Source of the DNA: Pseudemcibacter aquimaris
GTDB lineage: Bacteria; Pseudomonadota; Alphaproteobacteria; Sphingomonadales; Emcibacteraceae
Direction of reading: 5' to 3'
NCBI RefSeq assembly: GCF_028869115.1
Contig: NZ_CP079800.1
Location: 186,001 to 250,000, forward strand
Length of the DNA: 64,000 nt
Shown here: piece after piece, positions 1 to 64,000 of the stretch
Numbering within the stretch: the stretch's first letter is position 1
Layout of the letters: each line of letters begins with the position of its first letter
Translations under genes and position numbers: made by a program
Notes under the pieces: model-generated
What the model was told of the DNA's origin: nothing
The model's database searches: none
What the model saw: the letters and a program-made list of their open reading frames with translations, nothing else

Positions 1-356
1 CCCATCGCCCAGCCAAAAGCAGCCATTTCTGCTTGATTGTTGGGTAGGTCTGTTTCGATTTTATAAGTCCCGTTACTCAGCGAAGATGCAATTTTAGAAA
101 AGAACCACGGGTCACTTTTTTTGGCATCAAAAATAATACTTATGTTGCCAATTGTGCCTCCTTCACCCGGGAACTTAACCAGATCACCATGCTTTTCTTT
201 TATCTGGTTTGCCGCAAGCCAGCTTGTATGAGTATCAGACAAGCTATCTTTCCATTCATCCAGTTCATTAATATTAATTAAATGAAGGGGAATGTGGTTT
301 TCATCAGATGAATTTATCACGGCGAAATGATTTTCGGTATTTATGTATTTAGGCAC
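1..356 (-). CDS. leucyl aminopeptidase family (M17-type) protein, N-terminal part
   Basis: Partial gene: the 5' end is inside the window and the rest runs off its left edge. The visible ~118 residues start VPKYINTENHF and contain the stretch WLAANQIKEKHGD and then TYKIETDLPNNQAEMAAFGW. This resembles the N-terminal substrate/hexamerisation domain of alphaproteobacterial M17 cytosol aminopeptidases; the catalytic metal domain is outside. I chose the GTG at 356 because an AAGGA sits six bases upstream; a TTG two codons earlier is the alternative. It is divergent from the GST gene with about 70 bp between them, so both promoters must lie there. Family assignment is from sequence memory of the N-terminal domain only. 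Confidence 0.6.
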   Translation of the reverse strand, partial: MPKYINTENHFAVINSSDENHIPLHLININELDEWKDSLSDTHTSWLAANQIKEKHGDLVKFPGEGGTIGNISIIFDAKKSDPWFFSKIASSLSNGTYKIETDLPNNQAEMAAFGWAM

Positions 357-425
357 TTGCAATCCTTGTTATCTCGGTTATCGTGCCATTGTAATATGGC
401 TTTTAAAAAATGACAGGATAAATTG

Positions 426-1061
426 ATGTCTGACTTTACTTTAATCATTGGCAATAAAAATGTATCAAGCTGGTCGCTGCGTGGTTGGCTTGCGGTTAAA
501 CATTCGGGTGTGGATTTCGAAGAAATTCTGATCAGACTTCGCCCAACGTGGAACCAAGAAGAACTTGATGCCTTAACGCCAGCCAGTAAAGTTCCGGCGT
601 TAAAACGTGGGGATATGTATATTTGGGATAGTCTTGCCATCGCGGAATATATGGCGGATTTATATCCTGAAAAAAAATATTGGCCAGCGGATGTAAATGT
701 TCGTGGTCACGCAAGATCGGTTTCTGCGGAAATGCATTCGGGGTTTGTGCCGTTACGATCTATTATGCCGATGGATTGTCTAAATTCATATGACACGCCG
801 GAAATGACACCGGAACTTGAAAAAGACATTAATCGGGTAATGGATATCTGGACGGAATGCCGTGAAAAATATGGCGATCAGGGACCATATCTTTTTGGTG
901 AATATTCAATAGCCGATATGATGTATGCACCGGTGGTGTTCCGGTTCAAAGCATACGGCATTGAATTGCCGGAAATCATTCAGGATTATTGCAATAGCAT
1001 GTTAAGTCACGATGACATCAAAGCATGGCTTGATGATTGTGATGCGGGTGATATCGCCTAA
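426..1061 (+). CDS. glutathione S-transferase family protein
   Basis: A 211-residue cytosolic GST-fold protein. The N-terminal thioredoxin-like half has the NKNVSSWSLRGW active-site region, with serines in the position that activates the glutathione thiol, and then the PALKRGDMYIWDSLAIAEY segment that binds the gamma-glutamyl part. The C-terminal half is the all-helical GST domain (LFGEYSIADMMYAP). Start: ATG at 426, with AGGA eight bases upstream; a TTG one codon earlier is unlikely. The 3' end overlaps the convergent membrane-protein gene by four bases. The substrate cannot be told from sequence. Confidence 0.88.
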   Translation: MSDFTLIIGNKNVSSWSLRGWLAVKHSGVDFEEILIRLRPTWNQEELDALTPASKVPALKRGDMYIWDSLAIAEYMADLYPEKKYWPADVNVRGHARSVSAEMHSGFVPLRSIMPMDCLNSYDTPEMTPELEKDINRVMDIWTECREKYGDQGPYLFGEYSIADMMYAPVVFRFKAYGIELPEIIQDYCNSMLSHDDIKAWLDDCDAGDIA

Positions 1062-1756
1062 AGATCACATCTTTGTACGCTGGCGTCAGCAAAACTTGTG
1101 CGGCCAGCGGTGATGCTGAAGCGGTATTCTGAACCACCGGTGATCACGCTGTGATATAGGGGAAGTGTGCCTGAAATATCCTGTTTTTCACCGCCCGGCA
1201 TCATAAAACTGATAAAGACTTCTTTCGCAGGATCAAACCATGCTTCCGGTGCGCCGTTTTCATTCATCACTGAACTTCCGGTACCGGATACGGTAATCAG
1301 ACCACGGTAATAACTGGCTGTTGATACTTCATCCGGTGAAACGGGGGTAAGCACCATGAAACGTTTGCTGTCAATTTCTGCGTCACATGTGGCATCTTTG
1401 GAAATGCCGCTGATGATGTTTTCCATTCTGGCAAGGTCCACGCCTTCGTTTGCTTTGGCTGTAACGACGGCAATAACGTTTCTCATGTCTTCATTAGGTA
1501 GAAGCTGTTTCATTTGATCGAGTTCTGCCTTGTCTTGGCCCAGCTCGACTTTTAATTTTTCATTCTCGGCCGCTTGATTTTCGTATCTGGTTTGCCAGAT
1601 CAGCACTTCTTCCTGTGCAACAGAAAGTCCAATTTCATGGGCGTAATAACCAATCCCGCCACAAAGGCCGACGACAAAAACAAATTTGATCATGGCCCAT
1701 AATCTTCTTTTGCGGCGTTTTTGAACTTCTTTTCTATGTACGAGACCTAATGACAT
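1058..1756 (-). CDS. single-pass membrane protein with coiled coil, function unknown
   Basis: 232 residues that I do not assign to a named family. A basic N-terminus (HRKEVQKRRKRRLW) precedes one transmembrane helix at about residues 21-42, consistent with an N-in, periplasm-facing topology. Residues ~46-90 are rich in Glu, Gln, Lys and Leu and look like a coiled coil. The remaining ~140 residues would form a periplasmic domain with two cysteines (in ATCDAE and the terminal QRCDL) that could form a disulfide. It is convergent with the GST gene (4-base overlap) and divergent from the amino-acid permease. Coding is supported by length, a sensible hydrophobicity profile and an ATG start. Confidence 0.7.
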   Translation of the reverse strand: MSLGLVHRKEVQKRRKRRLWAMIKFVFVVGLCGGIGYYAHEIGLSVAQEEVLIWQTRYENQAAENEKLKVELGQDKAELDQMKQLLPNEDMRNVIAVVTAKANEGVDLARMENIISGISKDATCDAEIDSKRFMVLTPVSPDEVSTASYYRGLITVSGTGSSVMNENGAPEAWFDPAKEVFISFMMPGGEKQDISGTLPLYHSVITGGSEYRFSITAGRTSFADASVQRCDL

Positions 1757-1906
1757 GTTTTTTCCGAAATTTGATATCTAATTGATTATTATATTATGTG
1801 AATTGTGTGAAAATTAAAGATAAAATATTTTTTGTTATATTTATGACGGGATTTTTATTATGTTTCATAAAAGCAATCAATAAAAACACAAAAAATAGGG
1901 AAATTA

Positions 1907-3220
1907 ATGAGCGGCGATATCAATATCGAAGCCAATGAAGCTAAGTTAAAACGTGACATTGGGTTATTTGCAGCAGGATTATTAGTATTAAATGGTGTCA
2001 TCGGTGCCGGGATTTTTGGACTTCCCGGGAAGTTAGTTGAACAAGCCGGCATTTGGGGGCCGTGGCTTATTATCATATTTGGTGTTTTAATTTCATCGGT
2101 TGTTTGGACGTTTGCCTCTATCGCCAGTTATTTTAATACGACAGGTGGCCCGGTCGCCTATGCAAACCGTGCCTTTGGTCCATTGGTCGGATTTCAGACG
2201 GGTTGGCTATTATATATTGGTCGCGTCACCGCGATTGGTGCCAATACCAACGTACTTGTGACATATGCCCTTGATTTGGCGTCAGTGGCAGATACCGAGA
2301 TACTGCGTGGGTTTTTATTATTCCTTATTATCGGTGGCTTGGTCGCCATTAATATTATGGGCGTCAAAAGAACGGTTAAAGCGATTAATTTAATCACAAT
2401 GATTAAAATCCTGCCTGTGCTTTTATTGATATTACTTGCGATACCGTACCTTACACCGGATAAAGTATTCCCAGCGGGCGTTCCTGAATTTGATCAGGTC
2501 AGCGGCCTTGTGCTTGTTATTCTTTATGCCTTTGTTGGCTTTGAAGGGGCGCTTGTAACGGCTGGTGAAACCAAAAACCCAAAGAAAACAATTCCGCGTG
2601 CGCTCTTTACTGGGATTTTTGTTATCACAGCAATCTATTTCCTAATCTCGCTTACTTATGTGAATGCGGTGGAAAATACCGGTGGTGATACGCCGCTTAT
2701 CGATATGGGTGAAGTGCTGATGGGGCAGGTCGGTGTGGTGATGATCGTGATTGCGGCGATCTTTTCTATCCTTGGTAATGCGACGGCCATCGTGGTGGCT
2801 GCCCCGCGTATGACATTTGCGATGGCAGAGGAAGGATCGCTTCCAGCGTGGTTTGCGAAGGTTCATGACAAATATTCGACGCCTGCAAATTCGATTATGT
2901 TCTTAGGGGTGCTTGCATTCTTACTGGCAATTTCAGGAACTTTTATTTATCTGGCAGCGGCGAGTACGCTCGCGCGAATGATTGCCTATATCATTTGTAT
3001 GGTTTCACTGCCTAGGATTAGAAAGAAAGCAGATAAAGAAACACTGGAAAATGCAACACCGCTTCCTGGTGGGTACCTAATTCCGGCGATAGCCGTTATT
3101 GTTTGTGTGTTTGCAATTCTGCAGGCGGACATCATTAACTGGGCTTATATCGCGGGCTTTATTGCACTTGGTAGCGGTTTATATTTTGCCAATTATATTT
3201 TTACCAGAAAATCAGAATAA
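1907..3220 (+). CDS. APC-family amino acid permease (copy 1)
   Basis: 437-residue, ~12-helix inner-membrane permease of the amino acid-polyamine-organocation superfamily. The signature first helix reads LNGVIGAGIFGLPGK, the glycine-rich unwound segment that holds the substrate carboxylate. Helix 6 contains the conserved YAFVGFEGALVTAGE, followed by KNPKKTIPRAL. The N-terminal cytoplasmic leader is ~20 residues. ATG at 1907 follows AGGGAAATTA. It is immediately followed by a paralogue, so the pair probably arose by tandem duplication and is co-transcribed. Substrate unknown; an exported M20 amidohydrolase lies convergently downstream, which is compatible with uptake of its amino-acid product. 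Confidence 0.88.
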   Translation: MSGDINIEANEAKLKRDIGLFAAGLLVLNGVIGAGIFGLPGKLVEQAGIWGPWLIIIFGVLISSVVWTFASIASYFNTTGGPVAYANRAFGPLVGFQTGWLLYIGRVTAIGANTNVLVTYALDLASVADTEILRGFLLFLIIGGLVAINIMGVKRTVKAINLITMIKILPVLLLILLAIPYLTPDKVFPAGVPEFDQVSGLVLVILYAFVGFEGALVTAGETKNPKKTIPRALFTGIFVITAIYFLISLTYVNAVENTGGDTPLIDMGEVLMGQVGVVMIVIAAIFSILGNATAIVVAAPRMTFAMAEEGSLPAWFAKVHDKYSTPANSIMFLGVLAFLLAISGTFIYLAAASTLARMIAYIICMVSLPRIRKKADKETLENATPLPGGYLIPAIAVIVCVFAILQADIINWAYIAGFIALGSGLYFANYIFTRKSE

Positions 3221-3289
3221 ATAAGGATTTTTGATATCGTTGAAAAAGCATCATTAAAACGTGAGATTGGTTTTTTAGCCGCGTGTTTT

Positions 3290-4525
3290 TTGGTGCTAAA
3301 CGGTATTATCGGTGCGGGTATTTTCGGCCTTCCCGGAAGGCTCGTTAATGCCGCCGGTGATTTTAGCCCTTGGCTTATTTTAATCTTTGGGTTTTTAACG
3401 CTCACAGTCGTTTGGTCGTTTGCGTCCCTTGCCAGTTATTTCAGTGATACGGGAGGGCCGGTAAAATATGTATCGAAAGCGTATGGCACCCTTATGGGGT
3501 TTCAAGTGGGATGGCTTTTTTATATCGGCCGAATTGCGGCATTTGCTGCCAATGTAAACCTGCTTTTTGATTATGGCATGTATTTGTGGCATGGCGCAGA
3601 ACCGGGTTTATTCAGAAATTTGATGATCGCTTTCGTGGTTGGTACTTTAACCATCATCAATATTTATGGCGTTAAAAAAGCGGTCGGCGCGATCAGCATA
3701 CTGACTTATTTAAAGCTGTTACCGCTTTTATTGTTAGTGTTGTTGGGCTTAAGCCACATACCCGCTGAAAATTGGACGCCAGGCGAAATGCCAAGCTTTG
3801 ATGATACGGGTGCGGTGGTTCTGTTGATCTTTTTTGCCTTTACAGGCTTTGAATCGGCACTTGCATCCGCAGGGGAAACAAAAAATGCGAAAAGAACATT
3901 GCCGATTGCATTGATGGCAGTGCTGATTTTTTCAAGCATCGTTTATTTTATGTTGCAGCTTGTCTATGTGTCGGTTGCACCGACCAATATTACTGAAGCG
4001 CCGCTTGTGGAACTGGGGCGGATTTTTATGGGGCCTGTGGGTGGCACCTTTATCATATTGGTCGCGATCTTTTCTATTCTTGGCAATGTGTCGGGGATTG
4101 TTTTATTTGCATCACGCACATCATTTGCCATGGCCCATGAAGGAACGCTGCCGAAATGGTTCGGTAATATCCATGAAAAATATTATACGCCGTCCAATTC
4201 GCTTTTATTTCAGGGGGGATTGGTGATCCTGCTCGCGACCACAGGAACCTTTGTTTATTTGGCGGTGGCGGGAACGCTTGCCAGAATGATCGCTTATTCG
4301 ATTTGTATTTCCGCACTTCCTTTTGTAAGACGAGATGCGACAGAAGAAGAGCGTGACAAAGCTTTTAAAATTCCGGGCGGATATGTCATCCCGGTGATTG
4401 CTATTTTTGTATGCATTTTTGCGATGACACAATCGGAACTGCGAAATTGGTATTATCTAATTTCTTTTGTGGGGCTTGGCAGTTTCTTATATTTTCTAAA
4501 TACCAGAATGAAGAAGGGCGACTGA
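3290..4525 (+). CDS. APC-family amino acid permease (copy 2), start uncertain
   Basis: Second of two tandem permeases, clearly paralogous to the gene upstream: LNGIIGAGIFGLPGR in helix 1, FFAFTGFESALASAGE in helix 6. The TTG at 3290 is the first usual start codon in frame, but it falls inside helix 1. Homology with copy 1 extends upstream in the same open frame to about base 3233 (DIVEKASLKREIGFLAACF matches the leader of copy 1). No ATG, GTG or TTG exists between the stop of copy 1 (3218-3220) and 3290. An AAGGA at 3223-3227 suggests translation really begins near 3227-3236 at a rare start such as ATT or ATC, or that a base is missing. The C-terminal end overlaps a terminator hairpin. Confidence 0.8.
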   Translation: MVLNGIIGAGIFGLPGRLVNAAGDFSPWLILIFGFLTLTVVWSFASLASYFSDTGGPVKYVSKAYGTLMGFQVGWLFYIGRIAAFAANVNLLFDYGMYLWHGAEPGLFRNLMIAFVVGTLTIINIYGVKKAVGAISILTYLKLLPLLLLVLLGLSHIPAENWTPGEMPSFDDTGAVVLLIFFAFTGFESALASAGETKNAKRTLPIALMAVLIFSSIVYFMLQLVYVSVAPTNITEAPLVELGRIFMGPVGGTFIILVAIFSILGNVSGIVLFASRTSFAMAHEGTLPKWFGNIHEKYYTPSNSLLFQGGLVILLATTGTFVYLAVAGTLARMIAYSICISALPFVRRDATEEERDKAFKIPGGYVIPVIAIFVCIFAMTQSELRNWYYLISFVGLGSFLYFLNTRMKKGD

Positions 4526-4539
4526 ATAGCCGCCCTTTT
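4515..4539 (+). terminator. rho-independent terminator of the permease pair
   Basis: Arms AGGGCGACT and AGCCGCCCT (one A-C mismatch) around a GAAT loop, followed by TTTT. It begins inside the last codons of the second permease and lies between convergent genes. Confidence 0.7.
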
Positions 4540-4550
4540 AATTTCTAATT

Positions 4551-6113
4551 TCAAGGTAATGTCGGATATTCAATACCGAGCTGTTCCAGATAAGTATTAT
4601 ACCGTTTTGGATCATAGTATAGCTTTTCAAGTTCAGGTTTGAACTTGGCCATGATGTCCACATTTTTCTCAATCGCCGGTTTTTCAGTGGCACTAATAAA
4701 AGGCACGTATGTGGCTTCTTTTAACTGAACATCATTAAAATATCTTTTCGCATCTGCCAGTATTTGAGGATCCATAAACAAATCGACCAATGTTCTGGCG
4801 ATAACCTTTGCACCCACAACGGATCCTTTATGGGCGACGGGGGTTGCCATGGCGATGGTGTTGCGCCAGTTATGACCACCCAGGTTATTAATATTGGCCG
4901 GGAAGCGCAGGTTAATGGTTGGCACAAGCCACGATATATCACCGATGTCATCTGATCCACCACTGATCGGATATTCGGATGGGCCGCTTAATTCATTGAC
5001 TTCTGTCTTTAAGCCTGTTGGTTCTGTATCCGCCAGTCTTTGAACCGCTCTTGCGAATGTTTGGTCTTTCTGATCCCATTCTGGCATACCGATGACTTGA
5101 ATATTTTTATCGACCGCCTCTGCAATTGCTTTGTTAAAATGCCTTGGCCATGCGCCACCGACCACACGGTGTGATACGGTTGTGTCGGTCATGAGCGCAG
5201 CACCCTCGGCCGTTTTATTCAGCTTTTCATAATTTTCCAGAATTTTTTCTGCGGTCATTTCTCGAATGTAATACCAAACGGACGCGGTTTGCGGCACAAC
5301 GTTTGGCTGATCACCACCATCGGAGATAATATAATGTGATCTTTGTAATGGATGCAGATGTTCACGACGTGCGTTCCATCCTGCATTCATCAATTCAACC
5401 GCATCTAGGGCGCTTTTGCCGCGCCATGGTGCACCCGCACTATGGGAGCTTTCCCCTTTAAATGTATATTCCACGGAAATAAGGCCCGTGCCATTGGCTT
5501 TCCCCCATGATACACCAAGATTACCGGATACATGGGTGAATAAGACGGCATCCACTTCATCAAATACCCCTTCACGGGTCATGAATGCTTTTCCGGCAAG
5601 TAATTCTTCTGCGATGCCTGGCCAGATCATGATGGTGCCGGGTAAATTTTCGCGCATCATCACATCTTGCATGGATAGCGCGGCTGCAATGATAACTGCC
5701 ATACCGGAATTATGCCCTTCGCCGTGGCCCGGTGCGCCTTCGATCATCGGGTCTTTATAAGCGACGCCCGGTTTTTGCGATGCTTTTGGAATACCATCAA
5801 CATCTGTGCCTAAAGCGATTACCGGATGACCACTGCCCCATTTGGCAACCCAGCCGGACGGTAGTCCCGCCACATCTTTTTCAACACGAAAGCCGTTATC
5901 TAATAGAATATCGGAAAGGTAACGTTGTGTTTCATATTCCTGAAAACCCAGTTCGGAAAAACTGAACAGGCTATCGACGATTTCCTGCACCATTTTTTTA
6001 TTATTTTCAACTGTTTGGGTGACTTCATTTTTGATGGCTTCGATTTTTGCTGTGTCCTGTGCCGATGATAATGATGGTAAAATCAGGCACATAATTGCGA
6101 TCAACAGACGCAT
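4551..6113 (-). CDS. exported M20-family amidohydrolase (AbgB-like)
   Basis: 520 residues with a signal peptide (MRLLIAIMCLILPSLSSAQD, cleavage near 18-19), so periplasmic. It matches the M20D/AbgB-type dinuclear metal amidohydrolases that split N-acyl or p-aminobenzoyl-glutamate-like amides. Metal-region motifs: LGTDVDGIPK (~101-110), GHGEGHNSG (~129-137), the EE pair at ~169-170, and a C-terminal GGHNW. In most family members the second motif is xCGHN with Cys as a metal ligand; here the Cys position is Glu (E132). The dimerisation domain is the central HSAGAPW region. It is convergent with the amino-acid permeases, and the TonB receptor upstream is on the same strand; a scavenging role is inference. 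Confidence 0.82.
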   Translation of the reverse strand: MRLLIAIMCLILPSLSSAQDTAKIEAIKNEVTQTVENNKKMVQEIVDSLFSFSELGFQEYETQRYLSDILLDNGFRVEKDVAGLPSGWVAKWGSGHPVIALGTDVDGIPKASQKPGVAYKDPMIEGAPGHGEGHNSGMAVIIAAALSMQDVMMRENLPGTIMIWPGIAEELLAGKAFMTREGVFDEVDAVLFTHVSGNLGVSWGKANGTGLISVEYTFKGESSHSAGAPWRGKSALDAVELMNAGWNARREHLHPLQRSHYIISDGGDQPNVVPQTASVWYYIREMTAEKILENYEKLNKTAEGAALMTDTTVSHRVVGGAWPRHFNKAIAEAVDKNIQVIGMPEWDQKDQTFARAVQRLADTEPTGLKTEVNELSGPSEYPISGGSDDIGDISWLVPTINLRFPANINNLGGHNWRNTIAMATPVAHKGSVVGAKVIARTLVDLFMDPQILADAKRYFNDVQLKEATYVPFISATEKPAIEKNVDIMAKFKPELEKLYYDPKRYNTYLEQLGIEYPTLP

Positions 6114-6170
6114 ATATTCTCTCCCTAAATATATTTTGATGTATTATGGGATAAGAAAATCATGAAGTCA

Positions 6171-6200
6171 AAAAAAAGGCCGGGTCATTAAAGCCCGGCC
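6171..6200 (-). terminator. rho-independent terminator of the TonB receptor gene
   Basis: Read on the minus strand: GGCCGGG stem, eight-to-nine-base loop, CCCGGCC stem, then seven T. It lies 30 bases downstream of the receptor stop codon and before the amidohydrolase gene, so the two minus-strand genes are separate units. Confidence 0.85.
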
Positions 6201-6229
6201 AGTCCATAAATGGAGTTTATTTTTAGATA

Positions 6230-8425
6230 TTAGAATGAACCTTGTAACGTTAGCGAGAATACACGTTGTTGTGACGCTTCACGGATTTCATTGTAATTTA
6301 CATTACCCAGTGAAATGTTTCCTGTGTATTTTGTCAGGTCGTAACCTGTTTTCGCTTTAAGAATATTTTTCGCGTCAAACCTTAGCTTCATATTTCCGAA
6401 TACAAGCTGTTCAACATAAAATGATGCTTTTGGTTCGATGGTTTTTTCCCATAATTCAATAACGTCTGTTCTAAAACCAACTGAACCGCCACCTGGGCCT
6501 ACAGGACCTTTATTAGTCACGCTGAAACCATATGACGTACCAGTACTTGGCAGATCATGTTGGAATGAGACGAGCCATTCATGTTTTTGGACATATTGAA
6601 TAGGGCGTTCCATTTCAAGGAATGGATCCATGGCTTCTGTTTCACGCAGGATATATTTACCGCTGATGATCGCATTTGGAAGATCCATTGCCTTAAGGCG
6701 CCAGCTACCGTTAATCTCTACACCGTATTCTTCTGCGTCACCAATGTTGCCCGGAACCGAAAGGGTTACAACCTGATTGATGTTATCTGGGGCAGGAAGG
6801 TCTCCGCTATAGACACCAATTCTTGCGATATGGTCACGGATTTTATTATAGAAACCTCGGATTGCGATCGAGCCCTGATCATCGGCAAAACGATTTTCAT
6901 AGGCCACGGAAAATTCAAGACGGTCTTCTGGAACCAGTTCGCCGTTACCGCCATCTGTTTCACCATCTTCGGCGTCAAAGTTACTACCGAAAGCGCCGAA
7001 ATCAAGCTGACTGATTTTACGTTCTGCTGTCACACGAATTTGGTTTTGCTCGTTGATATCATAACGAAGGTTCATACGTGGCTTCAGGAATGAGAAGTTA
7101 CGGCTGTTATCCGGTACATCATTGATATTATCTGTCTGTGTGATTTTTGAAAATTCAGCATTCAATGAACTTTGAAGCGAGATATTTGAGGCAATAGCAT
7201 AGTTATGACTGATGAATGCTTCTGCGCGTTTTTCCTGTGTGTCCGTGTCGTTAGTTCCTGGTAGAACAACACCATCAAAACGTGTCGTTTCCGTTGATGT
7301 ACCGACATCATTGATCGCAACTTCGCCGCCATATTCAATGGTGTGTACTTCTGCGAATGTTTGGGTCAGTGAAGCACGAAGAATTTTTTCACCGTGTGTA
7401 CGAGTACTGAAGTTTGTCACATCTTCGCTGATTTCAGCGCCATTAAGGCCGCTTTCAAAAATTCTTGTGAAATCATGTTTACCGTGGTTGATCACGAATA
7501 GTGCTTTTAATAATCCGACATTGTCGAAACGGCGCTCATAGTCACCACCAAATTCCCAGTGGAAGGGGCGATGGTATGTTGTTCTTGATACTTGGTAATC
7601 ATCGCCAGCGGTTAGGGTTCTTGAATCGCCAAAAACAGAGAAAGTATTTTCTGCAAGGTGGGATTGATTATCCAGCTCAATTGTATCCTGTGTGTCAAAT
7701 TCAAGCTGACCATTCAGGCGCAGGATGTCACCATTTTCACCATTATATTCGATGCCGCCGTTCACAAGCGCTTTTTTCTGATCCATATTATTGGTCAGCA
7801 TATTGTCTTGATACTGTGTGCCATCGGCAAAGAAGAATGTATCATTAAAATTTCTTCGTGTTTGCTTGATCGCTGAATCAATCGCCAAAGAATATTTTAA
7901 GCGGTCGACTTCACCAGTATGCGTAATTTTAAGAAGCGGGTTAACAGACGCGCCATCAACATATTCACCACCACCAATCCAAACAGTGTTTGATTTGGAT
8001 GCGCTTTCTTTCATCACAACGTTAATGATCAAGCCTTCTGATTGCACATCAAGCCCGGCTTTTGTTCCGCGGATCAGTTCAATATAACTGACAGAGTCCG
8101 CTTGAATACGCTTTAGCTGAAGACCAAGTGAGTTTGTTTTACCTGCGATACGCTTACCATCAATAAGGATCTGGTCACCGTTTGAGCCAAAACCACGTAC
8201 ACGACGACCGCCTTGTTCTTCATCGGCTTGTGCGAGTAGTGCTGCTGTTCCAGGGACGCTTCGTAGCATATCTTGAAGTGTTACAGGGTTATATTGAACA
8301 AAGTAATCTTCTTTATATGTTACAGTTGATGAATTGTCGTCAGTTGTTAGTTCCTGGGCGAGGGCTGTCGTTGACATCAAAGACATCATCGTCAAACCAA
8401 ATATGGTTTTCTTGTTAAGCAACAC
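6230..8425 (-). CDS. TonB-dependent receptor (paralogue of the one at 13373)
   Basis: 731 residues. N-terminal signal peptide (KKTIFGLTMMSLMSTTALAQ), then a TonB-box-like STVTY, a plug domain at ~35-160 (DMLRSVPG, RGFGSNGDQILIDGKRI, YIELIRGTKAG) and a beta-barrel ending in LTLQGSF, with the terminal aromatic residue expected for BAM recognition. It imports a scarce substrate across the outer membrane using TonB energy. GTG at 8425 is preceded by AGGA at eight bases. It is divergent from soeABC and closely similar to the receptor following soeC, including the TY-x-x-DYF box and the RGFGSxGDQILI plug motif. Substrate unknown; nothing in the gene indicates iron specifically. Confidence 0.9.
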   Translation of the reverse strand: MLLNKKTIFGLTMMSLMSTTALAQELTTDDNSSTVTYKEDYFVQYNPVTLQDMLRSVPGTAALLAQADEEQGGRRVRGFGSNGDQILIDGKRIAGKTNSLGLQLKRIQADSVSYIELIRGTKAGLDVQSEGLIINVVMKESASKSNTVWIGGGEYVDGASVNPLLKITHTGEVDRLKYSLAIDSAIKQTRRNFNDTFFFADGTQYQDNMLTNNMDQKKALVNGGIEYNGENGDILRLNGQLEFDTQDTIELDNQSHLAENTFSVFGDSRTLTAGDDYQVSRTTYHRPFHWEFGGDYERRFDNVGLLKALFVINHGKHDFTRIFESGLNGAEISEDVTNFSTRTHGEKILRASLTQTFAEVHTIEYGGEVAINDVGTSTETTRFDGVVLPGTNDTDTQEKRAEAFISHNYAIASNISLQSSLNAEFSKITQTDNINDVPDNSRNFSFLKPRMNLRYDINEQNQIRVTAERKISQLDFGAFGSNFDAEDGETDGGNGELVPEDRLEFSVAYENRFADDQGSIAIRGFYNKIRDHIARIGVYSGDLPAPDNINQVVTLSVPGNIGDAEEYGVEINGSWRLKAMDLPNAIISGKYILRETEAMDPFLEMERPIQYVQKHEWLVSFQHDLPSTGTSYGFSVTNKGPVGPGGGSVGFRTDVIELWEKTIEPKASFYVEQLVFGNMKLRFDAKNILKAKTGYDLTKYTGNISLGNVNYNEIREASQQRVFSLTLQGSF

Positions 8426-8793
8426 AGTAATTATCCTTAAAAAAATATATATATTAGTATTATTTAATATTTATGGCGCTGCTTGCTAAATGTTTCCCCT
8501 GCTAACATCAAACTCAGACGCAGTTATGCCAAAACGGGAAATGTAATATCATAACGTTTGTGCGCTGTCTAGTATCGAGTGGCGTGATATAATGTGATTG
8601 TGGGAAAATTTTGCGATTCAATCTTATTTTCTGGAAAGTGTTTCTTAACCTGCATGGCTGTTGAAAAAATATTCTAATGTTGCTCATGAATTAAACGATA
8701 TAAACAAAATATTACTATTTGAAGTTATGTTAAAAAGTTTAAAGTATAAAGTAGATCACAAAAATATATCAGGGTAAACGACAGCGGGACTTC
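8426..8793. promoter_or_regulatory. 368-bp divergent regulatory region between TonB receptor and soeA
   Basis: No gene is visible. The region is AT-rich, particularly the 150 bases next to soeA, and must hold promoters for both divergent units. A loose GTTATG...CATAAC pair lies around 8524-8554. I could not make out a convincing FNR, sigma-54 or TGTGATCACA site. Confidence 0.5.
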
Positions 8794-11667
8794 ATGAAAA
8801 TCGATAATAGTACAGAAATTAAAACCACGACTTGTTATATGTGTGCTTGTCGCTGTGGGATTAATGTTCATTTAAAAGATGGGCGTGTTAAATATATCGA
8901 AGGAAATCCAGATCATCCTGTTAATGAAGGGGTTTTATGCGCCAAAGGGTCCGCAGGGATCATGCAGCATTATTCCCCGGCAAGGTTGACATCCCCATTA
9001 AAAAGAGTGGGTCCGCGCGGCAGCGGTGAATTTGAAGAGATTTCATGGGAAGAAGCCATGGAAATCGCCACCGAAAAATTGGCTACTGTCCGTAAAAAAG
9101 ATCCAAAAAGATTGGCTTTCTTTACCGGGCGTGATCAAAGTCAGGCGCTGACCGGATGGTTTTCCGCCAAATTCGGCACCCATAATTATGCGGCCCATGG
9201 TGGGTTTTGTTCTGTGAATATGGCCGCCGCAGGGCTTTATACCGTTGGTGGGTCATTCTGGGAATTTGGTGAACCGGATTGGCATCAAACCAAATATTTT
9301 ATGATGTTTGGTGTCGCCGAAGATCATGACAGTAACCCGATTAAAAAAGGGATCGGCACCGTCAAATCAAGAAAAGATACAAAATATGTGTCCGTCAATC
9401 CGGTGCAATCTGGATATGCGGCGATCGCCGATGAATGGCTTGGTATTCGACCGGGAACAGATGGGCTTTTTGTTGGCGCGCTTATATCAGAGCTTTTAAA
9501 ATCAGAAAAAATCGATTGGGATTTTCTGATCCGTTATACCAATAGCCCGTGGCTTGTAATTGATAACCCGGGTTCTGCTTATCATGGTCTTTTTGCCCGT
9601 GACGGTGCGGATAATCCGCTTTGTTATGATCAGGATTTAGGAAAAATTACGCCTTTTAAATCCGGAACATCAAAACCCGCTATGGTGGGTGAATTTGATC
9701 TTGGCGATGGTACGGTTGCGGTGCCGGCGTTTCAGCATATCATTCAGGAATTTATGGGCGAAAAATATGATCTTGGTATGGTTGAAACGGAAACCGGAAT
9801 TGCCGCAAAAGACATAAAAAGAATTGCCGCTGAAATTGCCGAGACCGCCTTTGATAATGAAATTATTATTGATCAACCATGGACGGATAGCTTTGGTAAT
9901 AAACATGAAAAAATGATTGGTCGCCCTGTATCATTCCATGCCATGCGCGGTATTGCCGCCCATAAAAACGGCTTTGAAACATGCCGGATGATCCATTTAT
10001 TGCAGATGTTACTGGGTGCGATCGATGTGCCGGGCGCGTTTAGATATAAGCCACCATTCCCAAGACCGACACCGCCCCATAAGAAAAATGCGACAAATGC
10101 CGCAGCACCGGGTGAAGAATGTACCGCGGAACCGCTTGGTTTCCCATCAGGACCAGAAGATCTGGCCGTTGATGAAAACGGAAACCCAACAAGGCTTGAT
10201 AAAGCTTTCTCTTGGGAATATCCATTAGCGATCCATGGAATGATGCATATGGTGCTGCATAATGCATGGGCGGGTGATCCGTATAAAATCGATGTTTTGA
10301 TGATGTATATGGCAAACATGGCGTGGAATTCATCCATGAATGCGGAAAATGCCATCAAATATTTAACGGATAAAGATCCGGAAACGGGTGATTATAAAAT
10401 CCCGTATTTCATTTATTCGGATGCCTTTTATTCGGAAACGGTGCCTTATGCGGATCTGGTGCTGCCTGACACAACCTATCTTGAAAGATGGGATGCTATT
10501 TCCATGCTCGACCGACCAATTGGAACTGCTGAGGCTGCGGCCGATTCAATCCGTCATCCTGTAGTTGCGCCTGACCGTGATGTAAGACCATTTCAGGATG
10601 TTGTTCTTGATCTTGGTGCAAGACTTGGGCTTCCGGGAATGGTGGATGATGATGGTAAGGCGCTTTATCCCGGTGGGTATAGTGAATATTTGATGGGCCA
10701 TGAACGGGCACCGGGCGTTGGCCCGTTATCCGGCTGGCGCGGTAAAGATGGTGAAAGCCACGGTAAAGGTGCACCAAATAAAGATCAGTTAAAGAAATAT
10801 ATTGATAATGGGTGCTACTGGGAATTTGAACTTCCAAAAGATCAGCAATATTACCGTTTCGCCAATCAGGAGTATTTGGAAACTGCGACCAAAATGGGCT
10901 GGATGGGGTCACCTGAGGCAATCACGCTTAATGTCTATAATGAAATGTTGCAAAAATTCCATCTCGCGGCAGAGGGGCATGGGGAACATACACCGCCAGA
11001 AGCACAGAAAGATCATATCAAAACGTATTTCAATCCTGTGCCGACATGGTATCCGGTTCTTGAACACGTGGATAAATACAGCAGTGAATATCCGCTTTCG
11101 GCATTAACGCAACGCCCAGCCCATATGTATCATTCATGGGGCAGTCAGAATGTATGGCTTAGACAGCTGACATCACAGAATTACCTATATATCAATAGTG
11201 ACACTGCAAAATCACAAGGCATTGATGATCTTGACTGGGTTTGGGTCGAAAGCCCGTATGGGAAGGTTCGGGTGCAAGCCAAATATATGGATGGGCTTAA
11301 TCCGGGGACGGTCTGGACTTGGAACGCGATCGGCAAGCGCCGCGGTGCATGGTCACTGGATGAAAAATCACCGGAATTTCAAAAAGCATTTCTGCTTAAT
11401 CATGTGATTTCAGAAGTCCTCGAAGATCAAGATGGTAACAAGATTTCAAATTCCGATCCGGTAACGGGACAGGGCGCGTGGTTTGATACACGTGTGAAGG
11501 TCACAAAGGCCGACGACCAAAGTGATGAGACAACAGCACCACTTCTTGATCCGGTGAAATTTTATGACAAGCATCCGCGCCCGGATGTGATGCAATATGG
11601 GTTTGATAAAAATCAGCCATTTGATGAATATGAACGTTCTCTTGGAACAGATAAGGAGGAAGTATAA
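8794..11667 (+). CDS. soeA: SoeA, molybdopterin subunit of membrane-bound sulfite dehydrogenase
   Basis: 957-residue complex-iron-sulfur molybdoenzyme catalytic subunit. The N-terminal [4Fe-4S] site is C14-x2-C17-x3-C21...C49. It is followed by molybdopterin-binding domains with GRDQSQALTGWFSAKFGT and HGGFCSVN, where C139 is the likely Mo ligand. There is no Tat signal, which fits the cytoplasm-facing SoeABC enzyme that oxidises sulfite to sulfate and feeds electrons to the quinone pool, rather than periplasmic DmsA/PsrA relatives. Length matches SoeA (~960-970). It is followed by SoeB and SoeC in tight order (1-base overlap). Assignment rests on the YMCACRCGI and AEDHDSNP signatures remembered for SoeA plus the three-gene order. 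Other molybdoenzymes of this branch remain possible. Confidence 0.82.
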   Translation: MKIDNSTEIKTTTCYMCACRCGINVHLKDGRVKYIEGNPDHPVNEGVLCAKGSAGIMQHYSPARLTSPLKRVGPRGSGEFEEISWEEAMEIATEKLATVRKKDPKRLAFFTGRDQSQALTGWFSAKFGTHNYAAHGGFCSVNMAAAGLYTVGGSFWEFGEPDWHQTKYFMMFGVAEDHDSNPIKKGIGTVKSRKDTKYVSVNPVQSGYAAIADEWLGIRPGTDGLFVGALISELLKSEKIDWDFLIRYTNSPWLVIDNPGSAYHGLFARDGADNPLCYDQDLGKITPFKSGTSKPAMVGEFDLGDGTVAVPAFQHIIQEFMGEKYDLGMVETETGIAAKDIKRIAAEIAETAFDNEIIIDQPWTDSFGNKHEKMIGRPVSFHAMRGIAAHKNGFETCRMIHLLQMLLGAIDVPGAFRYKPPFPRPTPPHKKNATNAAAPGEECTAEPLGFPSGPEDLAVDENGNPTRLDKAFSWEYPLAIHGMMHMVLHNAWAGDPYKIDVLMMYMANMAWNSSMNAENAIKYLTDKDPETGDYKIPYFIYSDAFYSETVPYADLVLPDTTYLERWDAISMLDRPIGTAEAAADSIRHPVVAPDRDVRPFQDVVLDLGARLGLPGMVDDDGKALYPGGYSEYLMGHERAPGVGPLSGWRGKDGESHGKGAPNKDQLKKYIDNGCYWEFELPKDQQYYRFANQEYLETATKMGWMGSPEAITLNVYNEMLQKFHLAAEGHGEHTPPEAQKDHIKTYFNPVPTWYPVLEHVDKYSSEYPLSALTQRPAHMYHSWGSQNVWLRQLTSQNYLYINSDTAKSQGIDDLDWVWVESPYGKVRVQAKYMDGLNPGTVWTWNAIGKRRGAWSLDEKSPEFQKAFLLNHVISEVLEDQDGNKISNSDPVTGQGAWFDTRVKVTKADDQSDETTAPLLDPVKFYDKHPRPDVMQYGFDKNQPFDEYERSLGTDKEEV

Positions 11668-12398
11668 TGACCTGCTTACCTGAAAAAACTGATAAAAAAC
11701 TTGGGTTGCTTATTGATCTAAATATCTGTGTGGGCTGTCATGCTTGCGCGGTAAATTGTAAAGAATGGAACACAAGCGGCATCACTGGCCCGATGGAAGA
11801 TTTAAAGCCATACGGTGATGACCCAAGTGGCGTTTGGTACAACCGCATTCACAGTTATGAATTTAAAAAGGAAGGTGAAGCCGACCGTACCGTTTATTTC
11901 CCGAAATCCTGCCTGCATTGTGAAGATGCGCCATGCGTGACGGTATGCCCAACGGGTGCGTCACTGAAAAGATCAGAAGACGGTATTGTGCTTGTAAATC
12001 CGGATGTTTGTATTGGCTGTAAATTATGTTCTTGGGCGTGTCCATATGGTGCACGTGAATATGATACGACCGGTGGCGTGATGCAGAAATGCACATTATG
12101 CGTTGATAAAATTTATGATGAAACTATTCCCGAAGAAAGACGTCAACCGTCATGCGTGACAACTTGTCCGGCGGGTGCACGTCATTTTGGTGATTTCGCA
12201 GATCCAAATTCAAATGTTTCGAAACTGGCCAGTGAAATGGATGGTCGTGACCTTTTCCCGGAAATGGAAACGAAACCGGTCAATCAGTATTTGCCGCCAC
12301 GCAAGCGTGAACAGCATACGGACCGGACACTCAATGAAAAAGTATCAAGCGTTAAAGATGCCCTTGTAAAATGGGCCAAATTGGATTTTACGGGGTAA
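11667..12398 (+). CDS. soeB: SoeB, four-cluster ferredoxin subunit of sulfite dehydrogenase
   Basis: 243 residues, the electron-transfer subunit between SoeA and SoeC. Four cysteine groups for [4Fe-4S] clusters are visible: CVGCHACAVNC, CLHCEDAPCVTVC, CIGCKLCSWAC and C-x2-C...CVTTC. No signal peptide, as expected for the cytoplasmic side. It starts with ATG overlapping the TAA of soeA by one base, preceded by a strong AAGGAGGA, so translation is coupled. Confidence 0.87.
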   Translation: MTCLPEKTDKKLGLLIDLNICVGCHACAVNCKEWNTSGITGPMEDLKPYGDDPSGVWYNRIHSYEFKKEGEADRTVYFPKSCLHCEDAPCVTVCPTGASLKRSEDGIVLVNPDVCIGCKLCSWACPYGAREYDTTGGVMQKCTLCVDKIYDETIPEERRQPSCVTTCPAGARHFGDFADPNSNVSKLASEMDGRDLFPEMETKPVNQYLPPRKREQHTDRTLNEKVSSVKDALVKWAKLDFTG

Positions 12399-12402
12399 TA
12401 TC

Positions 12403-13305
12403 ATGCATCCAGCTTTATCAGTTATTATATTTACGACATTTTCCGGCATGGGATATGGTCTGTTTATCTGGCTTTGTTTTTCTATCCTTGGCGCGCATCC
12501 ATTATCCGATGATCAGGTTTTTACTGGAACGGCTATGTCATTTGTCATGGTGACAATTGGACTGTTATCATCAACAGCACATTTGGGACATCCTGAACGG
12601 GCGTGGCGTGCATTCAGTCAATGGCGTACTTCATGGCTTAGTCGTGAAGGAATTATGGCAATTCTGACATTTGGCCCAATGGTGTTCATCTGTGCACAAA
12701 CCAATATGGGGTATTGGTTTTCTGATTTGGTAAAACCAATGGCTGTTTTTGGTGTAATCGGGTCTATCATCACTATTTATACCACTAGTATGATTTATGC
12801 ATCCCTTAAGGCGATCCCCGCTTGGCATAATATCTGGGTGAAAATCGGTTATCAGGTATATGCATTATCATCCGGTGGGGTGGCCTATATAATGATCGCG
12901 GGTTGGGACCATTATTTAATCGTTATTGGATTATTAGTTGCGGCCCTTGTTGTAAAAATCATGACATGGATACATGTGGATAAAAACCGCGGTCAGTATA
13001 AACGCGAAGATGCGCTTGGATTATCTGATTTCGGCAAAGCGCGCCCGTTTGAGCCTGCTCATAGCCAGAAAAATTATCTTCAGCGGGAAATGGGTTATGA
13101 TCTTGAACCGGGTAAAAGAGCGTTGATGAGATGGGCTGCGCTTGGGTGTGGCTTCATCATTCCGGCTATTTTACTGTTTATTGGATTTCCTTTAACCATA
13201 TTGATTACGGTAATTTGTTTAATGGGGATGATGGCGGAACGCTGGCTCTTTTTTGCGGAGGCAGAGCATGTGGTCAGGCTTTATTACGACAGGGAAACTG
13301 TATAA
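12403..13305 (+). CDS. soeC: SoeC, DmsC/NrfD-like membrane anchor of sulfite dehydrogenase
   Basis: 300-residue polytopic membrane protein with about eight helices, beginning MHPALSVIIFTTFSGMGYG. The LLSSTAHLGHPERAWRAFSQWRTSWLSREG stretch is typical of the DmsC/SoeC anchor family, which holds the quinone site and passes SoeB electrons to ubiquinone. It lies four bases after soeB, last in the soeABC operon. Confidence 0.85.
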   Translation: MHPALSVIIFTTFSGMGYGLFIWLCFSILGAHPLSDDQVFTGTAMSFVMVTIGLLSSTAHLGHPERAWRAFSQWRTSWLSREGIMAILTFGPMVFICAQTNMGYWFSDLVKPMAVFGVIGSIITIYTTSMIYASLKAIPAWHNIWVKIGYQVYALSSGGVAYIMIAGWDHYLIVIGLLVAALVVKIMTWIHVDKNRGQYKREDALGLSDFGKARPFEPAHSQKNYLQREMGYDLEPGKRALMRWAALGCGFIIPAILLFIGFPLTILITVICLMGMMAERWLFFAEAEHVVRLYYDRETV

Positions 13306-13327
13306 ATCGTTGGCTATTTATCGTGCG

Positions 13328-13348
13328 TTTTGTTATAGCATAACAAAA
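13328..13348. promoter_or_regulatory. inverted repeat between soeC and the downstream TonB receptor
   Basis: Perfect 9-base arms TTTTGTTAT and ATAACAAAA separated by AGC, 25 bases before the receptor start. No T-tract follows, so an operator is more likely than a terminator. No matching repeat was found upstream of the paralogous receptor. Confidence 0.45.
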
Positions 13349-13372
13349 ATCATATAAATCAGGCTTATCCAT

Positions 13373-15520
13373 ATGTTTAAACCAATTGTAAAAGCGACAC
13401 TATTATCAGCAGTATCATTTTATTCATTAAATGCATTTGCACAAAATGCTGATAGTGATCAATCTGTTGTTACATATGGACAGGATTATTTTGAAAAATT
13501 TGCCCCTGTTACCCTATTGGATATGCTTCAACGCGTGCCGGGTGTACAGGCAATCCTTGATGCCAACAGACAAACAGGCGGCACGCAACGGGGTGGTCAA
13601 CAGGAACGCGGATTTGGTTCTGGCGGTGATCAGATTTTGATCAATAACAAACGACTTTCCGGTAAAGCCAACAATATCAATAGTACACTTCAACGTATTT
13701 CTTCCTCTCAAGTCGAACGTGTGGAAATTATTCGTGGCGCATCGGGTGATCTTGATGTGCAAAGTCAGGGACTTGTGGTTAATGTGATTATGGATGAAAG
13801 TGGTTCATCATCCAGCACGTTCTGGAAAATTGGTGGCCGCTTATCCGAAGGATATATTTTTACCCCGAATGTTCAGATATCCCATAACGGTTCAAACGGT
13901 AATCTTGATTATATGTTTGGTGTTGAGGCCAAACAAGGCCAGCATATTGAACATCGTGATGATACCATTTTTACGCCGGATGATGTGGAAACGGGCATTG
14001 CCGAAAGAAGACTGGATAGACAGAATAAATACGTAAGGTTAAATGCCAATATTACCTATACCCCGGAAAATGGGGATGAGATTAGGTTAAACGGACAATT
14101 TGAACCGGGATCATTAAAAATTAGAGAGCCTCGTTTCAGCCAGACAACCGGTGAAGAACGAGCATTCCAACAATGGAATGAAGATGCCGATACGCAAAAA
14201 TGGGAATTTGGCGGCGATTATACCAAAAGAATAGATGGCATTGGTTCATGGAAAACCTTGTTTATTGCAAACCGTGACCGATCAGATAAATTGGATCTCT
14301 ATGAAAATATAATTGATGGTGATGGTGTACCGTCATTTCGAAATGATCAATACCGCGTTAAATCGGAAAAAATTATTCGCACATCTTTAACGACCAATAT
14401 TTTTAAAGATCAAAGTCTGGAAATTGGTGCGGAAGCAGCGATCAATAAATTTGATAAAATATTCGTCAGCGAAGATTATGATTTGGGCGCATATACCGTC
14501 AGTATCAATGATGATGTGGCGGTTAAGGAAAACCGCTACGAAATTTTTGCCAATCACACTTATAATATTTCATCCAGTATGGTTTTACAAAGCTCGCTTA
14601 TTGGTGAATTTTCAAAAATTAGTTCTGTGACTGTGCCACTTGTCGGTGAAAACATCGAACGCAGTAAAAAGTTCAGCTTTTTAAAGCCGCGTGTTGATTT
14701 CCGTTATGATTTTTCAAATTCCGATCAGTTAAGGCTTACGGTTGAAAAGAAAGTAAGCCAACTTGATTTCCAGAATTTCGTGGCAAGCTATGACCAAAGC
14801 AATGATTTATTGCGCCTTGGGAATACTGGCATTGTTCCGGAAAAATCATGGAATTATAATATCGCCTATGAACACCGTTTTCCAAATGATGCAGGTGCAA
14901 TACAGGTGGAATTATTTTACCGTGACCTAACCGATTATATTGAACTTGTTGATTTTACAGAATTTGAAGACGAGCTTGGAAATCCAATTGCACGTGGTGA
15001 TCTTGATCTGATTTCGAAATCAGGCAATATCCCAACAGCAAGGTCATATGGTATCAAAACCACCGGAAGCATTCGCCTTGGTTTTATCGGGTTACGTAAT
15101 GCTGTTATTAGTGTTGACCACACTTGGGATGATACAGAGGTAGAAGATCAATTCAGTGGTGTTTTAAGACCATTTAAATGGAAAAGCGAACATGAAATTA
15201 CGTTTAATTTCCGCCACGATATTACCGATTGGGGCATATCATATGGCGGTCGCGGCACCATTAAAACGGATAATAGTCGCCATGAATTAGACCAGGTTGC
15301 CAATTCATATAATGGTGATAACTATGAGGCGTTCTTGGAAAAAAGAATTCTGGGTGATATGCGCTTGATTTTCCAGTTTGAACATATCACACCATTAAAA
15401 TATGCGACACATGTTGATTTTTATAATGATCATATCCGTTATAACGATCTTAACCGTTATGAAAAACGTAACTGGAATTATGTGCGTGAATGGTCAGTGT
15501 ATCTTCAAGGAACATTTTGA
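13373..15520 (+). CDS. TonB-dependent receptor (paralogue of the one at 6230)
   Basis: 715 residues with a signal peptide (KATLLSAVSFYSLNAFAQ), a TonB-box-like SVVTY, a plug domain (DMLQRVPG, RGFGSGGDQILINNKRL, RVEIIRGASGDLDVQSQG) and a C-terminal barrel ending VYLQGTF. Motif by motif it parallels the receptor on the other side of soeABC, so the two arose by duplication. It lies 67 bases after soeC on the same strand and could be co-transcribed or use its own promoter near the inverted repeat at 13328. Substrate unknown; sulfur compounds or metal chelates are both conceivable given the neighbour. Confidence 0.9.
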   Translation: MFKPIVKATLLSAVSFYSLNAFAQNADSDQSVVTYGQDYFEKFAPVTLLDMLQRVPGVQAILDANRQTGGTQRGGQQERGFGSGGDQILINNKRLSGKANNINSTLQRISSSQVERVEIIRGASGDLDVQSQGLVVNVIMDESGSSSSTFWKIGGRLSEGYIFTPNVQISHNGSNGNLDYMFGVEAKQGQHIEHRDDTIFTPDDVETGIAERRLDRQNKYVRLNANITYTPENGDEIRLNGQFEPGSLKIREPRFSQTTGEERAFQQWNEDADTQKWEFGGDYTKRIDGIGSWKTLFIANRDRSDKLDLYENIIDGDGVPSFRNDQYRVKSEKIIRTSLTTNIFKDQSLEIGAEAAINKFDKIFVSEDYDLGAYTVSINDDVAVKENRYEIFANHTYNISSSMVLQSSLIGEFSKISSVTVPLVGENIERSKKFSFLKPRVDFRYDFSNSDQLRLTVEKKVSQLDFQNFVASYDQSNDLLRLGNTGIVPEKSWNYNIAYEHRFPNDAGAIQVELFYRDLTDYIELVDFTEFEDELGNPIARGDLDLISKSGNIPTARSYGIKTTGSIRLGFIGLRNAVISVDHTWDDTEVEDQFSGVLRPFKWKSEHEITFNFRHDITDWGISYGGRGTIKTDNSRHELDQVANSYNGDNYEAFLEKRILGDMRLIFQFEHITPLKYATHVDFYNDHIRYNDLNRYEKRNWNYVREWSVYLQGTF

Positions 15521-15567
15521 TAAGTGTTAATGGGAATAATGGCCCGTCCGATCTATTCTCAAAAATA

Positions 15568-16131
15568 CTATCTGTTTTTCCCGGGTACCCAAAGCACGTC
15601 ATCCGTACCGTTGTTATTGGTTTTTCTGCTCATGACGAATAAATGATCGGATAACCGGTTTAAATATTTAATGGCGATATCTGAAATCTCTTCTTCCTCA
15701 GATACGCGCACAAGCAGGCGTTCTGATCTACGAACAACGGTTCTCGCTTGATGAAGATATGCGGAAGCGGCCGATCCACCCGGAAGGGTAAATGATTTTA
15801 ATGGGGAAAGATCCTCGTTCATCTGGTCAATTTCATTTTCCAGTCTTGTGACCTGTTCATCGGTGACCCTTAACGCATGTTCTTCAAATTTTGTCCCATG
15901 TGGCAAGGATACATCCGCACCCAGATCAAAAAGATCATTTTGAATGCGGCCTAACATGTCATCTTCTGCGCCGGACGTATGCAGTCTCGCGATGCCGATG
16001 ATGGCATTGCTTTCGTCAATACTGCCGTATGCCTCAACACGGGGGGCATATTTTTTTGCGCGCGTTCCATCGGTCAGCGATGTTTCCCCCTTATCACCGC
16101 CGCGTGTGTAAATCTTATCTAATTTAACCAT
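15568..16131 (-). CDS. PduO-type cob(I)alamin adenosyltransferase
   Basis: 187-residue cytosolic ATP:corrinoid adenosyltransferase that forms adenosylcobalamin from cob(I)alamin and ATP. Diagnostic N-terminal ATP-binding motif YTRGGDKGETSLTDG, then VEAYGSIDESNA. The C-terminal RSERLLVRVSEEE and KYLNRLSDHLFVMSR match the PduO/MMAB trimer family. Length is normal. Its start overlaps the small HIG1-like gene by eight bases, so the two are co-translated; this pairing is common in alphaproteobacteria. Confidence 0.93.
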   Translation of the reverse strand: MVKLDKIYTRGGDKGETSLTDGTRAKKYAPRVEAYGSIDESNAIIGIARLHTSGAEDDMLGRIQNDLFDLGADVSLPHGTKFEEHALRVTDEQVTRLENEIDQMNEDLSPLKSFTLPGGSAASAYLHQARTVVRRSERLLVRVSEEEEISDIAIKYLNRLSDHLFVMSRKTNNNGTDDVLWVPGKNR

Positions 16132-16318
16132 TCCTGATCCAGATATATAAGACGATCAAAACAACTGTGATAAATTGCGACGCAACACGGTAACGCATCA
16201 GTCTATTGCTTTGGCGTCCGTCGTTCACTTTCTTGGTCATACTAAACGCACCGGCAAACATAATGCCAATGGTCGCAATAACGCTGATCGGGATGAGAAT
16301 TTCTAGTAAAATCTGCAT
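16124..16318 (-). CDS. twin-transmembrane protein, HIG1-domain-like
   Basis: 64 residues with two hydrophobic helices (~4-26 and ~45-61) joined by a basic loop (KKVNDGRQSNRLMRYRV). The loop and second helix (NRLMRYRVASQFITVVLIVLY) match the bacterial HIG1-type twin-membrane proteins, small inner-membrane proteins related to respiratory supercomplex factors. It overlaps the adenosyltransferase gene. Function in bacteria is not established. Confidence 0.75.
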   Translation of the reverse strand: MQILLEILIPISVIATIGIMFAGAFSMTKKVNDGRQSNRLMRYRVASQFITVVLIVLYIWIRNG

Positions 16319-16333
16319 AGATAAACCTGCTTT

Positions 16334-17179
16334 TTATTCATTATTCGGTATTATAGCAAAGACACGCGCGGGAAATCCACTGCCGTTTTGTGGCTTGGCC
16401 CATGTTGCAACGATATAGGCACCATTTTCAGGAACCTGATCCAGATTGGTCATATTTTCGATCTGATATTTATCCAGTCCCATGTAATAAGTTTGCAATG
16501 GCCAATTACCAGTTCCGGCGATTTTTCCCGGGTCCGTATCAAGCGTTTCATGGCCGATTGCGGTCACTTTTTGATTTAAAACCAGATAATCAATGACTTC
16601 GCGGCTCCATCCCGGGGAATGACTGACATCATTTGCATCACGGTTTCTCATTCTTTCAAGTGACGGCCATCTTTTTGACCAATCTGTTCTTAAGGCGACA
16701 AAACTATTTGCCGGAACGGGGCCGTGTTTTTCTTCCCATGCGTAAACATCGCTCATGCTAACTTGATAATCGGGATCAGCTTCGACCTTTTCATGCACAT
16801 CAATGACAATTAACGGCAGGATCATTTCGGATAGTGCAATGTCCTCAAGGTCACGCAGTCCACCAACAAAATGTACCGGCGGATCAACATGTGTTCCCCA
16901 TTGGCCCGGGAAATTGTAACGGTGGATGCCTGATGTGCCGTCTTCGCGTGGGGCAACGGGTGTGATTGTTGGTGGGGTGTCACCGGATGGGCCGGGCGGC
17001 ATGCCTTCTTCCATTGTGTGTGTCAGATCGACAAGCGTCGCTTTCGCAAGAATTGACCCCAAATCAGCGCTTTGAACTTGTGGGGTATTCTGGTTTCCGG
17101 ATGATAGATTACTAACCGCGGCCAAATAACCGCCCATAGCGGCAATGCCAACAAAAAACAGATTAAGCCAAGATTTCAT
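16334..17179 (-). CDS. cyclase-family metal-dependent hydrolase
   Basis: 281 residues of the cyclase/kynurenine formamidase-like fold. An N-terminal hydrophobic stretch (WLNLFFVGIAAMGGYLAAVS) suggests a signal anchor, so the enzyme probably acts in the periplasm. The metal motif normally written HxGTHxDxxxH reads GQWGTHVDPPVHF here, so the first His is Gln, as in one subgroup of the family. The C-terminal AIGHETLDTDPG fits the family's catalytic His/Glu region. Substrate unknown (cyclic amides or aryl formamides are typical). It is divergent from the exported esterase gene. Confidence 0.8.
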   Translation of the reverse strand: MKSWLNLFFVGIAAMGGYLAAVSNLSSGNQNTPQVQSADLGSILAKATLVDLTHTMEEGMPPGPSGDTPPTITPVAPREDGTSGIHRYNFPGQWGTHVDPPVHFVGGLRDLEDIALSEMILPLIVIDVHEKVEADPDYQVSMSDVYAWEEKHGPVPANSFVALRTDWSKRWPSLERMRNRDANDVSHSPGWSREVIDYLVLNQKVTAIGHETLDTDPGKIAGTGNWPLQTYYMGLDKYQIENMTNLDQVPENGAYIVATWAKPQNGSGFPARVFAIIPNNE

Positions 17180-17306
17180 TTGCGCTCTCCTTTAATGGAT
17201 AAACCTTACCCTTATGATTATGAAGAATAAAGGAAATTATCTGCTCCTATGGTGTTTTATAAAAAATGCTGTAATAATGATTTTCATAGACATAAAGGGG
17301 AATGAA

Positions 17307-19025
17307 ATGAGAAAAATATCTCTAATAATATGGTTTATATTCAGTTTGGTGTTATCTGCTTCAGCCAATGATGAAATTAAGATTTCTGTGGAGTTCCCTT
17401 CTGTATTGGGGAATAAGCAGGATGGCAGATTGATGGTTATGCTTGCTAATAATAACCTTAATGAGCCACGTTTTCAGATTAACCCGGGTGCAAGAGGGCA
17501 GATTATCTTCGGCAAAGACGTTAAAGATTGGCAACCTGACACGATTGAAGTAATTGACAATTCAGTTATTGGTTATCCATTTGATAGCTTAGAAGATGTA
17601 CCAGCAGGTGAATATTATATTCAAGCGATCATTAACCGTTATAAGGATTTTCATCTTTCAAATGGAAAAACAGTTTCATTGCCGCCGGATATGGGTGAAG
17701 GACAGCAATGGAACAGAAAGCCCGGCAATTTTTATAGCAAACCGATAAAAGTAACTATTCCTGAAAAGGGTGTTGCAAATATTCACATTATCCTGGATCA
17801 GGAAATAGCACCAATAGAGCCGCCAAAAGACACGAAATACATCAAACACATTAAATTGAAGAGTGAAATGTTAAGCAAATGGTGGGGGGAGGATATATAT
17901 CTAGGTGCCAATGTATTGTTACCTGAAGGATTTGAAGAGCATCCGGAAGCGAAATATCCCTTAATGATTTTTCACGGGCATTTTCCACATACATTTAGGG
18001 GGTTTAGTGAAAACCCGCCTAGTCCAGATATGAAGCCAGTTTACAGTGCTCGTTTTAATTGGGATGGATATAATATTTATCAAGCGCAGGCCGCATATGA
18101 TTTTTTTAAAAAATGGACCAGTGAAGATTTTCCTCGCTTCATAATTATTGAAGTACAACATGCCACACCATATTATGATGATAGCTATGCTGTTAACTCT
18201 GCCAATCAGGGGCCGTATGGTGATGCGATTACCTTTGAATTGATTCCGCATGTTGAAAAAATGTTCAGGGGTATCGGTGAAGGTTGGTCACGATTTACTT
18301 ATGGTGGATCAACGGGGGGATGGGAAGCACTTGCAGTGCAGGTATTTTATCCCGATCAGTATAATGGGGCGTTTGCAGCTTGCCCAGACCCAATTGATTT
18401 TCGTGCTTATACAGCGCTCAATATTTATGAAGATAAAAATGCTTACTTCTATGAAAGTGATTTCAGTAAGAAACCACGTCCGGGGCAACGTGATTATCTA
18501 GGTAATGTTGGGTATAGTTTATATGATGATAACAGATTAGAAGCCGTGATCGGCAGTAAATCCCGCAGTGGTCGTCAATATGATATCTGGGAAGCAACAT
18601 ATTCCCCAATGGGGGATGATGGTTATCCTGTTCGCCTATGGGATAAACTAACTGGTGAAATCAATCATGAGGTCGCAGAATACTGGCGTGAGAATTATGA
18701 CCTACGCCATATTATGGAGCGTGATTGGGCCAAAATCGGTCCTAAATTAAAAGGAAAAATTCATATATATACAGGTGATATGGATAATTATTATCTGAAT
18801 AATGCTGTATATTTGACAGAAGAGTTTTTGGAAAATACAAAAAATCCGTATTATGAAGGTGAAATCGATTATGGTAATCGGGCAGAGCATTGCTGGAATG
18901 GTGATCATGATAATCCAAATGCAGTTTCTAGGCTGAATTATAACTTTATGTATGTGGATAAAATTTTAAAACGAATTGAGAAATCTGCACCAAAAGGGGC
19001 AGATCTCACTAGCTGGAGATATTAG
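17307..19025 (+). CDS. exported alpha/beta-hydrolase, putative esterase
   Basis: 572 residues from ATG 17307, which follows AGGGGAATGAA and begins a clear signal peptide (MRKISLIIWFIFSLVLSASA). An open frame upstream to 17214 would bury the signal and is rejected. The N-terminal ~170 residues look like a beta-rich domain. The hydrolase domain has YPLMIFHGHFPHT (oxyanion region), GGSTGGW with the serine nucleophile, and a C-terminal YGNRAEHCWNGDH that should hold the catalytic His. This resembles the putative-esterase (esterase D/enterochelin esterase) family, but the substrate is unknown. Confidence 0.78.
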   Translation: MRKISLIIWFIFSLVLSASANDEIKISVEFPSVLGNKQDGRLMVMLANNNLNEPRFQINPGARGQIIFGKDVKDWQPDTIEVIDNSVIGYPFDSLEDVPAGEYYIQAIINRYKDFHLSNGKTVSLPPDMGEGQQWNRKPGNFYSKPIKVTIPEKGVANIHIILDQEIAPIEPPKDTKYIKHIKLKSEMLSKWWGEDIYLGANVLLPEGFEEHPEAKYPLMIFHGHFPHTFRGFSENPPSPDMKPVYSARFNWDGYNIYQAQAAYDFFKKWTSEDFPRFIIIEVQHATPYYDDSYAVNSANQGPYGDAITFELIPHVEKMFRGIGEGWSRFTYGGSTGGWEALAVQVFYPDQYNGAFAACPDPIDFRAYTALNIYEDKNAYFYESDFSKKPRPGQRDYLGNVGYSLYDDNRLEAVIGSKSRSGRQYDIWEATYSPMGDDGYPVRLWDKLTGEINHEVAEYWRENYDLRHIMERDWAKIGPKLKGKIHIYTGDMDNYYLNNAVYLTEEFLENTKNPYYEGEIDYGNRAEHCWNGDHDNPNAVSRLNYNFMYVDKILKRIEKSAPKGADLTSWRY

Positions 19026-19039
19026 GAGAAAATAATTAA

Positions 19040-19741
19040 ATGACGGAAGAGTTATTCCGCGAAGACGCGTATCTGAAATCCTGTGATGCCAAGGTTTTAA
19101 AAATCAATGATCTTGGCGGTATTATCTTGGACCGTACGGTCTTTTATCCAACGGGTGGCGGACAGCCGGGCGATAGTGGAAAAATCGGTGATGTTGAAAT
19201 AGCCACAACTGTTTATGACAGGGATACGGGTGAAATTGTTCACGTCCCATCAGAAGGACAGATCCTGCCTTCAGAAGGGGATGCGGTCACAGCGAGTATT
19301 GATTGGGATAGACGTTATCTTCATATGCGTATGCATACGGGGCTTCATTTATTATGCGCGGCCGTGCCGTGCGGTGTAACCGGCGGGCAAATTGGCGCAG
19401 CAAAAAGCCGCCTTGATTTCGATATTGGTGACATGACCTTGGATAAGGAAGAAATCACCGCGAAGATCAATGAATTTCAACAAGGCAATCATGATGTAAA
19501 TTCATCATGGATAACGGACGAAGAAATGGATGCAAATCCAGAACTGGTGCGCACCATGTCTGTAAAGCCGCCACGCAAAGGGGGACGCGTCAGGTTAATG
19601 CATGTGGGGGATGCGGTTGATCTTCAGCCATGTGGCGGAACGCATGTGAAAAACACATCAGAAATCGGGCGTTTACGCGTTTCAAAAATTGAAAATAAAG
19701 GAAAGCGTAACCGCAGAGTGAACATCGTATTTGATGAATAA
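19040..19741 (+). CDS. AlaX-type alanyl-tRNA editing protein
   Basis: 233-residue stand-alone editing protein that hydrolyses mischarged Ser- or Gly-tRNA(Ala). It contains the four zinc ligands of the AlaRS editing domain: the two His of MHTGLH, and the Cys and His of CGGTH. The DRTVFYPTGGGQPGD motif is also diagnostic. Length fits AlaX-M (N-terminal barrel plus editing domain). ATG at 19040 follows AGGAGAAAATAATTAA. Cytosolic. Confidence 0.92.
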   Translation: MTEELFREDAYLKSCDAKVLKINDLGGIILDRTVFYPTGGGQPGDSGKIGDVEIATTVYDRDTGEIVHVPSEGQILPSEGDAVTASIDWDRRYLHMRMHTGLHLLCAAVPCGVTGGQIGAAKSRLDFDIGDMTLDKEEITAKINEFQQGNHDVNSSWITDEEMDANPELVRTMSVKPPRKGGRVRLMHVGDAVDLQPCGGTHVKNTSEIGRLRVSKIENKGKRNRRVNIVFDE

Positions 19742-19759
19742 AAAAACGGGGAACATATT

Positions 19760-20257
19760 ATGAAAAATTTACTAGTATTATTAATCAGTTTTGTGGCCAT
19801 GACATCCATTTCATTGTCACAAGAACTCTCACAAGATCAAAAAGAAATCAGTGCATTGCTTGATGGCCTTCATGATGCAGCAAAAAACGCGGATAAAGAA
19901 AAATATCTGGGTTCTTTTGCAAAAGGTGCCGTTTATATGGGGACAGATGAATGGGAACGCTGGCCGATTAAGCCTGATTTTACCGATTACGTCGGAATGC
20001 GTTTTGATAATGGCGGTTGGTCATATCATTCAGAAGACCGCAATATTTACATTTCACCGGACGGCGCATTCGGATGGTTTGATGAAATTATGATTTCCAA
20101 TTCAAGTGGTAACCGTTTCCGTGGATCGGGTGTCGTTGTTAAAGAAGACGGCGGATGGAAGTTTAAACAATATATTCAAAGCTTCATGATTTATAACGAG
20201 ATTTGGGACGACGTTATCAATCTGATGGCGGAAGAAACGAAGAAAAAGAATAATTAA
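19760..20257 (+). CDS. secreted NTF2-like (DUF4440/SnoaL-type) protein, copy 1
   Basis: 165 residues with a signal peptide (KNLLVLLISFVAMTSISLSQ). The mature part is a single NTF2-like cone fold: helix ISALLDGLHDAAKNADKEKYLGSF, then GTDEWERWP, and the beta strands ending KFKQYIQSFMIYNE. Such proteins have enzymatic or ligand-binding pockets, but no catalytic residue can be assigned here. The next gene is a tandem paralogue. Likely periplasmic, function unknown. Confidence 0.8.
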   Translation: MKNLLVLLISFVAMTSISLSQELSQDQKEISALLDGLHDAAKNADKEKYLGSFAKGAVYMGTDEWERWPIKPDFTDYVGMRFDNGGWSYHSEDRNIYISPDGAFGWFDEIMISNSSGNRFRGSGVVVKEDGGWKFKQYIQSFMIYNEIWDDVINLMAEETKKKNN

Positions 20258-20274
20258 GCAACAAGGAAAGAATT

Positions 20275-20778
20275 ATGCAGAAATTACTGTTTTTAATCAT
20301 CGCTACCTGCCTTGGCTTTACGGCGGCGAGTGCCCAGGAGTTTGAACAAGACAGAAAAGCAATCATTGCGGTGCTTGATGATTTCCATGATGCAGCATCC
20401 AAAGCGGATAAAGACCGTTATCTTGGTCATTTTACTGAAGATGGTGTTTTTCTCGGAACGGATGAATGGGAACGTTGGCCCTTAAAACCGGATTTCACCG
20501 ACTATGTTGATATGCGTTTTGCAAATGGTGGCTGGTCTTACCATTCGGAAAAGAAAAATATTAATTTTTCAAAAGACGGCACCGTTGCATGGTTTGATGA
20601 AACCAGCATTTCCAACCGTAATGATGGTCGCTTTCGCGGGTCAGGCGTTCTTGAAAAAGTGGACGGTAAATGGAAAATTGCCCATTATGTTTTAAGCTAT
20701 CTTGTTTATAACGAAATTGGCGGCGAAGTGGGTAAAGTAATCGCGGAAGAACGTAAAAAACATCCTGAACATAATTAA
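20275..20778 (+). CDS. secreted NTF2-like protein, copy 2
   Basis: 167 residues and a clear duplicate of the preceding gene (17-base gap): signal peptide KLLFLIIATCLGFTAASAQ, then VLDDFHDAASKADKDRYLGHF, GTDEWERWPLKPDFTDYV, NGGWSYHSE and FRGSGV all recur. It has a good AAGGA ribosome site. The 3' end overlaps the convergent gluQ gene by four bases. Function unknown. Confidence 0.8.
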   Translation: MQKLLFLIIATCLGFTAASAQEFEQDRKAIIAVLDDFHDAASKADKDRYLGHFTEDGVFLGTDEWERWPLKPDFTDYVDMRFANGGWSYHSEKKNINFSKDGTVAWFDETSISNRNDGRFRGSGVLEKVDGKWKIAHYVLSYLVYNEIGGEVGKVIAEERKKHPEHN

Positions 20779-21653
20779 AGATAATCACTTATAATGGCAT
20801 CCAGTTCTTCTGGATGCGTTCCGCTTTCACGTAATGAATTGATGGTAATGGATTTGTCCCTTTTGGCCAGTCTGTTGCCATCTTTTGTTTTTAATAAACC
20901 ATGATGTTGATAAGTCACGGTTTTTAATCCCAGTAAATGCTGTAATAGCCTCTGTAAGTGACTTGCGTAATATAAATCTTCGCCGCGTATGACGTGGGTA
21001 ATATTCTGGATATCATCATCCACCACCACCGATAAATGATAACTGGTCGGGAAATCTTTACGGGCAAGTACCACATCTCCCATGACTTCCGGGGTTGCTT
21101 TTTGAATGCCGGTGTTCAAATCTTCCCAATATAGTGGCTCATTCACTAACTTTAACGCCTTATCCATATTCAGACGCATGGCATGGGGAATGTTTGCCGC
21201 CATTTTTTCTGCAATTTCCTTGTCCGTCAGATGTTTGCAAATCCCGGGATAGAGTAACCCTTCCGGTCCCATTTTTGGTCCAAGATGGGGGGCACGACTG
21301 CTTTCGTTTATTTCTTCACGAATGTTGCGTCTGGTGCAAAAACAGGGATAGAGCAAACCCATATCGGATAGTTTGTTTAGCGCCGCGGCATAATCATCAA
21401 AATGATCGGATTGGCGTCTTACTGGGGTTGGCCATTTTAACCCAAGCCAATGTAAATCAACGAAGATCTGATTTTCATATTCCGTCTTACATCTTAAATG
21501 GTCAATGTCTTCTATCCGCAGGATAAATTCACCACCATTTTCCATGGCAAAGTCATAATTCAGTTTGGCGCTATAGGCATGACCAAGATGCAAAAGCCCG
21601 CTTGGGCTTGGGGCAAAACGAGTGATGATTTTATCAGTTTGCGTCATTTTCAT
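20775..21653 (-). CDS. gluQ: glutamyl-Q tRNA(Asp) synthetase
   Basis: 292-residue GluRS paralogue lacking the anticodon-binding domain. It activates glutamate and attaches it to queuosine 34 of tRNA(Asp). Motifs: RFAPSPSGLLHLGHA (HIGH), RIEDID, a zinc site with CFC and then YPGIC as in YadB, GEDLYYASHLQRLLQ, and the KMSKS equivalent LAKRDKS. Length is that of the family. ATG 21653; the second ATG two codons later is an alternative. Confidence 0.93.
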   Translation of the reverse strand: MKMTQTDKIITRFAPSPSGLLHLGHAYSAKLNYDFAMENGGEFILRIEDIDHLRCKTEYENQIFVDLHWLGLKWPTPVRRQSDHFDDYAAALNKLSDMGLLYPCFCTRRNIREEINESSRAPHLGPKMGPEGLLYPGICKHLTDKEIAEKMAANIPHAMRLNMDKALKLVNEPLYWEDLNTGIQKATPEVMGDVVLARKDFPTSYHLSVVVDDDIQNITHVIRGEDLYYASHLQRLLQHLLGLKTVTYQHHGLLKTKDGNRLAKRDKSITINSLRESGTHPEELDAIISDYL

Positions 21654-21702
21654 CTTTGGTTTAAAAGGGCTTAAATATTATTTTACCAAAGGTACTGTTA
21701 CA

Positions 21703-22353
21703 ATGAGCGAATTACCAGAATTAAATGGACCACGTCTTGAACCGGAAGGGGGCAACCCTGAAAAACTGGTAATCCTTTGTCATGGGTTTGGATCAAATGG
21801 TGATGATCTTTATGGTCTTATCCCTCATTTAAAACAAGCGTTGCCGAATGCCGTATATATTTCCCCGAATGCACCGGAAATTTGTTATGGCGCGCCCAAT
21901 GGCTATCAATGGTTTCCGCTTTCGACACTTAGCCGCGAAGAAAGGCTCGTGGGTACATTAAAAGCCGCGCCAACACTTGATCATTTCATTGATCAGGAAC
22001 TTGAAAAATATGGCCTTGAAAATAAAGATTTGGTTTTAGTTGGTTTTTCACAGGGAACCATGATGTCGCTTCATGTGGGGCTTCGTCGTAAAAGTGATAT
22101 TGCCGGAATTATCGGTTTTTCAGGCGTAATGACCTTGCCGGAAAACTGGCAAGAAGAAATAACGTCAAAACCACCCGTCGCGCTTATTCATGGCGATATG
22201 GATAATGTTGTGCCAGTCGGCATGATGCATGAAGCCGCAAGTTCGTTAAAAGAAGTTGATGTGGATGTAACAAGCCATGTTTCACCGGGCGTGATGCATT
22301 CAATTGGTCCGGATGGATTACAAGTGGCGCTTGATTTTTTAGCGAAGCTTTAA
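21703..22353 (+). CDS. carboxylesterase/phospholipase-type alpha/beta hydrolase
   Basis: 216 residues of the carboxylesterase/YpfH family. Catalytic triad: Ser in LVGFSQGTMMS, Asp in IHGDMDNVVP, His in SPGVMHSIGP. HGFGSNGDDLYGLIP forms the oxyanion loop. I place the start at ATG 21703 (MSELPEL), because the frame upstream to 21622 adds an unrelated hydrophobic tail overlapping gluQ. Cytosolic; acts on short-chain esters or lysophospholipids by family. It is stop-to-stop with COQ7 downstream. Confidence 0.88.
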   Translation: MSELPELNGPRLEPEGGNPEKLVILCHGFGSNGDDLYGLIPHLKQALPNAVYISPNAPEICYGAPNGYQWFPLSTLSREERLVGTLKAAPTLDHFIDQELEKYGLENKDLVLVGFSQGTMMSLHVGLRRKSDIAGIIGFSGVMTLPENWQEEITSKPPVALIHGDMDNVVPVGMMHEAASSLKEVDVDVTSHVSPGVMHSIGPDGLQVALDFLAKL

Positions 22354-22914
22354 TTAAACGCGTTCGGCGATTTTAATCACGGCCTTTACACCAAGCTTAA
22401 TCGCACCATAAAGAACACCGTGGGCTGGCACTTCTTGTGCGCCGTTTTGGATGGCGATTTCTTTGTGTTCTACTTCTTCCTGACGGAAAATTTCCAGTGT
22501 TTCCGCAAGCGCGCCTTCATCACCGAGAGCTTCTAATTCTTCGATTTGTTCGGCGTAATGTTTATCGATCACTTCTTCGACCGCTTCGGTGCACGCCATG
22601 GCGGCTTCGGTACTCAATAACGCTGTACCGGCACCAAGCGCAAAACCCGCCGCATGCCAAATTGGCGTGATGACAGTCGGACGGGCATTATATTCTTTGA
22701 CCAGTTTATTAAACCGTTCCAGATGCACATCTTCCTGTTCTTTCATGTGTTTGATTGTATCTGACATGGGATGATTATCACCAAAAACGGCAAGCTGCCC
22801 TTCGTAAATGCGCACGGCACCATATTCGCCGGCGTGGTCAACACGGATAATGCGGTCAAGCAGTTCATCTTTGCTCATTTGGTTTGGGATATTCTTGCCT
22901 TTTAAATCGGTCAT
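22354..22914 (-). CDS. coq7: COQ7 family demethoxyubiquinone hydroxylase
   Basis: 186-residue di-iron monooxygenase for a late ubiquinone hydroxylation. The ferritin-like iron ligands are visible: RVDHAGEYGA, the EQEDVHLERF motif, TEAVEEVIDKHY and QEEVEHKE. A hydrophobic helix (WHAAGFALGAGTALLS) is used for membrane association. It overlaps the DsbB gene upstream by four bases (ATGA). COQ7 in place of UbiF is typical of alphaproteobacteria and mitochondria. Confidence 0.95.
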   Translation of the reverse strand: MTDLKGKNIPNQMSKDELLDRIIRVDHAGEYGAVRIYEGQLAVFGDNHPMSDTIKHMKEQEDVHLERFNKLVKEYNARPTVITPIWHAAGFALGAGTALLSTEAAMACTEAVEEVIDKHYAEQIEELEALGDEGALAETLEIFRQEEVEHKEIAIQNGAQEVPAHGVLYGAIKLGVKAVIKIAERV

Positions 22915-23429
22915 TTTGCCAGATCCTTTCTAAGGCTTAATGATAACATGATAAAACATCCCAGGGAAATCAGAAAATTATATCCGGCCATCGAAATTCC
23001 GAACATTTCCCACGGAATTTCATCACATCTTATAAAGGTTGTGTTTTCAAGCGATCTTTGAAACGATTCAAACGTAAGTCCCATATCTGACGCTTGCATG
23101 GTACAGCTATCTGGACCTTCCCACCATTTTTGTTCGACGCCGGCGTGATAGCCGGAATATCCAACGCTCACCGCCCATGAAACACAGGTTAGTACTTTGA
23201 AGCGTTGCCATTTAATGGGGTTAAGTTTTTTGAAATATAATGCAAATGCACCGAAAACAATCACCGCCATATGGGCATACCGTTGCGGCCAGCATAAATC
23301 ACACGGAACAAGTCCGCCGATATATTCAAAACCATATGCACCCGAGAGCATCAATATGGATGCAATCCAAGACAGGATTAAAATATTGTCAAAGATAAAC
23401 CCGTATATTTTTTTAATATTTTCCATCAT
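22911..23429 (-). CDS. DsbB-family disulfide bond formation protein
   Basis: 172-residue, four-helix inner-membrane protein that reoxidises a DsbA-type thiol oxidase with quinone. The first periplasmic redox pair is PCDLCWPQRY. The second periplasmic loop has a Cys in PDSCTM and another in IRCDEIPW, so both disulfides are present. The helix-4 start FGISMAGYN is the family signature. Start-overlapped by the YqaA/DedA-type gene region and co-oriented with coq7. Confidence 0.9.
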   Translation of the reverse strand: MMENIKKIYGFIFDNILILSWIASILMLSGAYGFEYIGGLVPCDLCWPQRYAHMAVIVFGAFALYFKKLNPIKWQRFKVLTCVSWAVSVGYSGYHAGVEQKWWEGPDSCTMQASDMGLTFESFQRSLENTTFIRCDEIPWEMFGISMAGYNFLISLGCFIMLSLSLRKDLAK

Positions 23430-23433
23430 GATC

Positions 23434-24012
23434 TCAAAGATACTTCAGTATGATAAATGATCCAACCAAAAGAACACAGAAAAGTAATGTTAATTTTGCA
23501 AGATGCTTTTCCACAAATCCACGGATCGGTTCGCCAAATTTCCAAAGAAGGGCCGCGACAAGGAAAAACCTGGCGCTTCTGGATAGGGCACTGGCAGTTA
23601 TAAATGTACTGATGTCCAGTCCGGTTACACCGCTCGCGATTGTAAATACCTTATAGGGAATTGGTGAAAACCCAGCCACAGCAACAATAATAGCGCCGTG
23701 GTCATTATATAACACTTTGAATTGTTCAAACTGATGTTGCAGTGAATAAAAATCAACAATCGGCTGGCCAACTACATCAAAGAAATAGGCACCAATGATA
23801 TAGCCGAAAATACCACCTAATACGGATGCGGCCGAACAGACAAAAGCAATGCGAAATGCTTTTGTTGGTGCCGTGAGTACCATCGGCAGCAGCAATACAT
23901 CCGGCGGGATCGGGAAAAAGGAACTTTCTGCAAAAGAAAGCAGTGCCAATATCCAAATTGCCTTTGGGTGATCGGAAAGCTCAAGTGTTCTATCGTATAA
24001 TTTTTGAAGCAT
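23434..24012 (-). CDS. YqaA/DedA-type (SNARE-associated) membrane protein
   Basis: 192 residues with about five hydrophobic segments. FAESSFFPIPPDVLLLPM and GFSPIPYKVFTIASG, two re-entrant motifs each with an invariant proline pair, identify the YqaA branch of the DedA superfamily, linked elsewhere to lipid-carrier flipping and membrane homeostasis. It precedes dsbB and coq7 on the same strand and may be co-transcribed. Confidence 0.88.
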   Translation of the reverse strand: MLQKLYDRTLELSDHPKAIWILALLSFAESSFFPIPPDVLLLPMVLTAPTKAFRIAFVCSAASVLGGIFGYIIGAYFFDVVGQPIVDFYSLQHQFEQFKVLYNDHGAIIVAVAGFSPIPYKVFTIASGVTGLDISTFITASALSRSARFFLVAALLWKFGEPIRGFVEKHLAKLTLLFCVLLVGSFIILKYL

Positions 24013-24089
24013 TAAGAAGCCATATTTTTATTTTTCTTAACTTCTACACAAAATTGATGCGATGAAAAGTAAAATTGTTGTGTCTGTGC

Positions 24090-24118
24090 TTGACGGGGGC
24101 ATTTGTTATGCTTATAGC
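24090..24118 (+). promoter_or_regulatory. sigma-70-type promoter of tRNA-Leu
   Basis: TTGACG and TATAGC separated by exactly 17 bases, 25 bases before the mature tRNA 5' end. The GC-rich start of the spacer is less typical. Confidence 0.6.
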
Positions 24119-24142
24119 ATTACTCTCATTCCATATCACAGA

Positions 24143-24228
24143 GCCCCTGTGGCGGAATTGGTAGACGCGCCGGATTCAAAATCCGGTTTCCTTTGGAAGT
24201 GTCGGTTCGAGTCCGACTGGGGGCACCA
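24143..24228 (+). tRNA. tRNA-Leu (anticodon CAA)
   Basis: Complete class II tRNA of 86 bases including the encoded CCA. Acceptor arms GCCCCTG/TGGGGGC pair with two G-U. The D loop has AATTGGTAGACGC. Anticodon stem CCGGA/TCCGG encloses loop TTCAAAA, so the anticodon is CAA, reading TTG. There is a long variable arm as expected for Leu, and the T arm is GTCGG-TTCGAGT-CCGAC. TTG is also a frequent start codon in this window. Confidence 0.97.
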
Positions 24229-24232
24229 TTAA

Positions 24233-25138
24233 TCAGAAATACTCACGAATTAACTGTAGTGCACGCCTTACAGCCTTGCGGCCTTCTTCGATGGCTTCTT
24301 CTGCGCGGTCAAATTCTAAAATACCGATGTTTTTGATTTGTGGCGTGATTAAAATATGGGGCGGTTCACCGGCCAATCTGCTGCGGGTAATTTGATCTTG
24401 CATAATGTTAATGGCATTTGCACTTACATCAAAATAACCTGGGGCTTGATCCTCGGGTTCAAGCAGGTCAGGTGCAATATTTTGTAAACTTCGGCCAAGC
24501 CTTGAGGGAAGATTAGAGATTAATTTTTCCAACATTTTGTCTTTATTGGGTGATTTACTATCGAGTTTTTCTTGTTTCTTACTAACAAGATCACCGTTTA
24601 AATTGACGGCAATAATGATATCGGCGCCCAAAGCACGGCAGGCGGAAACGGGGACAGGATTGACGATCCCGCCATCGATGAGCCATTTACCATCTAGTTT
24701 TACGGGGCTAAATAAACCCGGTAATGTGATGGATGCGCGCACGGCATCTTTCATTGAACCTTTTTGCAGCCAAACTTCACGACCGGTGGTAAGGTCGGTT
24801 GCAACCGCGATGAACGGTTTTTTGAAATTTTCGATCGGCATTTCAATATTATAGGTTTTCATAAAATCCATAAGACGGTTGCCTTGGATTAACCCACCAT
24901 TGGAAAGATCAATATCCAAAAAACCAACGATATCACGCCACCCGATTGAACAAGCCCATTCTTTCATCGGATCTAATTTATTGGCGACATAAGCGGAACC
25001 AACCAAGGCGCCCATTGAACTGCCGCAGACGATATCCGGTTCGATCCCTTCGTTATGAAGTTCTTGTAATACACCGATATGGGCCCAGCCTCTTGCGGCG
25101 CCACTGCCCAGCGCAATTCCGATTTTTTGTTTAGTCAC
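24233..25138 (-). CDS. patatin-like phospholipase (RssA-type)
   Basis: 301 residues. Ser-Asp dyad lipid acyl hydrolase: oxyanion GSGAARGWAH near the N-terminus, nucleophile motif GSSMG (~41-45), and catalytic Asp in LIDGGIVNPVP. No signal peptide or barrel, so this is the cytosolic RssA/YchK-type rather than the secreted PlpD type. It lies just after the tRNA gene on the opposite strand. Physiological lipid substrate unknown. Confidence 0.9.
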   Translation of the reverse strand: MTKQKIGIALGSGAARGWAHIGVLQELHNEGIEPDIVCGSSMGALVGSAYVANKLDPMKEWACSIGWRDIVGFLDIDLSNGGLIQGNRLMDFMKTYNIEMPIENFKKPFIAVATDLTTGREVWLQKGSMKDAVRASITLPGLFSPVKLDGKWLIDGGIVNPVPVSACRALGADIIIAVNLNGDLVSKKQEKLDSKSPNKDKMLEKLISNLPSRLGRSLQNIAPDLLEPEDQAPGYFDVSANAINIMQDQITRSRLAGEPPHILITPQIKNIGILEFDRAEEAIEEGRKAVRRALQLIREYF

Positions 25139-25436
25139 TTATCAATACACTCCGATACGGGTTACGATCTTATAATTTGAGTTTACGCATCCTATTCGCT
25201 TAAGCAAGTTAGTTAAGTGATCACACTGATTGAATGATTCACATTCATCTATGATGGTTTCGTAAAAAATCATGAAAAAAGTTCGTGAATTTTATTTGGT
25301 CTAAACAATTGAATATAATATACAATTTATACAAGTCATTGAAAATGTTAAATTTAACCGAAAAAAAGCTGTTGAAAAGCAGCAATCGTTTATATATTAC
25401 CAACATCAAGTTTATTATTTTATAGGAGATGGCATT
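25139..25436. promoter_or_regulatory. intergenic region between patatin and DapA-like genes
   Basis: About 300 bases without a gene, AT-rich, with divergent promoters expected. It holds one AGTGATCACA near-match to the operator described below (25216-25225). Nothing else recognised. Confidence 0.5.
25216..25225. promoter_or_regulatory. candidate GntR operator, variant AGTGATCACA
   Basis: Nine of ten bases match the TGTGATCACA core found at seven other places. It is 78 bases upstream of the patatin start and 212 upstream of the DapA-like start; flanks are not palindromic, so this is the weakest member and may be chance. Confidence 0.35.
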
Positions 25437-26381
25437 ATGGGATCGAACCCCAATATTTTTTCAGGCTGTATGCCAGCGTTAATGACACCATGTGATGAAA
25501 ATGGTGAACCAAATTTCGATGCAATGGTTGCAACTGCAAAGGATCTAATGGCTGCCGGTATGGATGCTGTTATTTATTGTGGTTCCATGGGTGATTGGCC
25601 GCTGCTTACGGATGAACAAAGATGCGAAGGCGTATCACGTTTATGCGATGCAGGTATCCCGGTTGTTGTTGGAACTGGCGCACAAAATACAAAATGTGCA
25701 GTTAAAATTACTGAGCATGCGGCGGCGGCCGGTGCAGTTGGTCTTATGGTTATCCCACGCGTGTTATCACGTGGTATTTCCCATCAGGCACAATTTGAAC
25801 ATTTTACAGCAATTCTTGAAGCGGCACCAAATCTTCCGGCTGTTATTTACAATAGCCCATATTACGGTTTTGAAACCAAAGCGGACCTGTTCTTTAAACT
25901 TCGTGATAGCCATAAGAACCTTGTTGGTTTTAAAGAATTTGGTGGCGGCCCGTCACTAAGTTACGCGGCAGAACATATCTGTGCAGGTCATCCTGAAGTT
26001 GTTCTGATGATTGGTGTTGATACTCAAGTATTCCATGGTTACGTGAACTGTGGTGCAGGTGGCGCGATCACGGGTGTTGGTAACGCACTTCCAAAAGAAA
26101 TCCTACGTCTTGTTGAACTTTGTAAGAAAGCAGCAGAAGGCGACGCGGAAAGCAGACGTCTTGCGAAAGAACTTGATGAAGCATTACATGTTCTATCCAC
26201 ATTTGATGAGGGGCCTGATCTGGTTCTTTACTATAAGCATCTAATGGTTCTTGAAGGCAATAAAGAATATGAACACCAGCTATATGGTTCCGATAAATTA
26301 AGTCCTTCACAAAAGGCCTTTATCGAGGAACATTGGCAACGCTTTAGAAACTGGTGGGCAAGTTGGCCGGGTGCTAACTAA
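25437..26381 (+). CDS. DapA-family lyase, hydroxyproline-pathway deaminase-like
   Basis: 314-residue (beta/alpha)8 aldolase of the dihydrodipicolinate synthase family. Schiff-base lysine K166 in VGFKEFGG and catalytic Tyr in VIYNSPYY (~138). The usual GTTGE pocket motif is replaced by GSMGDWPLLTDEQ. That variant, with RVLSRG and FDEGPDLVLYYK, resembles the 1-pyrroline-4-hydroxy-2-carboxylate deaminase subgroup (HypD/LhpI) of rhizobial hydroxyproline clusters. No hydroxyproline epimerase or oxidase lies beside it, so the substrate is inferred only. ATG after TAGGAGATGGCATT. Ends at a terminator shared with the convergent MFS gene. Confidence 0.75.
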   Translation: MGSNPNIFSGCMPALMTPCDENGEPNFDAMVATAKDLMAAGMDAVIYCGSMGDWPLLTDEQRCEGVSRLCDAGIPVVVGTGAQNTKCAVKITEHAAAAGAVGLMVIPRVLSRGISHQAQFEHFTAILEAAPNLPAVIYNSPYYGFETKADLFFKLRDSHKNLVGFKEFGGGPSLSYAAEHICAGHPEVVLMIGVDTQVFHGYVNCGAGGAITGVGNALPKEILRLVELCKKAAEGDAESRRLAKELDEALHVLSTFDEGPDLVLYYKHLMVLEGNKEYEHQLYGSDKLSPSQKAFIEEHWQRFRNWWASWPGAN

Positions 26382-26405
26382 CCATAAGTTTTTAGGAATG
26401 AATAG

Positions 26406-26435
26406 AAAAGGTCGTTTGATACGGCCTTTTTTTTT
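26406..26435 (+). terminator. terminator between convergent DapA-like and MFS genes
   Basis: Stem AAAGGTCGT/ACGGCCTTT with one G-U, loop TTGAT, followed by a run of nine T. The A-run on the left allows partial use from the other strand. Confidence 0.9.
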
Positions 26436-27669
26436 ATGATGCATCGGCAAGCGCCGGTAATGATCTGCGTAATTTCACGTAAATCCATCCATAGATCAGC
26501 ATGCCCATTAAGGCTGCACAGGCACACATCATAAAGACGGCGTCGTAGCCCATATTATAGCCAAGCAAGCTTGCCGCGATATTTGGGCCGATGATTTGAC
26601 CAACGCCTTGTGCGCCCGGGATTAGGGATACGTACTTGCCGCTCGGGTCATAATTGGACATGGTGCCCATTTGATAAACATCGACAAAAATCCATAAGAA
26701 ATTAAAGGCGAAAACGCTGGTGACGAAACTGGTTTGATCCGGGTTGCCAATCATAATACCCGCGGATAATGCAACACAGGAAAGTGTTACAAGTAACGGT
26801 CTAACGAGGCCCATTCGGTCACTGATTAACGTGGCAACCAGACATCCACAAAGGCTCATGAATGATGCAAGCACAAGCATATCACCTATGAATTCGGCAT
26901 CAACACCCGCACGAACGGTCGCCAGTTCAATATATGTCCAATACGTACCAATGTTAATATAGGTAAAGAAAATCGCGGTTAGACAGACCCATGGCACATA
27001 GTGCGGCATATATTTTTGTTCAAATCGATGTTTGTTTTCAGCTTCTTCGATATCCAGTTCGATTTCATCCTCGCGGTGGGCGGCCTTGGCTGGCACCCAA
27101 CCAAGGAAAGGAACACTGACGAGATATAATGAAATGAAAAGCGTATAAATACCATTCATTGACATTTGCGGTAATATTTGCATTTCGGCTGCCTGTGTAA
27201 AGGCAAAAGCAAAAAGCATCATATTAAAGGCACGTGCTGGCTTTGCCGTGCCGCCCAGCGTGGCAATTGCAACGGATGTGTATACGCCACTACCAATGCC
27301 CGCAAGGCCCCGTAACCAAAGCGTATATTCATATTCCAGAAATACCATACAAAGGCCATTGGCAACCACGGCCATGACAATGCCCGCGAATACGACAATG
27401 CGGCGGTTAATGCGGTTTAAAAGTAATGATGCAAGCAAGGAACCAATCGACATACCACCAAGATCGGCACCTGCAACGCGGCCAACTTGTTCTTCAGTGA
27501 ACCCAAGCAGGTTAACCCATGCGGAACTGATAACAGGAATACCCACAACAACGGCATAGCCAAGAAGGGCCATATAAAGTGCGATGGTGATTGATTGCCA
27601 GCCGTCAAATTCGGTTTTTGAATGGTGTAATGTTGTTTTCGGTCGCGTTATTGGTTTCCCGTCATCCAT
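26434..27669 (-). CDS. MFS transporter
   Basis: 411-residue, 12-helix major facilitator. Loop 2-3 motif region is LLNRINRRIVVFAG; the central cytoplasmic loop (KAAHREDEIELDIEEAENKHRFEQK) is long and charged. Last gene of a four-gene minus-strand operon (aminotransferase, mmsA, Rieske oxygenase, MFS) with a 15-base gap to the Rieske gene, so it likely moves the substrate of that pathway. Substrate not deducible. Confidence 0.88.
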   Translation of the reverse strand: MDDGKPITRPKTTLHHSKTEFDGWQSITIALYMALLGYAVVVGIPVISSAWVNLLGFTEEQVGRVAGADLGGMSIGSLLASLLLNRINRRIVVFAGIVMAVVANGLCMVFLEYEYTLWLRGLAGIGSGVYTSVAIATLGGTAKPARAFNMMLFAFAFTQAAEMQILPQMSMNGIYTLFISLYLVSVPFLGWVPAKAAHREDEIELDIEEAENKHRFEQKYMPHYVPWVCLTAIFFTYINIGTYWTYIELATVRAGVDAEFIGDMLVLASFMSLCGCLVATLISDRMGLVRPLLVTLSCVALSAGIMIGNPDQTSFVTSVFAFNFLWIFVDVYQMGTMSNYDPSGKYVSLIPGAQGVGQIIGPNIAASLLGYNMGYDAVFMMCACAALMGMLIYGWIYVKLRRSLPALADAS

Positions 27670-27684
27670 GAATATGTATTTACC

Positions 27685-28923
27685 CTATTTTGTATTTTGT
27701 TTTTCAAGTGCATTCAGATACCAGGTGATTAAATCATCAACCAGATATTCCATATTGGAAAGCGGTCCTGGTGCATATTTCTTACTGTTTACCCCTTTTT
27801 GATTATCAACAATAATGCGTTCATCGGCGCGTGTTGTCACGTCCCATAACCATGTCAGGCGGTCCAAATCGTAATCTTTTCCTTCCTCTGCATCCGCACG
27901 TACCAGCCAATATTGATCGCACTGTGATGTTTCATGAGATGTGGGCGTAAATACATAAACAACCACATGATCATTATAAGCAAGCATATAGGTAAGCGGA
28001 CCAATCCCGAAATCAGAGGCACCATGATCCCACCCTGTAATGCTGCCAAGAAATGGTGCCAATGGTTTGCCGTCTTCGCTGCCGGTTACATATTTGTCAA
28101 ACAGTGCATATCGACCATAGCTATATTGTTCTTGGCCCTCTTCTTTTTCACAGAATTGATGATAAACATCGTAATCTTTAATGCCACAGGCTTCCATCTT
28201 TTCTAGCATGGGTTCCTGCAGCGCATTATATTTGTCGTTGTCGGTTACTTTTAACGTATGGCTTTTTGCATATTCAGGGTGTGACGGGGCGCAGTGATAA
28301 CATTCCTGATAATTTTCAAGCGTGATTTTCCAATTGGCGTTTATCGGATAATTTCTATGTTCGGCCACTTTCATGTTTTTGAAATCAAAGATTTCCATGG
28401 CGGGCATAAGATCACGTCTCGCATTATCAAGGGATTGCGGGTTATCACTTAAATTCACGAAAATAAGATCATCAATAATTTCCATTGCGCATTTATGCAG
28501 ACTGATTTTATCTTTATCAAAATCATCGGGCATGCTGTGGGCCGCGAATAGTTTACCATCCAGATCAAAGCTCCATGCATGATAAGGACAGGAAAAACGT
28601 TTTGAATTACCACTTTTTTCAAGGCAGACGTGGGAACCACGGTGCGGGCAAACATTATAATGAGCCGCGATGCTTTCGTCTTTGGTGCGGACCAAAATGA
28701 TGCTTTCATCAAGCAGGTTAAACAGGAAAAAATCACCAACATTTGGAATTTGCGAGGCATGCCCCGCAAAAATCCAACTGTTGTAAATAATGGCTTCTTT
28801 TTCCCGTTCGAATATGGATGGATCTTTATAAAATTGACGTGGCATTGACCAGCCGGATTTACTGCCGTCTGCACGTATTCTATCCGGTATTGCTTTTCCG
28901 GTGTAAGATTGCTCCATATTCAT
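27685..28923 (-). CDS. Rieske non-heme iron oxygenase alpha subunit, CntA/GbcA-like
   Basis: 412 residues. Rieske [2Fe-2S] ligands C92-x-H94 (CPHRG) and C112-x2-H115 (CPYHAW). The mononuclear-iron motif ENYQECYHCAPSH places E207, H210 and H215. Glu rather than Asp at the bridging position is the hallmark of the carnitine/betaine type (CntA), which oxidises quaternary ammonium compounds by N-demethylation or C-N cleavage. The reductase partner is not encoded nearby. It sits between mmsA and an MFS transporter in a tight operon, so it probably acts on a methylated amine that yields a beta-amino acid or malonate-semialdehyde-like product; that is inference. Confidence 0.87.
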   Translation of the reverse strand: MNMEQSYTGKAIPDRIRADGSKSGWSMPRQFYKDPSIFEREKEAIIYNSWIFAGHASQIPNVGDFFLFNLLDESIILVRTKDESIAAHYNVCPHRGSHVCLEKSGNSKRFSCPYHAWSFDLDGKLFAAHSMPDDFDKDKISLHKCAMEIIDDLIFVNLSDNPQSLDNARRDLMPAMEIFDFKNMKVAEHRNYPINANWKITLENYQECYHCAPSHPEYAKSHTLKVTDNDKYNALQEPMLEKMEACGIKDYDVYHQFCEKEEGQEQYSYGRYALFDKYVTGSEDGKPLAPFLGSITGWDHGASDFGIGPLTYMLAYNDHVVVYVFTPTSHETSQCDQYWLVRADAEEGKDYDLDRLTWLWDVTTRADERIIVDNQKGVNSKKYAPGPLSNMEYLVDDLITWYLNALEKQNTK

Positions 28924-28941
28924 ATATTTTCCCTTTAACTA

Positions 28942-30441
28942 TTAATCACTGGATGGGAAGCTTAGGTTTGCTCCTGCCATAATACTGGTTGGCCAGCGGC
29001 TTGTTACTGTTTTAATTTTGGTCCAGAAACGAACGCCTTCTGGGCCATACATATGATGGTCACCGAAAATGGATCTTTTCCAGCCACCAAAACTATGGAA
29101 AGCAAGCGGAACCGGAAGTGGTACATTAACACCAACCATGCCCACTTTAATTTTACGGGTAAATTCGCGGGCGATATCGCCGTCGCGGGTAAAGATACAG
29201 GTGCCATTTCCATATTCGTGGTTCTGCACAAGTTCCACGGCTTCTTCGTAACTGTTTACACGTACAACGGAAAGAACAGGGCCAAAGATTTCTTCTGTAT
29301 AGACGGACATATCCGTTGTGACATTGTCAATAATGGTTGGGCCACAGAAATAACCGCCTTCTTTTCCTTCTGGTCCTTCAAAAGAACGGCCATCAAGTGC
29401 GATTGTTGCACCGTCTTTTTCACCCTCGGAAATTAATCCCTTAACACGTTCGCAGTGTTCTTTGGTAATCAACGGGCCCATTTCATTGCCGGAAACCATA
29501 CCACAGCCAACTTTAATGTTTTCGGCTTGCTCTTTAATCTTAGCGATCATTTCATCGGCAACTTCGTCCCCGACAGCGACCGCAACCGATAACGCCATGC
29601 AGCGTTCACCAGCGGAACCAAATGCCGCGCCAATCATGGCATCAACAGCTTGTTGAATGTCAGCATCCGGCATGATGATTGCGTGATTTTTTGCGCCGCC
29701 AAGTGCCTGTACGCGTTTATTGTGTGCAGTACCGGTATGATAAATATATTCCGCAACTGGTGTTGATCCAACAAAGCTTACGGCTTCGATACCGTCATGC
29801 TTAAGGATATGATCAACGGCTTCTTTATCGCCGTGCACCACATTAAACACGCCATCCGGAAGACCTGCTTCAGAAAATAATTTCGCAAGCAAGTTCGCAC
29901 ATGACGGATCACGTTCCGATGGTTTAAGAATGAATGTATTGCCACAGGCAATCGCCAGTGGAATTGTCCATAATGGCACCATCGCCGGGAAATTGAACGG
30001 GGTAATGGAACATACAACACCAAGGGCCTGACGGGTGTTATAAACATCAATACCGCCACCCACTTGCTGGGAAAATTCGCCCTTTAACATTTCAGGAATG
30101 CCACACGCGTTTTCAACAATTTCAAAACCACGGGTTAGCTCACCCATTGCATCGTCCCACACCTTGCCGTGTTCTTTTACAACATGTTTACAAAGCTCAT
30201 CACGGTTTTGTTCAAGCAGTTCGCGGAATTTGAACATGATGGCGACACGTTTCATCAGTCCCGTATCTGACCAGCTTTCAAAAGCTGCAGCCGCAGTGGC
30301 AACCGCCGCATCAACGTCAGCCGTGCTAGCAAGGCCTACTTCACCCTGAACGTCACCTGTGGATGGATCATAAATTGGTGCCGTGCGGCCACCTGTTGCG
30401 GCAACGGTTTTACCACCAATATAATGGTCTACTTTATACAT
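28942..30441 (-). CDS. mmsA: methylmalonate/malonate-semialdehyde dehydrogenase (acylating)
   Basis: 499-residue CoA-dependent aldehyde dehydrogenase that converts malonate or methylmalonate semialdehyde to acetyl- or propionyl-CoA, CO2 and NADH. Family signatures: PFNFPAMVPLWTIPLAIACGN, VQALGGAKNHAIIMPDAD and the catalytic Cys in GSAGERCMALS. The GERCMA sequence distinguishes MmsA from ordinary aldehyde dehydrogenases. It lies 14 bases after the omega-aminotransferase, exactly the partner needed to remove malonate semialdehyde from beta-alanine. Confidence 0.94.
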   Translation of the reverse strand: MYKVDHYIGGKTVAATGGRTAPIYDPSTGDVQGEVGLASTADVDAAVATAAAAFESWSDTGLMKRVAIMFKFRELLEQNRDELCKHVVKEHGKVWDDAMGELTRGFEIVENACGIPEMLKGEFSQQVGGGIDVYNTRQALGVVCSITPFNFPAMVPLWTIPLAIACGNTFILKPSERDPSCANLLAKLFSEAGLPDGVFNVVHGDKEAVDHILKHDGIEAVSFVGSTPVAEYIYHTGTAHNKRVQALGGAKNHAIIMPDADIQQAVDAMIGAAFGSAGERCMALSVAVAVGDEVADEMIAKIKEQAENIKVGCGMVSGNEMGPLITKEHCERVKGLISEGEKDGATIALDGRSFEGPEGKEGGYFCGPTIIDNVTTDMSVYTEEIFGPVLSVVRVNSYEEAVELVQNHEYGNGTCIFTRDGDIAREFTRKIKVGMVGVNVPLPVPLAFHSFGGWKRSIFGDHHMYGPEGVRFWTKIKTVTSRWPTSIMAGANLSFPSSD

Positions 30442-30455
30442 TTTATTCTCTTTTC

Positions 30456-31784
30456 TTAATCGATTTCGTTTGCTGCTTTTTTCAAGGCATCAAAAATTGG
30501 TTCTAATTCTGACTGACTGCTCGTCAAGATCGGTGCAATGGCTACTGTATCACCATTTGACCGGATGCCAATACCATGATCGTATGCCCTTAAGAAGAAA
30601 TCATAGGAACGGGCACCAATTTGGCCATCACGTTGTTCAATGGTAAGGCCGCCCGCATATCCAATATTCCTAATGTCGGTGATGAATGGGCTGCCTTTTA
30701 AATCATGAATGCAATCTTCGAAGAATTTCGCATTATTTCTAACATTTTCATAGATGCCTTCTTCGATGAAGATTTCCTGTGCCGCAAGGGCTGCCGCGAC
30801 CGCAAGCGGATGGGCGGAATATGTATACCCATGGAAAAATTCAACACCGGCTTTAGTGCCATCGATGAATGTATCATAAATTTGCTTACTTGCGATAACA
30901 CCACCCATTGGAACGGCGGCGTTATTGATCGCTTTCGCCATCGTGCAGATATCAGGTGTCACACCGAAATAAGTAGCGGCGTTTGCCTCACCCAGACGGC
31001 CAAACGCGGTAATGACTTCATCAAAAATAAGCAGAATGCCGTGTTTTTCTGTAATTTCACGAAGTTTCTGTAAGTATCCTTTTGGTGGCACAAACATACC
31101 GGCAGAACCGACCATTGGTTCAACGATCACCGCAGCAATGGTTGATGCATCATGTAGGGTGATGATTTGTTCCAGTTCCTTAAGATATTTCATCGGGTCT
31201 GTTTCTGGTTGACCACGGGTGAAGGCATTTTCAGCCACATCATATGGAAACGGAATATGATCAACGCCACTTAACATGCTGCCGAAAAATTTGCGGTTAT
31301 TGACCATGCCACCGACGGAAATGCCACCAAAACCAACACCATGATAACCATTAACGCGGCCGATCAGACGGGTGCGTGTTCCTTCGCCGTTAATGCGGTG
31401 ATAAGCCAGCGCCATTTTAAGGGCGGTATCCACGGCTTCTGATCCGGAATTGGTGAAAAACACATGATTTAAATCACCCGGGAATTGATCCGCGATAACA
31501 TTGGCAAGTTCAAATGCCTTTTCATGACCAAAGTTAAAGGCCGTTGAGTAATCCATTTCCCCGGCTTGATTTTGAATGGCTTCGGTAATTTTGGGATGAC
31601 AGTGACCTAGGTTTGAACACCAAAGGCCGGAAAATGCATCGAGAATTTTACGTCCATCTGTTGTTTCGTAATAAAGCCCTTTTGCGCTTTTATAAAGGCG
31701 CGGTGCTTCTTTAAAAGCACGGTTTGGCGTAAATGGCATCCAATAGGCGCCCAAATGGTCATTTTTTGCGTCTGTGTGATTCAT
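30456..31784 (-). CDS. beta-alanine/omega-amino acid--pyruvate aminotransferase
   Basis: 442-residue class III PLP aminotransferase. YWMPFTPNRAFKEAPR at the N-terminus, NSGSEAVDTALKMALAYHR, the IFDEVITAFGRLG Asp, and the PLP lysine in TMAKAINNAAVPMGG all match the omega-APT subgroup. Expected reaction: beta-alanine + pyruvate to malonate semialdehyde + alanine, which the following mmsA product consumes. First gene of the operon aminotransferase-mmsA-Rieske-MFS, divergent from a PuuR-like regulator 157 bases away. Confidence 0.9.
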   Translation of the reverse strand: MNHTDAKNDHLGAYWMPFTPNRAFKEAPRLYKSAKGLYYETTDGRKILDAFSGLWCSNLGHCHPKITEAIQNQAGEMDYSTAFNFGHEKAFELANVIADQFPGDLNHVFFTNSGSEAVDTALKMALAYHRINGEGTRTRLIGRVNGYHGVGFGGISVGGMVNNRKFFGSMLSGVDHIPFPYDVAENAFTRGQPETDPMKYLKELEQIITLHDASTIAAVIVEPMVGSAGMFVPPKGYLQKLREITEKHGILLIFDEVITAFGRLGEANAATYFGVTPDICTMAKAINNAAVPMGGVIASKQIYDTFIDGTKAGVEFFHGYTYSAHPLAVAAALAAQEIFIEEGIYENVRNNAKFFEDCIHDLKGSPFITDIRNIGYAGGLTIEQRDGQIGARSYDFFLRAYDHGIGIRSNGDTVAIAPILTSSQSELEPIFDALKKAANEID

Positions 31785-31940
31785 AGCACAAATTCTTCTT
31801 TGTTAATATTGATAGATAATGAGAATGTAGCGAAATTAGGGTAATATTTTCAAGTGTTTTGTGTATAAGATTAAGTTATTGAAATTAATCAGTACATATT
31901 TTAATGTGTTTAAAATAATAAACAATTGAACAGGTGTACA

Positions 31941-32483
31941 ATGGTAAATGTTGCGAATCGTTTAAGATTAATGCGTGAAACGGCCGGAATTTCACAGCGG
32001 GAACTAGCACGGAAAGTCGGGGTCAGTAACGGAACAATTTCACAAATTGAAAAAGGAAATAGCGATCCTTCGGTTGGGCTTTTGAAACAGATATTAGAGG
32101 GGCTAGAGCTTTCGATCGCCGATTTTTTTGAAGAGAAAATCCAACCACGGCAAAAAATATTTTATGCCGAAGATGAACTCGTTGATGTCGGATCCGGTAA
32201 AGTGAAATTTTTACAAATGGGGCCATCAACTGCAGGGCGAAAAATTCAGTTCCTAAGGGAATTTTATGAGGGTGGCGCATCAACGGGTCATAAGTCACTT
32301 GTTCATGAAGGCGAAGAAGCAGGTTTCATTCTTTCCGGGCAGCTAGAAGTAACAGTAGGGGATCAAAGACGTGTTTTAAATGCCGGTGAGGGTTATTACT
32401 TCAACAGTACAACACCGCATAGTTTCAGAAACGTCAGCCCGGAACCATGTGAAATTATTAGTGCTTGTACGCCACCGTTTTAA
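31941..32483 (+). CDS. XRE-cupin transcriptional regulator (PuuR-like)
   Basis: 180 residues from ATG 31941; AGGTG lies just upstream, and a TTG five codons earlier is less likely. The N-terminal HTH_3 domain (LRLMRETAGISQRELARKVGVSNGTISQIEKG, in two pieces) is followed by a C-terminal cupin (GEEAGFILSGQLEVTVG, YYFNSTTPH). This architecture is that of PuuR and related regulators of amine and amino-acid catabolism, where the cupin senses a small ligand. It is divergent from the aminotransferase-mmsA-Rieske-MFS operon, which it most likely controls. Confidence 0.88.
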   Translation: MVNVANRLRLMRETAGISQRELARKVGVSNGTISQIEKGNSDPSVGLLKQILEGLELSIADFFEEKIQPRQKIFYAEDELVDVGSGKVKFLQMGPSTAGRKIQFLREFYEGGASTGHKSLVHEGEEAGFILSGQLEVTVGDQRRVLNAGEGYYFNSTTPHSFRNVSPEPCEIISACTPPF

Positions 32484-32497
32484 TTTTATAATCTCTA

Positions 32498-33289
32498 ATG
32501 ATGAAACAGGATGCACAAAGCATAAAAAATTTGGTGACCCGTTACATGGGGTATTGGGACAGTTCGGATATTGACGGACTTATGTCCATGTATGATAAAT
32601 CCATGTCGTATCATGATCTGCCATCGGGCGAGGTGATAAAATATGATGAACTGTATCAGTTTTTAAAAGACACATTTGAATTACAATCTGATCCAAGAAT
32701 TAAGTTAAATGAAACGACCGTGATCGAGGGGAATTCCGCTTTCATTCATTGGACCCAGAGCTTCTTATCAACCGATACAGGACGGAATGTGAAAATTAAC
32801 GGTGTGGAACTGATTAAATTTCAAGATGGCAAGATCATAAGTATTCATGAATTTTATGAATATCAAACCACGGCGTCATTATTGATGCCATCACCCGGCA
32901 CCGAAAGTTACATGGAAAAAATGACCAAGCTTGGTCTTTCCAAAGAAATGGTTGAACAGATTAAAATTGAACTTACAGAATATCTTAAAAAGGAACGCCC
33001 ATACCTGCTTCCGGATTTGACGTTGGCGACGGTGGCGGATAGGTTGGGATATACCCGCAATCAAATATCCTTCGTCATTAATCATGTCCTTGATAAAACA
33101 TTTTATGATTTACTTAATGGTCATCGGATTGATCATGCCATTTCGAGAATGTCATTGCCGGACAATAACCTATCAATTCTTGAGCTTGGTTTTGATGCGG
33201 GTTTTAACTCTGTATCCGGATTTTATAACGCCTTTAAAAAGCAAACATCGAAAACACCCGCACAATATTTAAGGCACTTGAAACGATAA
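32498..33289 (+). CDS. NTF2-like domain fused to AraC-type helix-turn-helix
   Basis: 263 residues. Residues ~1-130 form an NTF2/SnoaL-like cone fold (ITRYMGYWDSSDIDGLMSMYD-like opening, IHWTQSF, GVELIKFQDGKIISIHEFYEY). After a linker, residues ~165-260 hold an AraC/XylS DNA-binding domain: LTLATVADRLGYTRNQISFVI as the first helix-turn-helix, then NNLSILELGFDAGFNSVSGFYNAFKK and TPAQYLR. AraC regulators usually carry a cupin or amidase-like sensor, so the NTF2-like sensor is unusual. It is 14 bases downstream of the PuuR-like gene. A short hairpin (CCGATT/AATCGG) follows the stop without a T run. Ligand unknown. Confidence 0.82.
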   Translation: MMKQDAQSIKNLVTRYMGYWDSSDIDGLMSMYDKSMSYHDLPSGEVIKYDELYQFLKDTFELQSDPRIKLNETTVIEGNSAFIHWTQSFLSTDTGRNVKINGVELIKFQDGKIISIHEFYEYQTTASLLMPSPGTESYMEKMTKLGLSKEMVEQIKIELTEYLKKERPYLLPDLTLATVADRLGYTRNQISFVINHVLDKTFYDLLNGHRIDHAISRMSLPDNNLSILELGFDAGFNSVSGFYNAFKKQTSKTPAQYLRHLKR

Positions 33290-33376
33290 CCCGATTTTCC
33301 AATCGGTCCCGCGAAGAAGACGAAAAAATGTTATCATCCCTATAGTCATAGGTAGAAATATAGGGAAACATAAAAA

Positions 33377-33700
33377 TTGACAGTGAGATCACCTGCTGAA
33401 CAAGCGGGGATATATGATATTTTTTTGGCCTTTATCGCCCAGCATCAGCAAAAGTTGAAATGGACGGTATATGCTCTTTTGCTGCTTAATTTCGGATATT
33501 ATATTTTTGATGATCTGCGCGCAGCACAAGCAACCCTGACGGATCAATCAAGCTTTTTACAAATCACTTCTGCCTTTGCCACGTCACTGGACGAACTTGG
33601 GTGGTTTGTTATTCTGTTTATGTTAGAGGCCGAAACATACTGGATGGAAGAAGAGGGCGGCCCCATATACTGGATCATGAATGTGGTTAACCGAGTTTGA
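33377..33700 (+). pseudogene. 5' fragment of a six-helix membrane-protein gene
   Basis: 107 codons from TTG 33377 (AGGGA upstream). Two hydrophobic helices align with the N-terminal third of the intact protein at 45533: VYALLLLNFGYYIFDDLRAA with IYTLLSANIYFFFVDDYAAA, and FAT-x7-GWFVILFMLEAETYW with FTATIDTVNWVVLLLLFELETW. The match stops near WIMNVV, where the paralogue goes on for ~180 more residues. Immediately after it, in another frame, begins the 3' half of a sodium symporter. The simplest reading is a deletion that fused two genes and left both truncated. It may still be translated as a short membrane peptide. Confidence 0.65.
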
Positions 33701-34736
33701 TTTGCTGATCTGGATTGTTTTCATTGACGGGCTTAGCTGGTCTGTTGCCTATGCCATTGGCCCATGGCAGGCTGGCCGTCATCTGATGGCCAAAAATGAA
33801 CATGTGGTTTTACGTGCGTCAATTTATGCGCTTATTATTATCATCTTTATGCAGTATGCCATTTATGGACTTGGCGGATTTGTAAACTTGGCAAATCCGA
33901 ATATTGAACCCGTTGAAACGGTGATCATTTGGGCCGCTAAAAATATGGTTCCTGAATTCCTAGGGGCTTTGTTGCTTGCGGGTATTATGGCGGCGGCGCT
34001 TTCATCGGCGTCCACCTTTTTATCATTGATCGGGTTCAGCCTTTCTAACGATATCGTTAAGCGTGATGAACCGCTTACGCTTGGCAAAACGCGAATAATT
34101 ATGATGATCACGGGCATCGTGGTTTTAATCGCCAGTTTTTATTTTCCGGCGAATATTTTCTGGCTGATGATTTTTATCGGTACTGTTTTTTCATCATCAT
34201 GGGGTGTTGTTGGGTTCATGAGCGTCTGGAGTAAGAAATTAACGGCGGACGCCGCATTCTGGGGCATGATATCGGGCTTGGTGTTTAATGTGGTGCCCGC
34301 GGCACTTGTTTATTTTGAGTTTATATCGTTACCCAGTTACATGAACCCGGCCATTATCGGCGTTGTGGTAAGTCTGATAGTGACTTTATTCATGTGCACA
34401 AGAACCACGGTTACACGCGCAGAAGCCAGATACCGAATGCGCATGCACCGCCCACCAGAAGAAGATTGTGATCCGGCGGCGATTAAGAAAACGATGATTG
34501 CGCCAATTATTCAGATCATATTCGGCTTCATTATGCCGTTCTTATTGATTTATAATTATGTCATTCCATATCAACGCGGTGCGGGACAATTATTACCAGA
34601 CGGCAGTTTGGATTGGACACAAGTTGAACCGATCCTGGCGGTTTCATGGGTGTTCATCCATGTTCCGCTTGGCTGTTTGACGATATATATTCTGCGAACG
34701 CGGTATGCCCGTGGCATTAAAACCAGAAGGCACTGA
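33681..34736 (+). pseudogene. 3' half of a sodium:solute symporter gene (SSS family)
   Basis: 351 codons open from ATG 33681. The sequence is the C-terminal part of an SSS/SLC5 transporter: GLSWSVAYAIGPWQAGRHLMA corresponds to the PutP segment near residue 240, and LLLAGIMAAALSSASTFLSLIGFSLSNDI matches PutP TM8 with its Na2-site serines. Family members are ~500-600 residues, so some 200-250 N-terminal residues (five to six helices and half of the Na2 site) are missing. It overlaps the previous fragment by 20 bases in a different frame. Loss of the N-terminal bundle should abolish transport. The coding frame itself is undamaged, so the event may be recent or the join an assembly artefact. Confidence 0.65.
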
Positions 34737-36137
34737 TTAAAAACCGGCATCACCTGTTGGCCAAGCCGGGCTGTCACCAACATTTTGACCTTCACGGTCA
34801 ATCTTGGCGATGGCAGTTTCCATGATTTCAAGCCCTTCTTTAAAGGTATCAATATTCATGTTTAGGGCCGGATACATGCGGATGTTTTCTTCACGGTCGC
34901 TGATGGCCCATACACCTGTATGAAGCATTTCGCTTCTGACGGCGCGGGCGTACCACCAATGTTCATCATCCGGCTTATCAGATGGTTTTTGGAAACTGAC
35001 GCCCATAAGTAATCCGCTGAGACGGACTTGTCTGACGATTTCATATTTGCATTCCCATTTTCCCATAACATCTTTTGCGATGTCCGCTAGTTTCACGGAA
35101 TGGGCAAGTACATTATCGCGTTCATATATTTCCAGCGTTTTAAGGGCAGCAGCACATCCGGCAGGGGTGCCTGCGAATGTTGAGCTTGCGGAAAAATCAG
35201 GATTGTTACCAAGAATTTCATCTTTTGCAGAAACGCCAGCCAGTGCCTCGATCCCGCCGGAAAGGTTTTTACCCATCACGAGGATATCCGGTACCACATC
35301 ATAATGTTCAACGGCCCACATTTTTGTGGTTCTGCCAAGGCCCGTTAAGACCTCATCAGCGATCATCAGCCAGTCATTGCGGTCACATATATCACGTATG
35401 CCTTTTAAGAAGTTCTTGGTCGGGATCCAGTTGCCGCCTTCCGCGAGGCCCGGTTCCACCATTACGGCAGCGATGTTATCTTTGTCGGCTATATATTTCG
35501 GAATGTGATGCTCAAGATAATGAAGACAGTAATCTGAATATTGATCTTCGGTCATGTTTGCTGGAATATGATCGCTGTGTGGATATGGCGCGATAATGGC
35601 GCCGCCATTCCAGCCTTCCATATATTTTTTGGTGTTTAAACCGCTGAATATTTTTGTGCCAAGGCTATTGCCATGGAACGACGATGAAAAGGTAATGACA
35701 TGGCGTCTTTTTTTGTAACACATGGCCATGTAATAAGCGGACTCGGCGGCTTCGGTACCGGATACTTCGAATGTAAAACGGGGGAGTGCTTTTTCCGGGG
35801 TAATGGCCGCTATTTTTTCCGCCAGTTCGTATCTAAGTGGGTGATCATAATGAAAACCGTATCTTTTATGGGCTTCGTGAACGGCTTCAATAATTTCAGG
35901 GTGGGCGTTGCCGATAGGGTTCGTTGCCCAGCCATTTTGAAAATCGATATATTTATTATCATCAACATCCCAAATGTAATCCCCTTTGGCGCGGTCGACC
36001 ATGACTTGTCCCGCTGGCCTAAAACCGCGTCTGGATGCTTTTTGCACATCTTCGGCGTATCTTAATCCATTATGGAAAACAGGAATGCCACGTTCAAGTA
36101 TCGCTTTTGCATTTGGTCCGGGAATTGATTTTGTCAT
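34737..36137 (-). CDS. class III PLP aminotransferase (second in window)
   Basis: 466 residues. VSGTEAAESAYYMAMCYK (PLP phosphate region), MIADEVLTGLGRTT (Asp on the pyridine N) and the PLP lysine in LVMGKNLSGG. Class III enzymes transaminate omega-amino groups of amines and amino acids; within a polyamine cluster a diamine or aminoaldehyde substrate is likely. Its start is 20 bases from a TGTGATCACA operator shared with the divergent spermidine-dehydrogenase-like gene. It is stop-to-stop with the truncated symporter. Precise substrate not assignable. Confidence 0.87.
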   Translation of the reverse strand: MTKSIPGPNAKAILERGIPVFHNGLRYAEDVQKASRRGFRPAGQVMVDRAKGDYIWDVDDNKYIDFQNGWATNPIGNAHPEIIEAVHEAHKRYGFHYDHPLRYELAEKIAAITPEKALPRFTFEVSGTEAAESAYYMAMCYKKRRHVITFSSSFHGNSLGTKIFSGLNTKKYMEGWNGGAIIAPYPHSDHIPANMTEDQYSDYCLHYLEHHIPKYIADKDNIAAVMVEPGLAEGGNWIPTKNFLKGIRDICDRNDWLMIADEVLTGLGRTTKMWAVEHYDVVPDILVMGKNLSGGIEALAGVSAKDEILGNNPDFSASSTFAGTPAGCAAALKTLEIYERDNVLAHSVKLADIAKDVMGKWECKYEIVRQVRLSGLLMGVSFQKPSDKPDDEHWWYARAVRSEMLHTGVWAISDREENIRMYPALNMNIDTFKEGLEIMETAIAKIDREGQNVGDSPAWPTGDAGF

Positions 36138-36156
36138 TTTTATCTCTATAATATTT

Positions 36157-36166
36157 TGTGATCACA
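36157..36166. promoter_or_regulatory. GntR-type operator TGTGATCACA (aminotransferase/spdH divergent promoter)
   Basis: Exact ten-base palindrome flanked by TTT on the left and TTT on the right. It is centred 24 bases before the aminotransferase start and ~68 before the spdH-like start, a position able to control both. Confidence 0.7.
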
Positions 36167-36229
36167 TTTTCTATTTCAGCAAGATGTCATATAGTAGAAT
36201 GGATGTAAAGAGAGAAAGATAAGCAGAAA

Positions 36230-38128
36230 ATGAAGAATAAAACTTTCGCAAATATCAATAGACGTGACTTCCTGGGGGGTGTTGCATTAACAGGTGCCGC
36301 AGGCATGATGTTATCACCAGCAGAATTATTGGCCAAACAATCTGGAACGGCTGCGAATTATTATCCACCGGCACTTACAGGTATGCGCGGCAGTCATGTT
36401 GGCTCTTTCGAGGTTGCACATTCCGTATCATGGGAAGGAAAGGATTGGGGAATTCCCAAGGACCAAACCGATGATACATATGACATGATTGTTGTCGGTG
36501 GTGGTATTTCCGGTCTTTCTGCCGCGTTTCTTTATCAGCAAAAATCAGGTGGCGGGAAAAAGATACTCATCCTTGATAATCATGATGATTTTGGCGGTCA
36601 TGCAAAACGTAATGAATTTACCGTTGATGATGTACTGATCATAGGTTATGGCGGCAGTCAAACTATACAGGACCCAGGACAATATTCACCAGAAGCAGCA
36701 CAATTGCTAAAGGATATATCCATCGAAACAGATAGGTTTTATGGGTATTATGATCAGGATTTTTATAAGAAATGGAAACTCTCTTCTGCGCTTTATTTTA
36801 AAGATGATAAAAAAGTTATTCGTGACCCTTTTCAGGGCGAAAATGGCTTTATCGGCGGGATAAAAATGAACAAAAAAGAACGTATCGCCTTAATTCGAGA
36901 TTTTCCCATTTCAGAGGAAGCACAAGATGCACTTATAGAACATGTGTTTGATGCAAAAGATCGATTGCCTGATCTATCTACGGGAGAAAAAATCGTAAAA
37001 TTACGTGGTATGAGCTATACGGATTTTCTGGAAAAACATTGCGATATGCCCAAAGAAGCCAGAGACATTATCCGCGATTCTGCAATTGGCCTTTGGGGTG
37101 CTGGATGGGATGCGCTTTCTGCGCTTGAGGCAATTAACATGTGGCAACCGGGCATGCGTCATTATGATGACGTTAATGAAGTGATCTTTGCAGATGAAAA
37201 GGAAAGTGAGCCTTATATTTTTCATTTTCCAGACGGAAATGCCGGTGTTGCCAGATCACTTGTGCGAAAATTAATACCGGATGCAGTACCTGGATCAACC
37301 ATGGAAGATCTGGTGCTTGCTCGTGTTGATTATAGCAAACTGGATCAGGGCGAAAATGATAACCGCATCAGATTAAGCAGTACCGCTGTTAATGTGCAGC
37401 ATACGGCTGATCAGTCACATGTTGATGTCACATATGTGAATAAGGATACCCCATATCGCGTAAGGGCAAAGCATGTTGTGATGGCATGTTATAATAATAT
37501 AATCCCGTATATTTGCCCGGAAGTGCCAGAAAAACAAGAGGAGGCCATCAATTATGCCACCAAGATTCCTCTAGTTTACACGAATGTGGTGATCAGAAAT
37601 TGGCGCGCATTTGCAGAACTTGAAACAAGCCGATTTCATATTCCAAACAGCGATTTGACGCAGGATTATTATCTGGATTTCCCGGTATCAATGGGCGGGT
37701 ATGATTTTTCTGAAAATCCGGACAGGCCAATTGTGGTGCATGGAACCTATGTACCGACAGTACCAGATCAGGGGTTTAACCAAAAAGAACAAAGCCAAAT
37801 GGGCCGGATGAAAGTATATCAAACGGATTTTTCAGAATTTGAAAAGCATGTTTATGAAAGTTTTGATGGCATGCTTAAGGGGGGCGGTTTTGACGCTGAA
37901 CATGATATTGCCGCCATTACTGTAAACAGGTGGCCGCATGGTTATTCGTGGGAATATAATCATCTTCATGATGATCCTTCCTATACACCATATAACGGGC
38001 CCCATATTGCAGGACGCGCCAGAATTGGACGCATTTCAATTGCCAACGCCGATGCATCCGCATATGCGTATGTGAACGGCGCAATTGATGCTGCCGTTCG
38101 TGCCGTTAATGAGCAAATAAGCTTATAA
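36230..38128 (+). CDS. spermidine dehydrogenase-like flavoprotein
   Basis: 632 residues. N-terminal Tat signal RRDFLGGVALTGAAG (Arg 11-12), so exported folded with FAD. Dinucleotide motif MIVVGGGISGLSAAF (~86-100) and LDNHDDFGGHAKRNEF, which matches Pseudomonas SpdH. SpdH oxidises spermidine (and spermine) to 1,3-diaminopropane plus 4-aminobutyraldehyde and passes electrons to the respiratory chain; the partner cytochrome is not encoded nearby. It has TGTGATCACA sites both upstream (36157) and immediately after its stop (38131). Regulation by one of the FCD GntR proteins is inferred from position. Confidence 0.83.
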   Translation: MKNKTFANINRRDFLGGVALTGAAGMMLSPAELLAKQSGTAANYYPPALTGMRGSHVGSFEVAHSVSWEGKDWGIPKDQTDDTYDMIVVGGGISGLSAAFLYQQKSGGGKKILILDNHDDFGGHAKRNEFTVDDVLIIGYGGSQTIQDPGQYSPEAAQLLKDISIETDRFYGYYDQDFYKKWKLSSALYFKDDKKVIRDPFQGENGFIGGIKMNKKERIALIRDFPISEEAQDALIEHVFDAKDRLPDLSTGEKIVKLRGMSYTDFLEKHCDMPKEARDIIRDSAIGLWGAGWDALSALEAINMWQPGMRHYDDVNEVIFADEKESEPYIFHFPDGNAGVARSLVRKLIPDAVPGSTMEDLVLARVDYSKLDQGENDNRIRLSSTAVNVQHTADQSHVDVTYVNKDTPYRVRAKHVVMACYNNIIPYICPEVPEKQEEAINYATKIPLVYTNVVIRNWRAFAELETSRFHIPNSDLTQDYYLDFPVSMGGYDFSENPDRPIVVHGTYVPTVPDQGFNQKEQSQMGRMKVYQTDFSEFEKHVYESFDGMLKGGGFDAEHDIAAITVNRWPHGYSWEYNHLHDDPSYTPYNGPHIAGRARIGRISIANADASAYAYVNGAIDAAVRAVNEQISL

Positions 38129-38130
38129 AT

Positions 38131-38140
38131 TGTGATCACA
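38131..38140. promoter_or_regulatory. GntR-type operator TGTGATCACA between convergent genes
   Basis: Exact core in extended form AATTGTGATCACAAT, two bases after the spdH-like stop and eight bases before the GntR stop (opposite strand). A 20-bp gap between convergent genes is an unusual place for an operator; it could serve a DNA loop with 36157 and 39037, or block transcription. Confidence 0.6.
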
Positions 38141-38148
38141 ATAATGGG

Positions 38149-38847
38149 TTATTTGGATGATGTATGCCCAAGTAATTCCATGCCAATGCGGTCCATACCA
38201 TCATAAATATCAAGTCTGATGGCTTCGCGAAGCGCTTGTTCATCGCCCTTTTTAAGGGCATCAATGGCGCAAATGTGCTGATCAATGACCAGTGAAGTAC
38301 CCAGCCTTCCGACCACAACCCGCATAAATGGGCCAAATTGTAGCCAGATGCTTTCAATAAGTCTTAACATAATTGGGCTATTGGCTGCTTTATAAAGTGT
38401 GAAATGGAACTCTCTGTTTCTTTCGCTATAGGCATCCGGGTCGCCGTTATCAATCGCTTCTGAAATTTCCAGATCGATTTTTTCTAACGTTTTAATCAGT
38501 TTATCATCACAATTTGCCATTGCCAGGGCCGCAATTTCCGGCTCCAAAATTGTGCGTGTATGCACAATTTCGCGGTATTTTTCATCGGTCATACTGGCTA
38601 CGGAAACGCGCCGTGTACTGCGCATTTCAAGCGCCCCAAGTGCCACCAAACGGCGGATCGCTTCGCGTACCGGCATTGGGCTTACGTTTAGTTCTTCCGC
38701 TAGTCCCCGAATGGTAAGCGTACGACCCGGGCCAAACTTGCCCGAAATAATTGCTTCGTACAGACTATTGTAAACGGTTTCATGGGTGATTTCTCGTTCA
38801 CTTGGCTGGTTATCAACAGTATTTGTTAGTGCCACTTTTTTTTCCAA
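38149..38847 (-). CDS. GntR-family regulator, FCD (FadR-type) subfamily, no. 1
   Basis: 232 residues from TTG 38847; GTG four codons on is possible. Winged helix at ~20-85 with LTIRGLAEELNVSPMPVREAIRRL. The C-terminal all-helical FCD ligand domain has EPEIAALAMA, NREFHFTLYKAANS and DQHICAIDALKKGD, whose Asp/His residues usually bind a metal for carboxylate ligands. The recognition helix SPMPVREAIRRL is nearly identical to that of the second GntR in this window (SAMPVREALKRL). It lies among four TGTGATCACA sites and is the prime candidate to bind them. Confidence 0.92.
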   Translation of the reverse strand: MEKKVALTNTVDNQPSEREITHETVYNSLYEAIISGKFGPGRTLTIRGLAEELNVSPMPVREAIRRLVALGALEMRSTRRVSVASMTDEKYREIVHTRTILEPEIAALAMANCDDKLIKTLEKIDLEISEAIDNGDPDAYSERNREFHFTLYKAANSPIMLRLIESIWLQFGPFMRVVVGRLGTSLVIDQHICAIDALKKGDEQALREAIRLDIYDGMDRIGMELLGHTSSK

Positions 38848-39031
38848 TTTATTGGTATTGTTGTATTTTGTCCCTATTCACAACCTCAATGACCCATTTC
38901 ATTAGGAAATGCAAGGGTTTTCTTCTATTTACACAGTTAAGTAAAACTTATTTTCGAGTTAAATCAATAACTTAGTCAGAATGTAAAATGTGTGTTTGAA
39001 AAGACTTGAATATAGGATTATATAATGACAT

Positions 39032-39051
39032 AATTTTGTGATCACAAAATT
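39032..39051. promoter_or_regulatory. 20-bp perfect palindromic GntR-type operator before the puu-like operon
   Basis: Core TGTGATCACA at 39037-39046, perfectly palindromic out to 20 bases (arms AATTTTGTGA/TCACAAAATT). It is 28 bases before the TTG start of the amidotransferase, the first gene of the puu-like operon, and 185 bases from the divergent GntR start. Position suggests repression by steric block. Confidence 0.78.
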
Positions 39052-39078
39052 GCATGTATTGAAGCATTGAGGACCAAA

Positions 39079-39918
39079 TTGAAGTTATTAATAGTTGAAG
39101 GAAATACCGCTGAAGCGAGGGATCAGGCAGTCGCCGCTGGCAGTATGGCGCAAAGTACGCTGTATCATAAAACGCTGGAATGGCTCAAGCCAGGCATTTC
39201 ATGTGATATCGTATATCCTGCTGATGGGTCAGTGGGCTTACCTGATGCTGATAGATTGAATAACTATGCCGGTGTTGTCTGGACGGGATCGTCGCTTAAT
39301 ATTTATGAAGATGACCCAGCGATTACAAGGCAGGTCGATTTTATGAAACTGTGCTTTGAAAGCGGTGCAATGATTTTCGGCAGCTGTTGGGGATTACAAA
39401 TGGCCGTGGTGGCAACGGGTGGCACGGTTGTGAAAAATGAAAAGGGCCGCGAAGTGGGTATCGCACGTGATATCGCGCCAACACATCAAGGTGAAAATCA
39501 TCCAATGTTTGGTGGAAAGCGCGGTATTTTCGATGCAAATGCCATTCATCTTGATCATGTTGAAAAAATTCCAGAAGGGGCAACGGTTCTTGCTGGCAAT
39601 GAAATGTCCGAAGTGCAGGCAATTGAAATTAAACGTGGGGACGCGATTTTCTGGGGTGTTCAATATCATCCTGAATTTGATCTTGAATATATGTCTTACA
39701 TCGTCAGGAAATATAAACAAATGATGGTGGACGAAGACATTTGTGAAAGCAATGAAGCGGCCGAAAAGTTATCATCGGATTATCTTGCTGTTCACAATGA
39801 TCAAACACGAAAAGACATTATTGAGAATCTTGAAATTGGTGAAGATGTACTTGACCCGTGTCTTAGGCTTAAGGAAATCGGTAATTGGTTGGATTTCATA
39901 GAAAAACCGCTAAACTGA
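39079..39918 (+). CDS. class I glutamine amidotransferase (PuuD-like role)
   Basis: 279 residues from TTG 39079, chosen because GAGGA lies five bases upstream; an in-frame TTG at 39067 overlaps that site. GATase1 triad: Cys in IFGSCWGLQMA, His in GVQYHPEFD. A GMP-synthase-like amidotransferase domain is followed by ~70 extra helical residues. First gene of an operon with gamma-glutamylpolyamine synthetase, aldehyde dehydrogenase and aminotransferase. Here it would logically hydrolyse gamma-glutamyl-GABA (the PuuD step) or another gamma-glutamyl amide; it is not a close PuuD sequence, so this is inference from context. Confidence 0.8.
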   Translation: MKLLIVEGNTAEARDQAVAAGSMAQSTLYHKTLEWLKPGISCDIVYPADGSVGLPDADRLNNYAGVVWTGSSLNIYEDDPAITRQVDFMKLCFESGAMIFGSCWGLQMAVVATGGTVVKNEKGREVGIARDIAPTHQGENHPMFGGKRGIFDANAIHLDHVEKIPEGATVLAGNEMSEVQAIEIKRGDAIFWGVQYHPEFDLEYMSYIVRKYKQMMVDEDICESNEAAEKLSSDYLAVHNDQTRKDIIENLEIGEDVLDPCLRLKEIGNWLDFIEKPLN

Positions 39919-39950
39919 ACGTCTTATAAAAATAAATAAACAGGTGAAAA

Positions 39951-41315
39951 ATGGAAAAGGCGAGCAATATAGATAACTTTAAAACGTGGTTAAGCGATAA
40001 TGACGTGGTGGAGGTTGAAATCGTGGTGTGCGATTTTGCGGGGATTGCCCGTGGAAAATTAATACCGGTTGAAAAATTTATCGGCAGCCTTGGCGGGCGT
40101 GATTTAAGAATGCCGGATTCAATTTTTTCTACGACCGTTGACGGCCAGTTTGCTTTAAATGAATATCTTGATGATCTGGAATCTGATCTTTATCTGATAC
40201 CGGAATATGAAACATTACGCATGACGCCATGGCGTAAAAAGAAAACCGCATCCGTGATCTGTAGTTTAATTGATGATGACGGTGAAAATGCAAAAATGGA
40301 CCCGCGTCAAATCCTTAAAAATGTGCTTAATCTTTATAAAGAAAAGGGATGGCAGCCGATTGTTGCGCCGGAATTTGAATTTCACCTTATTGCACAGCAG
40401 GGCGACAGTCTTGATGACCCAAGTACAGCATCTGGAAAAACCGGAAAACCAATTGGGGATAAGGCAATGTTTTCCATGGATAGCCTTGATGAATTTGAAG
40501 GGCTGTTTTCTGATGTTCGTGAATATTCCGCGATCATGGGTGTTCCCATTGATACAATTGAAAAAGAGGCGGGCGCAGGACAATTTGAAATTAACATGCA
40601 GCATGGTGATCCACTTGATGTGGCGGATCAGGCCTTTCATTTCAAAAGAATTTTAAAGCAATCAGCCAATAATCATGGTGCAACCGCGACGATGGCGGCG
40701 AAACCTTTCCCGTCTGACTATGGTAATTCCATGCATATTCATCAAAGTGTTGTGGGTGCAGACGATGGTAAAAATATTTTCGCGGATGATGATGGCAATA
40801 ACACGGAAATTTTTGAAAATTATGTGGCCGGCATTCAGAAATATGTACCGAACCTGATGCCGATATTCGCACCCTATTCAAACAGTTATCTGCGTTTTGG
40901 CAGTGCATTAAGTTCACCTGCCAATTTGCATTGGGGTGTTGAAAATCGCTCAGTAGGCCTGCGCGTCCCAGCCGGAAGCAGTAGAGCAGCAAGGCGTGTT
41001 GAAAACCGCATCGCGGGATCGGACGTTAATCCGTATCTTGTTTTTGCGGCGTCACTGATGGCGGGATATCTTGGTATTGAGCAAGGTTTGAAACCGAGCG
41101 AAGCCGTCGATGATTCAGCATATGAGATTAAAACACTATTGTTACCAACAAATATTTATGAAGCACTGAATGATTTCGATAAATCGAAGATGATCCGAAA
41201 ATATCTTGGGGATGAATTTGTGACCACCTTTAAAGGGGTCAAGCAACTTGAATGTCAGGCAAATGAAAGCAAATTAACCGAGTGGGAAATTCGCTATCTG
41301 CTTGCCAATGTATAG
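39951..41315 (+). CDS. puuA: gamma-glutamylpolyamine synthetase, glutamine synthetase family (PuuA-like)
   Basis: 454-residue glutamine-synthetase-fold ligase. Beta-grasp N-terminus with CDFAGIARGKLIP, then the catalytic domain: APEFEFHLI, EKEAGAGQFEIN (metal Glu), FPSDYGNSMHIHQS (the HxH of GS), and RVPAGSSRAARRVENRIAGSD with the Arg residues that position glutamate and phosphate. In the puu context it would attach glutamate to putrescine or another amine using ATP. It is 32 bases after the amidotransferase gene with AGGTGAAAA upstream. GlnT- or isopropylamine-type ligases are close relatives. Confidence 0.85.
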   Translation: MEKASNIDNFKTWLSDNDVVEVEIVVCDFAGIARGKLIPVEKFIGSLGGRDLRMPDSIFSTTVDGQFALNEYLDDLESDLYLIPEYETLRMTPWRKKKTASVICSLIDDDGENAKMDPRQILKNVLNLYKEKGWQPIVAPEFEFHLIAQQGDSLDDPSTASGKTGKPIGDKAMFSMDSLDEFEGLFSDVREYSAIMGVPIDTIEKEAGAGQFEINMQHGDPLDVADQAFHFKRILKQSANNHGATATMAAKPFPSDYGNSMHIHQSVVGADDGKNIFADDDGNNTEIFENYVAGIQKYVPNLMPIFAPYSNSYLRFGSALSSPANLHWGVENRSVGLRVPAGSSRAARRVENRIAGSDVNPYLVFAASLMAGYLGIEQGLKPSEAVDDSAYEIKTLLLPTNIYEALNDFDKSKMIRKYLGDEFVTTFKGVKQLECQANESKLTEWEIRYLLANV

Positions 41316-41334
41316 AGATTAAGAAAGTTAAAGC

Positions 41335-42822
41335 ATGAACACATATAGCGACTGGAAAGATAAAGCATCATGGCTATCCATCAGAAATCAGGCGTTTATC
41401 GACGGTAAGTTTGTAAATTCCATTTCTGGGAAAACGTTTAGTAATATTAATCCTGCAACTGCAGAAAAGCTGATTAATGTTGCCGAATGCGATAAGGCCG
41501 ATGTTGATTATGCAGTTGCTGTAGCCAGAAAAGCGTTTGATGACGGCCGTTGGTCAAATATGCATCCATCCGAACGTGGCAAGCGTTTAATGAGGCTTGC
41601 TGAACTTATTGAAGAGCATCAGGATGAACTGGCGCTTTTAGAAACGTTGGATATGGGTAAGCCTATTACGGAATCAACGCGCATTGATATTCCGGGCTGC
41701 GCGCGCTGTATCCATTGGTATGGTGAGGCCGCCGATAAATTAATGGATGAAATTGCGCCAACTGATCCATCGGCACTTGCGATGGTAACGCGTGAGGCTT
41801 TAGGTGTGATCGGTGTGGTGGTTCCATGGAATTTCCCACTGATGATGGCGTGTTGGAAATTGGGGCCTGCTCTCGCGGCGGGTAATAGTATCGTTCTTAA
41901 GCCTGCTGAACAGTCACCGCTGTCTGTTCTTAAACTTGCGGAACTTGCATCAATGGCGGGTATTCCGGATGGTGTTTTAAATGTGCTGCCGGGGTTTGGT
42001 GAAACGGCGGGTAAAGCCATTGGCCTTCATATGGATGTTGATATGATTGCCTTTACCGGTTCAACCCAGGTTGGCAAGTTTTTCATGGAATATAGCGGTC
42101 AGTCGAATTTGAAACGTGTGTCGCTTGAATGCGGTGGAAAATCACCGCATATCGTGATGAATGATTGTCCGGATCTTGACCGTGCAGCAGGTGATGCGGC
42201 CAGCGCGATTTTCTTTAATCAGGGTGAGGTCTGTACAGCGGGTTCAAGGCTTCTTGTTGAAGAAGGCATTAAAGACGAATTTATGGAAAAACTTATCAAG
42301 GCAAGTGGCAGCCATAATGTTGGTGACCCACTTGACCCTGATACGACGATGGGATCGCTTGTTGAAGAAGGCCATATGAATAAGGTGCTTTCTTATATCG
42401 ATAAAGCAAACGAAGAGGGCGCTTCTTGTAAGCTTGGTGGTACAAGAAGTGCAGGTCGTGATGGCTTCTTTGTTGATCCGACAATCTTTGATGATGTTAA
42501 GCCATCCATGACCATCGCGAAGGAAGAAATTTTTGGCCCCGTGCTTTCTGTTTTGACATTTAACGGCGAAGAAGAAGCGGTGAAAATTGCCAATGATACC
42601 ATTTACGGCCTTGCTGCGGGACTGTGGACAAAAGATATTTCAACCGCACATAGAATGGCGCGCGCTGTGCGTGCAGGAACCGTATGGGTGAACGGATGGG
42701 ACCCAAGCGGCGATATGACAATCCCGTTTGGTGGATTTAAACAATCAGGATTTGGCCGTGATAAATCAATTCATGCGCTTGAAAAATATACAGACCTTAA
42801 AACAACCTGGATTTCGCTTTAA
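41335..42822 (+). CDS. puuC: NAD(P)-dependent aldehyde dehydrogenase (PuuC-like)
   Basis: 495-residue ALDH. VVVPWNFPLMMACWK and FTGSTQVGKF form the cofactor site; the general-base Glu is in LECGGKSP and the catalytic Cys in FNQGEVCTAGSR. The C-terminal VWVNGWDPSGDMTIPFGGFKQSGFGRDK is seen in gamma-glutamyl-gamma-aminobutyraldehyde dehydrogenases. In the cluster it would oxidise the aldehyde formed by the PuuB-like enzymes or the 4-aminobutyraldehyde from the SpdH-like protein. It is 19 bases after puuA. Confidence 0.87.
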   Translation: MNTYSDWKDKASWLSIRNQAFIDGKFVNSISGKTFSNINPATAEKLINVAECDKADVDYAVAVARKAFDDGRWSNMHPSERGKRLMRLAELIEEHQDELALLETLDMGKPITESTRIDIPGCARCIHWYGEAADKLMDEIAPTDPSALAMVTREALGVIGVVVPWNFPLMMACWKLGPALAAGNSIVLKPAEQSPLSVLKLAELASMAGIPDGVLNVLPGFGETAGKAIGLHMDVDMIAFTGSTQVGKFFMEYSGQSNLKRVSLECGGKSPHIVMNDCPDLDRAAGDAASAIFFNQGEVCTAGSRLLVEEGIKDEFMEKLIKASGSHNVGDPLDPDTTMGSLVEEGHMNKVLSYIDKANEEGASCKLGGTRSAGRDGFFVDPTIFDDVKPSMTIAKEEIFGPVLSVLTFNGEEEAVKIANDTIYGLAAGLWTKDISTAHRMARAVRAGTVWVNGWDPSGDMTIPFGGFKQSGFGRDKSIHALEKYTDLKTTWISL

Positions 42823-42852
42823 GCGCGGATTATCGGTTTAGGAGAATAAATT

Positions 42853-44235
42853 ATGCTGAATTACAACAGAACAACCGAGCAATGGCAGGAATTTGACCGC
42901 GATCATCATGTGCACCCTTTTTCGGATCCTGATGCGCTGGGTAAAAAAGGTGCCCGCATTATAACAAAGGCAGAAGGCAGTTATATTTTCGATTCAGAAG
43001 GTCATAAAATCCTTGATGGTATGGCGGGATTATGGTGTGTGAATGTTGGTTATGGCCGTCAGGAATTAATCGATGCCGCAGACCGTCAGATTAAAGAACT
43101 GCCATATTATAATAGCTTTTTCCAAACCGCACATCCGCCGCAGATTGAATTATCACGGTTGCTTTCTGAAGTAACGCCAGAAGCGATCAATCATTTCTTT
43201 TTCGCGGGTTCCGGCTCAGAAGCCAATGACACAAATGTAAGATTGGTTCGCCATTATTGGAATATTAAAGGGAAACCGGAAAAAAGTACGATCATCAGCC
43301 GTAAAAATGCGTATCACGGCAGTACACTTGCGGCAACCAGCCTAGGTGGAATGGGTTATATGCATAATATGGGCGGTAAGGATGGTTCACTGCTGCCGGG
43401 ATTTGAACATATTAATCAGCCATTCTGGTATCTTGAAGGTGGCGATATGACCGAAGAAGAATTCGGCCTTACTCGTGCACAAGAACTGGAAGAAAAAATT
43501 CTTGAACTTGGTGCGGACAATGTGGGTGCTTTCTTTGGTGAACCAATTCAGGGTGCGGGTGGCGTGATTGTTCCGCCGGATAATTATTGGCCGGAAATTC
43601 AGCGCATCTGTAAAAAATACGACATTTTGTTGATTGTTGATGAAGTCATTTGTGGTTTTGGCCGCACAGGAAACTGGTTTGGTTGTGACACATTCGGCAT
43701 CACACCTGATATGATTACAATGGCAAAGGGGATTTCATCCGGATATATCCCGCTTTCAGCAACAGGCATCAGTGACGATGTTTTTGAAGTGCTGAATTCA
43801 GGTGGTGATATTAACCACGGATATACCTATAGCGGTCATCCTGTGGCCACGGCCGTTGGTATTGCTAATATCAATTATATCAAAGATCATAAACTGGTTG
43901 AAAAAGTTCGCGAAGAAACCGGGCCACATTTAATGGCGGGTCTAACAGATCTGGAAGAAAATCATCCATTGGTTGGTCAGGCCAGAGGGCGCGGCTTAAT
44001 GGCGGCCATTCAGCTGGTGAAAGATAAAGAGACACATGAAATTTATTCCGGTGATACGGACGCGGCATTTATTTGCAGAGAACATTGTTTCAATAATAAT
44101 CTGATTATGCGCGCCACAGATCAATCGATGATTTTAAGTCCGCCGCTTACCATTTCAATTTCAGAAATTGATGAGCTTCTTGAAAAGGCGAAATTCTGTC
44201 TTGATGCAACAGCAAAAGATTTGGGTGTGCTTTAA
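42853..44235 (+). CDS. polyamine:pyruvate-type class III aminotransferase (SpuC-like)
   Basis: 460 residues. FFAGSGSEANDTNVRLVRHYW (PLP phosphate), LLIVDEVICGFGRTGNWFG, and PLP lysine in MITMAKGISSGYIPLSA match the putrescine/GABA--pyruvate group including SpuC. It offers a direct transamination route for putrescine, 1,3-diaminopropane or GABA next to the gamma-glutamyl route. AGGAG lies nine bases before ATG. Its stop overlaps the following flavoprotein start by one base (TAATG), so they are translationally coupled. Confidence 0.88.
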   Translation: MLNYNRTTEQWQEFDRDHHVHPFSDPDALGKKGARIITKAEGSYIFDSEGHKILDGMAGLWCVNVGYGRQELIDAADRQIKELPYYNSFFQTAHPPQIELSRLLSEVTPEAINHFFFAGSGSEANDTNVRLVRHYWNIKGKPEKSTIISRKNAYHGSTLAATSLGGMGYMHNMGGKDGSLLPGFEHINQPFWYLEGGDMTEEEFGLTRAQELEEKILELGADNVGAFFGEPIQGAGGVIVPPDNYWPEIQRICKKYDILLIVDEVICGFGRTGNWFGCDTFGITPDMITMAKGISSGYIPLSATGISDDVFEVLNSGGDINHGYTYSGHPVATAVGIANINYIKDHKLVEKVREETGPHLMAGLTDLEENHPLVGQARGRGLMAAIQLVKDKETHEIYSGDTDAAFICREHCFNNNLIMRATDQSMILSPPLTISISEIDELLEKAKFCLDATAKDLGVL

Positions 44236-45509
44236 TGTCAGAAGAACATTGTTCGTCCTATTACGCGGCGACCGCAAATGATACGACCACATATCCTGAA
44301 CTTGAAGGGCAGGTAAATGTCGATGTTTGCGTGATCGGTGCTGGTTTTACGGGAACCTCTACGGCACTCAATCTTTCTGAACGTGGTTTTAAAGTTGCCC
44401 TTATTGAAGCAAACAGGGTTGGCTGGGGTGCATCGGGCAGAAACGGCGGTCAGGTTGGATATGCCGTGTCAGGTGAAGGAAATCTGCGCCGCGGACAAAA
44501 GGAAGCAGCTGATAAATTGATCAAGGAAATGAATTTCTTAGGTCATGATATCATCAAGACTCGCATTGAAAAGTATGGCATTGATTGTGATTTTAAAGCG
44601 GGCAATATGGCGGCCGCTTGTAAACAAAGACAACAGGATGATCTTGCCGAAGAATATGACCATATGTCATCGCTCGGTTACGAAGATCATTTTACTCTCG
44701 TGGATAAATCAACCATTCAGGATTATATCGGGTCTGACCGTTATGTTGGTGGTTTATATAACAATATTGATGGTCATCTTCATCCGCTTAATCTGTGTAA
44801 AGGGGAAGTTAGGGCAGCCGCAAGCTTGGGCGCACTAATATTTGAACAAAGCCCGGTCACACACATAAAGCACGGTAAAAAGCCGGAAGTTCACACGGAA
44901 AAAGGACATATAGTTGCGGACAAGGTTGTACTTGCGGGTAATGCTTATCACCGGCTCGAAAAAAGAAAGCTAACCGGATATGTGTTTCCGACGGGTTCAT
45001 ACATTATTGCAACGGAACCACTAGAAGATGAGCTTGCAGCAGAACTTCTTGGAAAAGACCAATCTGTATTCGAAGTGAACGAGATACTCGATTATTACCG
45101 TCTGTCGGCGGATAAAAGAATGCTTTACGGCGGTAAGGCCAATTATTCTGGTCGTGACCCGGCCAGTATTAAGGGCGCAATGCTGCCGGATATGCTGAAT
45201 ACGTTCCCGCAATTAAAAGATAAGCATATTGATTTTGAATGGGGTGGCATGATCGGCATCACAATTAATAGAACACCACACGTCGGAAGAATAAACGGCA
45301 ATGTTTATTATTCACAAGGGTATAGCGGCCACGGTTTAAACGCGACGCATATTTTAAGTGAATTTGTATCGGATGCGGTTGCAGGGCAAATGGAACGATA
45401 TGATATTTTTGCCAAGGCAAAACAAATCAGACTTCCGGTACCTAGGTGGGTCGGTAATCAGATGGTGGCATTAGGGATGCTGTATTACCGAATGAAAGAT
45501 CTTTTTTGA
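44235..45509 (+). CDS. puuB: gamma-glutamylputrescine oxidase-like flavoprotein (PuuB-like, copy 1)
   Basis: 424 residues of the DAO/glycine-oxidase fold. N-terminal SSYYAATAND followed by the FAD motif VCVIGAGFTGTSTALNLSERG and GWGASGRNGGQVG, as in PuuB. C-terminal WGGMIGITINRTPHVGR and YSQGYSGHGLNATH complete the flavin site. Expected reaction: oxidative deamination of gamma-glutamyl-putrescine to the aldehyde with release of NH3 and H2O2. A paralogue with the same layout is at 47329. Coupled to the aminotransferase upstream. Confidence 0.86.
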   Translation: MSEEHCSSYYAATANDTTTYPELEGQVNVDVCVIGAGFTGTSTALNLSERGFKVALIEANRVGWGASGRNGGQVGYAVSGEGNLRRGQKEAADKLIKEMNFLGHDIIKTRIEKYGIDCDFKAGNMAAACKQRQQDDLAEEYDHMSSLGYEDHFTLVDKSTIQDYIGSDRYVGGLYNNIDGHLHPLNLCKGEVRAAASLGALIFEQSPVTHIKHGKKPEVHTEKGHIVADKVVLAGNAYHRLEKRKLTGYVFPTGSYIIATEPLEDELAAELLGKDQSVFEVNEILDYYRLSADKRMLYGGKANYSGRDPASIKGAMLPDMLNTFPQLKDKHIDFEWGGMIGITINRTPHVGRINGNVYYSQGYSGHGLNATHILSEFVSDAVAGQMERYDIFAKAKQIRLPVPRWVGNQMVALGMLYYRMKDLF

Positions 45510-45532
45510 TCAGTAAATTAGGGTAGGAATTA

Positions 45533-46381
45533 ATGAGCACAGATCACACATATAAAACCACAGGTGAAAAATTATATATCCTGTTTAAATATTCGATCTA
45601 TACGTTGCTCAGTGCCAATATATATTTTTTCTTTGTGGATGATTACGCCGCTGCGGCCCATACATTTAGTGACGGTGTAACTTTTTCAAATGTTATCGAA
45701 GCTTTCACCGCGACCATTGATACCGTCAATTGGGTCGTTTTGCTTTTGCTTTTTGAACTTGAAACCTGGGTTATATCCGACGAGGTGCTTGAGAAAAAAG
45801 GCGTAAAATGGATATTAACGGGCATAAAAACCATATGTTATGTGTTTCTTGTTTATGCCCTTTATGGGTATTTCAGTAAATTTTTCATGCTTCATGATGT
45901 TGCGCCACTGTTGGTTGATAACGTCTGTAATCTTGTTGATGGTGAATTGGCCTTTGTCGTGACAATGGATGAATATATTTATTTGACCGCCGAAAATTGC
46001 GCACAATTTACAGGACAGCAATTATTTAGCATTAACGGCCAATCTCTCTTTGGGAATGAAGAGGGGCTGTCATCCGCACAAGGACTTGCCTGGTGTGACA
46101 TTATCAATGCGTCATCCTGGTTGATTGTTGTTTTCTTACTTGAGGCAGATGTATGGCTGCAGCTTAAAGGATTATATGAAGGAATGATCCTACGTGTGAG
46201 CACCATTGCAAAAATCGTTCTTTATAGTGCGCTTGTTGGGTGTGCTGTATATTGGGGTGTACTTGGAAGTTTTCTGGATTTCTGGGATGCGTTTCTTTGG
46301 ATTGTTGCCTTTGTATTCATTGAAATGAATCTATTCCAATGGCATCAGGAAACAACCGAAGCCAAAGAAGCAATCGCCTAA
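45533..46381 (+). CDS. six-helix membrane protein with repeated acidic membrane motif, unknown
   Basis: 282 residues, not recognised as a named family. Six hydrophobic segments are apparent. Three carry an acidic residue within the membrane in similar context: LLLLFELETWV, VVFLLEADVWLQL and VAFVFIEMNLFQW; this suggests internal repeats. The loop between helices 3 and 4 (~100 residues) contains three cysteines and would face the other side. It is the last gene of the puu-like operon (24 bases after puuB) and ends one base from the convergent GntR gene. A truncated paralogue lies at 33377, also beside amine genes, so the family seems linked to amine metabolism; transport or sensing is a guess. 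Confidence 0.75.
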   Translation: MSTDHTYKTTGEKLYILFKYSIYTLLSANIYFFFVDDYAAAAHTFSDGVTFSNVIEAFTATIDTVNWVVLLLLFELETWVISDEVLEKKGVKWILTGIKTICYVFLVYALYGYFSKFFMLHDVAPLLVDNVCNLVDGELAFVVTMDEYIYLTAENCAQFTGQQLFSINGQSLFGNEEGLSSAQGLAWCDIINASSWLIVVFLLEADVWLQLKGLYEGMILRVSTIAKIVLYSALVGCAVYWGVLGSFLDFWDAFLWIVAFVFIEMNLFQWHQETTEAKEAIA

Positions 46382-46382
46382 T

Positions 46383-47120
46383 TTAATTTTTTAATGATTT
46401 GACGTAACCCGTTTTCGGAAGCGGTAAGTTCTTATGTTCTGTCAGCAGGTCGCTTTCCGTTAAGAAACCCATTGATTCACGTATGTCAGCTTCGATTGCG
46501 CTTTTTAAACCAAACGGGTTATGGCTCTTTAGTGATTCAATGATATCGCAGTGACGATCATGGGTATAATGTTCCGGTAGCTTGGCAACAGATAATCTGT
46601 GCAAGGGACCAATTTGAAGCCAGATTTGTTCTATCATGGGCATGGTAACCGGATGCGGGTGTGCGGTATAAAGTGTTCTATGGAAAATCTGGTTGCCCAA
46701 AATAATGCCTCTAAAATCTCTGCGTTCGAATGCATCATTTTGTTTGCTGTTTAATTTTTCTAATAGGCTGAGTTTATCGCCATCGATATAAGGAAGCGCC
46801 CGTGCAGCAGCATATGATTCCAACTCAACACGAAGCTCGATTAATTCAGCGAGCCTTGCGGGCACCAAAGTGGGAACAATGATGCGTCTGTTGGATTTAA
46901 TGGTCAGCGCCCCTTCGGCGGTTAATCTTTTTAATGCTTCACGGACCGGCATTGCACTGACGTCAAGTAATGCAGCAATTTGTCTTATGGTGAGAGCTTG
47001 GCTTGGCTGTAATTGCCCTGACATAATTGCAAACCGAATTGCACGATAAACCCATTCCTGTGATGTTTCATGTTCATCATATGTCAGATCATGTAGGTCG
47101 ATTTCGGGAACGGATTTCAT
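46383..47120 (-). CDS. GntR-family regulator, FCD subfamily, no. 2
   Basis: 245 residues. Winged helix at ~20-85 with LTIRQIAALLDVSAMPVREALKRL. The FCD domain has VELESYAAARALPY, GNQIFHRTLYTAHPHP and YTHDRHCDIIESLKSHN. The recognition helix nearly equals that of the GntR at 38149. Its own promoter region contains two TGTGATCACA-type sites shared with the divergent puuB-like gene, the arrangement expected for an autoregulated local repressor. Ligand probably a carboxylate from amine breakdown (inference). Confidence 0.92.
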   Translation of the reverse strand: MKSVPEIDLHDLTYDEHETSQEWVYRAIRFAIMSGQLQPSQALTIRQIAALLDVSAMPVREALKRLTAEGALTIKSNRRIIVPTLVPARLAELIELRVELESYAAARALPYIDGDKLSLLEKLNSKQNDAFERRDFRGIILGNQIFHRTLYTAHPHPVTMPMIEQIWLQIGPLHRLSVAKLPEHYTHDRHCDIIESLKSHNPFGLKSAIEADIRESMGFLTESDLLTEHKNLPLPKTGYVKSLKN

Positions 47121-47157
47121 TTAACTTTACCCTCATTTACGTCATTTCCCCATAGAA

Positions 47158-47167
47158 GGTGATCACA
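47158..47167. promoter_or_regulatory. GntR-type operator variant GGTGATCACA
   Basis: Nine of ten bases match the core. Located 38 bases upstream of the GntR no. 2 start, so it probably mediates autoregulation. The right half-site (TCACAAAAAT) is the stronger. Confidence 0.6.
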
Positions 47168-47248
47168 AAAATATTTATCAGTCAAGAAATAATTCGATGA
47201 TATCAGTGTTGAATAGTCTGATATCCCGATAAATTGCATGCAAAGAAC

Positions 47249-47275
47249 TTGACAATTCTCAAAAATGTGATCACA
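47249..47275 (+). promoter_or_regulatory. promoter and overlapping operator of the second puuB-like gene
   Basis: TTGACA at 47249-47254 is a perfect -35 box. The -10 should fall near 47272-47278, and the exact operator TGTGATCACA (47266-47275) overlaps that place. Occupancy would exclude RNA polymerase, so repression is the likely mode. The gene starts at 47329. Confidence 0.65.
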
Positions 47276-47328
47276 ATATTTTTTGTGTTTTTAAAAGATT
47301 TAACGTGATGTTGAATTTAAGGAATTAG

Positions 47329-48642
47329 ATGCGTTTAAACGACCATATTCATAGTAACGAGTACCCCAATTCTTATTACGCTGCGACACGCAATGATCGC
47401 GGTGGTTTTTCTGTGCTTGAAAATGATGAAACGGTAGATGTTTGTATCGTTGGCGGCGGTTTTTCCGGTATCGCAACGGCACTACATTTAAGCGAACGCG
47501 GTTTCAAGGTTGCGGTCGTTGAACAAAATAAAATCGGCTGGGGCGCAACAGGACGCAACGGTGGCCATATTATTGGCGGATATGCCCATTCATTATGGGA
47601 TCATCAGAAAATGGTAAAATCTTTTGGCGAAGAAGGGGGAAAAGCTGTATGGGATATGTCCGTTGAATGCGTTGAAATCATAAAGGATTGGGTCAGCAAA
47701 TATAATATCGATTGCGATATGGAATTTGGCTATATCGACGTGGCCATGAACAATAAAGAATTGGATGGTTTAAAGCGCGATAATGATAAATTGGCTGACA
47801 AGGATTACGCCTATGAAACGCGCATCGTTGAAGGGGACGAACTTAAGCAATATGTGAAAAGTGATCAATATATTGGCGGTCGTATCAACATGGGGTGGGG
47901 GCAAATCCATGTGCTTAACCTCGTGTTAGGTGAGGCACGCGCAGCCGAAGGACTGGGCGCAAAAATATTCGAAGATACCGCTGTCACAGATATTATTCAT
48001 GGACATAAACCAAAGGTCATTACCGAAAAAGGAACAATTACTGCGGATCATGTTGTTGTTACGGGTAACGGGTATCTTGGCAATTTAATTCCGCATCTTG
48101 CCTCACGGGTTCTGCCCGCGGGCAGTTATATTATTGGTACTGAACCATTAAGTGATGAACAAATCGCCGCAACAATTCCGTATGGATGGCCCACATGTGA
48201 TCAACGTTGGGCGCTTGATTATTACAGGATTTCAGCGGATAAAAGAATGATTTTTGGCGGTCTCGCTACATATTCCGGTCGTCATCCGAACAGCATCAAA
48301 TCGGTGCTTGAGCCAAAAATGCATAAGGTTTTCCCAACACTGAAAGGTGTTAAAATCGATTATGAATGGGGCGGGTATATGGGCATTGGACTTAACCGTA
48401 TCCCAATGGTTGGACATTTAAGTGAAAATGTATATTACGCAACTGGTTACGGTGGTCATGGTGTTGCCCCAACCCACATGTCCGCAAAGCTGATCAGCGA
48501 GGCGATTTCCGGAAATAGTACAAGGTATGATATACTGGCATCCGTTAAACATATGCCGTTCCCGGGGGGGCGTTATCTTATGCAGCCTGCCTATGCGATT
48601 GGAATGGCGTATTACAGAATGAGGGATGCGCTGGGATGGTAA
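47329..48642 (+). CDS. gamma-glutamylputrescine oxidase-like flavoprotein (PuuB-like, copy 2)
   Basis: 437 residues and paralogous to the gene at 44235: NSYYAATRNDRGGF, VCIVGGGFSGIATALHLSERG (FAD), GWGATGRNGGHIIGGYAHS, and the C-terminal WGGYMGIGLNRIPMVGH and YATGYGGHGVAPTHM. It oxidises an amine, probably a gamma-glutamylated polyamine different from that of copy 1. AAGGA precedes ATG 47329. It is controlled by the operator at 47266, and its 3' end overlaps the TPR-sulfotransferase gene by seven bases, so these two are one transcript. Confidence 0.85.
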   Translation: MRLNDHIHSNEYPNSYYAATRNDRGGFSVLENDETVDVCIVGGGFSGIATALHLSERGFKVAVVEQNKIGWGATGRNGGHIIGGYAHSLWDHQKMVKSFGEEGGKAVWDMSVECVEIIKDWVSKYNIDCDMEFGYIDVAMNNKELDGLKRDNDKLADKDYAYETRIVEGDELKQYVKSDQYIGGRINMGWGQIHVLNLVLGEARAAEGLGAKIFEDTAVTDIIHGHKPKVITEKGTITADHVVVTGNGYLGNLIPHLASRVLPAGSYIIGTEPLSDEQIAATIPYGWPTCDQRWALDYYRISADKRMIFGGLATYSGRHPNSIKSVLEPKMHKVFPTLKGVKIDYEWGGYMGIGLNRIPMVGHLSENVYYATGYGGHGVAPTHMSAKLISEAISGNSTRYDILASVKHMPFPGGRYLMQPAYAIGMAYYRMRDALGW

Positions 48643-50234
48643 CAACAACGACGACTAAAAAACCACCTGAATTTACGATGCAACATGCATCGAAATATCT
48701 TGAACGCGGTTTCAATGCTTTAATGAAAAAGGATCTAAAGGATGCGGGGGCGTGCGCCCAACTGGTCCTTAAATATATGCCGAAACTCTCGCAAGCACAC
48801 TTTCTTGTGGGTTTAATTGCTCTTGAAACTGAAGATTGGAAAATAGCGTTAAGCGCATTTGGTACTGTCGTTGAAATTGATGAAAAGCATGCAGCCGCTT
48901 GGGCACAATATGCGCGCGTAATGCTAAAAATGGCAAATTATAATGGTGCTGAACAGGCCTTGAAAAAGGCGGTTGAATATGGCTCAAATGATCCGCTCGT
49001 TCAAAATGTCATTGGGACGGCTTATAATTTGCTTGGTGATCAGAAAGCGGCTTTTGAATGGTATAGTAAGGCCTGCGAGAAGAATAATTCACCGATGTTT
49101 GTTCTGAATAAAGCCAAGAGTTTAGTGTTCTTAGGTAAGATTGATGAGGCGCGCGAAGCACTTTTAAAAGTACTTTCGGTGCTTCCCAAAAATGCAGAAG
49201 CACATTGGATTTTATCAAGACTTGAGAAAGCCAAAGATACAAATCACATCAATGATATTATTAAGCTATTGGAAGATGTGGATGAAACAAGGCAGTCAAC
49301 CGCATATCTTTATTATGGTCTTGCAAAAGAATATGAAGACCTTGAAATGTGGTCGGACGCATTTAAAGCATATGAAAAAGGCGCCAAGATTAAACGCGCG
49401 CATGTCCAGTATGATGAGAAGGCAGAAATTGATGCTTTTGAAACACTGCAAAAGACATTTACGAAAGAATGGCTGGAAAATATCGGCGAAGGGCATGATG
49501 CATCTTCGCCGATTTTTATTGTGGGTCAGCCACGTACTGGTACCACACTAATTGAACGTATCATTACGGCACGTGATGATGTCCATTCTGCAGGCGAACT
49601 TCAACAATTCGGCCATGCTGTAAAAAGCACGGGCGGCGCAAGAATTCCTGGAATGGTATCCAGCGAAAATGTCATTGCCGCTGCAAATGCTGACCCAAAA
49701 TATTTAGGCAAATTTTATATGGAAGCAACTCGCAGTTTACGTGGCGATCTTCCTTATTTTGTTGATAAATTGCCGATCAATTATCTATATGTGCCGCTGA
49801 TTGCGGCAGCGCTTCCGAATGCGAAAATCATTCATGTGAAACGTGATCCAATGGATGCGTGTTTTGCCAGTTATAAACAGCTTTTCGCAGAAGCATATTT
49901 TTATTCATACGATCAAGGTGAGATGGCGAGACATAGCATTCGCTATCAAAAATTGATGAAACATTACCGCGATATTATGGGCGACCGGATGATTGAGGTC
50001 GCTTACGAAGATGTGGTGGACAATATGGAATTTGAGGCAAGACGCCTCATTAAGTATTTGGGGCTCGAATGGCAAGATGCCAGTCTCGAGTTTCATAAGC
50101 AAAAGACTGCTGTAACTACCGCAAGTGCGACGCAGGTTAGAGAAAAAGTACACAGTCGATCTGTTGGAAAATGGCGTCGCTTCGAAAACGAACTAAAGGA
50201 AATGTACACTATTATTAGAAATTCAACCATTTAA
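48636..50234 (+). CDS. TPR-repeat sulfotransferase family protein
   Basis: 532 residues. Residues ~15-260 form tetratricopeptide-like helical pairs (AHFLVGLIALETEDWKIALSAF, AAWAQYARVMLKMANYNGAEQAL). The C-terminal sulfotransferase domain has the PAPS 5'-phosphosulfate loop VGQPRTGTTLIERII (~296-310) and the 3'-phosphate motif HVKRDPMDACFASY (~400-413). It would transfer sulfate from PAPS to a protein or carbohydrate acceptor presented by the TPR. No signal peptide, so cytosolic. Such TPR-sulfotransferases are often found beside TonB receptors, as here (11-base gap), but the acceptor is unknown. Confidence 0.87.
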   Translation: MVTTTTTKKPPEFTMQHASKYLERGFNALMKKDLKDAGACAQLVLKYMPKLSQAHFLVGLIALETEDWKIALSAFGTVVEIDEKHAAAWAQYARVMLKMANYNGAEQALKKAVEYGSNDPLVQNVIGTAYNLLGDQKAAFEWYSKACEKNNSPMFVLNKAKSLVFLGKIDEAREALLKVLSVLPKNAEAHWILSRLEKAKDTNHINDIIKLLEDVDETRQSTAYLYYGLAKEYEDLEMWSDAFKAYEKGAKIKRAHVQYDEKAEIDAFETLQKTFTKEWLENIGEGHDASSPIFIVGQPRTGTTLIERIITARDDVHSAGELQQFGHAVKSTGGARIPGMVSSENVIAAANADPKYLGKFYMEATRSLRGDLPYFVDKLPINYLYVPLIAAALPNAKIIHVKRDPMDACFASYKQLFAEAYFYSYDQGEMARHSIRYQKLMKHYRDIMGDRMIEVAYEDVVDNMEFEARRLIKYLGLEWQDASLEFHKQKTAVTTASATQVREKVHSRSVGKWRRFENELKEMYTIIRNSTI

Positions 50235-50245
50235 GGGAGAAGACA

Positions 50246-52591
50246 ATGAAAATACGAATGGGTAATAAAAGGGCCAGACTATTGGCGGGTGTTTCCGCCA
50301 TATCTTTGGGCCTTGGAATGGCTGGTACGGCCACTGCGCAAGAGGCGCAGGACAGTGATCAGGGGGATGTAGAAACAATCGTTACGGTTGGTAAACGACC
50401 GGAAAATGTACTTGATGTACCGGTTGCGATGACGGCATATAATGCAGAATTCATGGACCGTGTAAATTTGGATGATGTAAAGGACCTGATTAAGTTTTCA
50501 CCAGGATTTGCCGGAGACAGTAAAGACAGTTTTATCGATTTCGTTAATATCCGTGGTATTTCGACCATTGATTATGGTGTTGGTGGTGATCCATCCGTTG
50601 GTTTCTTTAAAAATAATATGTATCAGGGCCGTCAGGGTTCAGCAGTGACGTCAATGTATGATATGGAACGCGCGGAAGTGCTACGTGGGCCACAAGGTTT
50701 CCTATTTGGCCGTAATGCAATTTCCGGTGCCATTAGTTTCCATACAAAAAGACCGGATATGGAAAGTGTAAATGGCTATGTGGATCTAGGTGTTGGTGAG
50801 CGTGGCTTATGGGAAGCGGACGGTGCCATTAACCTGCCAGTGAATGAAAATTTTGCTATCCGTGTGGCGGGTTATACAAGCCATGAAGATGGTTGGATGA
50901 CAAATACATTAAATGCGACAACAGCAGCAGGTAAAAAATATGGCGGCCATAAAAAATCGGCAGGCCGTTTTTCCGCAGCCATCGAAGGTGAAGGCTGGGA
51001 TGCTTTTTTTGTCGCAGAATATGAAGACCGCGATCAGGATGGTACGGTTTACCGTGCACAGTCAGATGAATTTACCGATAATCTCGAAGATATATTCGGT
51101 ACTGGTTGGATGCCGGATACGGATGATTTAAGATCATTTAAATCACACCTTGGGCTTGGTAATGATGATTCAGGTGAAATTGTTACTATTAATGCAGAAA
51201 TTAACATTGATCTTGAATTTGCGACCTTAACATCCTTAACGGGTTTTAAAGATCATAAGTATAATTACGCCGAAAATTATGGTGGTACTGGCCTTGATAT
51301 GCTTGATTATGGTCAGGAACAAGACGGTGATTATTTCGAAGAAGAGATTAGACTGGTTTCCAATACTGATGGGCCGTTAAGCTGGTATGCCGGTGCGTCA
51401 TTCTATAAGGAAAATATTGATGCACTTTTCAAATCACGTTCTTCAGAAGATATCATGTGTGCTTATTATAACTATTATGGTTATGATAACTGTGCGGATT
51501 TATATGCTTATTATTCATATGCCTTTACCCCGTCAGATGGTCTAAATGAACCAAGTGCAATTATCGGTGAATATACCGGTTGGGCAGCCTATGTGAATAT
51601 GGCTTACGAAGTAACAGACAAATTTGATGTTGAAGTCGGTGTTCGTTATACGAAAGATACAAAAGATTTCTCATTCAATGCATTGCCGGTTACCAGTGAC
51701 CTTGGCCCATATTGGAATATCGGTTTCACAACCGATGGATATGTAAGAGAAAAAATCACATGGGATGATTATACACCGCGCTTTATTGCACGCTATAGAC
51801 CCGATGATAATACCATGATTTACGGTAGTATTACCAAAGGTTATAAATCCGGCGGCTTTAATAGTTTTGGTGCTGATTTGACAGATGGTAACGGCGGTTC
51901 TGGCGTTGATGATGATTATGTCGCGCTTCCAGGTACCACACCGAATGAGTTTGGACCGGAAACAGTTTGGTCATATGAATTGGGTGTAAAGGGTAGCAAC
52001 CCTGAAAATACCATTAAGTATGACTTTGCGGGTTACTATTATAAATATGAAGGATTGCAGTTTACATATTTTGACCGTAGTACCCAAACGGCAAACGTTG
52101 GTGAGGTAACATCATATGGTGTCGAAGGTACCGTTCAGGCATTCCTTGGTGAAAATGTCAATGTGATCTTATCTGGTTCCTATAACCACAACGAGATTAA
52201 AGACGCCAATTTGATTGCACCGGGCAGTGACGGAAACCGTCTTTCAGGTGCACCAAAATACAAGGGTGCATTCCTTCTTAATTATACTGCGCCGGTTACA
52301 CAAACTGGTGAAGTGAATGCGTCATTTGAACTTGCTGCACAAAGCAGTCTATTTGTTGGTCTTGGCAACATTCCATCTGGTGAGATGGAAGGATGGGCTG
52401 ATGCCACAGTGCGACTAGGATACGCGGATGATGCAGGTTGGTCGATCACTGCATATGTCGAAAACGTCTTTGATAAAGTTTATTATGACGGCGGCTATGA
52501 AGGTGGCGATATTCAGCCAACTGTATTCTTTGGGCCAAGTCGCCCAAGAACATTTGGCGCAAGACTGTCATATAGATTTGGCGGTAGCTGA
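50246..52591 (+). CDS. TonB-dependent receptor (third in window)
   Basis: 781 residues. Signal peptide ending GMAGTATAQE, TonB box region ETIVTVGKR, then plug domain with VPVAMTAYNAEFM, DLIKFSPGF, VNIRGIST, ERAEVLRGPQGFLFGRNAISGAI. The barrel includes KGYKSGGFN and ends PRTFGARLSYRFGGS. It is of the large FecA/siderophore- or nutrient-type family common in sphingomonads and marine alphaproteobacteria, unlike the smaller pair around soeABC. Notable Tyr-rich loop near residues 405-425 (YYNYYGYDNC...YAYYSYAF) with two Cys, an extracellular loop candidate. AAGGGAG ribosome site. Probably co-transcribed with the sulfotransferase gene. Confidence 0.9.
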   Translation: MKIRMGNKRARLLAGVSAISLGLGMAGTATAQEAQDSDQGDVETIVTVGKRPENVLDVPVAMTAYNAEFMDRVNLDDVKDLIKFSPGFAGDSKDSFIDFVNIRGISTIDYGVGGDPSVGFFKNNMYQGRQGSAVTSMYDMERAEVLRGPQGFLFGRNAISGAISFHTKRPDMESVNGYVDLGVGERGLWEADGAINLPVNENFAIRVAGYTSHEDGWMTNTLNATTAAGKKYGGHKKSAGRFSAAIEGEGWDAFFVAEYEDRDQDGTVYRAQSDEFTDNLEDIFGTGWMPDTDDLRSFKSHLGLGNDDSGEIVTINAEINIDLEFATLTSLTGFKDHKYNYAENYGGTGLDMLDYGQEQDGDYFEEEIRLVSNTDGPLSWYAGASFYKENIDALFKSRSSEDIMCAYYNYYGYDNCADLYAYYSYAFTPSDGLNEPSAIIGEYTGWAAYVNMAYEVTDKFDVEVGVRYTKDTKDFSFNALPVTSDLGPYWNIGFTTDGYVREKITWDDYTPRFIARYRPDDNTMIYGSITKGYKSGGFNSFGADLTDGNGGSGVDDDYVALPGTTPNEFGPETVWSYELGVKGSNPENTIKYDFAGYYYKYEGLQFTYFDRSTQTANVGEVTSYGVEGTVQAFLGENVNVILSGSYNHNEIKDANLIAPGSDGNRLSGAPKYKGAFLLNYTAPVTQTGEVNASFELAAQSSLFVGLGNIPSGEMEGWADATVRLGYADDAGWSITAYVENVFDKVYYDGGYEGGDIQPTVFFGPSRPRTFGARLSYRFGGS

Positions 52592-52615
52592 TAATCAGTG
52601 AAATATTTTGATCGA

Positions 52616-52642
52616 GGGCTGCTTGTTTAAGCGGCCCTTTTT
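52616..52642 (+). terminator. rho-independent terminator after the TonB receptor
   Basis: Stem GGGCTGCTT/AAGCGGCCC (one G-U), loop GTTT, followed by TTTTT. It closes the puuB2-sulfotransferase-receptor unit 25 bases after the stop codon and separates it from the cupin operon. Confidence 0.92.
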
Positions 52643-52668
52643 CGTTGGTATTAGAGCTATTTTCAATA

Positions 52669-52678
52669 TGTGATCACA
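52669..52678. promoter_or_regulatory. GntR-type operator TGTGATCACA, distal site before the cupin operon
   Basis: Exact core. It lies 55 bases (about five helical turns) centre-to-centre from the longer palindrome at 52717, so two dimers could bind on the same face of the DNA. Confidence 0.7.
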
Positions 52679-52716
52679 AATTAAAAACAAACACTTGTGC
52701 TATTTGATATGAATCA

Positions 52717-52740
52717 CTATATTTGTGATCACAAATATAG
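52717..52740. promoter_or_regulatory. 24-bp perfect palindromic GntR-type operator before the cupin operon
   Basis: Core TGTGATCACA at 52724-52733 inside a 24-base perfect palindrome (arms CTATATTTGTGA and its complement). It ends 16 bases before the ATG at 52757, so it covers the likely transcription start or early leader. The longest and most symmetric copy in the window. Confidence 0.8.
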
Positions 52741-52756
52741 TTTATATGAAAGGGAG

Positions 52757-53107
52757 ATGAGTTTGCCGGAAATAATTGTTCAGCATCAATGTGCTTCATT
52801 AACAGATTTGGTTGCTGCCGAAAGTTTCGGTGAACCGATAGGACCGCTGCCAAAACAAACGGATAGTTGCTTTTATGAAGAAGGCAATCTTTTTGCCGGC
52901 ACATGGGAAGCAGAGCCGGGTATTTTAAAGCTTGATTTGGATTTGATGGAATTTTGTCACTTGCTGAAAGGGCATTGGAAATTAACATCAGAAGCGGGTA
53001 ACGTCACAGAAATTAAGGCAGGGGATAGCTGGATCTTTCCAAAAGGATGGAAAGGCACGGCAGAAGTCATTGAAACTGTGCGTAAAGTGTATTTTATTAT
53101 TGCCTGA
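52757..53107 (+). CDS. cupin-domain protein (ethanolamine-utilisation-like small cupin)
   Basis: 116 residues from ATG 52757. An upstream open frame to 52697 is rejected because it would run through the palindromic operator; a TTG at 52763 with AGGGAG six bases upstream is a real alternative. Single small cupin of the (S)-ureidoglycine aminohydrolase-like/DUF861 type: GTWEAEPGILKL, FCHLLKGHWKLTSEAG, KAGDSWIFPKGWKGT. The usual metal histidines are partly missing, so a binding or stabilising role is as likely as catalysis. First gene of a four-gene operon with two flavoproteins and a GcvT-like protein. Confidence 0.78.
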   Translation: MSLPEIIVQHQCASLTDLVAAESFGEPIGPLPKQTDSCFYEEGNLFAGTWEAEPGILKLDLDLMEFCHLLKGHWKLTSEAGNVTEIKAGDSWIFPKGWKGTAEVIETVRKVYFIIA

Positions 53108-53125
53108 TAACGAAGGGGTTTGGGA

Positions 53126-54739
53126 TTGAAAAATTATGACGCAATCGTCATCGGCGCGGGTCACAATGGCCTGACCAATGCAGCCTTTCTCGCAAAAGCG
53201 GGACTTGATGTTTTGGTGCTGGAAAAGAATGATTATATCGGTGGCGCGACAGTTAGTCGTGAACTGTATGAGGGATGGAAATATTCAAACTGCTCTTACG
53301 TTTGCAGTCTTTTTCGTCCGGAAATTTATCAGGCGCTGGAACTTGGTAGACATGGATTAGAAGTTGTGCCCATTCAGGGCGGCATTACTTTCATGCAAAA
53401 TGGTGATTATTACGGCAACTATCATCAACATGATGTTCAGCGCCGCGAAATTGCCCGCCATTCAAAAAGGGACGCTGACGCGGCCATCCGTTTTGATGCG
53501 GATTTGATGAAATGGTGTCGATTGATCCGTGGTTTCCTGCTACGTACGCCACCAGATCCCGCGTCATTTAAAATTCGAGATGCCATGGAATTTGCGGCAC
53601 TTCTTAAAGCATTTTATGAGCTAAGTGAGGAACAAATTTATGAATTTATTCGTTTCTTCACCATGTCTATCGCGGAATATTTGGATGAATATTTTGAAAG
53701 TGAAGTAATCAAGGCGCATTTCTCCGGTGGCAGTATCATTGGTACGGGACTTGGTGTTTATTCACCGGGGACGGCTTATGTGCTGCTTCATCACGCAATG
53801 GGTGATGTAGACGGAAATGTCGGATCATGGGGGTTTGCCCGTGGGGGAATGGGGTCTGTTTCCAAGGCAATCGCATCGTCTTATAAATCCCATGGCGGCG
53901 AAATAAGAAGTGGTGCCGAAGTAAAAGAGATCAAGGTTAAAGGAAATAAAGCAACGGGTGTGACCTTAGCAAACGGTGAAGAAATTAATGCCAAGGTAGT
54001 CGTTTCAAACCTGGATGCGAAACGAACTTTCCTTAATATTATGAACCCGAACGATATTCCGGATGAAGTGGTCACCAGAGCAAAGAATTTCAAAATCCGT
54101 GGTTCATCAGGGAAATTAAACATTGCTCTTGATGCGATGCCGGAATTTTCAGCGCTGCCGAAAGGGTCGCCATTAACGCTTGGGCATATGCATTTTTCAG
54201 ATACGCTAGAACGGCTCGAGCGTGCATATGACGATTGGAAAGACAATAAATGGTCACAGGATCCATATGTTGATATCGTTATTCCAACACAATATGACCC
54301 GACCATGTCACCACCGGGTAAACATATGATGAGTGTCTTTGTTCAATATTGCCCATACGAAGTAGAGGGCGGCTGGACAGAAGAGAAAAAACAAGCCTTT
54401 GGTCAAACGGTGATTAATCAAATCGCAGAATATAGCCCGAATTTTAAAGATATACTGCTGCATGCGGAAATCAGAACACCAAAAGAAATAGAAGCAGAAG
54501 TCGGTCTTACCGAAGGGAATATTTTCCAAGGTGAACTGACACTTGATCAATTGATGTTTAACCGACCGTTCCCGGGGTACGCCCAATATCGGGGACCAGT
54601 GAAAAATATGTATATGTGTGGATCATCAAACCACCCGGGTGGTGGTGTGATGGGTGCGCCGGGCGCCAATGCGGCACGTGAAATCCTTCGTGATTTAAAA
54701 CGAACAAATACAACGCCGGAGGATTTTGGTGATGACTAA
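53126..54739 (+). CDS. phytoene-desaturase-like FAD oxidoreductase 1
   Basis: 537 residues from TTG 53126 (AAGGGG seven bases upstream); TTG 53120 is an alternative. N-terminal Rossmann FAD motif AIVIGAGHNGLTNAAFLAKAG and EKNDYIGGATVSREL. The C-terminal MYMCGSSNHPGGGVMGAPGANAARE closes the flavin site. This is the PYROXD2/CrtI-like family, which includes many uncharacterised amine or alkene dehydrogenases and is not evidence for carotenoid synthesis here: no phytoene synthase is present. It precedes a paralogue with an eight-base overlap, suggesting the two work together, perhaps as a heterodimer. Confidence 0.85.
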   Translation: MKNYDAIVIGAGHNGLTNAAFLAKAGLDVLVLEKNDYIGGATVSRELYEGWKYSNCSYVCSLFRPEIYQALELGRHGLEVVPIQGGITFMQNGDYYGNYHQHDVQRREIARHSKRDADAAIRFDADLMKWCRLIRGFLLRTPPDPASFKIRDAMEFAALLKAFYELSEEQIYEFIRFFTMSIAEYLDEYFESEVIKAHFSGGSIIGTGLGVYSPGTAYVLLHHAMGDVDGNVGSWGFARGGMGSVSKAIASSYKSHGGEIRSGAEVKEIKVKGNKATGVTLANGEEINAKVVVSNLDAKRTFLNIMNPNDIPDEVVTRAKNFKIRGSSGKLNIALDAMPEFSALPKGSPLTLGHMHFSDTLERLERAYDDWKDNKWSQDPYVDIVIPTQYDPTMSPPGKHMMSVFVQYCPYEVEGGWTEEKKQAFGQTVINQIAEYSPNFKDILLHAEIRTPKEIEAEVGLTEGNIFQGELTLDQLMFNRPFPGYAQYRGPVKNMYMCGSSNHPGGGVMGAPGANAAREILRDLKRTNTTPEDFGDD

Positions 54740-56267
54740 GAAAAATGTAATTATCATTGGTGGCGGTCATAACGGTCTTGTATGTGCAACAAAACTTGCA
54801 AAAGAGGGCCATTATGTAAATGTATTAGAAGCACGTGAAACCTGTGGCGGTAGTGCAGCCAAATATGAATTCGCAAATGGGTATCATGCGCCGGGCCTTG
54901 CGAGTGTTGTGCATCCGGTTAATCCGAAAATTGCAAAATCTATTGGCCTTAAAAACATTGGAACTGCCATTGAAACCATTTCACTTGGTGAAGATGGCCG
55001 TCATTTGACGCTCGGCATTAATCAGATTTCCAGAAATGGATTATCTGAAAAGGATCAAAAGGCCTATCAGGATTTCAAAAAAGAGTTTTTAAAATATGCG
55101 AAGGCGCTTGAGCCATTAACCTTGAATAAGCCTCCACGTCTTAAAGATATGGATAATAAAGATAAATTTACGCTCGCGAAATTGGGATGGTCGCTTCGTT
55201 TCGGTCTTGGCGCATCATCCATGCGGGAATTTTTACGTGTTGGCGGTATCAATATTTATGATGTGCTTAATGAATTATTTGATGATGAACAGCTTAAAGG
55301 CGCGATCGCGTTTGATGCGGTTCTTGGTCATCAAATGGGGCCACGTACGCCAACCACAGTGCTTACATATTTGAACCGCTTGCGCGGTGAAACTTATGGC
55401 GGACAATATATACCAACCGCTGATATGGGTAATGATTATAAGGTGGCTGCCGAAAAGGCAGGTGTCAAAATCGAAACGGGAATTTCTGTTCGGAAAGTGA
55501 TCATTGAAAACGGTCGTGCTGTGGGTGTTGAGCTTGAAAATGGTGAAACACGAACTGCGGATGTGGTTGTGTCCAATGCGGACGCGAAAACGACGTTTCT
55601 TGATATGGTTGGCGTTCGTGAAATGGATGCCATGTTCACACACCGCATAAGCAAAACCAGAACAAACGGTAATGTGGCCAAGCTTAATTTCGCACTATCT
55701 AAATTACCAACATTTACGGGATTGAATGAAAGTGATCTTTCAAACAGGCTGATTATTGCGCCAGACATGCGGTATATTGAGCATGCATTCAATCATTCAA
55801 AATACGGTGAAATTTCAGAAAATCCGATCATTGAAATTACGTTCCCGAGCCTTGTTGACGGATCGCTTGCATCAAACGGCGGACATGTCATGTCAGTATC
55901 GGCGAGTTTTGCGCCATATACGCTTAAAGCGGGATGGGATAAAAACAAAAGTGTATTTGCCCATAAGGTTCTTTCAACCATTGAGAAATACGCACCGGGA
56001 ATTTCTGCGGATGTAAAAGCGGATGATATTTTGACGCCGGTCGATATTGAACGCGATTTTAAGTGTAAAGGCGGTTCATGGCATCAAGGTGAAATGATGA
56101 TTGATCAAATGTTTATGATGCGTCCCATTCACGGAACGGCGCAATATAATACCCCAATTGATGGATTATATTTATGCGGCGCAGCAGCCCATCCGGGTGG
56201 TGGGATAACGGGAATACCCGGTCATAATGCTGCAGAGCGAATTATCAACATGGAAGGGGGTAAATAA
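54732..56267 (+). CDS. phytoene-desaturase-like FAD oxidoreductase 2
   Basis: 511 residues from ATG 54732, overlapping the previous gene by eight bases with GGAGG upstream. FAD motif VIIIGGGHNGLVCATKLAKEG, then EARETCGGSAA, and C-terminal GLYLCGAAAHPGGGITGIPGHNAAERI. Same family and order of motifs as its neighbour but clearly divergent, so an old duplication. Together with the following folate-binding GcvT-like protein it looks like a split version of dimethylglycine/sarcosine dehydrogenase, in which an FAD oxidase domain hands a methylene group to a GcvT domain; this comparison is inference. Confidence 0.85.
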   Translation: MTKKNVIIIGGGHNGLVCATKLAKEGHYVNVLEARETCGGSAAKYEFANGYHAPGLASVVHPVNPKIAKSIGLKNIGTAIETISLGEDGRHLTLGINQISRNGLSEKDQKAYQDFKKEFLKYAKALEPLTLNKPPRLKDMDNKDKFTLAKLGWSLRFGLGASSMREFLRVGGINIYDVLNELFDDEQLKGAIAFDAVLGHQMGPRTPTTVLTYLNRLRGETYGGQYIPTADMGNDYKVAAEKAGVKIETGISVRKVIIENGRAVGVELENGETRTADVVVSNADAKTTFLDMVGVREMDAMFTHRISKTRTNGNVAKLNFALSKLPTFTGLNESDLSNRLIIAPDMRYIEHAFNHSKYGEISENPIIEITFPSLVDGSLASNGGHVMSVSASFAPYTLKAGWDKNKSVFAHKVLSTIEKYAPGISADVKADDILTPVDIERDFKCKGGSWHQGEMMIDQMFMMRPIHGTAQYNTPIDGLYLCGAAAHPGGGITGIPGHNAAERIINMEGGK

Positions 56268-56268
56268 G

Positions 56269-57468
56269 ATGTCAGAAATGCATGATTTTAAAGAAGTCCT
56301 GAAACCAACACCTTTCCACGACCGAATTGAAAAATTAAACCTGATGAATTCATGGGCCCCTTGGGGTGGTTATAAAGTGTCAAGGGTCTTGGACAAGCTT
56401 GCCGCTGAATATTTTGCGGTACGTAGTGGCTGTTCCGTATTTGATATGACGCCCATGGAAAAATATCGCATTAAAGGACCTGATGCGCTTGAATTTTTAA
56501 ACAGGTTAGTGACAAGGGATGTTTCCAATTTAAAACCGGGCCGTGTGACTTATGTCGTGTGGTGTAATGATGCGGGCCGCGTGCTTGATGATGGGACAAT
56601 TTTCCACCTTGGTGATGATGGTTTCCGGCTTTGTGCAGCGCATCATCAACTTGATTGGTTGCTGTTATCAAGTATTGGTTTTGATGTCACCATCGAGGAA
56701 GAAACCCATGACGTCGCCGCTCTTTCCGTACAGGGGCCAACGTCATATTCTGTCCTGACCGAAGCCGGCATTGACGGGCTTTCGGATCTTAAGCCATTTG
56801 GTATTTTAAATACCAAACTCGGTGGCAAAGATGTCATGATTTCAAGAACCGGATTTACTGGTGACCTTGGTTATGAAGTGTGGGTTGATCCAAGTGATGC
56901 TTTAATGCTTTGGGATGCGATTTTCGGTGTTAAGGAACGCGGTCTTTATGATGTGCGGGCCATGGGGCTGGATGCACTGGAAATGGTGCGTATTGAGGCT
57001 GGGTTCCTGCTACCGGGTGATGATTTCGTTACCGCAGAAACGGCCGTTCGTTCCGGGCGTGATCGTTCGCCATTTGAGCTGGGCCTTGGATGGGCAGTGA
57101 GTTTTGATAAGCCGTATTTTACAGGGCGTAAGGCGCTTGAAAAAGAAAGAGTTACGCCAATAAAACGTAGACTTGTTAAGCTTTCAATTGAGGGTAATAA
57201 ACCACCAACAGATAGTTTTCTTTATGATGGTAAAAATGGTAACCGCATTGGATCAATACGAAAAACCGTATGGTCGCCGATCATGAAACAAAATTTTGCC
57301 ATGGCCGATATTGAATATCAAAATGGCAGAGTTCCAAATGAAATTTGGGCGGAAATTTATTATCAGAAAGAACTGGAATGGAAAGCCAACTGGGCTAAAT
57401 GTGAAATTTCCGAAAAGCCGTTCTGGAACCCGCCAAGACGAAATCAAACCCCGCCGGGTGCATTCTAA
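56269..57468 (+). CDS. GcvT-family (aminomethyltransferase/DmdA-like) protein
   Basis: 399 residues from ATG 56269, preceded by AAGGGGG; the frame upstream overlaps the flavoprotein and is not used. GcvT fold: YFAVRSGCSVFDMTPMEKY, FLNRLVTRDVSNLKPGRVTYV, ISRTGFTGDLGYEVWV, and LDALEMVRIEAGFLLPGDDF with the folate-site Glu. It ends in a GCV_T_C barrel (GRKALEKE). Such proteins move a one-carbon unit to tetrahydrofolate (glycine cleavage, DMSP or dimethylglycine demethylation). Absence of GcvH/GcvP argues against glycine cleavage. Last gene of the cupin-flavoprotein-flavoprotein-GcvT operon. Confidence 0.86.
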   Translation: MSEMHDFKEVLKPTPFHDRIEKLNLMNSWAPWGGYKVSRVLDKLAAEYFAVRSGCSVFDMTPMEKYRIKGPDALEFLNRLVTRDVSNLKPGRVTYVVWCNDAGRVLDDGTIFHLGDDGFRLCAAHHQLDWLLLSSIGFDVTIEEETHDVAALSVQGPTSYSVLTEAGIDGLSDLKPFGILNTKLGGKDVMISRTGFTGDLGYEVWVDPSDALMLWDAIFGVKERGLYDVRAMGLDALEMVRIEAGFLLPGDDFVTAETAVRSGRDRSPFELGLGWAVSFDKPYFTGRKALEKERVTPIKRRLVKLSIEGNKPPTDSFLYDGKNGNRIGSIRKTVWSPIMKQNFAMADIEYQNGRVPNEIWAEIYYQKELEWKANWAKCEISEKPFWNPPRRNQTPPGAF

Positions 57469-57479
57469 TTGCTCTCATG

Positions 57480-57518
57480 CTTCCGCTAGACGAAATCTAT
57501 ATGTTTGTTTAGCGGAAG
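57480..57518. other. long hairpin between convergent GcvT-like and IorB-like genes
   Basis: CTTCCGCTA pairs with TAGCGGAAG and the pairing continues inward to a 15-base stem with two G-U pairs and a seven-base loop. It includes the stop codon of the minus-strand gene. No strong T run follows on either strand, so it may be a weak bidirectional terminator or an mRNA 3'-end stabiliser. Confidence 0.5.
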
Positions 57519-59729
57519 TTCCCTTATCCGTTTACCAGTGGCTGCGAAAATGGCATTTGCAAGTGCTGGGCCGGCGGGTGGAACACTTGGTTCACCAACA
57601 CCGCGTACTGTGTTTCCGTTTTCTAACCCTTTAACGATAATTTCTGGGCATTGTGCCATATTCATTCCTTGGAATGCGTGGAAATTATCTTGTTCGGGTT
57701 TGCCGTCGCTATAGGTCAGTTCACAGTTCATGGCATGTCCTAACCCCCAAACAATGCCGCCTTTCACCTGATTATCAAAGTTAACCGGATCAAGCACTTT
57801 ACCGACTTCCAATGCGATATAAACCTTATCAATACGAATGCCGTCTGGTGTGTTCGTGACTTCGACGACCTCTGCTGTTGCAACACCAAATGAAAGCGTA
57901 AACGCCACACCGCGTCCACGATTTTCACCAAGTTCTGTACCCCATCCTGACATATCACGGACTGTTTCAAGAACTTTACGGGACGCATCATGCCAACAAA
58001 GGCGGATACGCTCTTCCATTGGGTCGGCGCCTGCTTCATGGATCAATTCATCAAGGAAGCAGTCATGCATAAAACCGTTTCCTGATGCACCAACGGACCG
58101 CCATGAACTGACGGGAACCATTACCGGGGCGCGGTATCCGGTTACCCGGTAATTTGGAATATCAAACGGCTGATCCCATGCGCCATCAACGATGGATTGG
58201 TCGGGTCCCGGTACGGATTGCCCCATACGCTGCATTGATGATTCAATGGTGGATGTATGGGCGATGGAAAGATCGAATGTTTCAACCCGTCCGTTATTAA
58301 TCTTGCCCCGTCCTCTTGCCATGCCGATGGTTCTTGGAAAGTCATGGGTCATGTCTTCTTCACGCATCCACGTCATTTTAATCGGTACATTTTGATGTCG
58401 GATTGCCAGTTCAACGGCCTGGTGAACATAGTCATCCTCTAACCTTCTGCCAAAACTGCCACCAGAATAAAGGGCATAGACAAAAATATTTTGCTGCGAA
58501 ATGCCGTAAATGCGTTCGATATTAGCCATCATGAATGTTGGTATTTGGGTGCCAGTCCAAATTTCTAGCTTTCCGCCACCATATTTCACGGTCGCGTTCA
58601 TTGGCTCAAGCGGGGCGTGCGCAAGGTATGGTACTTTATATTCAGCAGTCACCAACCCACCAGTAGCAAATGATAGCTCCACATCACCATCATCACGTTT
58701 CCGGCTGTCTTGTCTTTCTTCGGTAAAGCTATCTGAAACTTGTTTCCAGATTTCCTCTTGTTCCGCGGGATATGGGGCAGGGCCCCATTCAGCCTCAACC
58801 GCATTTGCCGCTTGAAAGGCACGCCATGTATTATCGGCAATAACACCAAACCCGCCAGTGACAGGGACAATATCAATGACACCATTCATTTCACGTGCAT
58901 TGGTCGCATCAAATCCGGAAAGACTGCCGCCGATGCGTGGATTGGTTTTTACAGTGGCATAAACCATGCCATCCATTTTGACATCAATACCAAATTCCTG
59001 AGTTCCCGTTGATTTGGCGGGAATATCAACACGGGTCATATCCTTGCCGATATATTTCCAGTCACGTTCCGGTCTAAGTACGACACTTTCCGGCAATGCT
59101 ATTTTGGTGGCTTCTAAAGCAAGATCGCTATAAGGAATTTTTTTGCCGTCAGGTAAGATGACATTGCCATTTTCTGTTTTTAATGTGCCGATGGCAACAC
59201 CATGTTTCATGGCAGCGGCCGTTTTTAATGTTTCGCGTGCGAGGGCGCCGGCGACACGTAATTTTTCATAACAGTCTGGTACCGTTGATGAACCGCCGGT
59301 GATTTGTAAGCCCATCAATTTACCAATTACGGGGCCGAGTAGCCTTGCTTTCGTCGCGAGGAAACTTTCATCAGTGGATGGGAAGCCAACGGCTTCTGCA
59401 CCAACGGCCGTATTATAATAAACACCACCATTTGGCATGCCGGGATCAACGTTAATTTCATTTAAATCCACGTCGAGCTCTTCGGCGAGTAGTGCCGCCT
59501 GAATACTATAGGCACCTTGCCCAAGGTCTGCGCGTGGTGTGATTAATGTAACACCATCCTGATTGATTAACACGTAAGGGGTAATGGCCCCTTCACCGTC
59601 CCCAAGGGTATCAAGAAGTGGGTTTTTAATTGGTTTTTGATATGAATAATATCCAAAGCCAATGCCCCCGGCGATGGCAGCAGAGCCAACAAGAAATGTT
59701 CTGCGGGTGATGGTTGCAATTTTTCCCAT
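57486..59729 (-). CDS. molybdenum hydroxylase large subunit (IorB-like)
   Basis: 747 residues of the xanthine oxidase family, isoquinoline 1-oxidoreductase beta type. Tat signal RRTFLVGSAAIAGGIG at the N-terminus, so the heterodimer is exported with the 2Fe-2S subunit as passenger. Molybdopterin cytosine dinucleotide motifs: QGAYSIQAALLAEEL, YSGGSFGRRLEDD, WRSVGASGNGF. The catalytic Glu is E713 in GVGEPSVPPAGP. It hydroxylates an aldehyde or N-heterocycle with water. A two-gene operon with the 2Fe-2S subunit (two-base gap). No FAD subunit, as expected for this branch; electrons probably go to a cytochrome encoded elsewhere. Confidence 0.88.
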   Translation of the reverse strand: MGKIATITRRTFLVGSAAIAGGIGFGYYSYQKPIKNPLLDTLGDGEGAITPYVLINQDGVTLITPRADLGQGAYSIQAALLAEELDVDLNEINVDPGMPNGGVYYNTAVGAEAVGFPSTDESFLATKARLLGPVIGKLMGLQITGGSSTVPDCYEKLRVAGALARETLKTAAAMKHGVAIGTLKTENGNVILPDGKKIPYSDLALEATKIALPESVVLRPERDWKYIGKDMTRVDIPAKSTGTQEFGIDVKMDGMVYATVKTNPRIGGSLSGFDATNAREMNGVIDIVPVTGGFGVIADNTWRAFQAANAVEAEWGPAPYPAEQEEIWKQVSDSFTEERQDSRKRDDGDVELSFATGGLVTAEYKVPYLAHAPLEPMNATVKYGGGKLEIWTGTQIPTFMMANIERIYGISQQNIFVYALYSGGSFGRRLEDDYVHQAVELAIRHQNVPIKMTWMREEDMTHDFPRTIGMARGRGKINNGRVETFDLSIAHTSTIESSMQRMGQSVPGPDQSIVDGAWDQPFDIPNYRVTGYRAPVMVPVSSWRSVGASGNGFMHDCFLDELIHEAGADPMEERIRLCWHDASRKVLETVRDMSGWGTELGENRGRGVAFTLSFGVATAEVVEVTNTPDGIRIDKVYIALEVGKVLDPVNFDNQVKGGIVWGLGHAMNCELTYSDGKPEQDNFHAFQGMNMAQCPEIIVKGLENGNTVRGVGEPSVPPAGPALANAIFAATGKRIRELPLNKHIDFV

Positions 59730-59731
59730 GA

Positions 59732-60190
59732 TTATGCCCCTCTTACCGTTTTGGCAGCCGATTTTATGGCCTCACGTATTCGGGGGTATGTGCCACAACG
59801 ACAAAGGTTCGCTGACATGGCGTCATCTATGTCCCTATCAGATGGGTTTGGATTTTCATTTAATAATGATGCGGCGGTCATCATTTGACCGCCCTGGCAA
59901 TATCCACATTGCGCCACCTGGTGATCAAGCCATGCTTGTTTCACGGCATTTATGGAATTTGATGAATCTTGTTCTTCAATTGTTGTAATTTCACCATCGA
60001 CATCACCCACGGGCATGGAACAGGATCTGATCGGTTCCCCGTCAATATGCACGGTACAGGCGCCGCAAAAGGCGATACCGCAACCATATTTAGGGCCCGT
60101 AATGCCAAGCTCATCCCTTAATACCCAAAGAAGCGGCATGTCTTCTTCAACGTTGACTTCATACTTGCGACGGTTGATGGTTAAAATCAT
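59732..60190 (-). CDS. 2Fe-2S subunit of molybdenum hydroxylase (IorA-like)
   Basis: 152 residues. N-terminal plant-type ferredoxin cluster [21 protein letters not shown], and C-terminal helical cluster [10 protein letters not shown] with CRCGTYPRI. This is the small subunit of xanthine-oxidase-family enzymes and relays electrons from the Mo site of IorB. First gene of the operon, divergent from tetR across a long palindromic operator. Confidence 0.92.
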
Positions 60191-60231
60191 TTGGAATAAT
60201 CCCTTTAAACATTTTATACATAGGATATCAC

Positions 60232-60270
60232 CAATATAACTTTACTTTACGGTTAAGTAAAGTTATATTG
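60232..60270. promoter_or_regulatory. 39-bp inverted repeat, TetR operator in the iorAB/tetR divergent promoter
   Basis: Perfect 16-base arms (CAATATAACTTTACTT at 60232-60247 and its complement at 60255-60270) around the seven-base spacer TACGGTT. Inner ACTTTACTT/AAGTAAAGT resembles typical TetR operators. It sits 42 bases before iorA and 30 before tetR, suited to control both. Confidence 0.8.
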
Positions 60271-60300
60271 CATCTGTCACATGAATATTGGGATCATATT

Positions 60301-60891
60301 ATGAATAAAAAGGCGCAGGCAACAAGAAACAGAATTATTGATGCTGCCATACATTGTTATGCTGAACTTGGCGTTCAGGGTTCATCAATGGATATCATAG
60401 CAGAGCAGGCTGGTGCAACCAAGCCTACTTTGTATGCGCATTTCGGATCAAAAGATAATTTGTTTGAAGCGGTTCTCGCCAAAATGACGGAAGAACTTAT
60501 TGAAGAAGATAATTTTTCTTATGATCCAACCATTGAACCGGTTACGCAGTTAATTGCCATTTTTAACCGTCATATGGAGCGTTCTTTAAATCAGGATATC
60601 TTAAAATTTTATCGTGCATTACTGATTGAAACCATCAGGCGCGATGAAGATGTACCAGGTTATGACAATTCAAGAAAAGAAATGCTCTTAAGAAAATGGT
60701 TTAGTGATGCGCGCGAAGACGGCGTAATTGATGTGGATGATATTGAAACCACAACCAATAATTTACTCGCGATCATTAGTGGGCGTTTTTATTTTCCGTT
60801 AATCATGGGCATTAAGCATTTTACAAAAGAAGAATTAGAAAAAGAAATGGCCAAATCAATTGAAACATTTCTTTGGGCATTACTAAATTAA
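60301..60891 (+). CDS. TetR-family transcriptional regulator
   Basis: 196 residues from ATG 60301; the open frame upstream to 60268 would overlap the operator arm. N-terminal TetR DNA-binding domain TRNRIIDAAIHCYAELGVQGSSMDIIAEQAGATKPTLYAHFGSK (in two pieces), with a C-terminal AefR/TetR_C-like ligand domain (FYRALLIETIRR, TFLWALL). It is divergent from the iorAB operon and next to an exported amine oxidase gene 16 bases downstream, so it probably represses both in response to their substrate. Confidence 0.9.
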   Translation: MNKKAQATRNRIIDAAIHCYAELGVQGSSMDIIAEQAGATKPTLYAHFGSKDNLFEAVLAKMTEELIEEDNFSYDPTIEPVTQLIAIFNRHMERSLNQDILKFYRALLIETIRRDEDVPGYDNSRKEMLLRKWFSDAREDGVIDVDDIETTTNNLLAIISGRFYFPLIMGIKHFTKEELEKEMAKSIETFLWALLN

Positions 60892-60907
60892 ATTTTAGGA
60901 GTAGTGA

Positions 60908-62503
60908 ATGACAGATGAGATAAAATCATTTCAAAGCAAACGTGATTTCTTACAATCACTAGGCGTAATTGGGGGATCAGCAGCCGTTTATACGGCGATG
61001 CAGGGCATGGGAATAGCCAAGGCAGCAACATCCGAAAAGCCACCGGTTATGAACACAGAAGCAAACGGTAAAAAAGTCATTATTCTCGGCGCTGGTCTTT
61101 CCGGAATGGCGATGGCTTATGAAATGACGAAAAAGGGCTATGATTGTAAAATCATTGAGGCCCGCTCATTTGTCGGCGGTCGTTGTCAATCCGCACGAAA
61201 AGGAACGGTTCTTCAGGAAGTGGGCGGTGAAACACAAGTCTGCCGCTTTGAAGATGATCAATATTTAAACATTGGCCCATGGCGCATTCCTGCGGAACAT
61301 AAGCCAACTATTCATTATTGTCATGAATTGGGTGTGCCGCTTGAACCGATGCTTAATGAAAGTAATCATGCGTTACTATATTCAGAAAATATTGAAGGCT
61401 CGCTTAAAGGAAAACGGATCAAACAAATTGATGCGAAAATTGACAGGCAAGGCTATATTTCTGAATTACTTGCCAAGGCAGCTAGCGGCGGAAAACTTGA
61501 TGATGAATTAAATGAAGAAGATGTTGAAGGATTACTTGATTATCTGAAAAGTACGGGACTGCTAAGCCGCAAAGAGCTTAATTACCGTGCTAATCGTGCC
61601 CGTGGTCATTCAGAATATCCTGGAGCGGGACTTGATGGCGGTAAACTGTCAGAACCATTTGCATTATCAGATATCTTAAAAGTGAAACTGGCTGCGCTTT
61701 ATCACACAGCAGATCATCCTGCAGGTATGTTTCAAGTAAAAGGTGGAATGGATCAAATTGCTTTCGCATTTGAAGATAATCTACCGAATGGCATAATCAG
61801 TTTTAATTCTGAAGTGACAGATATCTATCATGATGATGAAAAGGTAAGAATTACTTATAAAGATACAAAGACGGATACTGAAAAAGCTATCGAAGGTGAT
61901 TTTGTTATTTCTACAATACCATATCCTGTACTTACCAAAATTCCCACGAATTTTAGTCAGGAACTAACCGATGCATTAAAAACGGCACGTACAGCGCCAG
62001 CTTATAAAATCGGCCTTCAGTTTGATAATCGTTTCTGGGAAAAGGACGAAATGATTTATGGTGGTTCGTCTTATTCCGATCTGGAACATCACGGTGAAAC
62101 CAGCTATCCATCCAGTGATCTTCATGGTGATAAAGGGGTTATTCTTGCGAACTATATTTTTGCGTTTGCAGGTTCGGTTGTGCTTAGTAACATGACGCTT
62201 AACGAGCGAATTGAACACGCCCTTAATATTGGTGAAAAATTGCACCCGGGTAAATACCGAAAATATTATAATGGTAATGCTGTTTCCTATTCCTGGCATA
62301 AAGATAAATATGCATTAGGTGGTGCTGCAGGCTGGTTTGGCCGCGGCATCAGAAAAAATCTTCCAACAATCCTTAAAGGCGAAAAACGTGTACTCTTTGG
62401 CGGTGATGGTGCATCGCCATATAATGTAGGCTGGATGGTCGGTGCATTTGAAAGCGCGTGGATGGTTATGAAGGAACTCGATAAACGTGCTGCTCAAATG
62501 TAA
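60908..62503 (+). CDS. exported flavin monoamine oxidase-like protein
   Basis: 531 residues. The N-terminus SKRDFLQSLGVIGGSAAVYTA is a Tat-like signal with KR in place of RR, a tolerated variant. FAD motif KVIILGAGLSGMAMAYEMTKKG with IEARSFVGGRCQSA, mid-region FQVKGGMDQIAFAFE, and C-terminal RVLFGGDGASPYNVGWMVGAFESAW, as in flavin monoamine oxidases and L-amino-acid oxidases. It would oxidise an amine or amino acid in the periplasm. It is 16 bases after tetR, likely co-transcribed, and ends at a strong terminator. Confidence 0.86.
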   Translation: MTDEIKSFQSKRDFLQSLGVIGGSAAVYTAMQGMGIAKAATSEKPPVMNTEANGKKVIILGAGLSGMAMAYEMTKKGYDCKIIEARSFVGGRCQSARKGTVLQEVGGETQVCRFEDDQYLNIGPWRIPAEHKPTIHYCHELGVPLEPMLNESNHALLYSENIEGSLKGKRIKQIDAKIDRQGYISELLAKAASGGKLDDELNEEDVEGLLDYLKSTGLLSRKELNYRANRARGHSEYPGAGLDGGKLSEPFALSDILKVKLAALYHTADHPAGMFQVKGGMDQIAFAFEDNLPNGIISFNSEVTDIYHDDEKVRITYKDTKTDTEKAIEGDFVISTIPYPVLTKIPTNFSQELTDALKTARTAPAYKIGLQFDNRFWEKDEMIYGGSSYSDLEHHGETSYPSSDLHGDKGVILANYIFAFAGSVVLSNMTLNERIEHALNIGEKLHPGKYRKYYNGNAVSYSWHKDKYALGGAAGWFGRGIRKNLPTILKGEKRVLFGGDGASPYNVGWMVGAFESAWMVMKELDKRAAQM

Positions 62504-62531
62504 GTGTTTTTAAGCTAATATAAAAATTAAG

Positions 62532-62557
62532 AAAATGCCCCTTATGGGGCATTTTTT
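62532..62557 (+). terminator. rho-independent terminator after the amine oxidase gene
   Basis: Perfect ten-base stem AAAATGCCCC/GGGGCATTTT, loop TTAT, ending in a run of T. Confidence 0.95.
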
Positions 62558-62610
62558 ATTTGTTGGGGAAATTTTTTAGGTATATCGTCTTATTAACCGG
62601 GGGAGGCCCA

Positions 62611-63078
62611 ATGGACATATATTTAATCGTTAAAACCATTCACATTATATCCGCAACTATACTTTTCGGGACGGGAATGGGCATTGCATTTTTTATGTTT
62701 TGTTCGCATTTTTCCGACAATCTATTTCAAAAATATTATGCCGCAAAAAATACGGTTTTGGCCGATTACATCTTCACATTACCAGCTGTAATCATACAGC
62801 CTATTAGTGGCATATGGTTGATCATGGAAATGGGGTATGATTATTTTGAGTTTTGGTTACTTGCGACCTATATCATTTATATTGTTGCTGGTATTTGTTG
62901 GTCACCTGTGGTTTGGATACAAATCGAGCTAAAGAAAATGATTGCCATCGCGATTAAGGATAAAACTGAATTACCGCAAAGATATGATCGATTATTCAGA
63001 ATTTGGTTTTTGTTAGGATGGCCGGCGTTCATTGGTCTCGTGGCGGTATTTTTCTTGATGGTCTTTAAACCGGTATGA
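62611..63078 (+). CDS. DUF2269 family membrane protein
   Basis: 155 residues from ATG 62611, with GGGGGAGG four bases upstream; the frame before it is open but unrelated. Four hydrophobic helices: IVKTIHIISATILFGTGMGIAFFMF, FTLPAVIIQPISGIWLIM, LATYIIYIVAGICWSPVVWIQIELKKM and WFLLGWPAFIGLVAVFFLMVFKP. Helix 1 and the WIQ-x-ELKKM turn match DUF2269, inner-membrane proteins of unknown function. Its stop overlaps the next start (ATGA), and the next two genes form a recurrent DUF2269-DUF4166-saccharopine-dehydrogenase-like set. Confidence 0.85.
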   Translation: MDIYLIVKTIHIISATILFGTGMGIAFFMFCSHFSDNLFQKYYAAKNTVLADYIFTLPAVIIQPISGIWLIMEMGYDYFEFWLLATYIIYIVAGICWSPVVWIQIELKKMIAIAIKDKTELPQRYDRLFRIWFLLGWPAFIGLVAVFFLMVFKPV

Positions 63079-63683
63079 GCGAGCCAATATTTAAATCAAT
63101 TTTCGGTGAATGTTGGGATGACTTACCTGCGGTTATGAAGAAACATTATGCCAATACGCCTTTTAGTTCTGATGTTACCAAAACGTCAGGCTTGATGAAG
63201 GTGGAAGGGTCAAAAATCTGGTCGCTATTATCACCATTTGCAAGATTGTTTGGTTTATTGGTTCCTTTTACTGGCAACAATATTCCTGTTACGGTTGCTT
63301 TTAGGTCGGCCCCTGAAAATAATCATTTCGTATTTGATCGCATTTTTCAATTTCCAGATAAAAAGCCCTATCAATTTTATTCCACATTACATCCAATCGG
63401 AAAAAGTGAAGTCATAGAAGTAATGAAACTTGGCATTGGGTGGAAATGCGAATTTAAATGGGATGGCAGCAAAGTGTTGCTATTACATAAAGGATACTGC
63501 CTTAAATTATTTGGTAAATTTATTCCTTTACCAATCGGCTTTCTTTTTGGAAAAGGGTATGCGGAAGAAAAGGCAATTGATGATGATCATTTTCATATGA
63601 TGATGGAAGTTGTTCATCCATGGTGGGGAAAAATTTTGGGCTATAGCGGTACTTTTAAAATGTTAAATGGTAATACAATATGA
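63075..63683 (+). CDS. DUF4166 domain-containing protein
   Basis: 202 residues. FKSIFGECWDDLPAVMKKHYAN at the N-terminus, KVEGSKIWSLLSPFARLFGLLVPF, VAFRSAPENNHFVFDRIF and the C-terminal HFHMMMEVVHPWWGKILGYSGTF are recognisable DUF4166 features. Soluble, possibly lipid-binding; function unknown. It overlaps both neighbours by four bases, so all three genes are translationally coupled. Confidence 0.86.
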   Translation: MSEPIFKSIFGECWDDLPAVMKKHYANTPFSSDVTKTSGLMKVEGSKIWSLLSPFARLFGLLVPFTGNNIPVTVAFRSAPENNHFVFDRIFQFPDKKPYQFYSTLHPIGKSEVIEVMKLGIGWKCEFKWDGSKVLLLHKGYCLKLFGKFIPLPIGFLFGKGYAEEKAIDDDHFHMMMEVVHPWWGKILGYSGTFKMLNGNTI

Positions 63684-64000
63684 CCAAACGCGTGTTGATC
63701 ATTGGCGGGTATGGCAATTTTGGTTCATATATTGCCAAAACATTGGCAAAGGATGATTTGCAAATCATCATTGGCGGCAGGTCTAAGATAAAATGTCTAG
63801 ATTTCATTGAGGGAGTTGATGATTTTAAACATCCACTGGAATATTCCATTTTTGATATAACCATCTCGATCCCATTTGCGGAAATTACACCTGATATTGT
63901 TATTCACACGTCTGGCCCTTATCAGGAACAAGGATATGATGTCGCAAAATTATGTATTGAATATGGCTGTCATTATATTGATCTGGCGGATGGTCGAGAA
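63680..64000 (+). CDS. saccharopine dehydrogenase-like NAD(P)-binding protein, N-terminal part
   Basis: Partial: 107 codons before the window ends. ATG 63680 overlaps the DUF4166 stop (ATGA). The first residues MTKRVLIIGGYGNFGSYIAKTLAK are a Rossmann NAD(P) site. GPYQEQGYDVAKLCIEYGCHYIDLADG is the conserved second part of the saccharopine dehydrogenase N-terminal domain. By family it reduces or oxidises an imine or keto group; the substrate is unknown. Confidence 0.88.
   Translation, partial: MTKRVLIIGGYGNFGSYIAKTLAKDDLQIIIGGRSKIKCLDFIEGVDDFKHPLEYSIFDITISIPFAEITPDIVIHTSGPYQEQGYDVAKLCIEYGCHYIDLADGRE

Follow-up and report, generated by a model that had tools for sequence, protein, structure and literature searches.

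Organization of the locus

The window, i.e. the whole 64-kb stretch of DNA analysed here, carries a cluster of catabolic genes interspersed with two GntR-type regulator genes and several copies of a short palindrome (Table 1). The pathway genes are puu-like as predicted by similarity, a name that leaves their substrate unsettled. The SpdH homologue matches the solved enzyme over nearly its full length (residues 8–628 of 632); PuuA and PuuC score below the NCBIfam equivalog cut-offs (GGputSyn, 197 vs 650; PuuC, 666 vs 850). GntR1 and GntR2 are both above the cut-off for PF00392 and PF07729, which correspond to a GntR winged helix and a C-terminal FCD domain, and the structure model of GntR1 displays a helical C-terminal domain with a mean pLDDT of 85.6. 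They reach 82.9 and 89.8 bits with NF008504/PRK11414, which we take to be the McbR family, below the curated cut-off of 225. The region also includes an XRE-cupin gene, overlooked in the original prediction and an obvious rival reader of the palindrome, whose product matches NCBIfam PuuR with an E-value of 3.9e-37 and 127.6 bits, below the cut-off of 211.

Table 1. Genes and candidate operators of the region, with coordinates in the window
Feature	Coordinates	Strand	Remarks
XRE-cupin PuuR/PauR-like regulator gene	31926..32483	+	ATG 31941 likely start
Class-III aminotransferase AT3a	34737..36137	-	
Candidate operator TGTGATCACA	36157..36166	.	between AT3a (-) and spdH (+)
Spermidine dehydrogenase SpdH homologue	36230..38128	+	solved SpdH match, E 2e-151
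Candidate operator TGTGATCACA	38131..38140	.	convergent gap, 3' of both gntR1 and spdH
gntR1, FCD-type GntR regulator	38149..38847	-	TTG start, true start uncertain
Candidate operator, full form TTTGTGATCACAAA	39037..39046	.	between gntR1 and puuD
puuD-like class-I glutamine amidotransferase	39067..39918	+	
puuA-like glutamine-synthetase family member	39951..41315	+	
puuC-like aldehyde dehydrogenase	41335..42822	+	
Class-III aminotransferase	42853..44235	+	PRK07480 subfamily, above cut-off
puuB-like FAD oxidoreductase 1	44235..45509	+	
gntR2, FCD-type GntR regulator	46383..47120	-	
Degenerate candidate operator GGTGATCACA	47158..47167	.	38 nt upstream of gntR2
Candidate operator	47266..47275	.	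upstream of puuB2, overlaps promoter-like TTGACA-17-CACAAT
puuB-like FAD oxidoreductase 2 (puuB2)	47329..48642	+	
TPR/sulfotransferase-family protein	48636..50234	+	
TonB-dependent receptor	50246..52591	+	
Candidate operator	52669..52678	.	upstream of cupin/flavoprotein/GcvT unit
Cupin, two CrtO/CrtI-like flavoproteins, GcvT-like protein	52697..57468	+	
Second candidate operator of cupin unit, full form TTTGTGATCACAAA	52724..52733	.	23 nt before likely ATG 52757

Copies of the palindrome and their positions

The original prediction listed six exact copies of the 10-letter palindrome TGTGATCACA, at 36157, 38131, 39037, 47266, 52669 and 52724, and one-mismatch copies at 47158 and 25216. All of them were found there, and an additional one-mismatch copy, absent from that list, lies at 2620. 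Since dinucleotide shuffles of the window give means of 0.10 exact copies and of 2.37 copies with at most one mismatch, the exact copies are far more numerous than chance predicts, whereas a lone one-mismatch copy is not remarkable. The copies at 25216, which had been put forward as an operator, and at 2620 are compatible with chance, and we found no support for either. Genome-wide, 15 exact copies were counted in 3.37 Mb, when about five are expected by scaling up the shuffle mean of the window, so that some isolated copies elsewhere may be fortuitous, as is probably the one within a gene at locus L007; the reversed pattern, a weak control, gave none. As an account of the motif copies altogether, chance or base composition has next to no probability, given that six of the genome's copies fall within 16.6 kb (p ~7e-11) and that site positions are conserved across genera.

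The sites had been described as nearly all intergenic and mostly close to start codons; five of the six exact copies lie upstream of genes. This count includes 52724, which lies inside the cupin ORF as listed from a GTG; the in-frame ATG at 52757, which follows GAAAGGGAG, appears to be the likelier start, and both cupin sites would then precede the gene. Relatives such as G027 and G031 also have copies upstream of cupin3, and G022 has a site upstream of spdH (L143:16860). The exception is 38131, which does not occupy a promoter position and lies between two convergent genes, 2 nt from one stop codon and 8 nt from the other; its counterpart at the same place is exact in G027 and has one mismatch in G022, and such a 3' site is present in 13 of 24 gntR1-type genes. 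The degenerate copy at 47158 is supported by conservation across the relatives compared, the orthologous place reading GGTGATCACA in G027 and G031 and TGTGATCACT in G022, and the pair that it forms with 47266, 108 bp apart, is conserved together with its spacing. Promoter-like boxes abut three sites, 36157 beginning 4 nt past TTGATT-16-TATAAT, 39037 beginning 2 nt past TTGAAT-17-CATAAT and 47266 overlapping the third, but this evidence is weak because the region holds fewer such boxes than its shuffles (34 vs 45.0).

The regulon had been proposed to cover about 20 kb. It probably extends further: elsewhere in the genome, sites also stand ahead of SSADH and AdhC (both proteins above curated cut-offs), of a second SpdH-like gene (38%) and of other genes. 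Two of these distant sites recur in relatives, the one of AdhC in G022 and the one of a PhyH dioxygenase in G027. A CrtI-type target is not counted as recurring in relatives, because the two nearby sites of G022 lie 3' of that gene, toward the cupin gene.

Association of the palindrome with a GntR clade

We ranked de novo the 1024 possible 10-bp palindromes in 32 genomes having a GntR1/GntR2-type gene (clade genomes), with 38 GntR loci as controls. TGTGATCACA comes first, with 73 copies in 28 of the 32 clade genomes (runner-up, 8 of 32), and it occurs at a single control locus (Fisher p 3e-14, relatedness ignored). Longer stretches had been added for nine clade genomes and no control; before this extension the motif was present in 24 of the 32, and leaving aside the window's own genome as well, in 23 of 31 (p 1e-10). 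In eight clade genomes the initial stretch was devoid of exact copies; among these, G094, G072, G092 and G082 gained copies after extension and G090, G316, G313 and G327 display one-mismatch copies only. The ranking can recover FCD-type sites, because TTGTATACAA, a normal FCD-like operator palindrome, emerged at 12 of the 38 control loci; it was found in none of the 32 clade genomes. On the GntR tree one change suffices for each of two labels, and none of 500 shuffles is as low (labelled rows only). Besides, clade loci hold 76 exact copies, of which 7 fall in called ORFs although ORF coverage is 94.5%. By this comparison, in five families of the order the candidate operator goes with the GntR1/GntR2 clade, and one regulon read by two GntR proteins, as first proposed, is the best reading of the evidence across related genomes. 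Clade genes and puu genes are themselves linked, a partial confounder of the association.

Copy number is only partly higher with a clade gene: the mean is 7.67 vs 2.13 exact copies per genome in family f1 (p 0.0008), while the figures are 6.6 vs 2.0 in f2 (p 0.07) and 6.3 vs 4.26 in f5 (p 0.06). In the eight GntR2-only f5 genomes, the 1 kb on either side of the regulator gene is free of copies, one-mismatch ones included. Since some genomes without a clade gene hold several copies (G028, 7; G012, 6; G088, 7; G099, 11), part of the copies may be due to another reader or to base composition. Such genomes would also fit a third DNA-binding protein as the reader of the motif, with the GntR clade merely linked to the gene cluster. 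We consider this unlikely: in G016 (L136) AACTGTGATCACAGTT accompanies a related GntR beside non-puu genes, and at L197 and L198, where puuC- and aminotransferase-like genes adjoin a divergent GntR, the motif is absent.

The operator could instead belong to the XRE-cupin repressor, the GntR genes being bystanders. Its gene, 3.7 kb away from the first site, encodes the known regulator type for gamma-glutamylputrescine catabolism, and the nine of 32 family genomes with a close orthologue all hold at least three exact copies. Nevertheless, orthologues (E<=1e-15) were found in 7 of 28 genomes searched, including 6 of the 23 with a GntR1/2-clade gene, and the motif occurs without them; none was found at this threshold in G016. 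Upstream of ten XRE orthologues we observed no exact motif and one one-mismatch copy (G027), while three are preceded by a different inverted repeat, TGTTTA-N6-TAAACA. Moreover, G001, which lacks a clade GntR, carries two XRE orthologues, and the stretches surrounding these contain no exact copy. Judged by association, from orthologue distribution and upstream regions, the XRE-cupin protein is a very improbable reader of the operator.

One or two readers of the operator

Near-identical recognition helices had been taken to suggest that GntR1 and GntR2 may share operators. As stated, the argument carries little weight, P-V-R-E-A being widespread in FCD GntRs; the clade-specific feature of the helix is the replacement of S-Arg-Thr-P by S-x-Met-P. 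The cross-talk proposed between the two repressors appears plausible, because the core is common to GntR1-only and GntR2-only genomes, 'only' being a provisional label since many genomes are incomplete MAGs. The proposal is qualified by the flanking bases: the base at position -2, two bases outside the core, is T in 51 of 62 half-sites where GntR1 is the only regulator and in 7 of 26 where GntR2 is (Fisher p 1e-6; related genomes are not independent). This difference, along with an identity of about 37% between GntR1 and GntR2, could mean that one GntR alone reads the operator and that the other has changed specificity, without cross-talk. This variant seems rather unlikely, as the 10-bp core is identical in both groups of genomes and both proteins keep S-x-Met-P-V-R-E-A and the Arg-Arg pair in the wing.

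Geometry of DNA reading

By association, the operator TTTGT-GATC-ACAAA fits the NyGT-Nx-ACNy palindrome. The GT/AC spacing in TGTGATCACA is 4 nt, outside the 3 or 2 nt given for the FadR subfamily in the available text of PMC4494728, while the related control GntRs have TTGTATACAA, with a spacing of 2. For the FCD GntR family such a 4-nt, HutC-like spelling appears unusual. Helix positions were mapped with the common V-R-E-A stretch as an anchor and with the help of Table 1 of PMC4494728. FadR position 45 (HTH position 38) is Pro, Ala, Ser, Thr or Gln, and never Arg, in the 37 clade members listed, and the clade regulators have Met beside this place, where FadR and Atu1419 have the Arg that reads G. 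The motif (at most one mismatch, within 1 kb) accompanies 28 of 43 Met39 proteins and 3 of 36 others, 3 of the 82 rows having no recognisable helix pattern. A rule that Met39 means 4-nt spacing is not established; regulators that have Met39 and do not belong to the clade (L161, L166, L191 and others) lack the motif. Among 16 GntR loci outside the clade, one has a near-perfect GT-N2-4-AC palindrome within 500 nt (L136, Ala at 39). As for a HutC-type control from the same genome, the helix-pattern scan turned up neither a helix of this type nor a palindrome.

Proposed mechanism and significance

Taken together, these data make TGTGATCACA, TTTGTGATCACAAA in full, probably the operator of an FCD/VanR-type GntR clade that includes GntR1 and GntR2. 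Without inducer, dimers of GntR1 and/or GntR2 would occupy operators near the -10 box. The targets repressed in this way would be spdH, the puu-like operon, the units of puuB2/TonB and of cupin/flavoprotein/GcvT, the regulators' own genes and distant ones such as SSADH and AdhC. As the two proteins seem to recognise one and the same core, cross-regulation is to be expected, and the -2 preference (T in GntR1-only, A in GntR2-only genomes) would make control graded rather than exclusive. The gntR2/puuB2 sites form pairs 106–109 bp apart in which one member is often degenerate, an arrangement suggestive of co-operative binding or of looping. The repressors would be released by an intermediate of the pathway, perhaps a gamma-glutamylated product or another carboxylate; a carboxylate-type inducer is suggested because carboxylic acids are among the small ligands of the FadR subfamily (PMC4494728).

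Polyamines are an important marine nitrogen and carbon source, and control of their breakdown is described in gammaproteobacteria via PuuR and PauR. More tentatively, we propose that a VanR-type FCD branch may have re-wired its DNA reading, with Arg lost, Met gained and half-sites set at the HutC-like 4-nt spacing, that it may stand in for PuuR/PauR as the regulator of polyamine catabolism in an alphaproteobacterial order, and that it may loop DNA via paired operators, including one 3' of its own gene. Titles and abstracts yielded no FCD-GntR regulator of polyamine, putrescine or spermidine, in a literature coverage that excludes most subscription journals; the letters of TGTGATCACA occur as part of a primer in the available text of PMC12724174. 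For an alphaproteobacterial lineage with relatives that, as named here, are mostly MAGs, the analysis supplies a regulator, an operator and a list of targets that can be tested. Two groups with the same core and different flanks offer a natural comparison for GntR DNA reading, and the relatives with TTGTATACAA and a Ser-Arg-Thr-Pro helix a further set.

Comparison with known systems

The closest solved relative is E. coli McbR/YncC (PDB 4p9f; profile E 1.9e-42, fold TM 0.82), which differs by an identity of 26% in the fold alignment and by its reported preference for an ATATAT motif (PMC13343897). Like the clade regulators as proposed here, Atu1419 of Agrobacterium fabrum (VanR group) is an FCD-type GntR repressor of a catabolic cluster. 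Its 10-bp palindromes overlap the -10 box or lie between -10 and -35, and a degenerate one stands 109 bp from a full one, to be compared with the 108 bp between 47158 and 47266; two palindromes are 190 bp apart and the protein is a tetramer on DNA (PMC7797058). In contrast, GT and AC are separated by 2 nt in the Atu1419 operator ATGTATACAT instead of the four (GATC) seen here, this operator is read by Ser44, Arg45, Thr46 and Arg49 when the clade has no Arg at place 45, and the genes controlled are hydroxycinnamate rather than polyamine genes (PMC7797058).

The PuuR and PauR regulons have the same target, the gamma-glutamylation pathway and later steps, and likewise a single regulator with scattered sites (PMC7901475); no PauR or PuuR site sequence was found in the available text of PMC7901475 and PMC9951944. 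They differ in that their regulators belong to another protein family, whose XRE-cupin representative is present here and does not track the operator.

HutC proteins mostly have Arg at place 38, where the present clade has Pro, Ala, Ser, Thr or Gln, and the clade differs further by its C-terminal domain, which is FCD. The likeness to the HutC subfamily lies in DNA reading, most HutC sites having a 4-nt GT/AC spacing and HTH position 39 being most often Met (PMC4494728).

Motif copies cluster in and around the catabolic genes

The cluster in the window combines two genes for FCD-type GntR regulators with a spermidine dehydrogenase homologue and a puu-like gene set (see the table; G-numbers denote genomes of the order, L-numbers fetched stretches and f-numbers families). 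As PuuA and PuuC do not reach the equivalog thresholds of NCBIfam, the set is called puu-like here and is not tied to one particular amine. The closest GntR1 relatives in a named collection are 58-77% identical and are encoded by MAGs labelled Kordiimonadaceae, Emcibacteraceae, Emcibacter, Alphaproteobacteria, Proteobacteria and Hellea, which places the window in an alphaproteobacterium close to these groups.

Coordinates of the features discussed
Feature	Position	Remark
AptA-type omega-aminotransferase gene	30456-31784	divergent to the XRE-cupin gene; above NCBIfam cut-off
XRE-cupin gene, PuuR/PauR type	31926-32483	
spdH, spermidine dehydrogenase homologue	36230-38128	match to solved SpdH, E 2e-151
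gntR1, FCD-type GntR, in cluster	38149-38847	
puu-like set	39067-45509	amidotransferase, glutamine-synthetase-family enzyme, aldehyde dehydrogenase, class-III aminotransferase, FAD oxidoreductase
gntR2, FCD-type GntR, in cluster	46383-47120	
Two CrtO/CrtI-like flavoproteins and GcvT-like protein	53120-57468	
3' copy after gntR1, window	38131-38140	
3' copies after other gntR1-type genes	L143:14861, L144:14251, L188:3719, L187:107	
Second SpdH-like gene	L014:1519-2907 / L288:379-1764	
AACTGTGATCACAGTT beside the G016 GntR	L136:10045-10060	

All six exact and two one-mismatch copies of the 10-bp palindromic core TGTGATCACA, the candidate operator of the original prediction, lie where it had placed them; shuffles of the window give an expectation of 0.10 exact copies and 2.37 with at most one mismatch. 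A scan of the genome (3,369,470 bases, one contig, with the window at C1:186001-250000) found 15 exact copies, and these are clustered: 6 of the 15 lie inside 16.6 kb, where the probability of six or more by chance is ~7e-11. The copy at 38131 sits between the stop codons of the convergent spdH and gntR1 in a non-promoter position. For the cupin gene the likeliest start is ATG 52757, which shares the frame of the listed GTG and leaves both cupin copies upstream. By simple ORF calling, the 76 exact copies at loci of the GntR1/GntR2 clade fall in divergent gaps (32), codirectional gaps (30), gaps between genes called convergent (3), stretch edges (4) and called ORFs (7).

Elsewhere in the same genome, copies precede the genes for SSADH (above the TIGR01780 cut-off), the S-(hydroxymethyl)glutathione dehydrogenase AdhC (above the TIGR02818 cut-off), a second SpdH-like protein (38% to the first SpdH over 473 columns), a PhyH-type dioxygenase, an MFS protein and a CrtI/CrtO-like flavoprotein. 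G022 shares the AdhC site and G027 the dioxygenase site; the flavoprotein site did not recur among the relatives looked at. G027 also has two SpdH-like genes elsewhere, both with the motif upstream. The second SpdH-like gene stops at 463 aa, and its product aligns with residues 5-444 of the first copy (632 aa); the gene may be a truncated form or simply a shorter paralogue. Copies in L007 (inside a gene), L011 and L012 show no evident link and may be due to chance; the same may hold for several further copies, in G027 and G022 among other genomes, that lie beside genes with no query-set match. Two CrtO/CrtI-like flavoproteins and a GcvT-like protein recur in the clusters of several relatives (e.g. 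L145, L146, L132, L183, L187). With AdhC in the regulon, the flavoprotein/GcvT-like cluster invites the speculation that an N-methylated amine is broken down with release of formaldehyde.

The motif follows the GntR1/GntR2 clade

Across the 32 genomes of the window's family, exact copies recur in the orthologous gaps gntR1/puuD, gntR1/puuB and gntR2/puuB2, and upstream of puuA, spdH and the cupin gene. With a profile of the GntR1/GntR2 group (E<=1e-25), 132 of 396 genomes from the order gave matches, most of them weak; stretches were fetched around the strongest matches, and weaker ones served as controls. Among all 1024 perfect 10-bp palindromes, TGTGATCACA was present at clade loci in 28/32 genomes (73 copies; 31 G-numbered genomes and one Hellea MAG, with the more distant homologues of G016 and G006 counted apart), the runner-up in 8/32, and TGTGATCACA itself at 1/38 control loci. 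Effort was slightly uneven, extra stretches having been fetched after a first look for nine clade genomes and no control; the first stretches alone give 24/32, and leaving out the genome of the window, from which the motif came, gives 23/31 (p 1e-10). An exact copy was missing from every stretch read in 4 clade genomes. The palindrome TTGTATACAA was found at 12/38 control loci and in 0/32 clade genomes, and on a quick 82-row GntR tree, in which unlabelled rows are uncounted and related rows are not independent, one change accounts for the motif label and one for the TTGTATACAA label. Copies per genome clearly separated clade carriers from non-carriers in f1 alone (p 0.0008) of the three families compared, the difference being weak in f2 (p 0.07) and f5 (p 0.06); some genomes lacking a clade gene still hold 4-11 copies.

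Eight f6 loci (L203, L208, L209, L211, L213, L215, L218, L220) pair a Ser-Arg-Thr-Pro FCD GntR with TTGTATACAA within 1 kb and a TonB-receptor match in the stretch; apparently they form a separate local regulon.

Regulators of the XRE-cupin PuuR/PauR type are the known kind for this pathway, and the gene in the window, overlooked in the original prediction, encodes the main rival reader of the motif. A close orthologue occurs in 9/32 family genomes. A search at E<=1e-15 of 28 genomes, chiefly from other families, found it in 7, and in 6 of the 23 among them that carry a clade gene; the motif persists without it. The exact motif is found in 0/10 regions upstream of XRE orthologues (nine genomes, G001 twice) and a one-mismatch copy in 1/10 (G027); 3/10 instead carry TGTTTA-N6-TAAACA, possibly the XRE-cupin's own operator. 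G001 has two XRE orthologues and neither clade GntR, and the surrounding 10.9 and 19.9 kb contain no exact copy. Conversely, G016, with no XRE orthologue, encodes a 36%-identical GntR beside AACTGTGATCACAGTT among other neighbour genes. There AACTGTGATCACAGTT precedes genes for a beta-keto-acid-cleavage-like enzyme and an SDR; for this more distant GntR the motif core is identical, with other flanks and another pathway. In L197 and L198, where a divergent GntR accompanies puuC-like and aminotransferase-like genes, the motif is absent. Altogether, the regulon is real and the GntR clade is a well-supported candidate reader; on the clade association, the proposal of one regulon read by the two GntR proteins holds in substance.

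One core is shared by genomes with either regulator

Genomes in which just one regulator type was found, several being incomplete MAGs, share the identical 10-bp core, whether that type is GntR1 (e.g. G003, G004, G014, G021 and five f2 genomes) or GntR2 (eight f5 genomes and G005). Among the eight f5 genomes, exact copies occur in G068, G084, G041, G094, G072, G092 and G082, and one-mismatch copies in G090. A T at -2 is found in 51/62 half-sites of GntR1-only genomes versus 7/26 of GntR2-only genomes. At the level of sequence, the common core with differing flanks makes cross-talk between GntR1 and GntR2 likely, and perhaps graded. The sites of GntR2-only f5 genomes lie near the operon head, kilobases away from the regulator gene, which, like the uneven copy numbers and the four clade genomes lacking an exact copy, speaks against the GntR reading.

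A copy with at most one mismatch lies within 150 nt past the stop codon, a limit set after seeing examples, in 13/24 GntR1-type, 1/13 GntR2-type and 1/45 other GntR genes; it is 8-9 nt after the gntR1-type stop codon in G000, G022, G027 and G310. In some genomes (G003, G004, G014, G074) this copy could serve the next codirectional gene. The following gene is convergent in G000, G022 and G027 (the call in G370 is doubtful), and there the copy cannot be an ordinary promoter operator. It may act as a roadblock or form a loop to the 5' operator, which lies some 0.8-1.1 kb off, or it may be left over from a rearrangement.

Operator geometry and comparison with known GntR systems

The gntR2/puuB2 gap of G000, G022, G027 and G031 holds two sites 106-108 bp apart, one of them degenerate (GGTGATCACA or TGTGATCACT), and G005 has an exact pair upstream of puuB2, spaced by 109 bp and ~2.4 kb from its gntR2. 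This resembles the VanR-type repressor Atu1419, a reported tetramer whose palindrome has a degenerate partner at a distance of 109 bp (PMC7797058); DNA looping between the paired sites is a possibility.

In the AlphaFold model of GntR1 (mean pLDDT 85.6), a winged helix is joined to a C-terminal domain that is helical, and E. coli McbR is the best fold match (TM 0.82). The S-R-T-P of standard members is replaced in the 37 clade members by S-(P/A/Q/S/T)-Met-P, and the shared V-R-E-A stretch, on which the mapping onto HTH positions rests, puts this Met at position 39. The motif accompanies 28/43 Met39 proteins versus 3/36 others, the remaining 3/82 rows having no recognisable helix. Met39 by itself is no predictor of the motif, such a palindrome being absent at the examined Met39 proteins outside the clade.

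The analysis points to polyamine catabolism under probable FCD-GntR control, through an operator whose geometry is atypical. According to Suvorova et al. (PMC4494728), GT and AC stand 3 nt apart (2 nt in some groups) in sites of the FadR subfamily and 4 nt apart in most sites of HutC, where Met is commonest at position 39. The candidate operator differs from the former with its 4 nt (GT-GATC-AC) and, together with Met39, is like the latter, and the Arg with which FadR and Atu1419 read G is absent from the GntR1/GntR2 clade.
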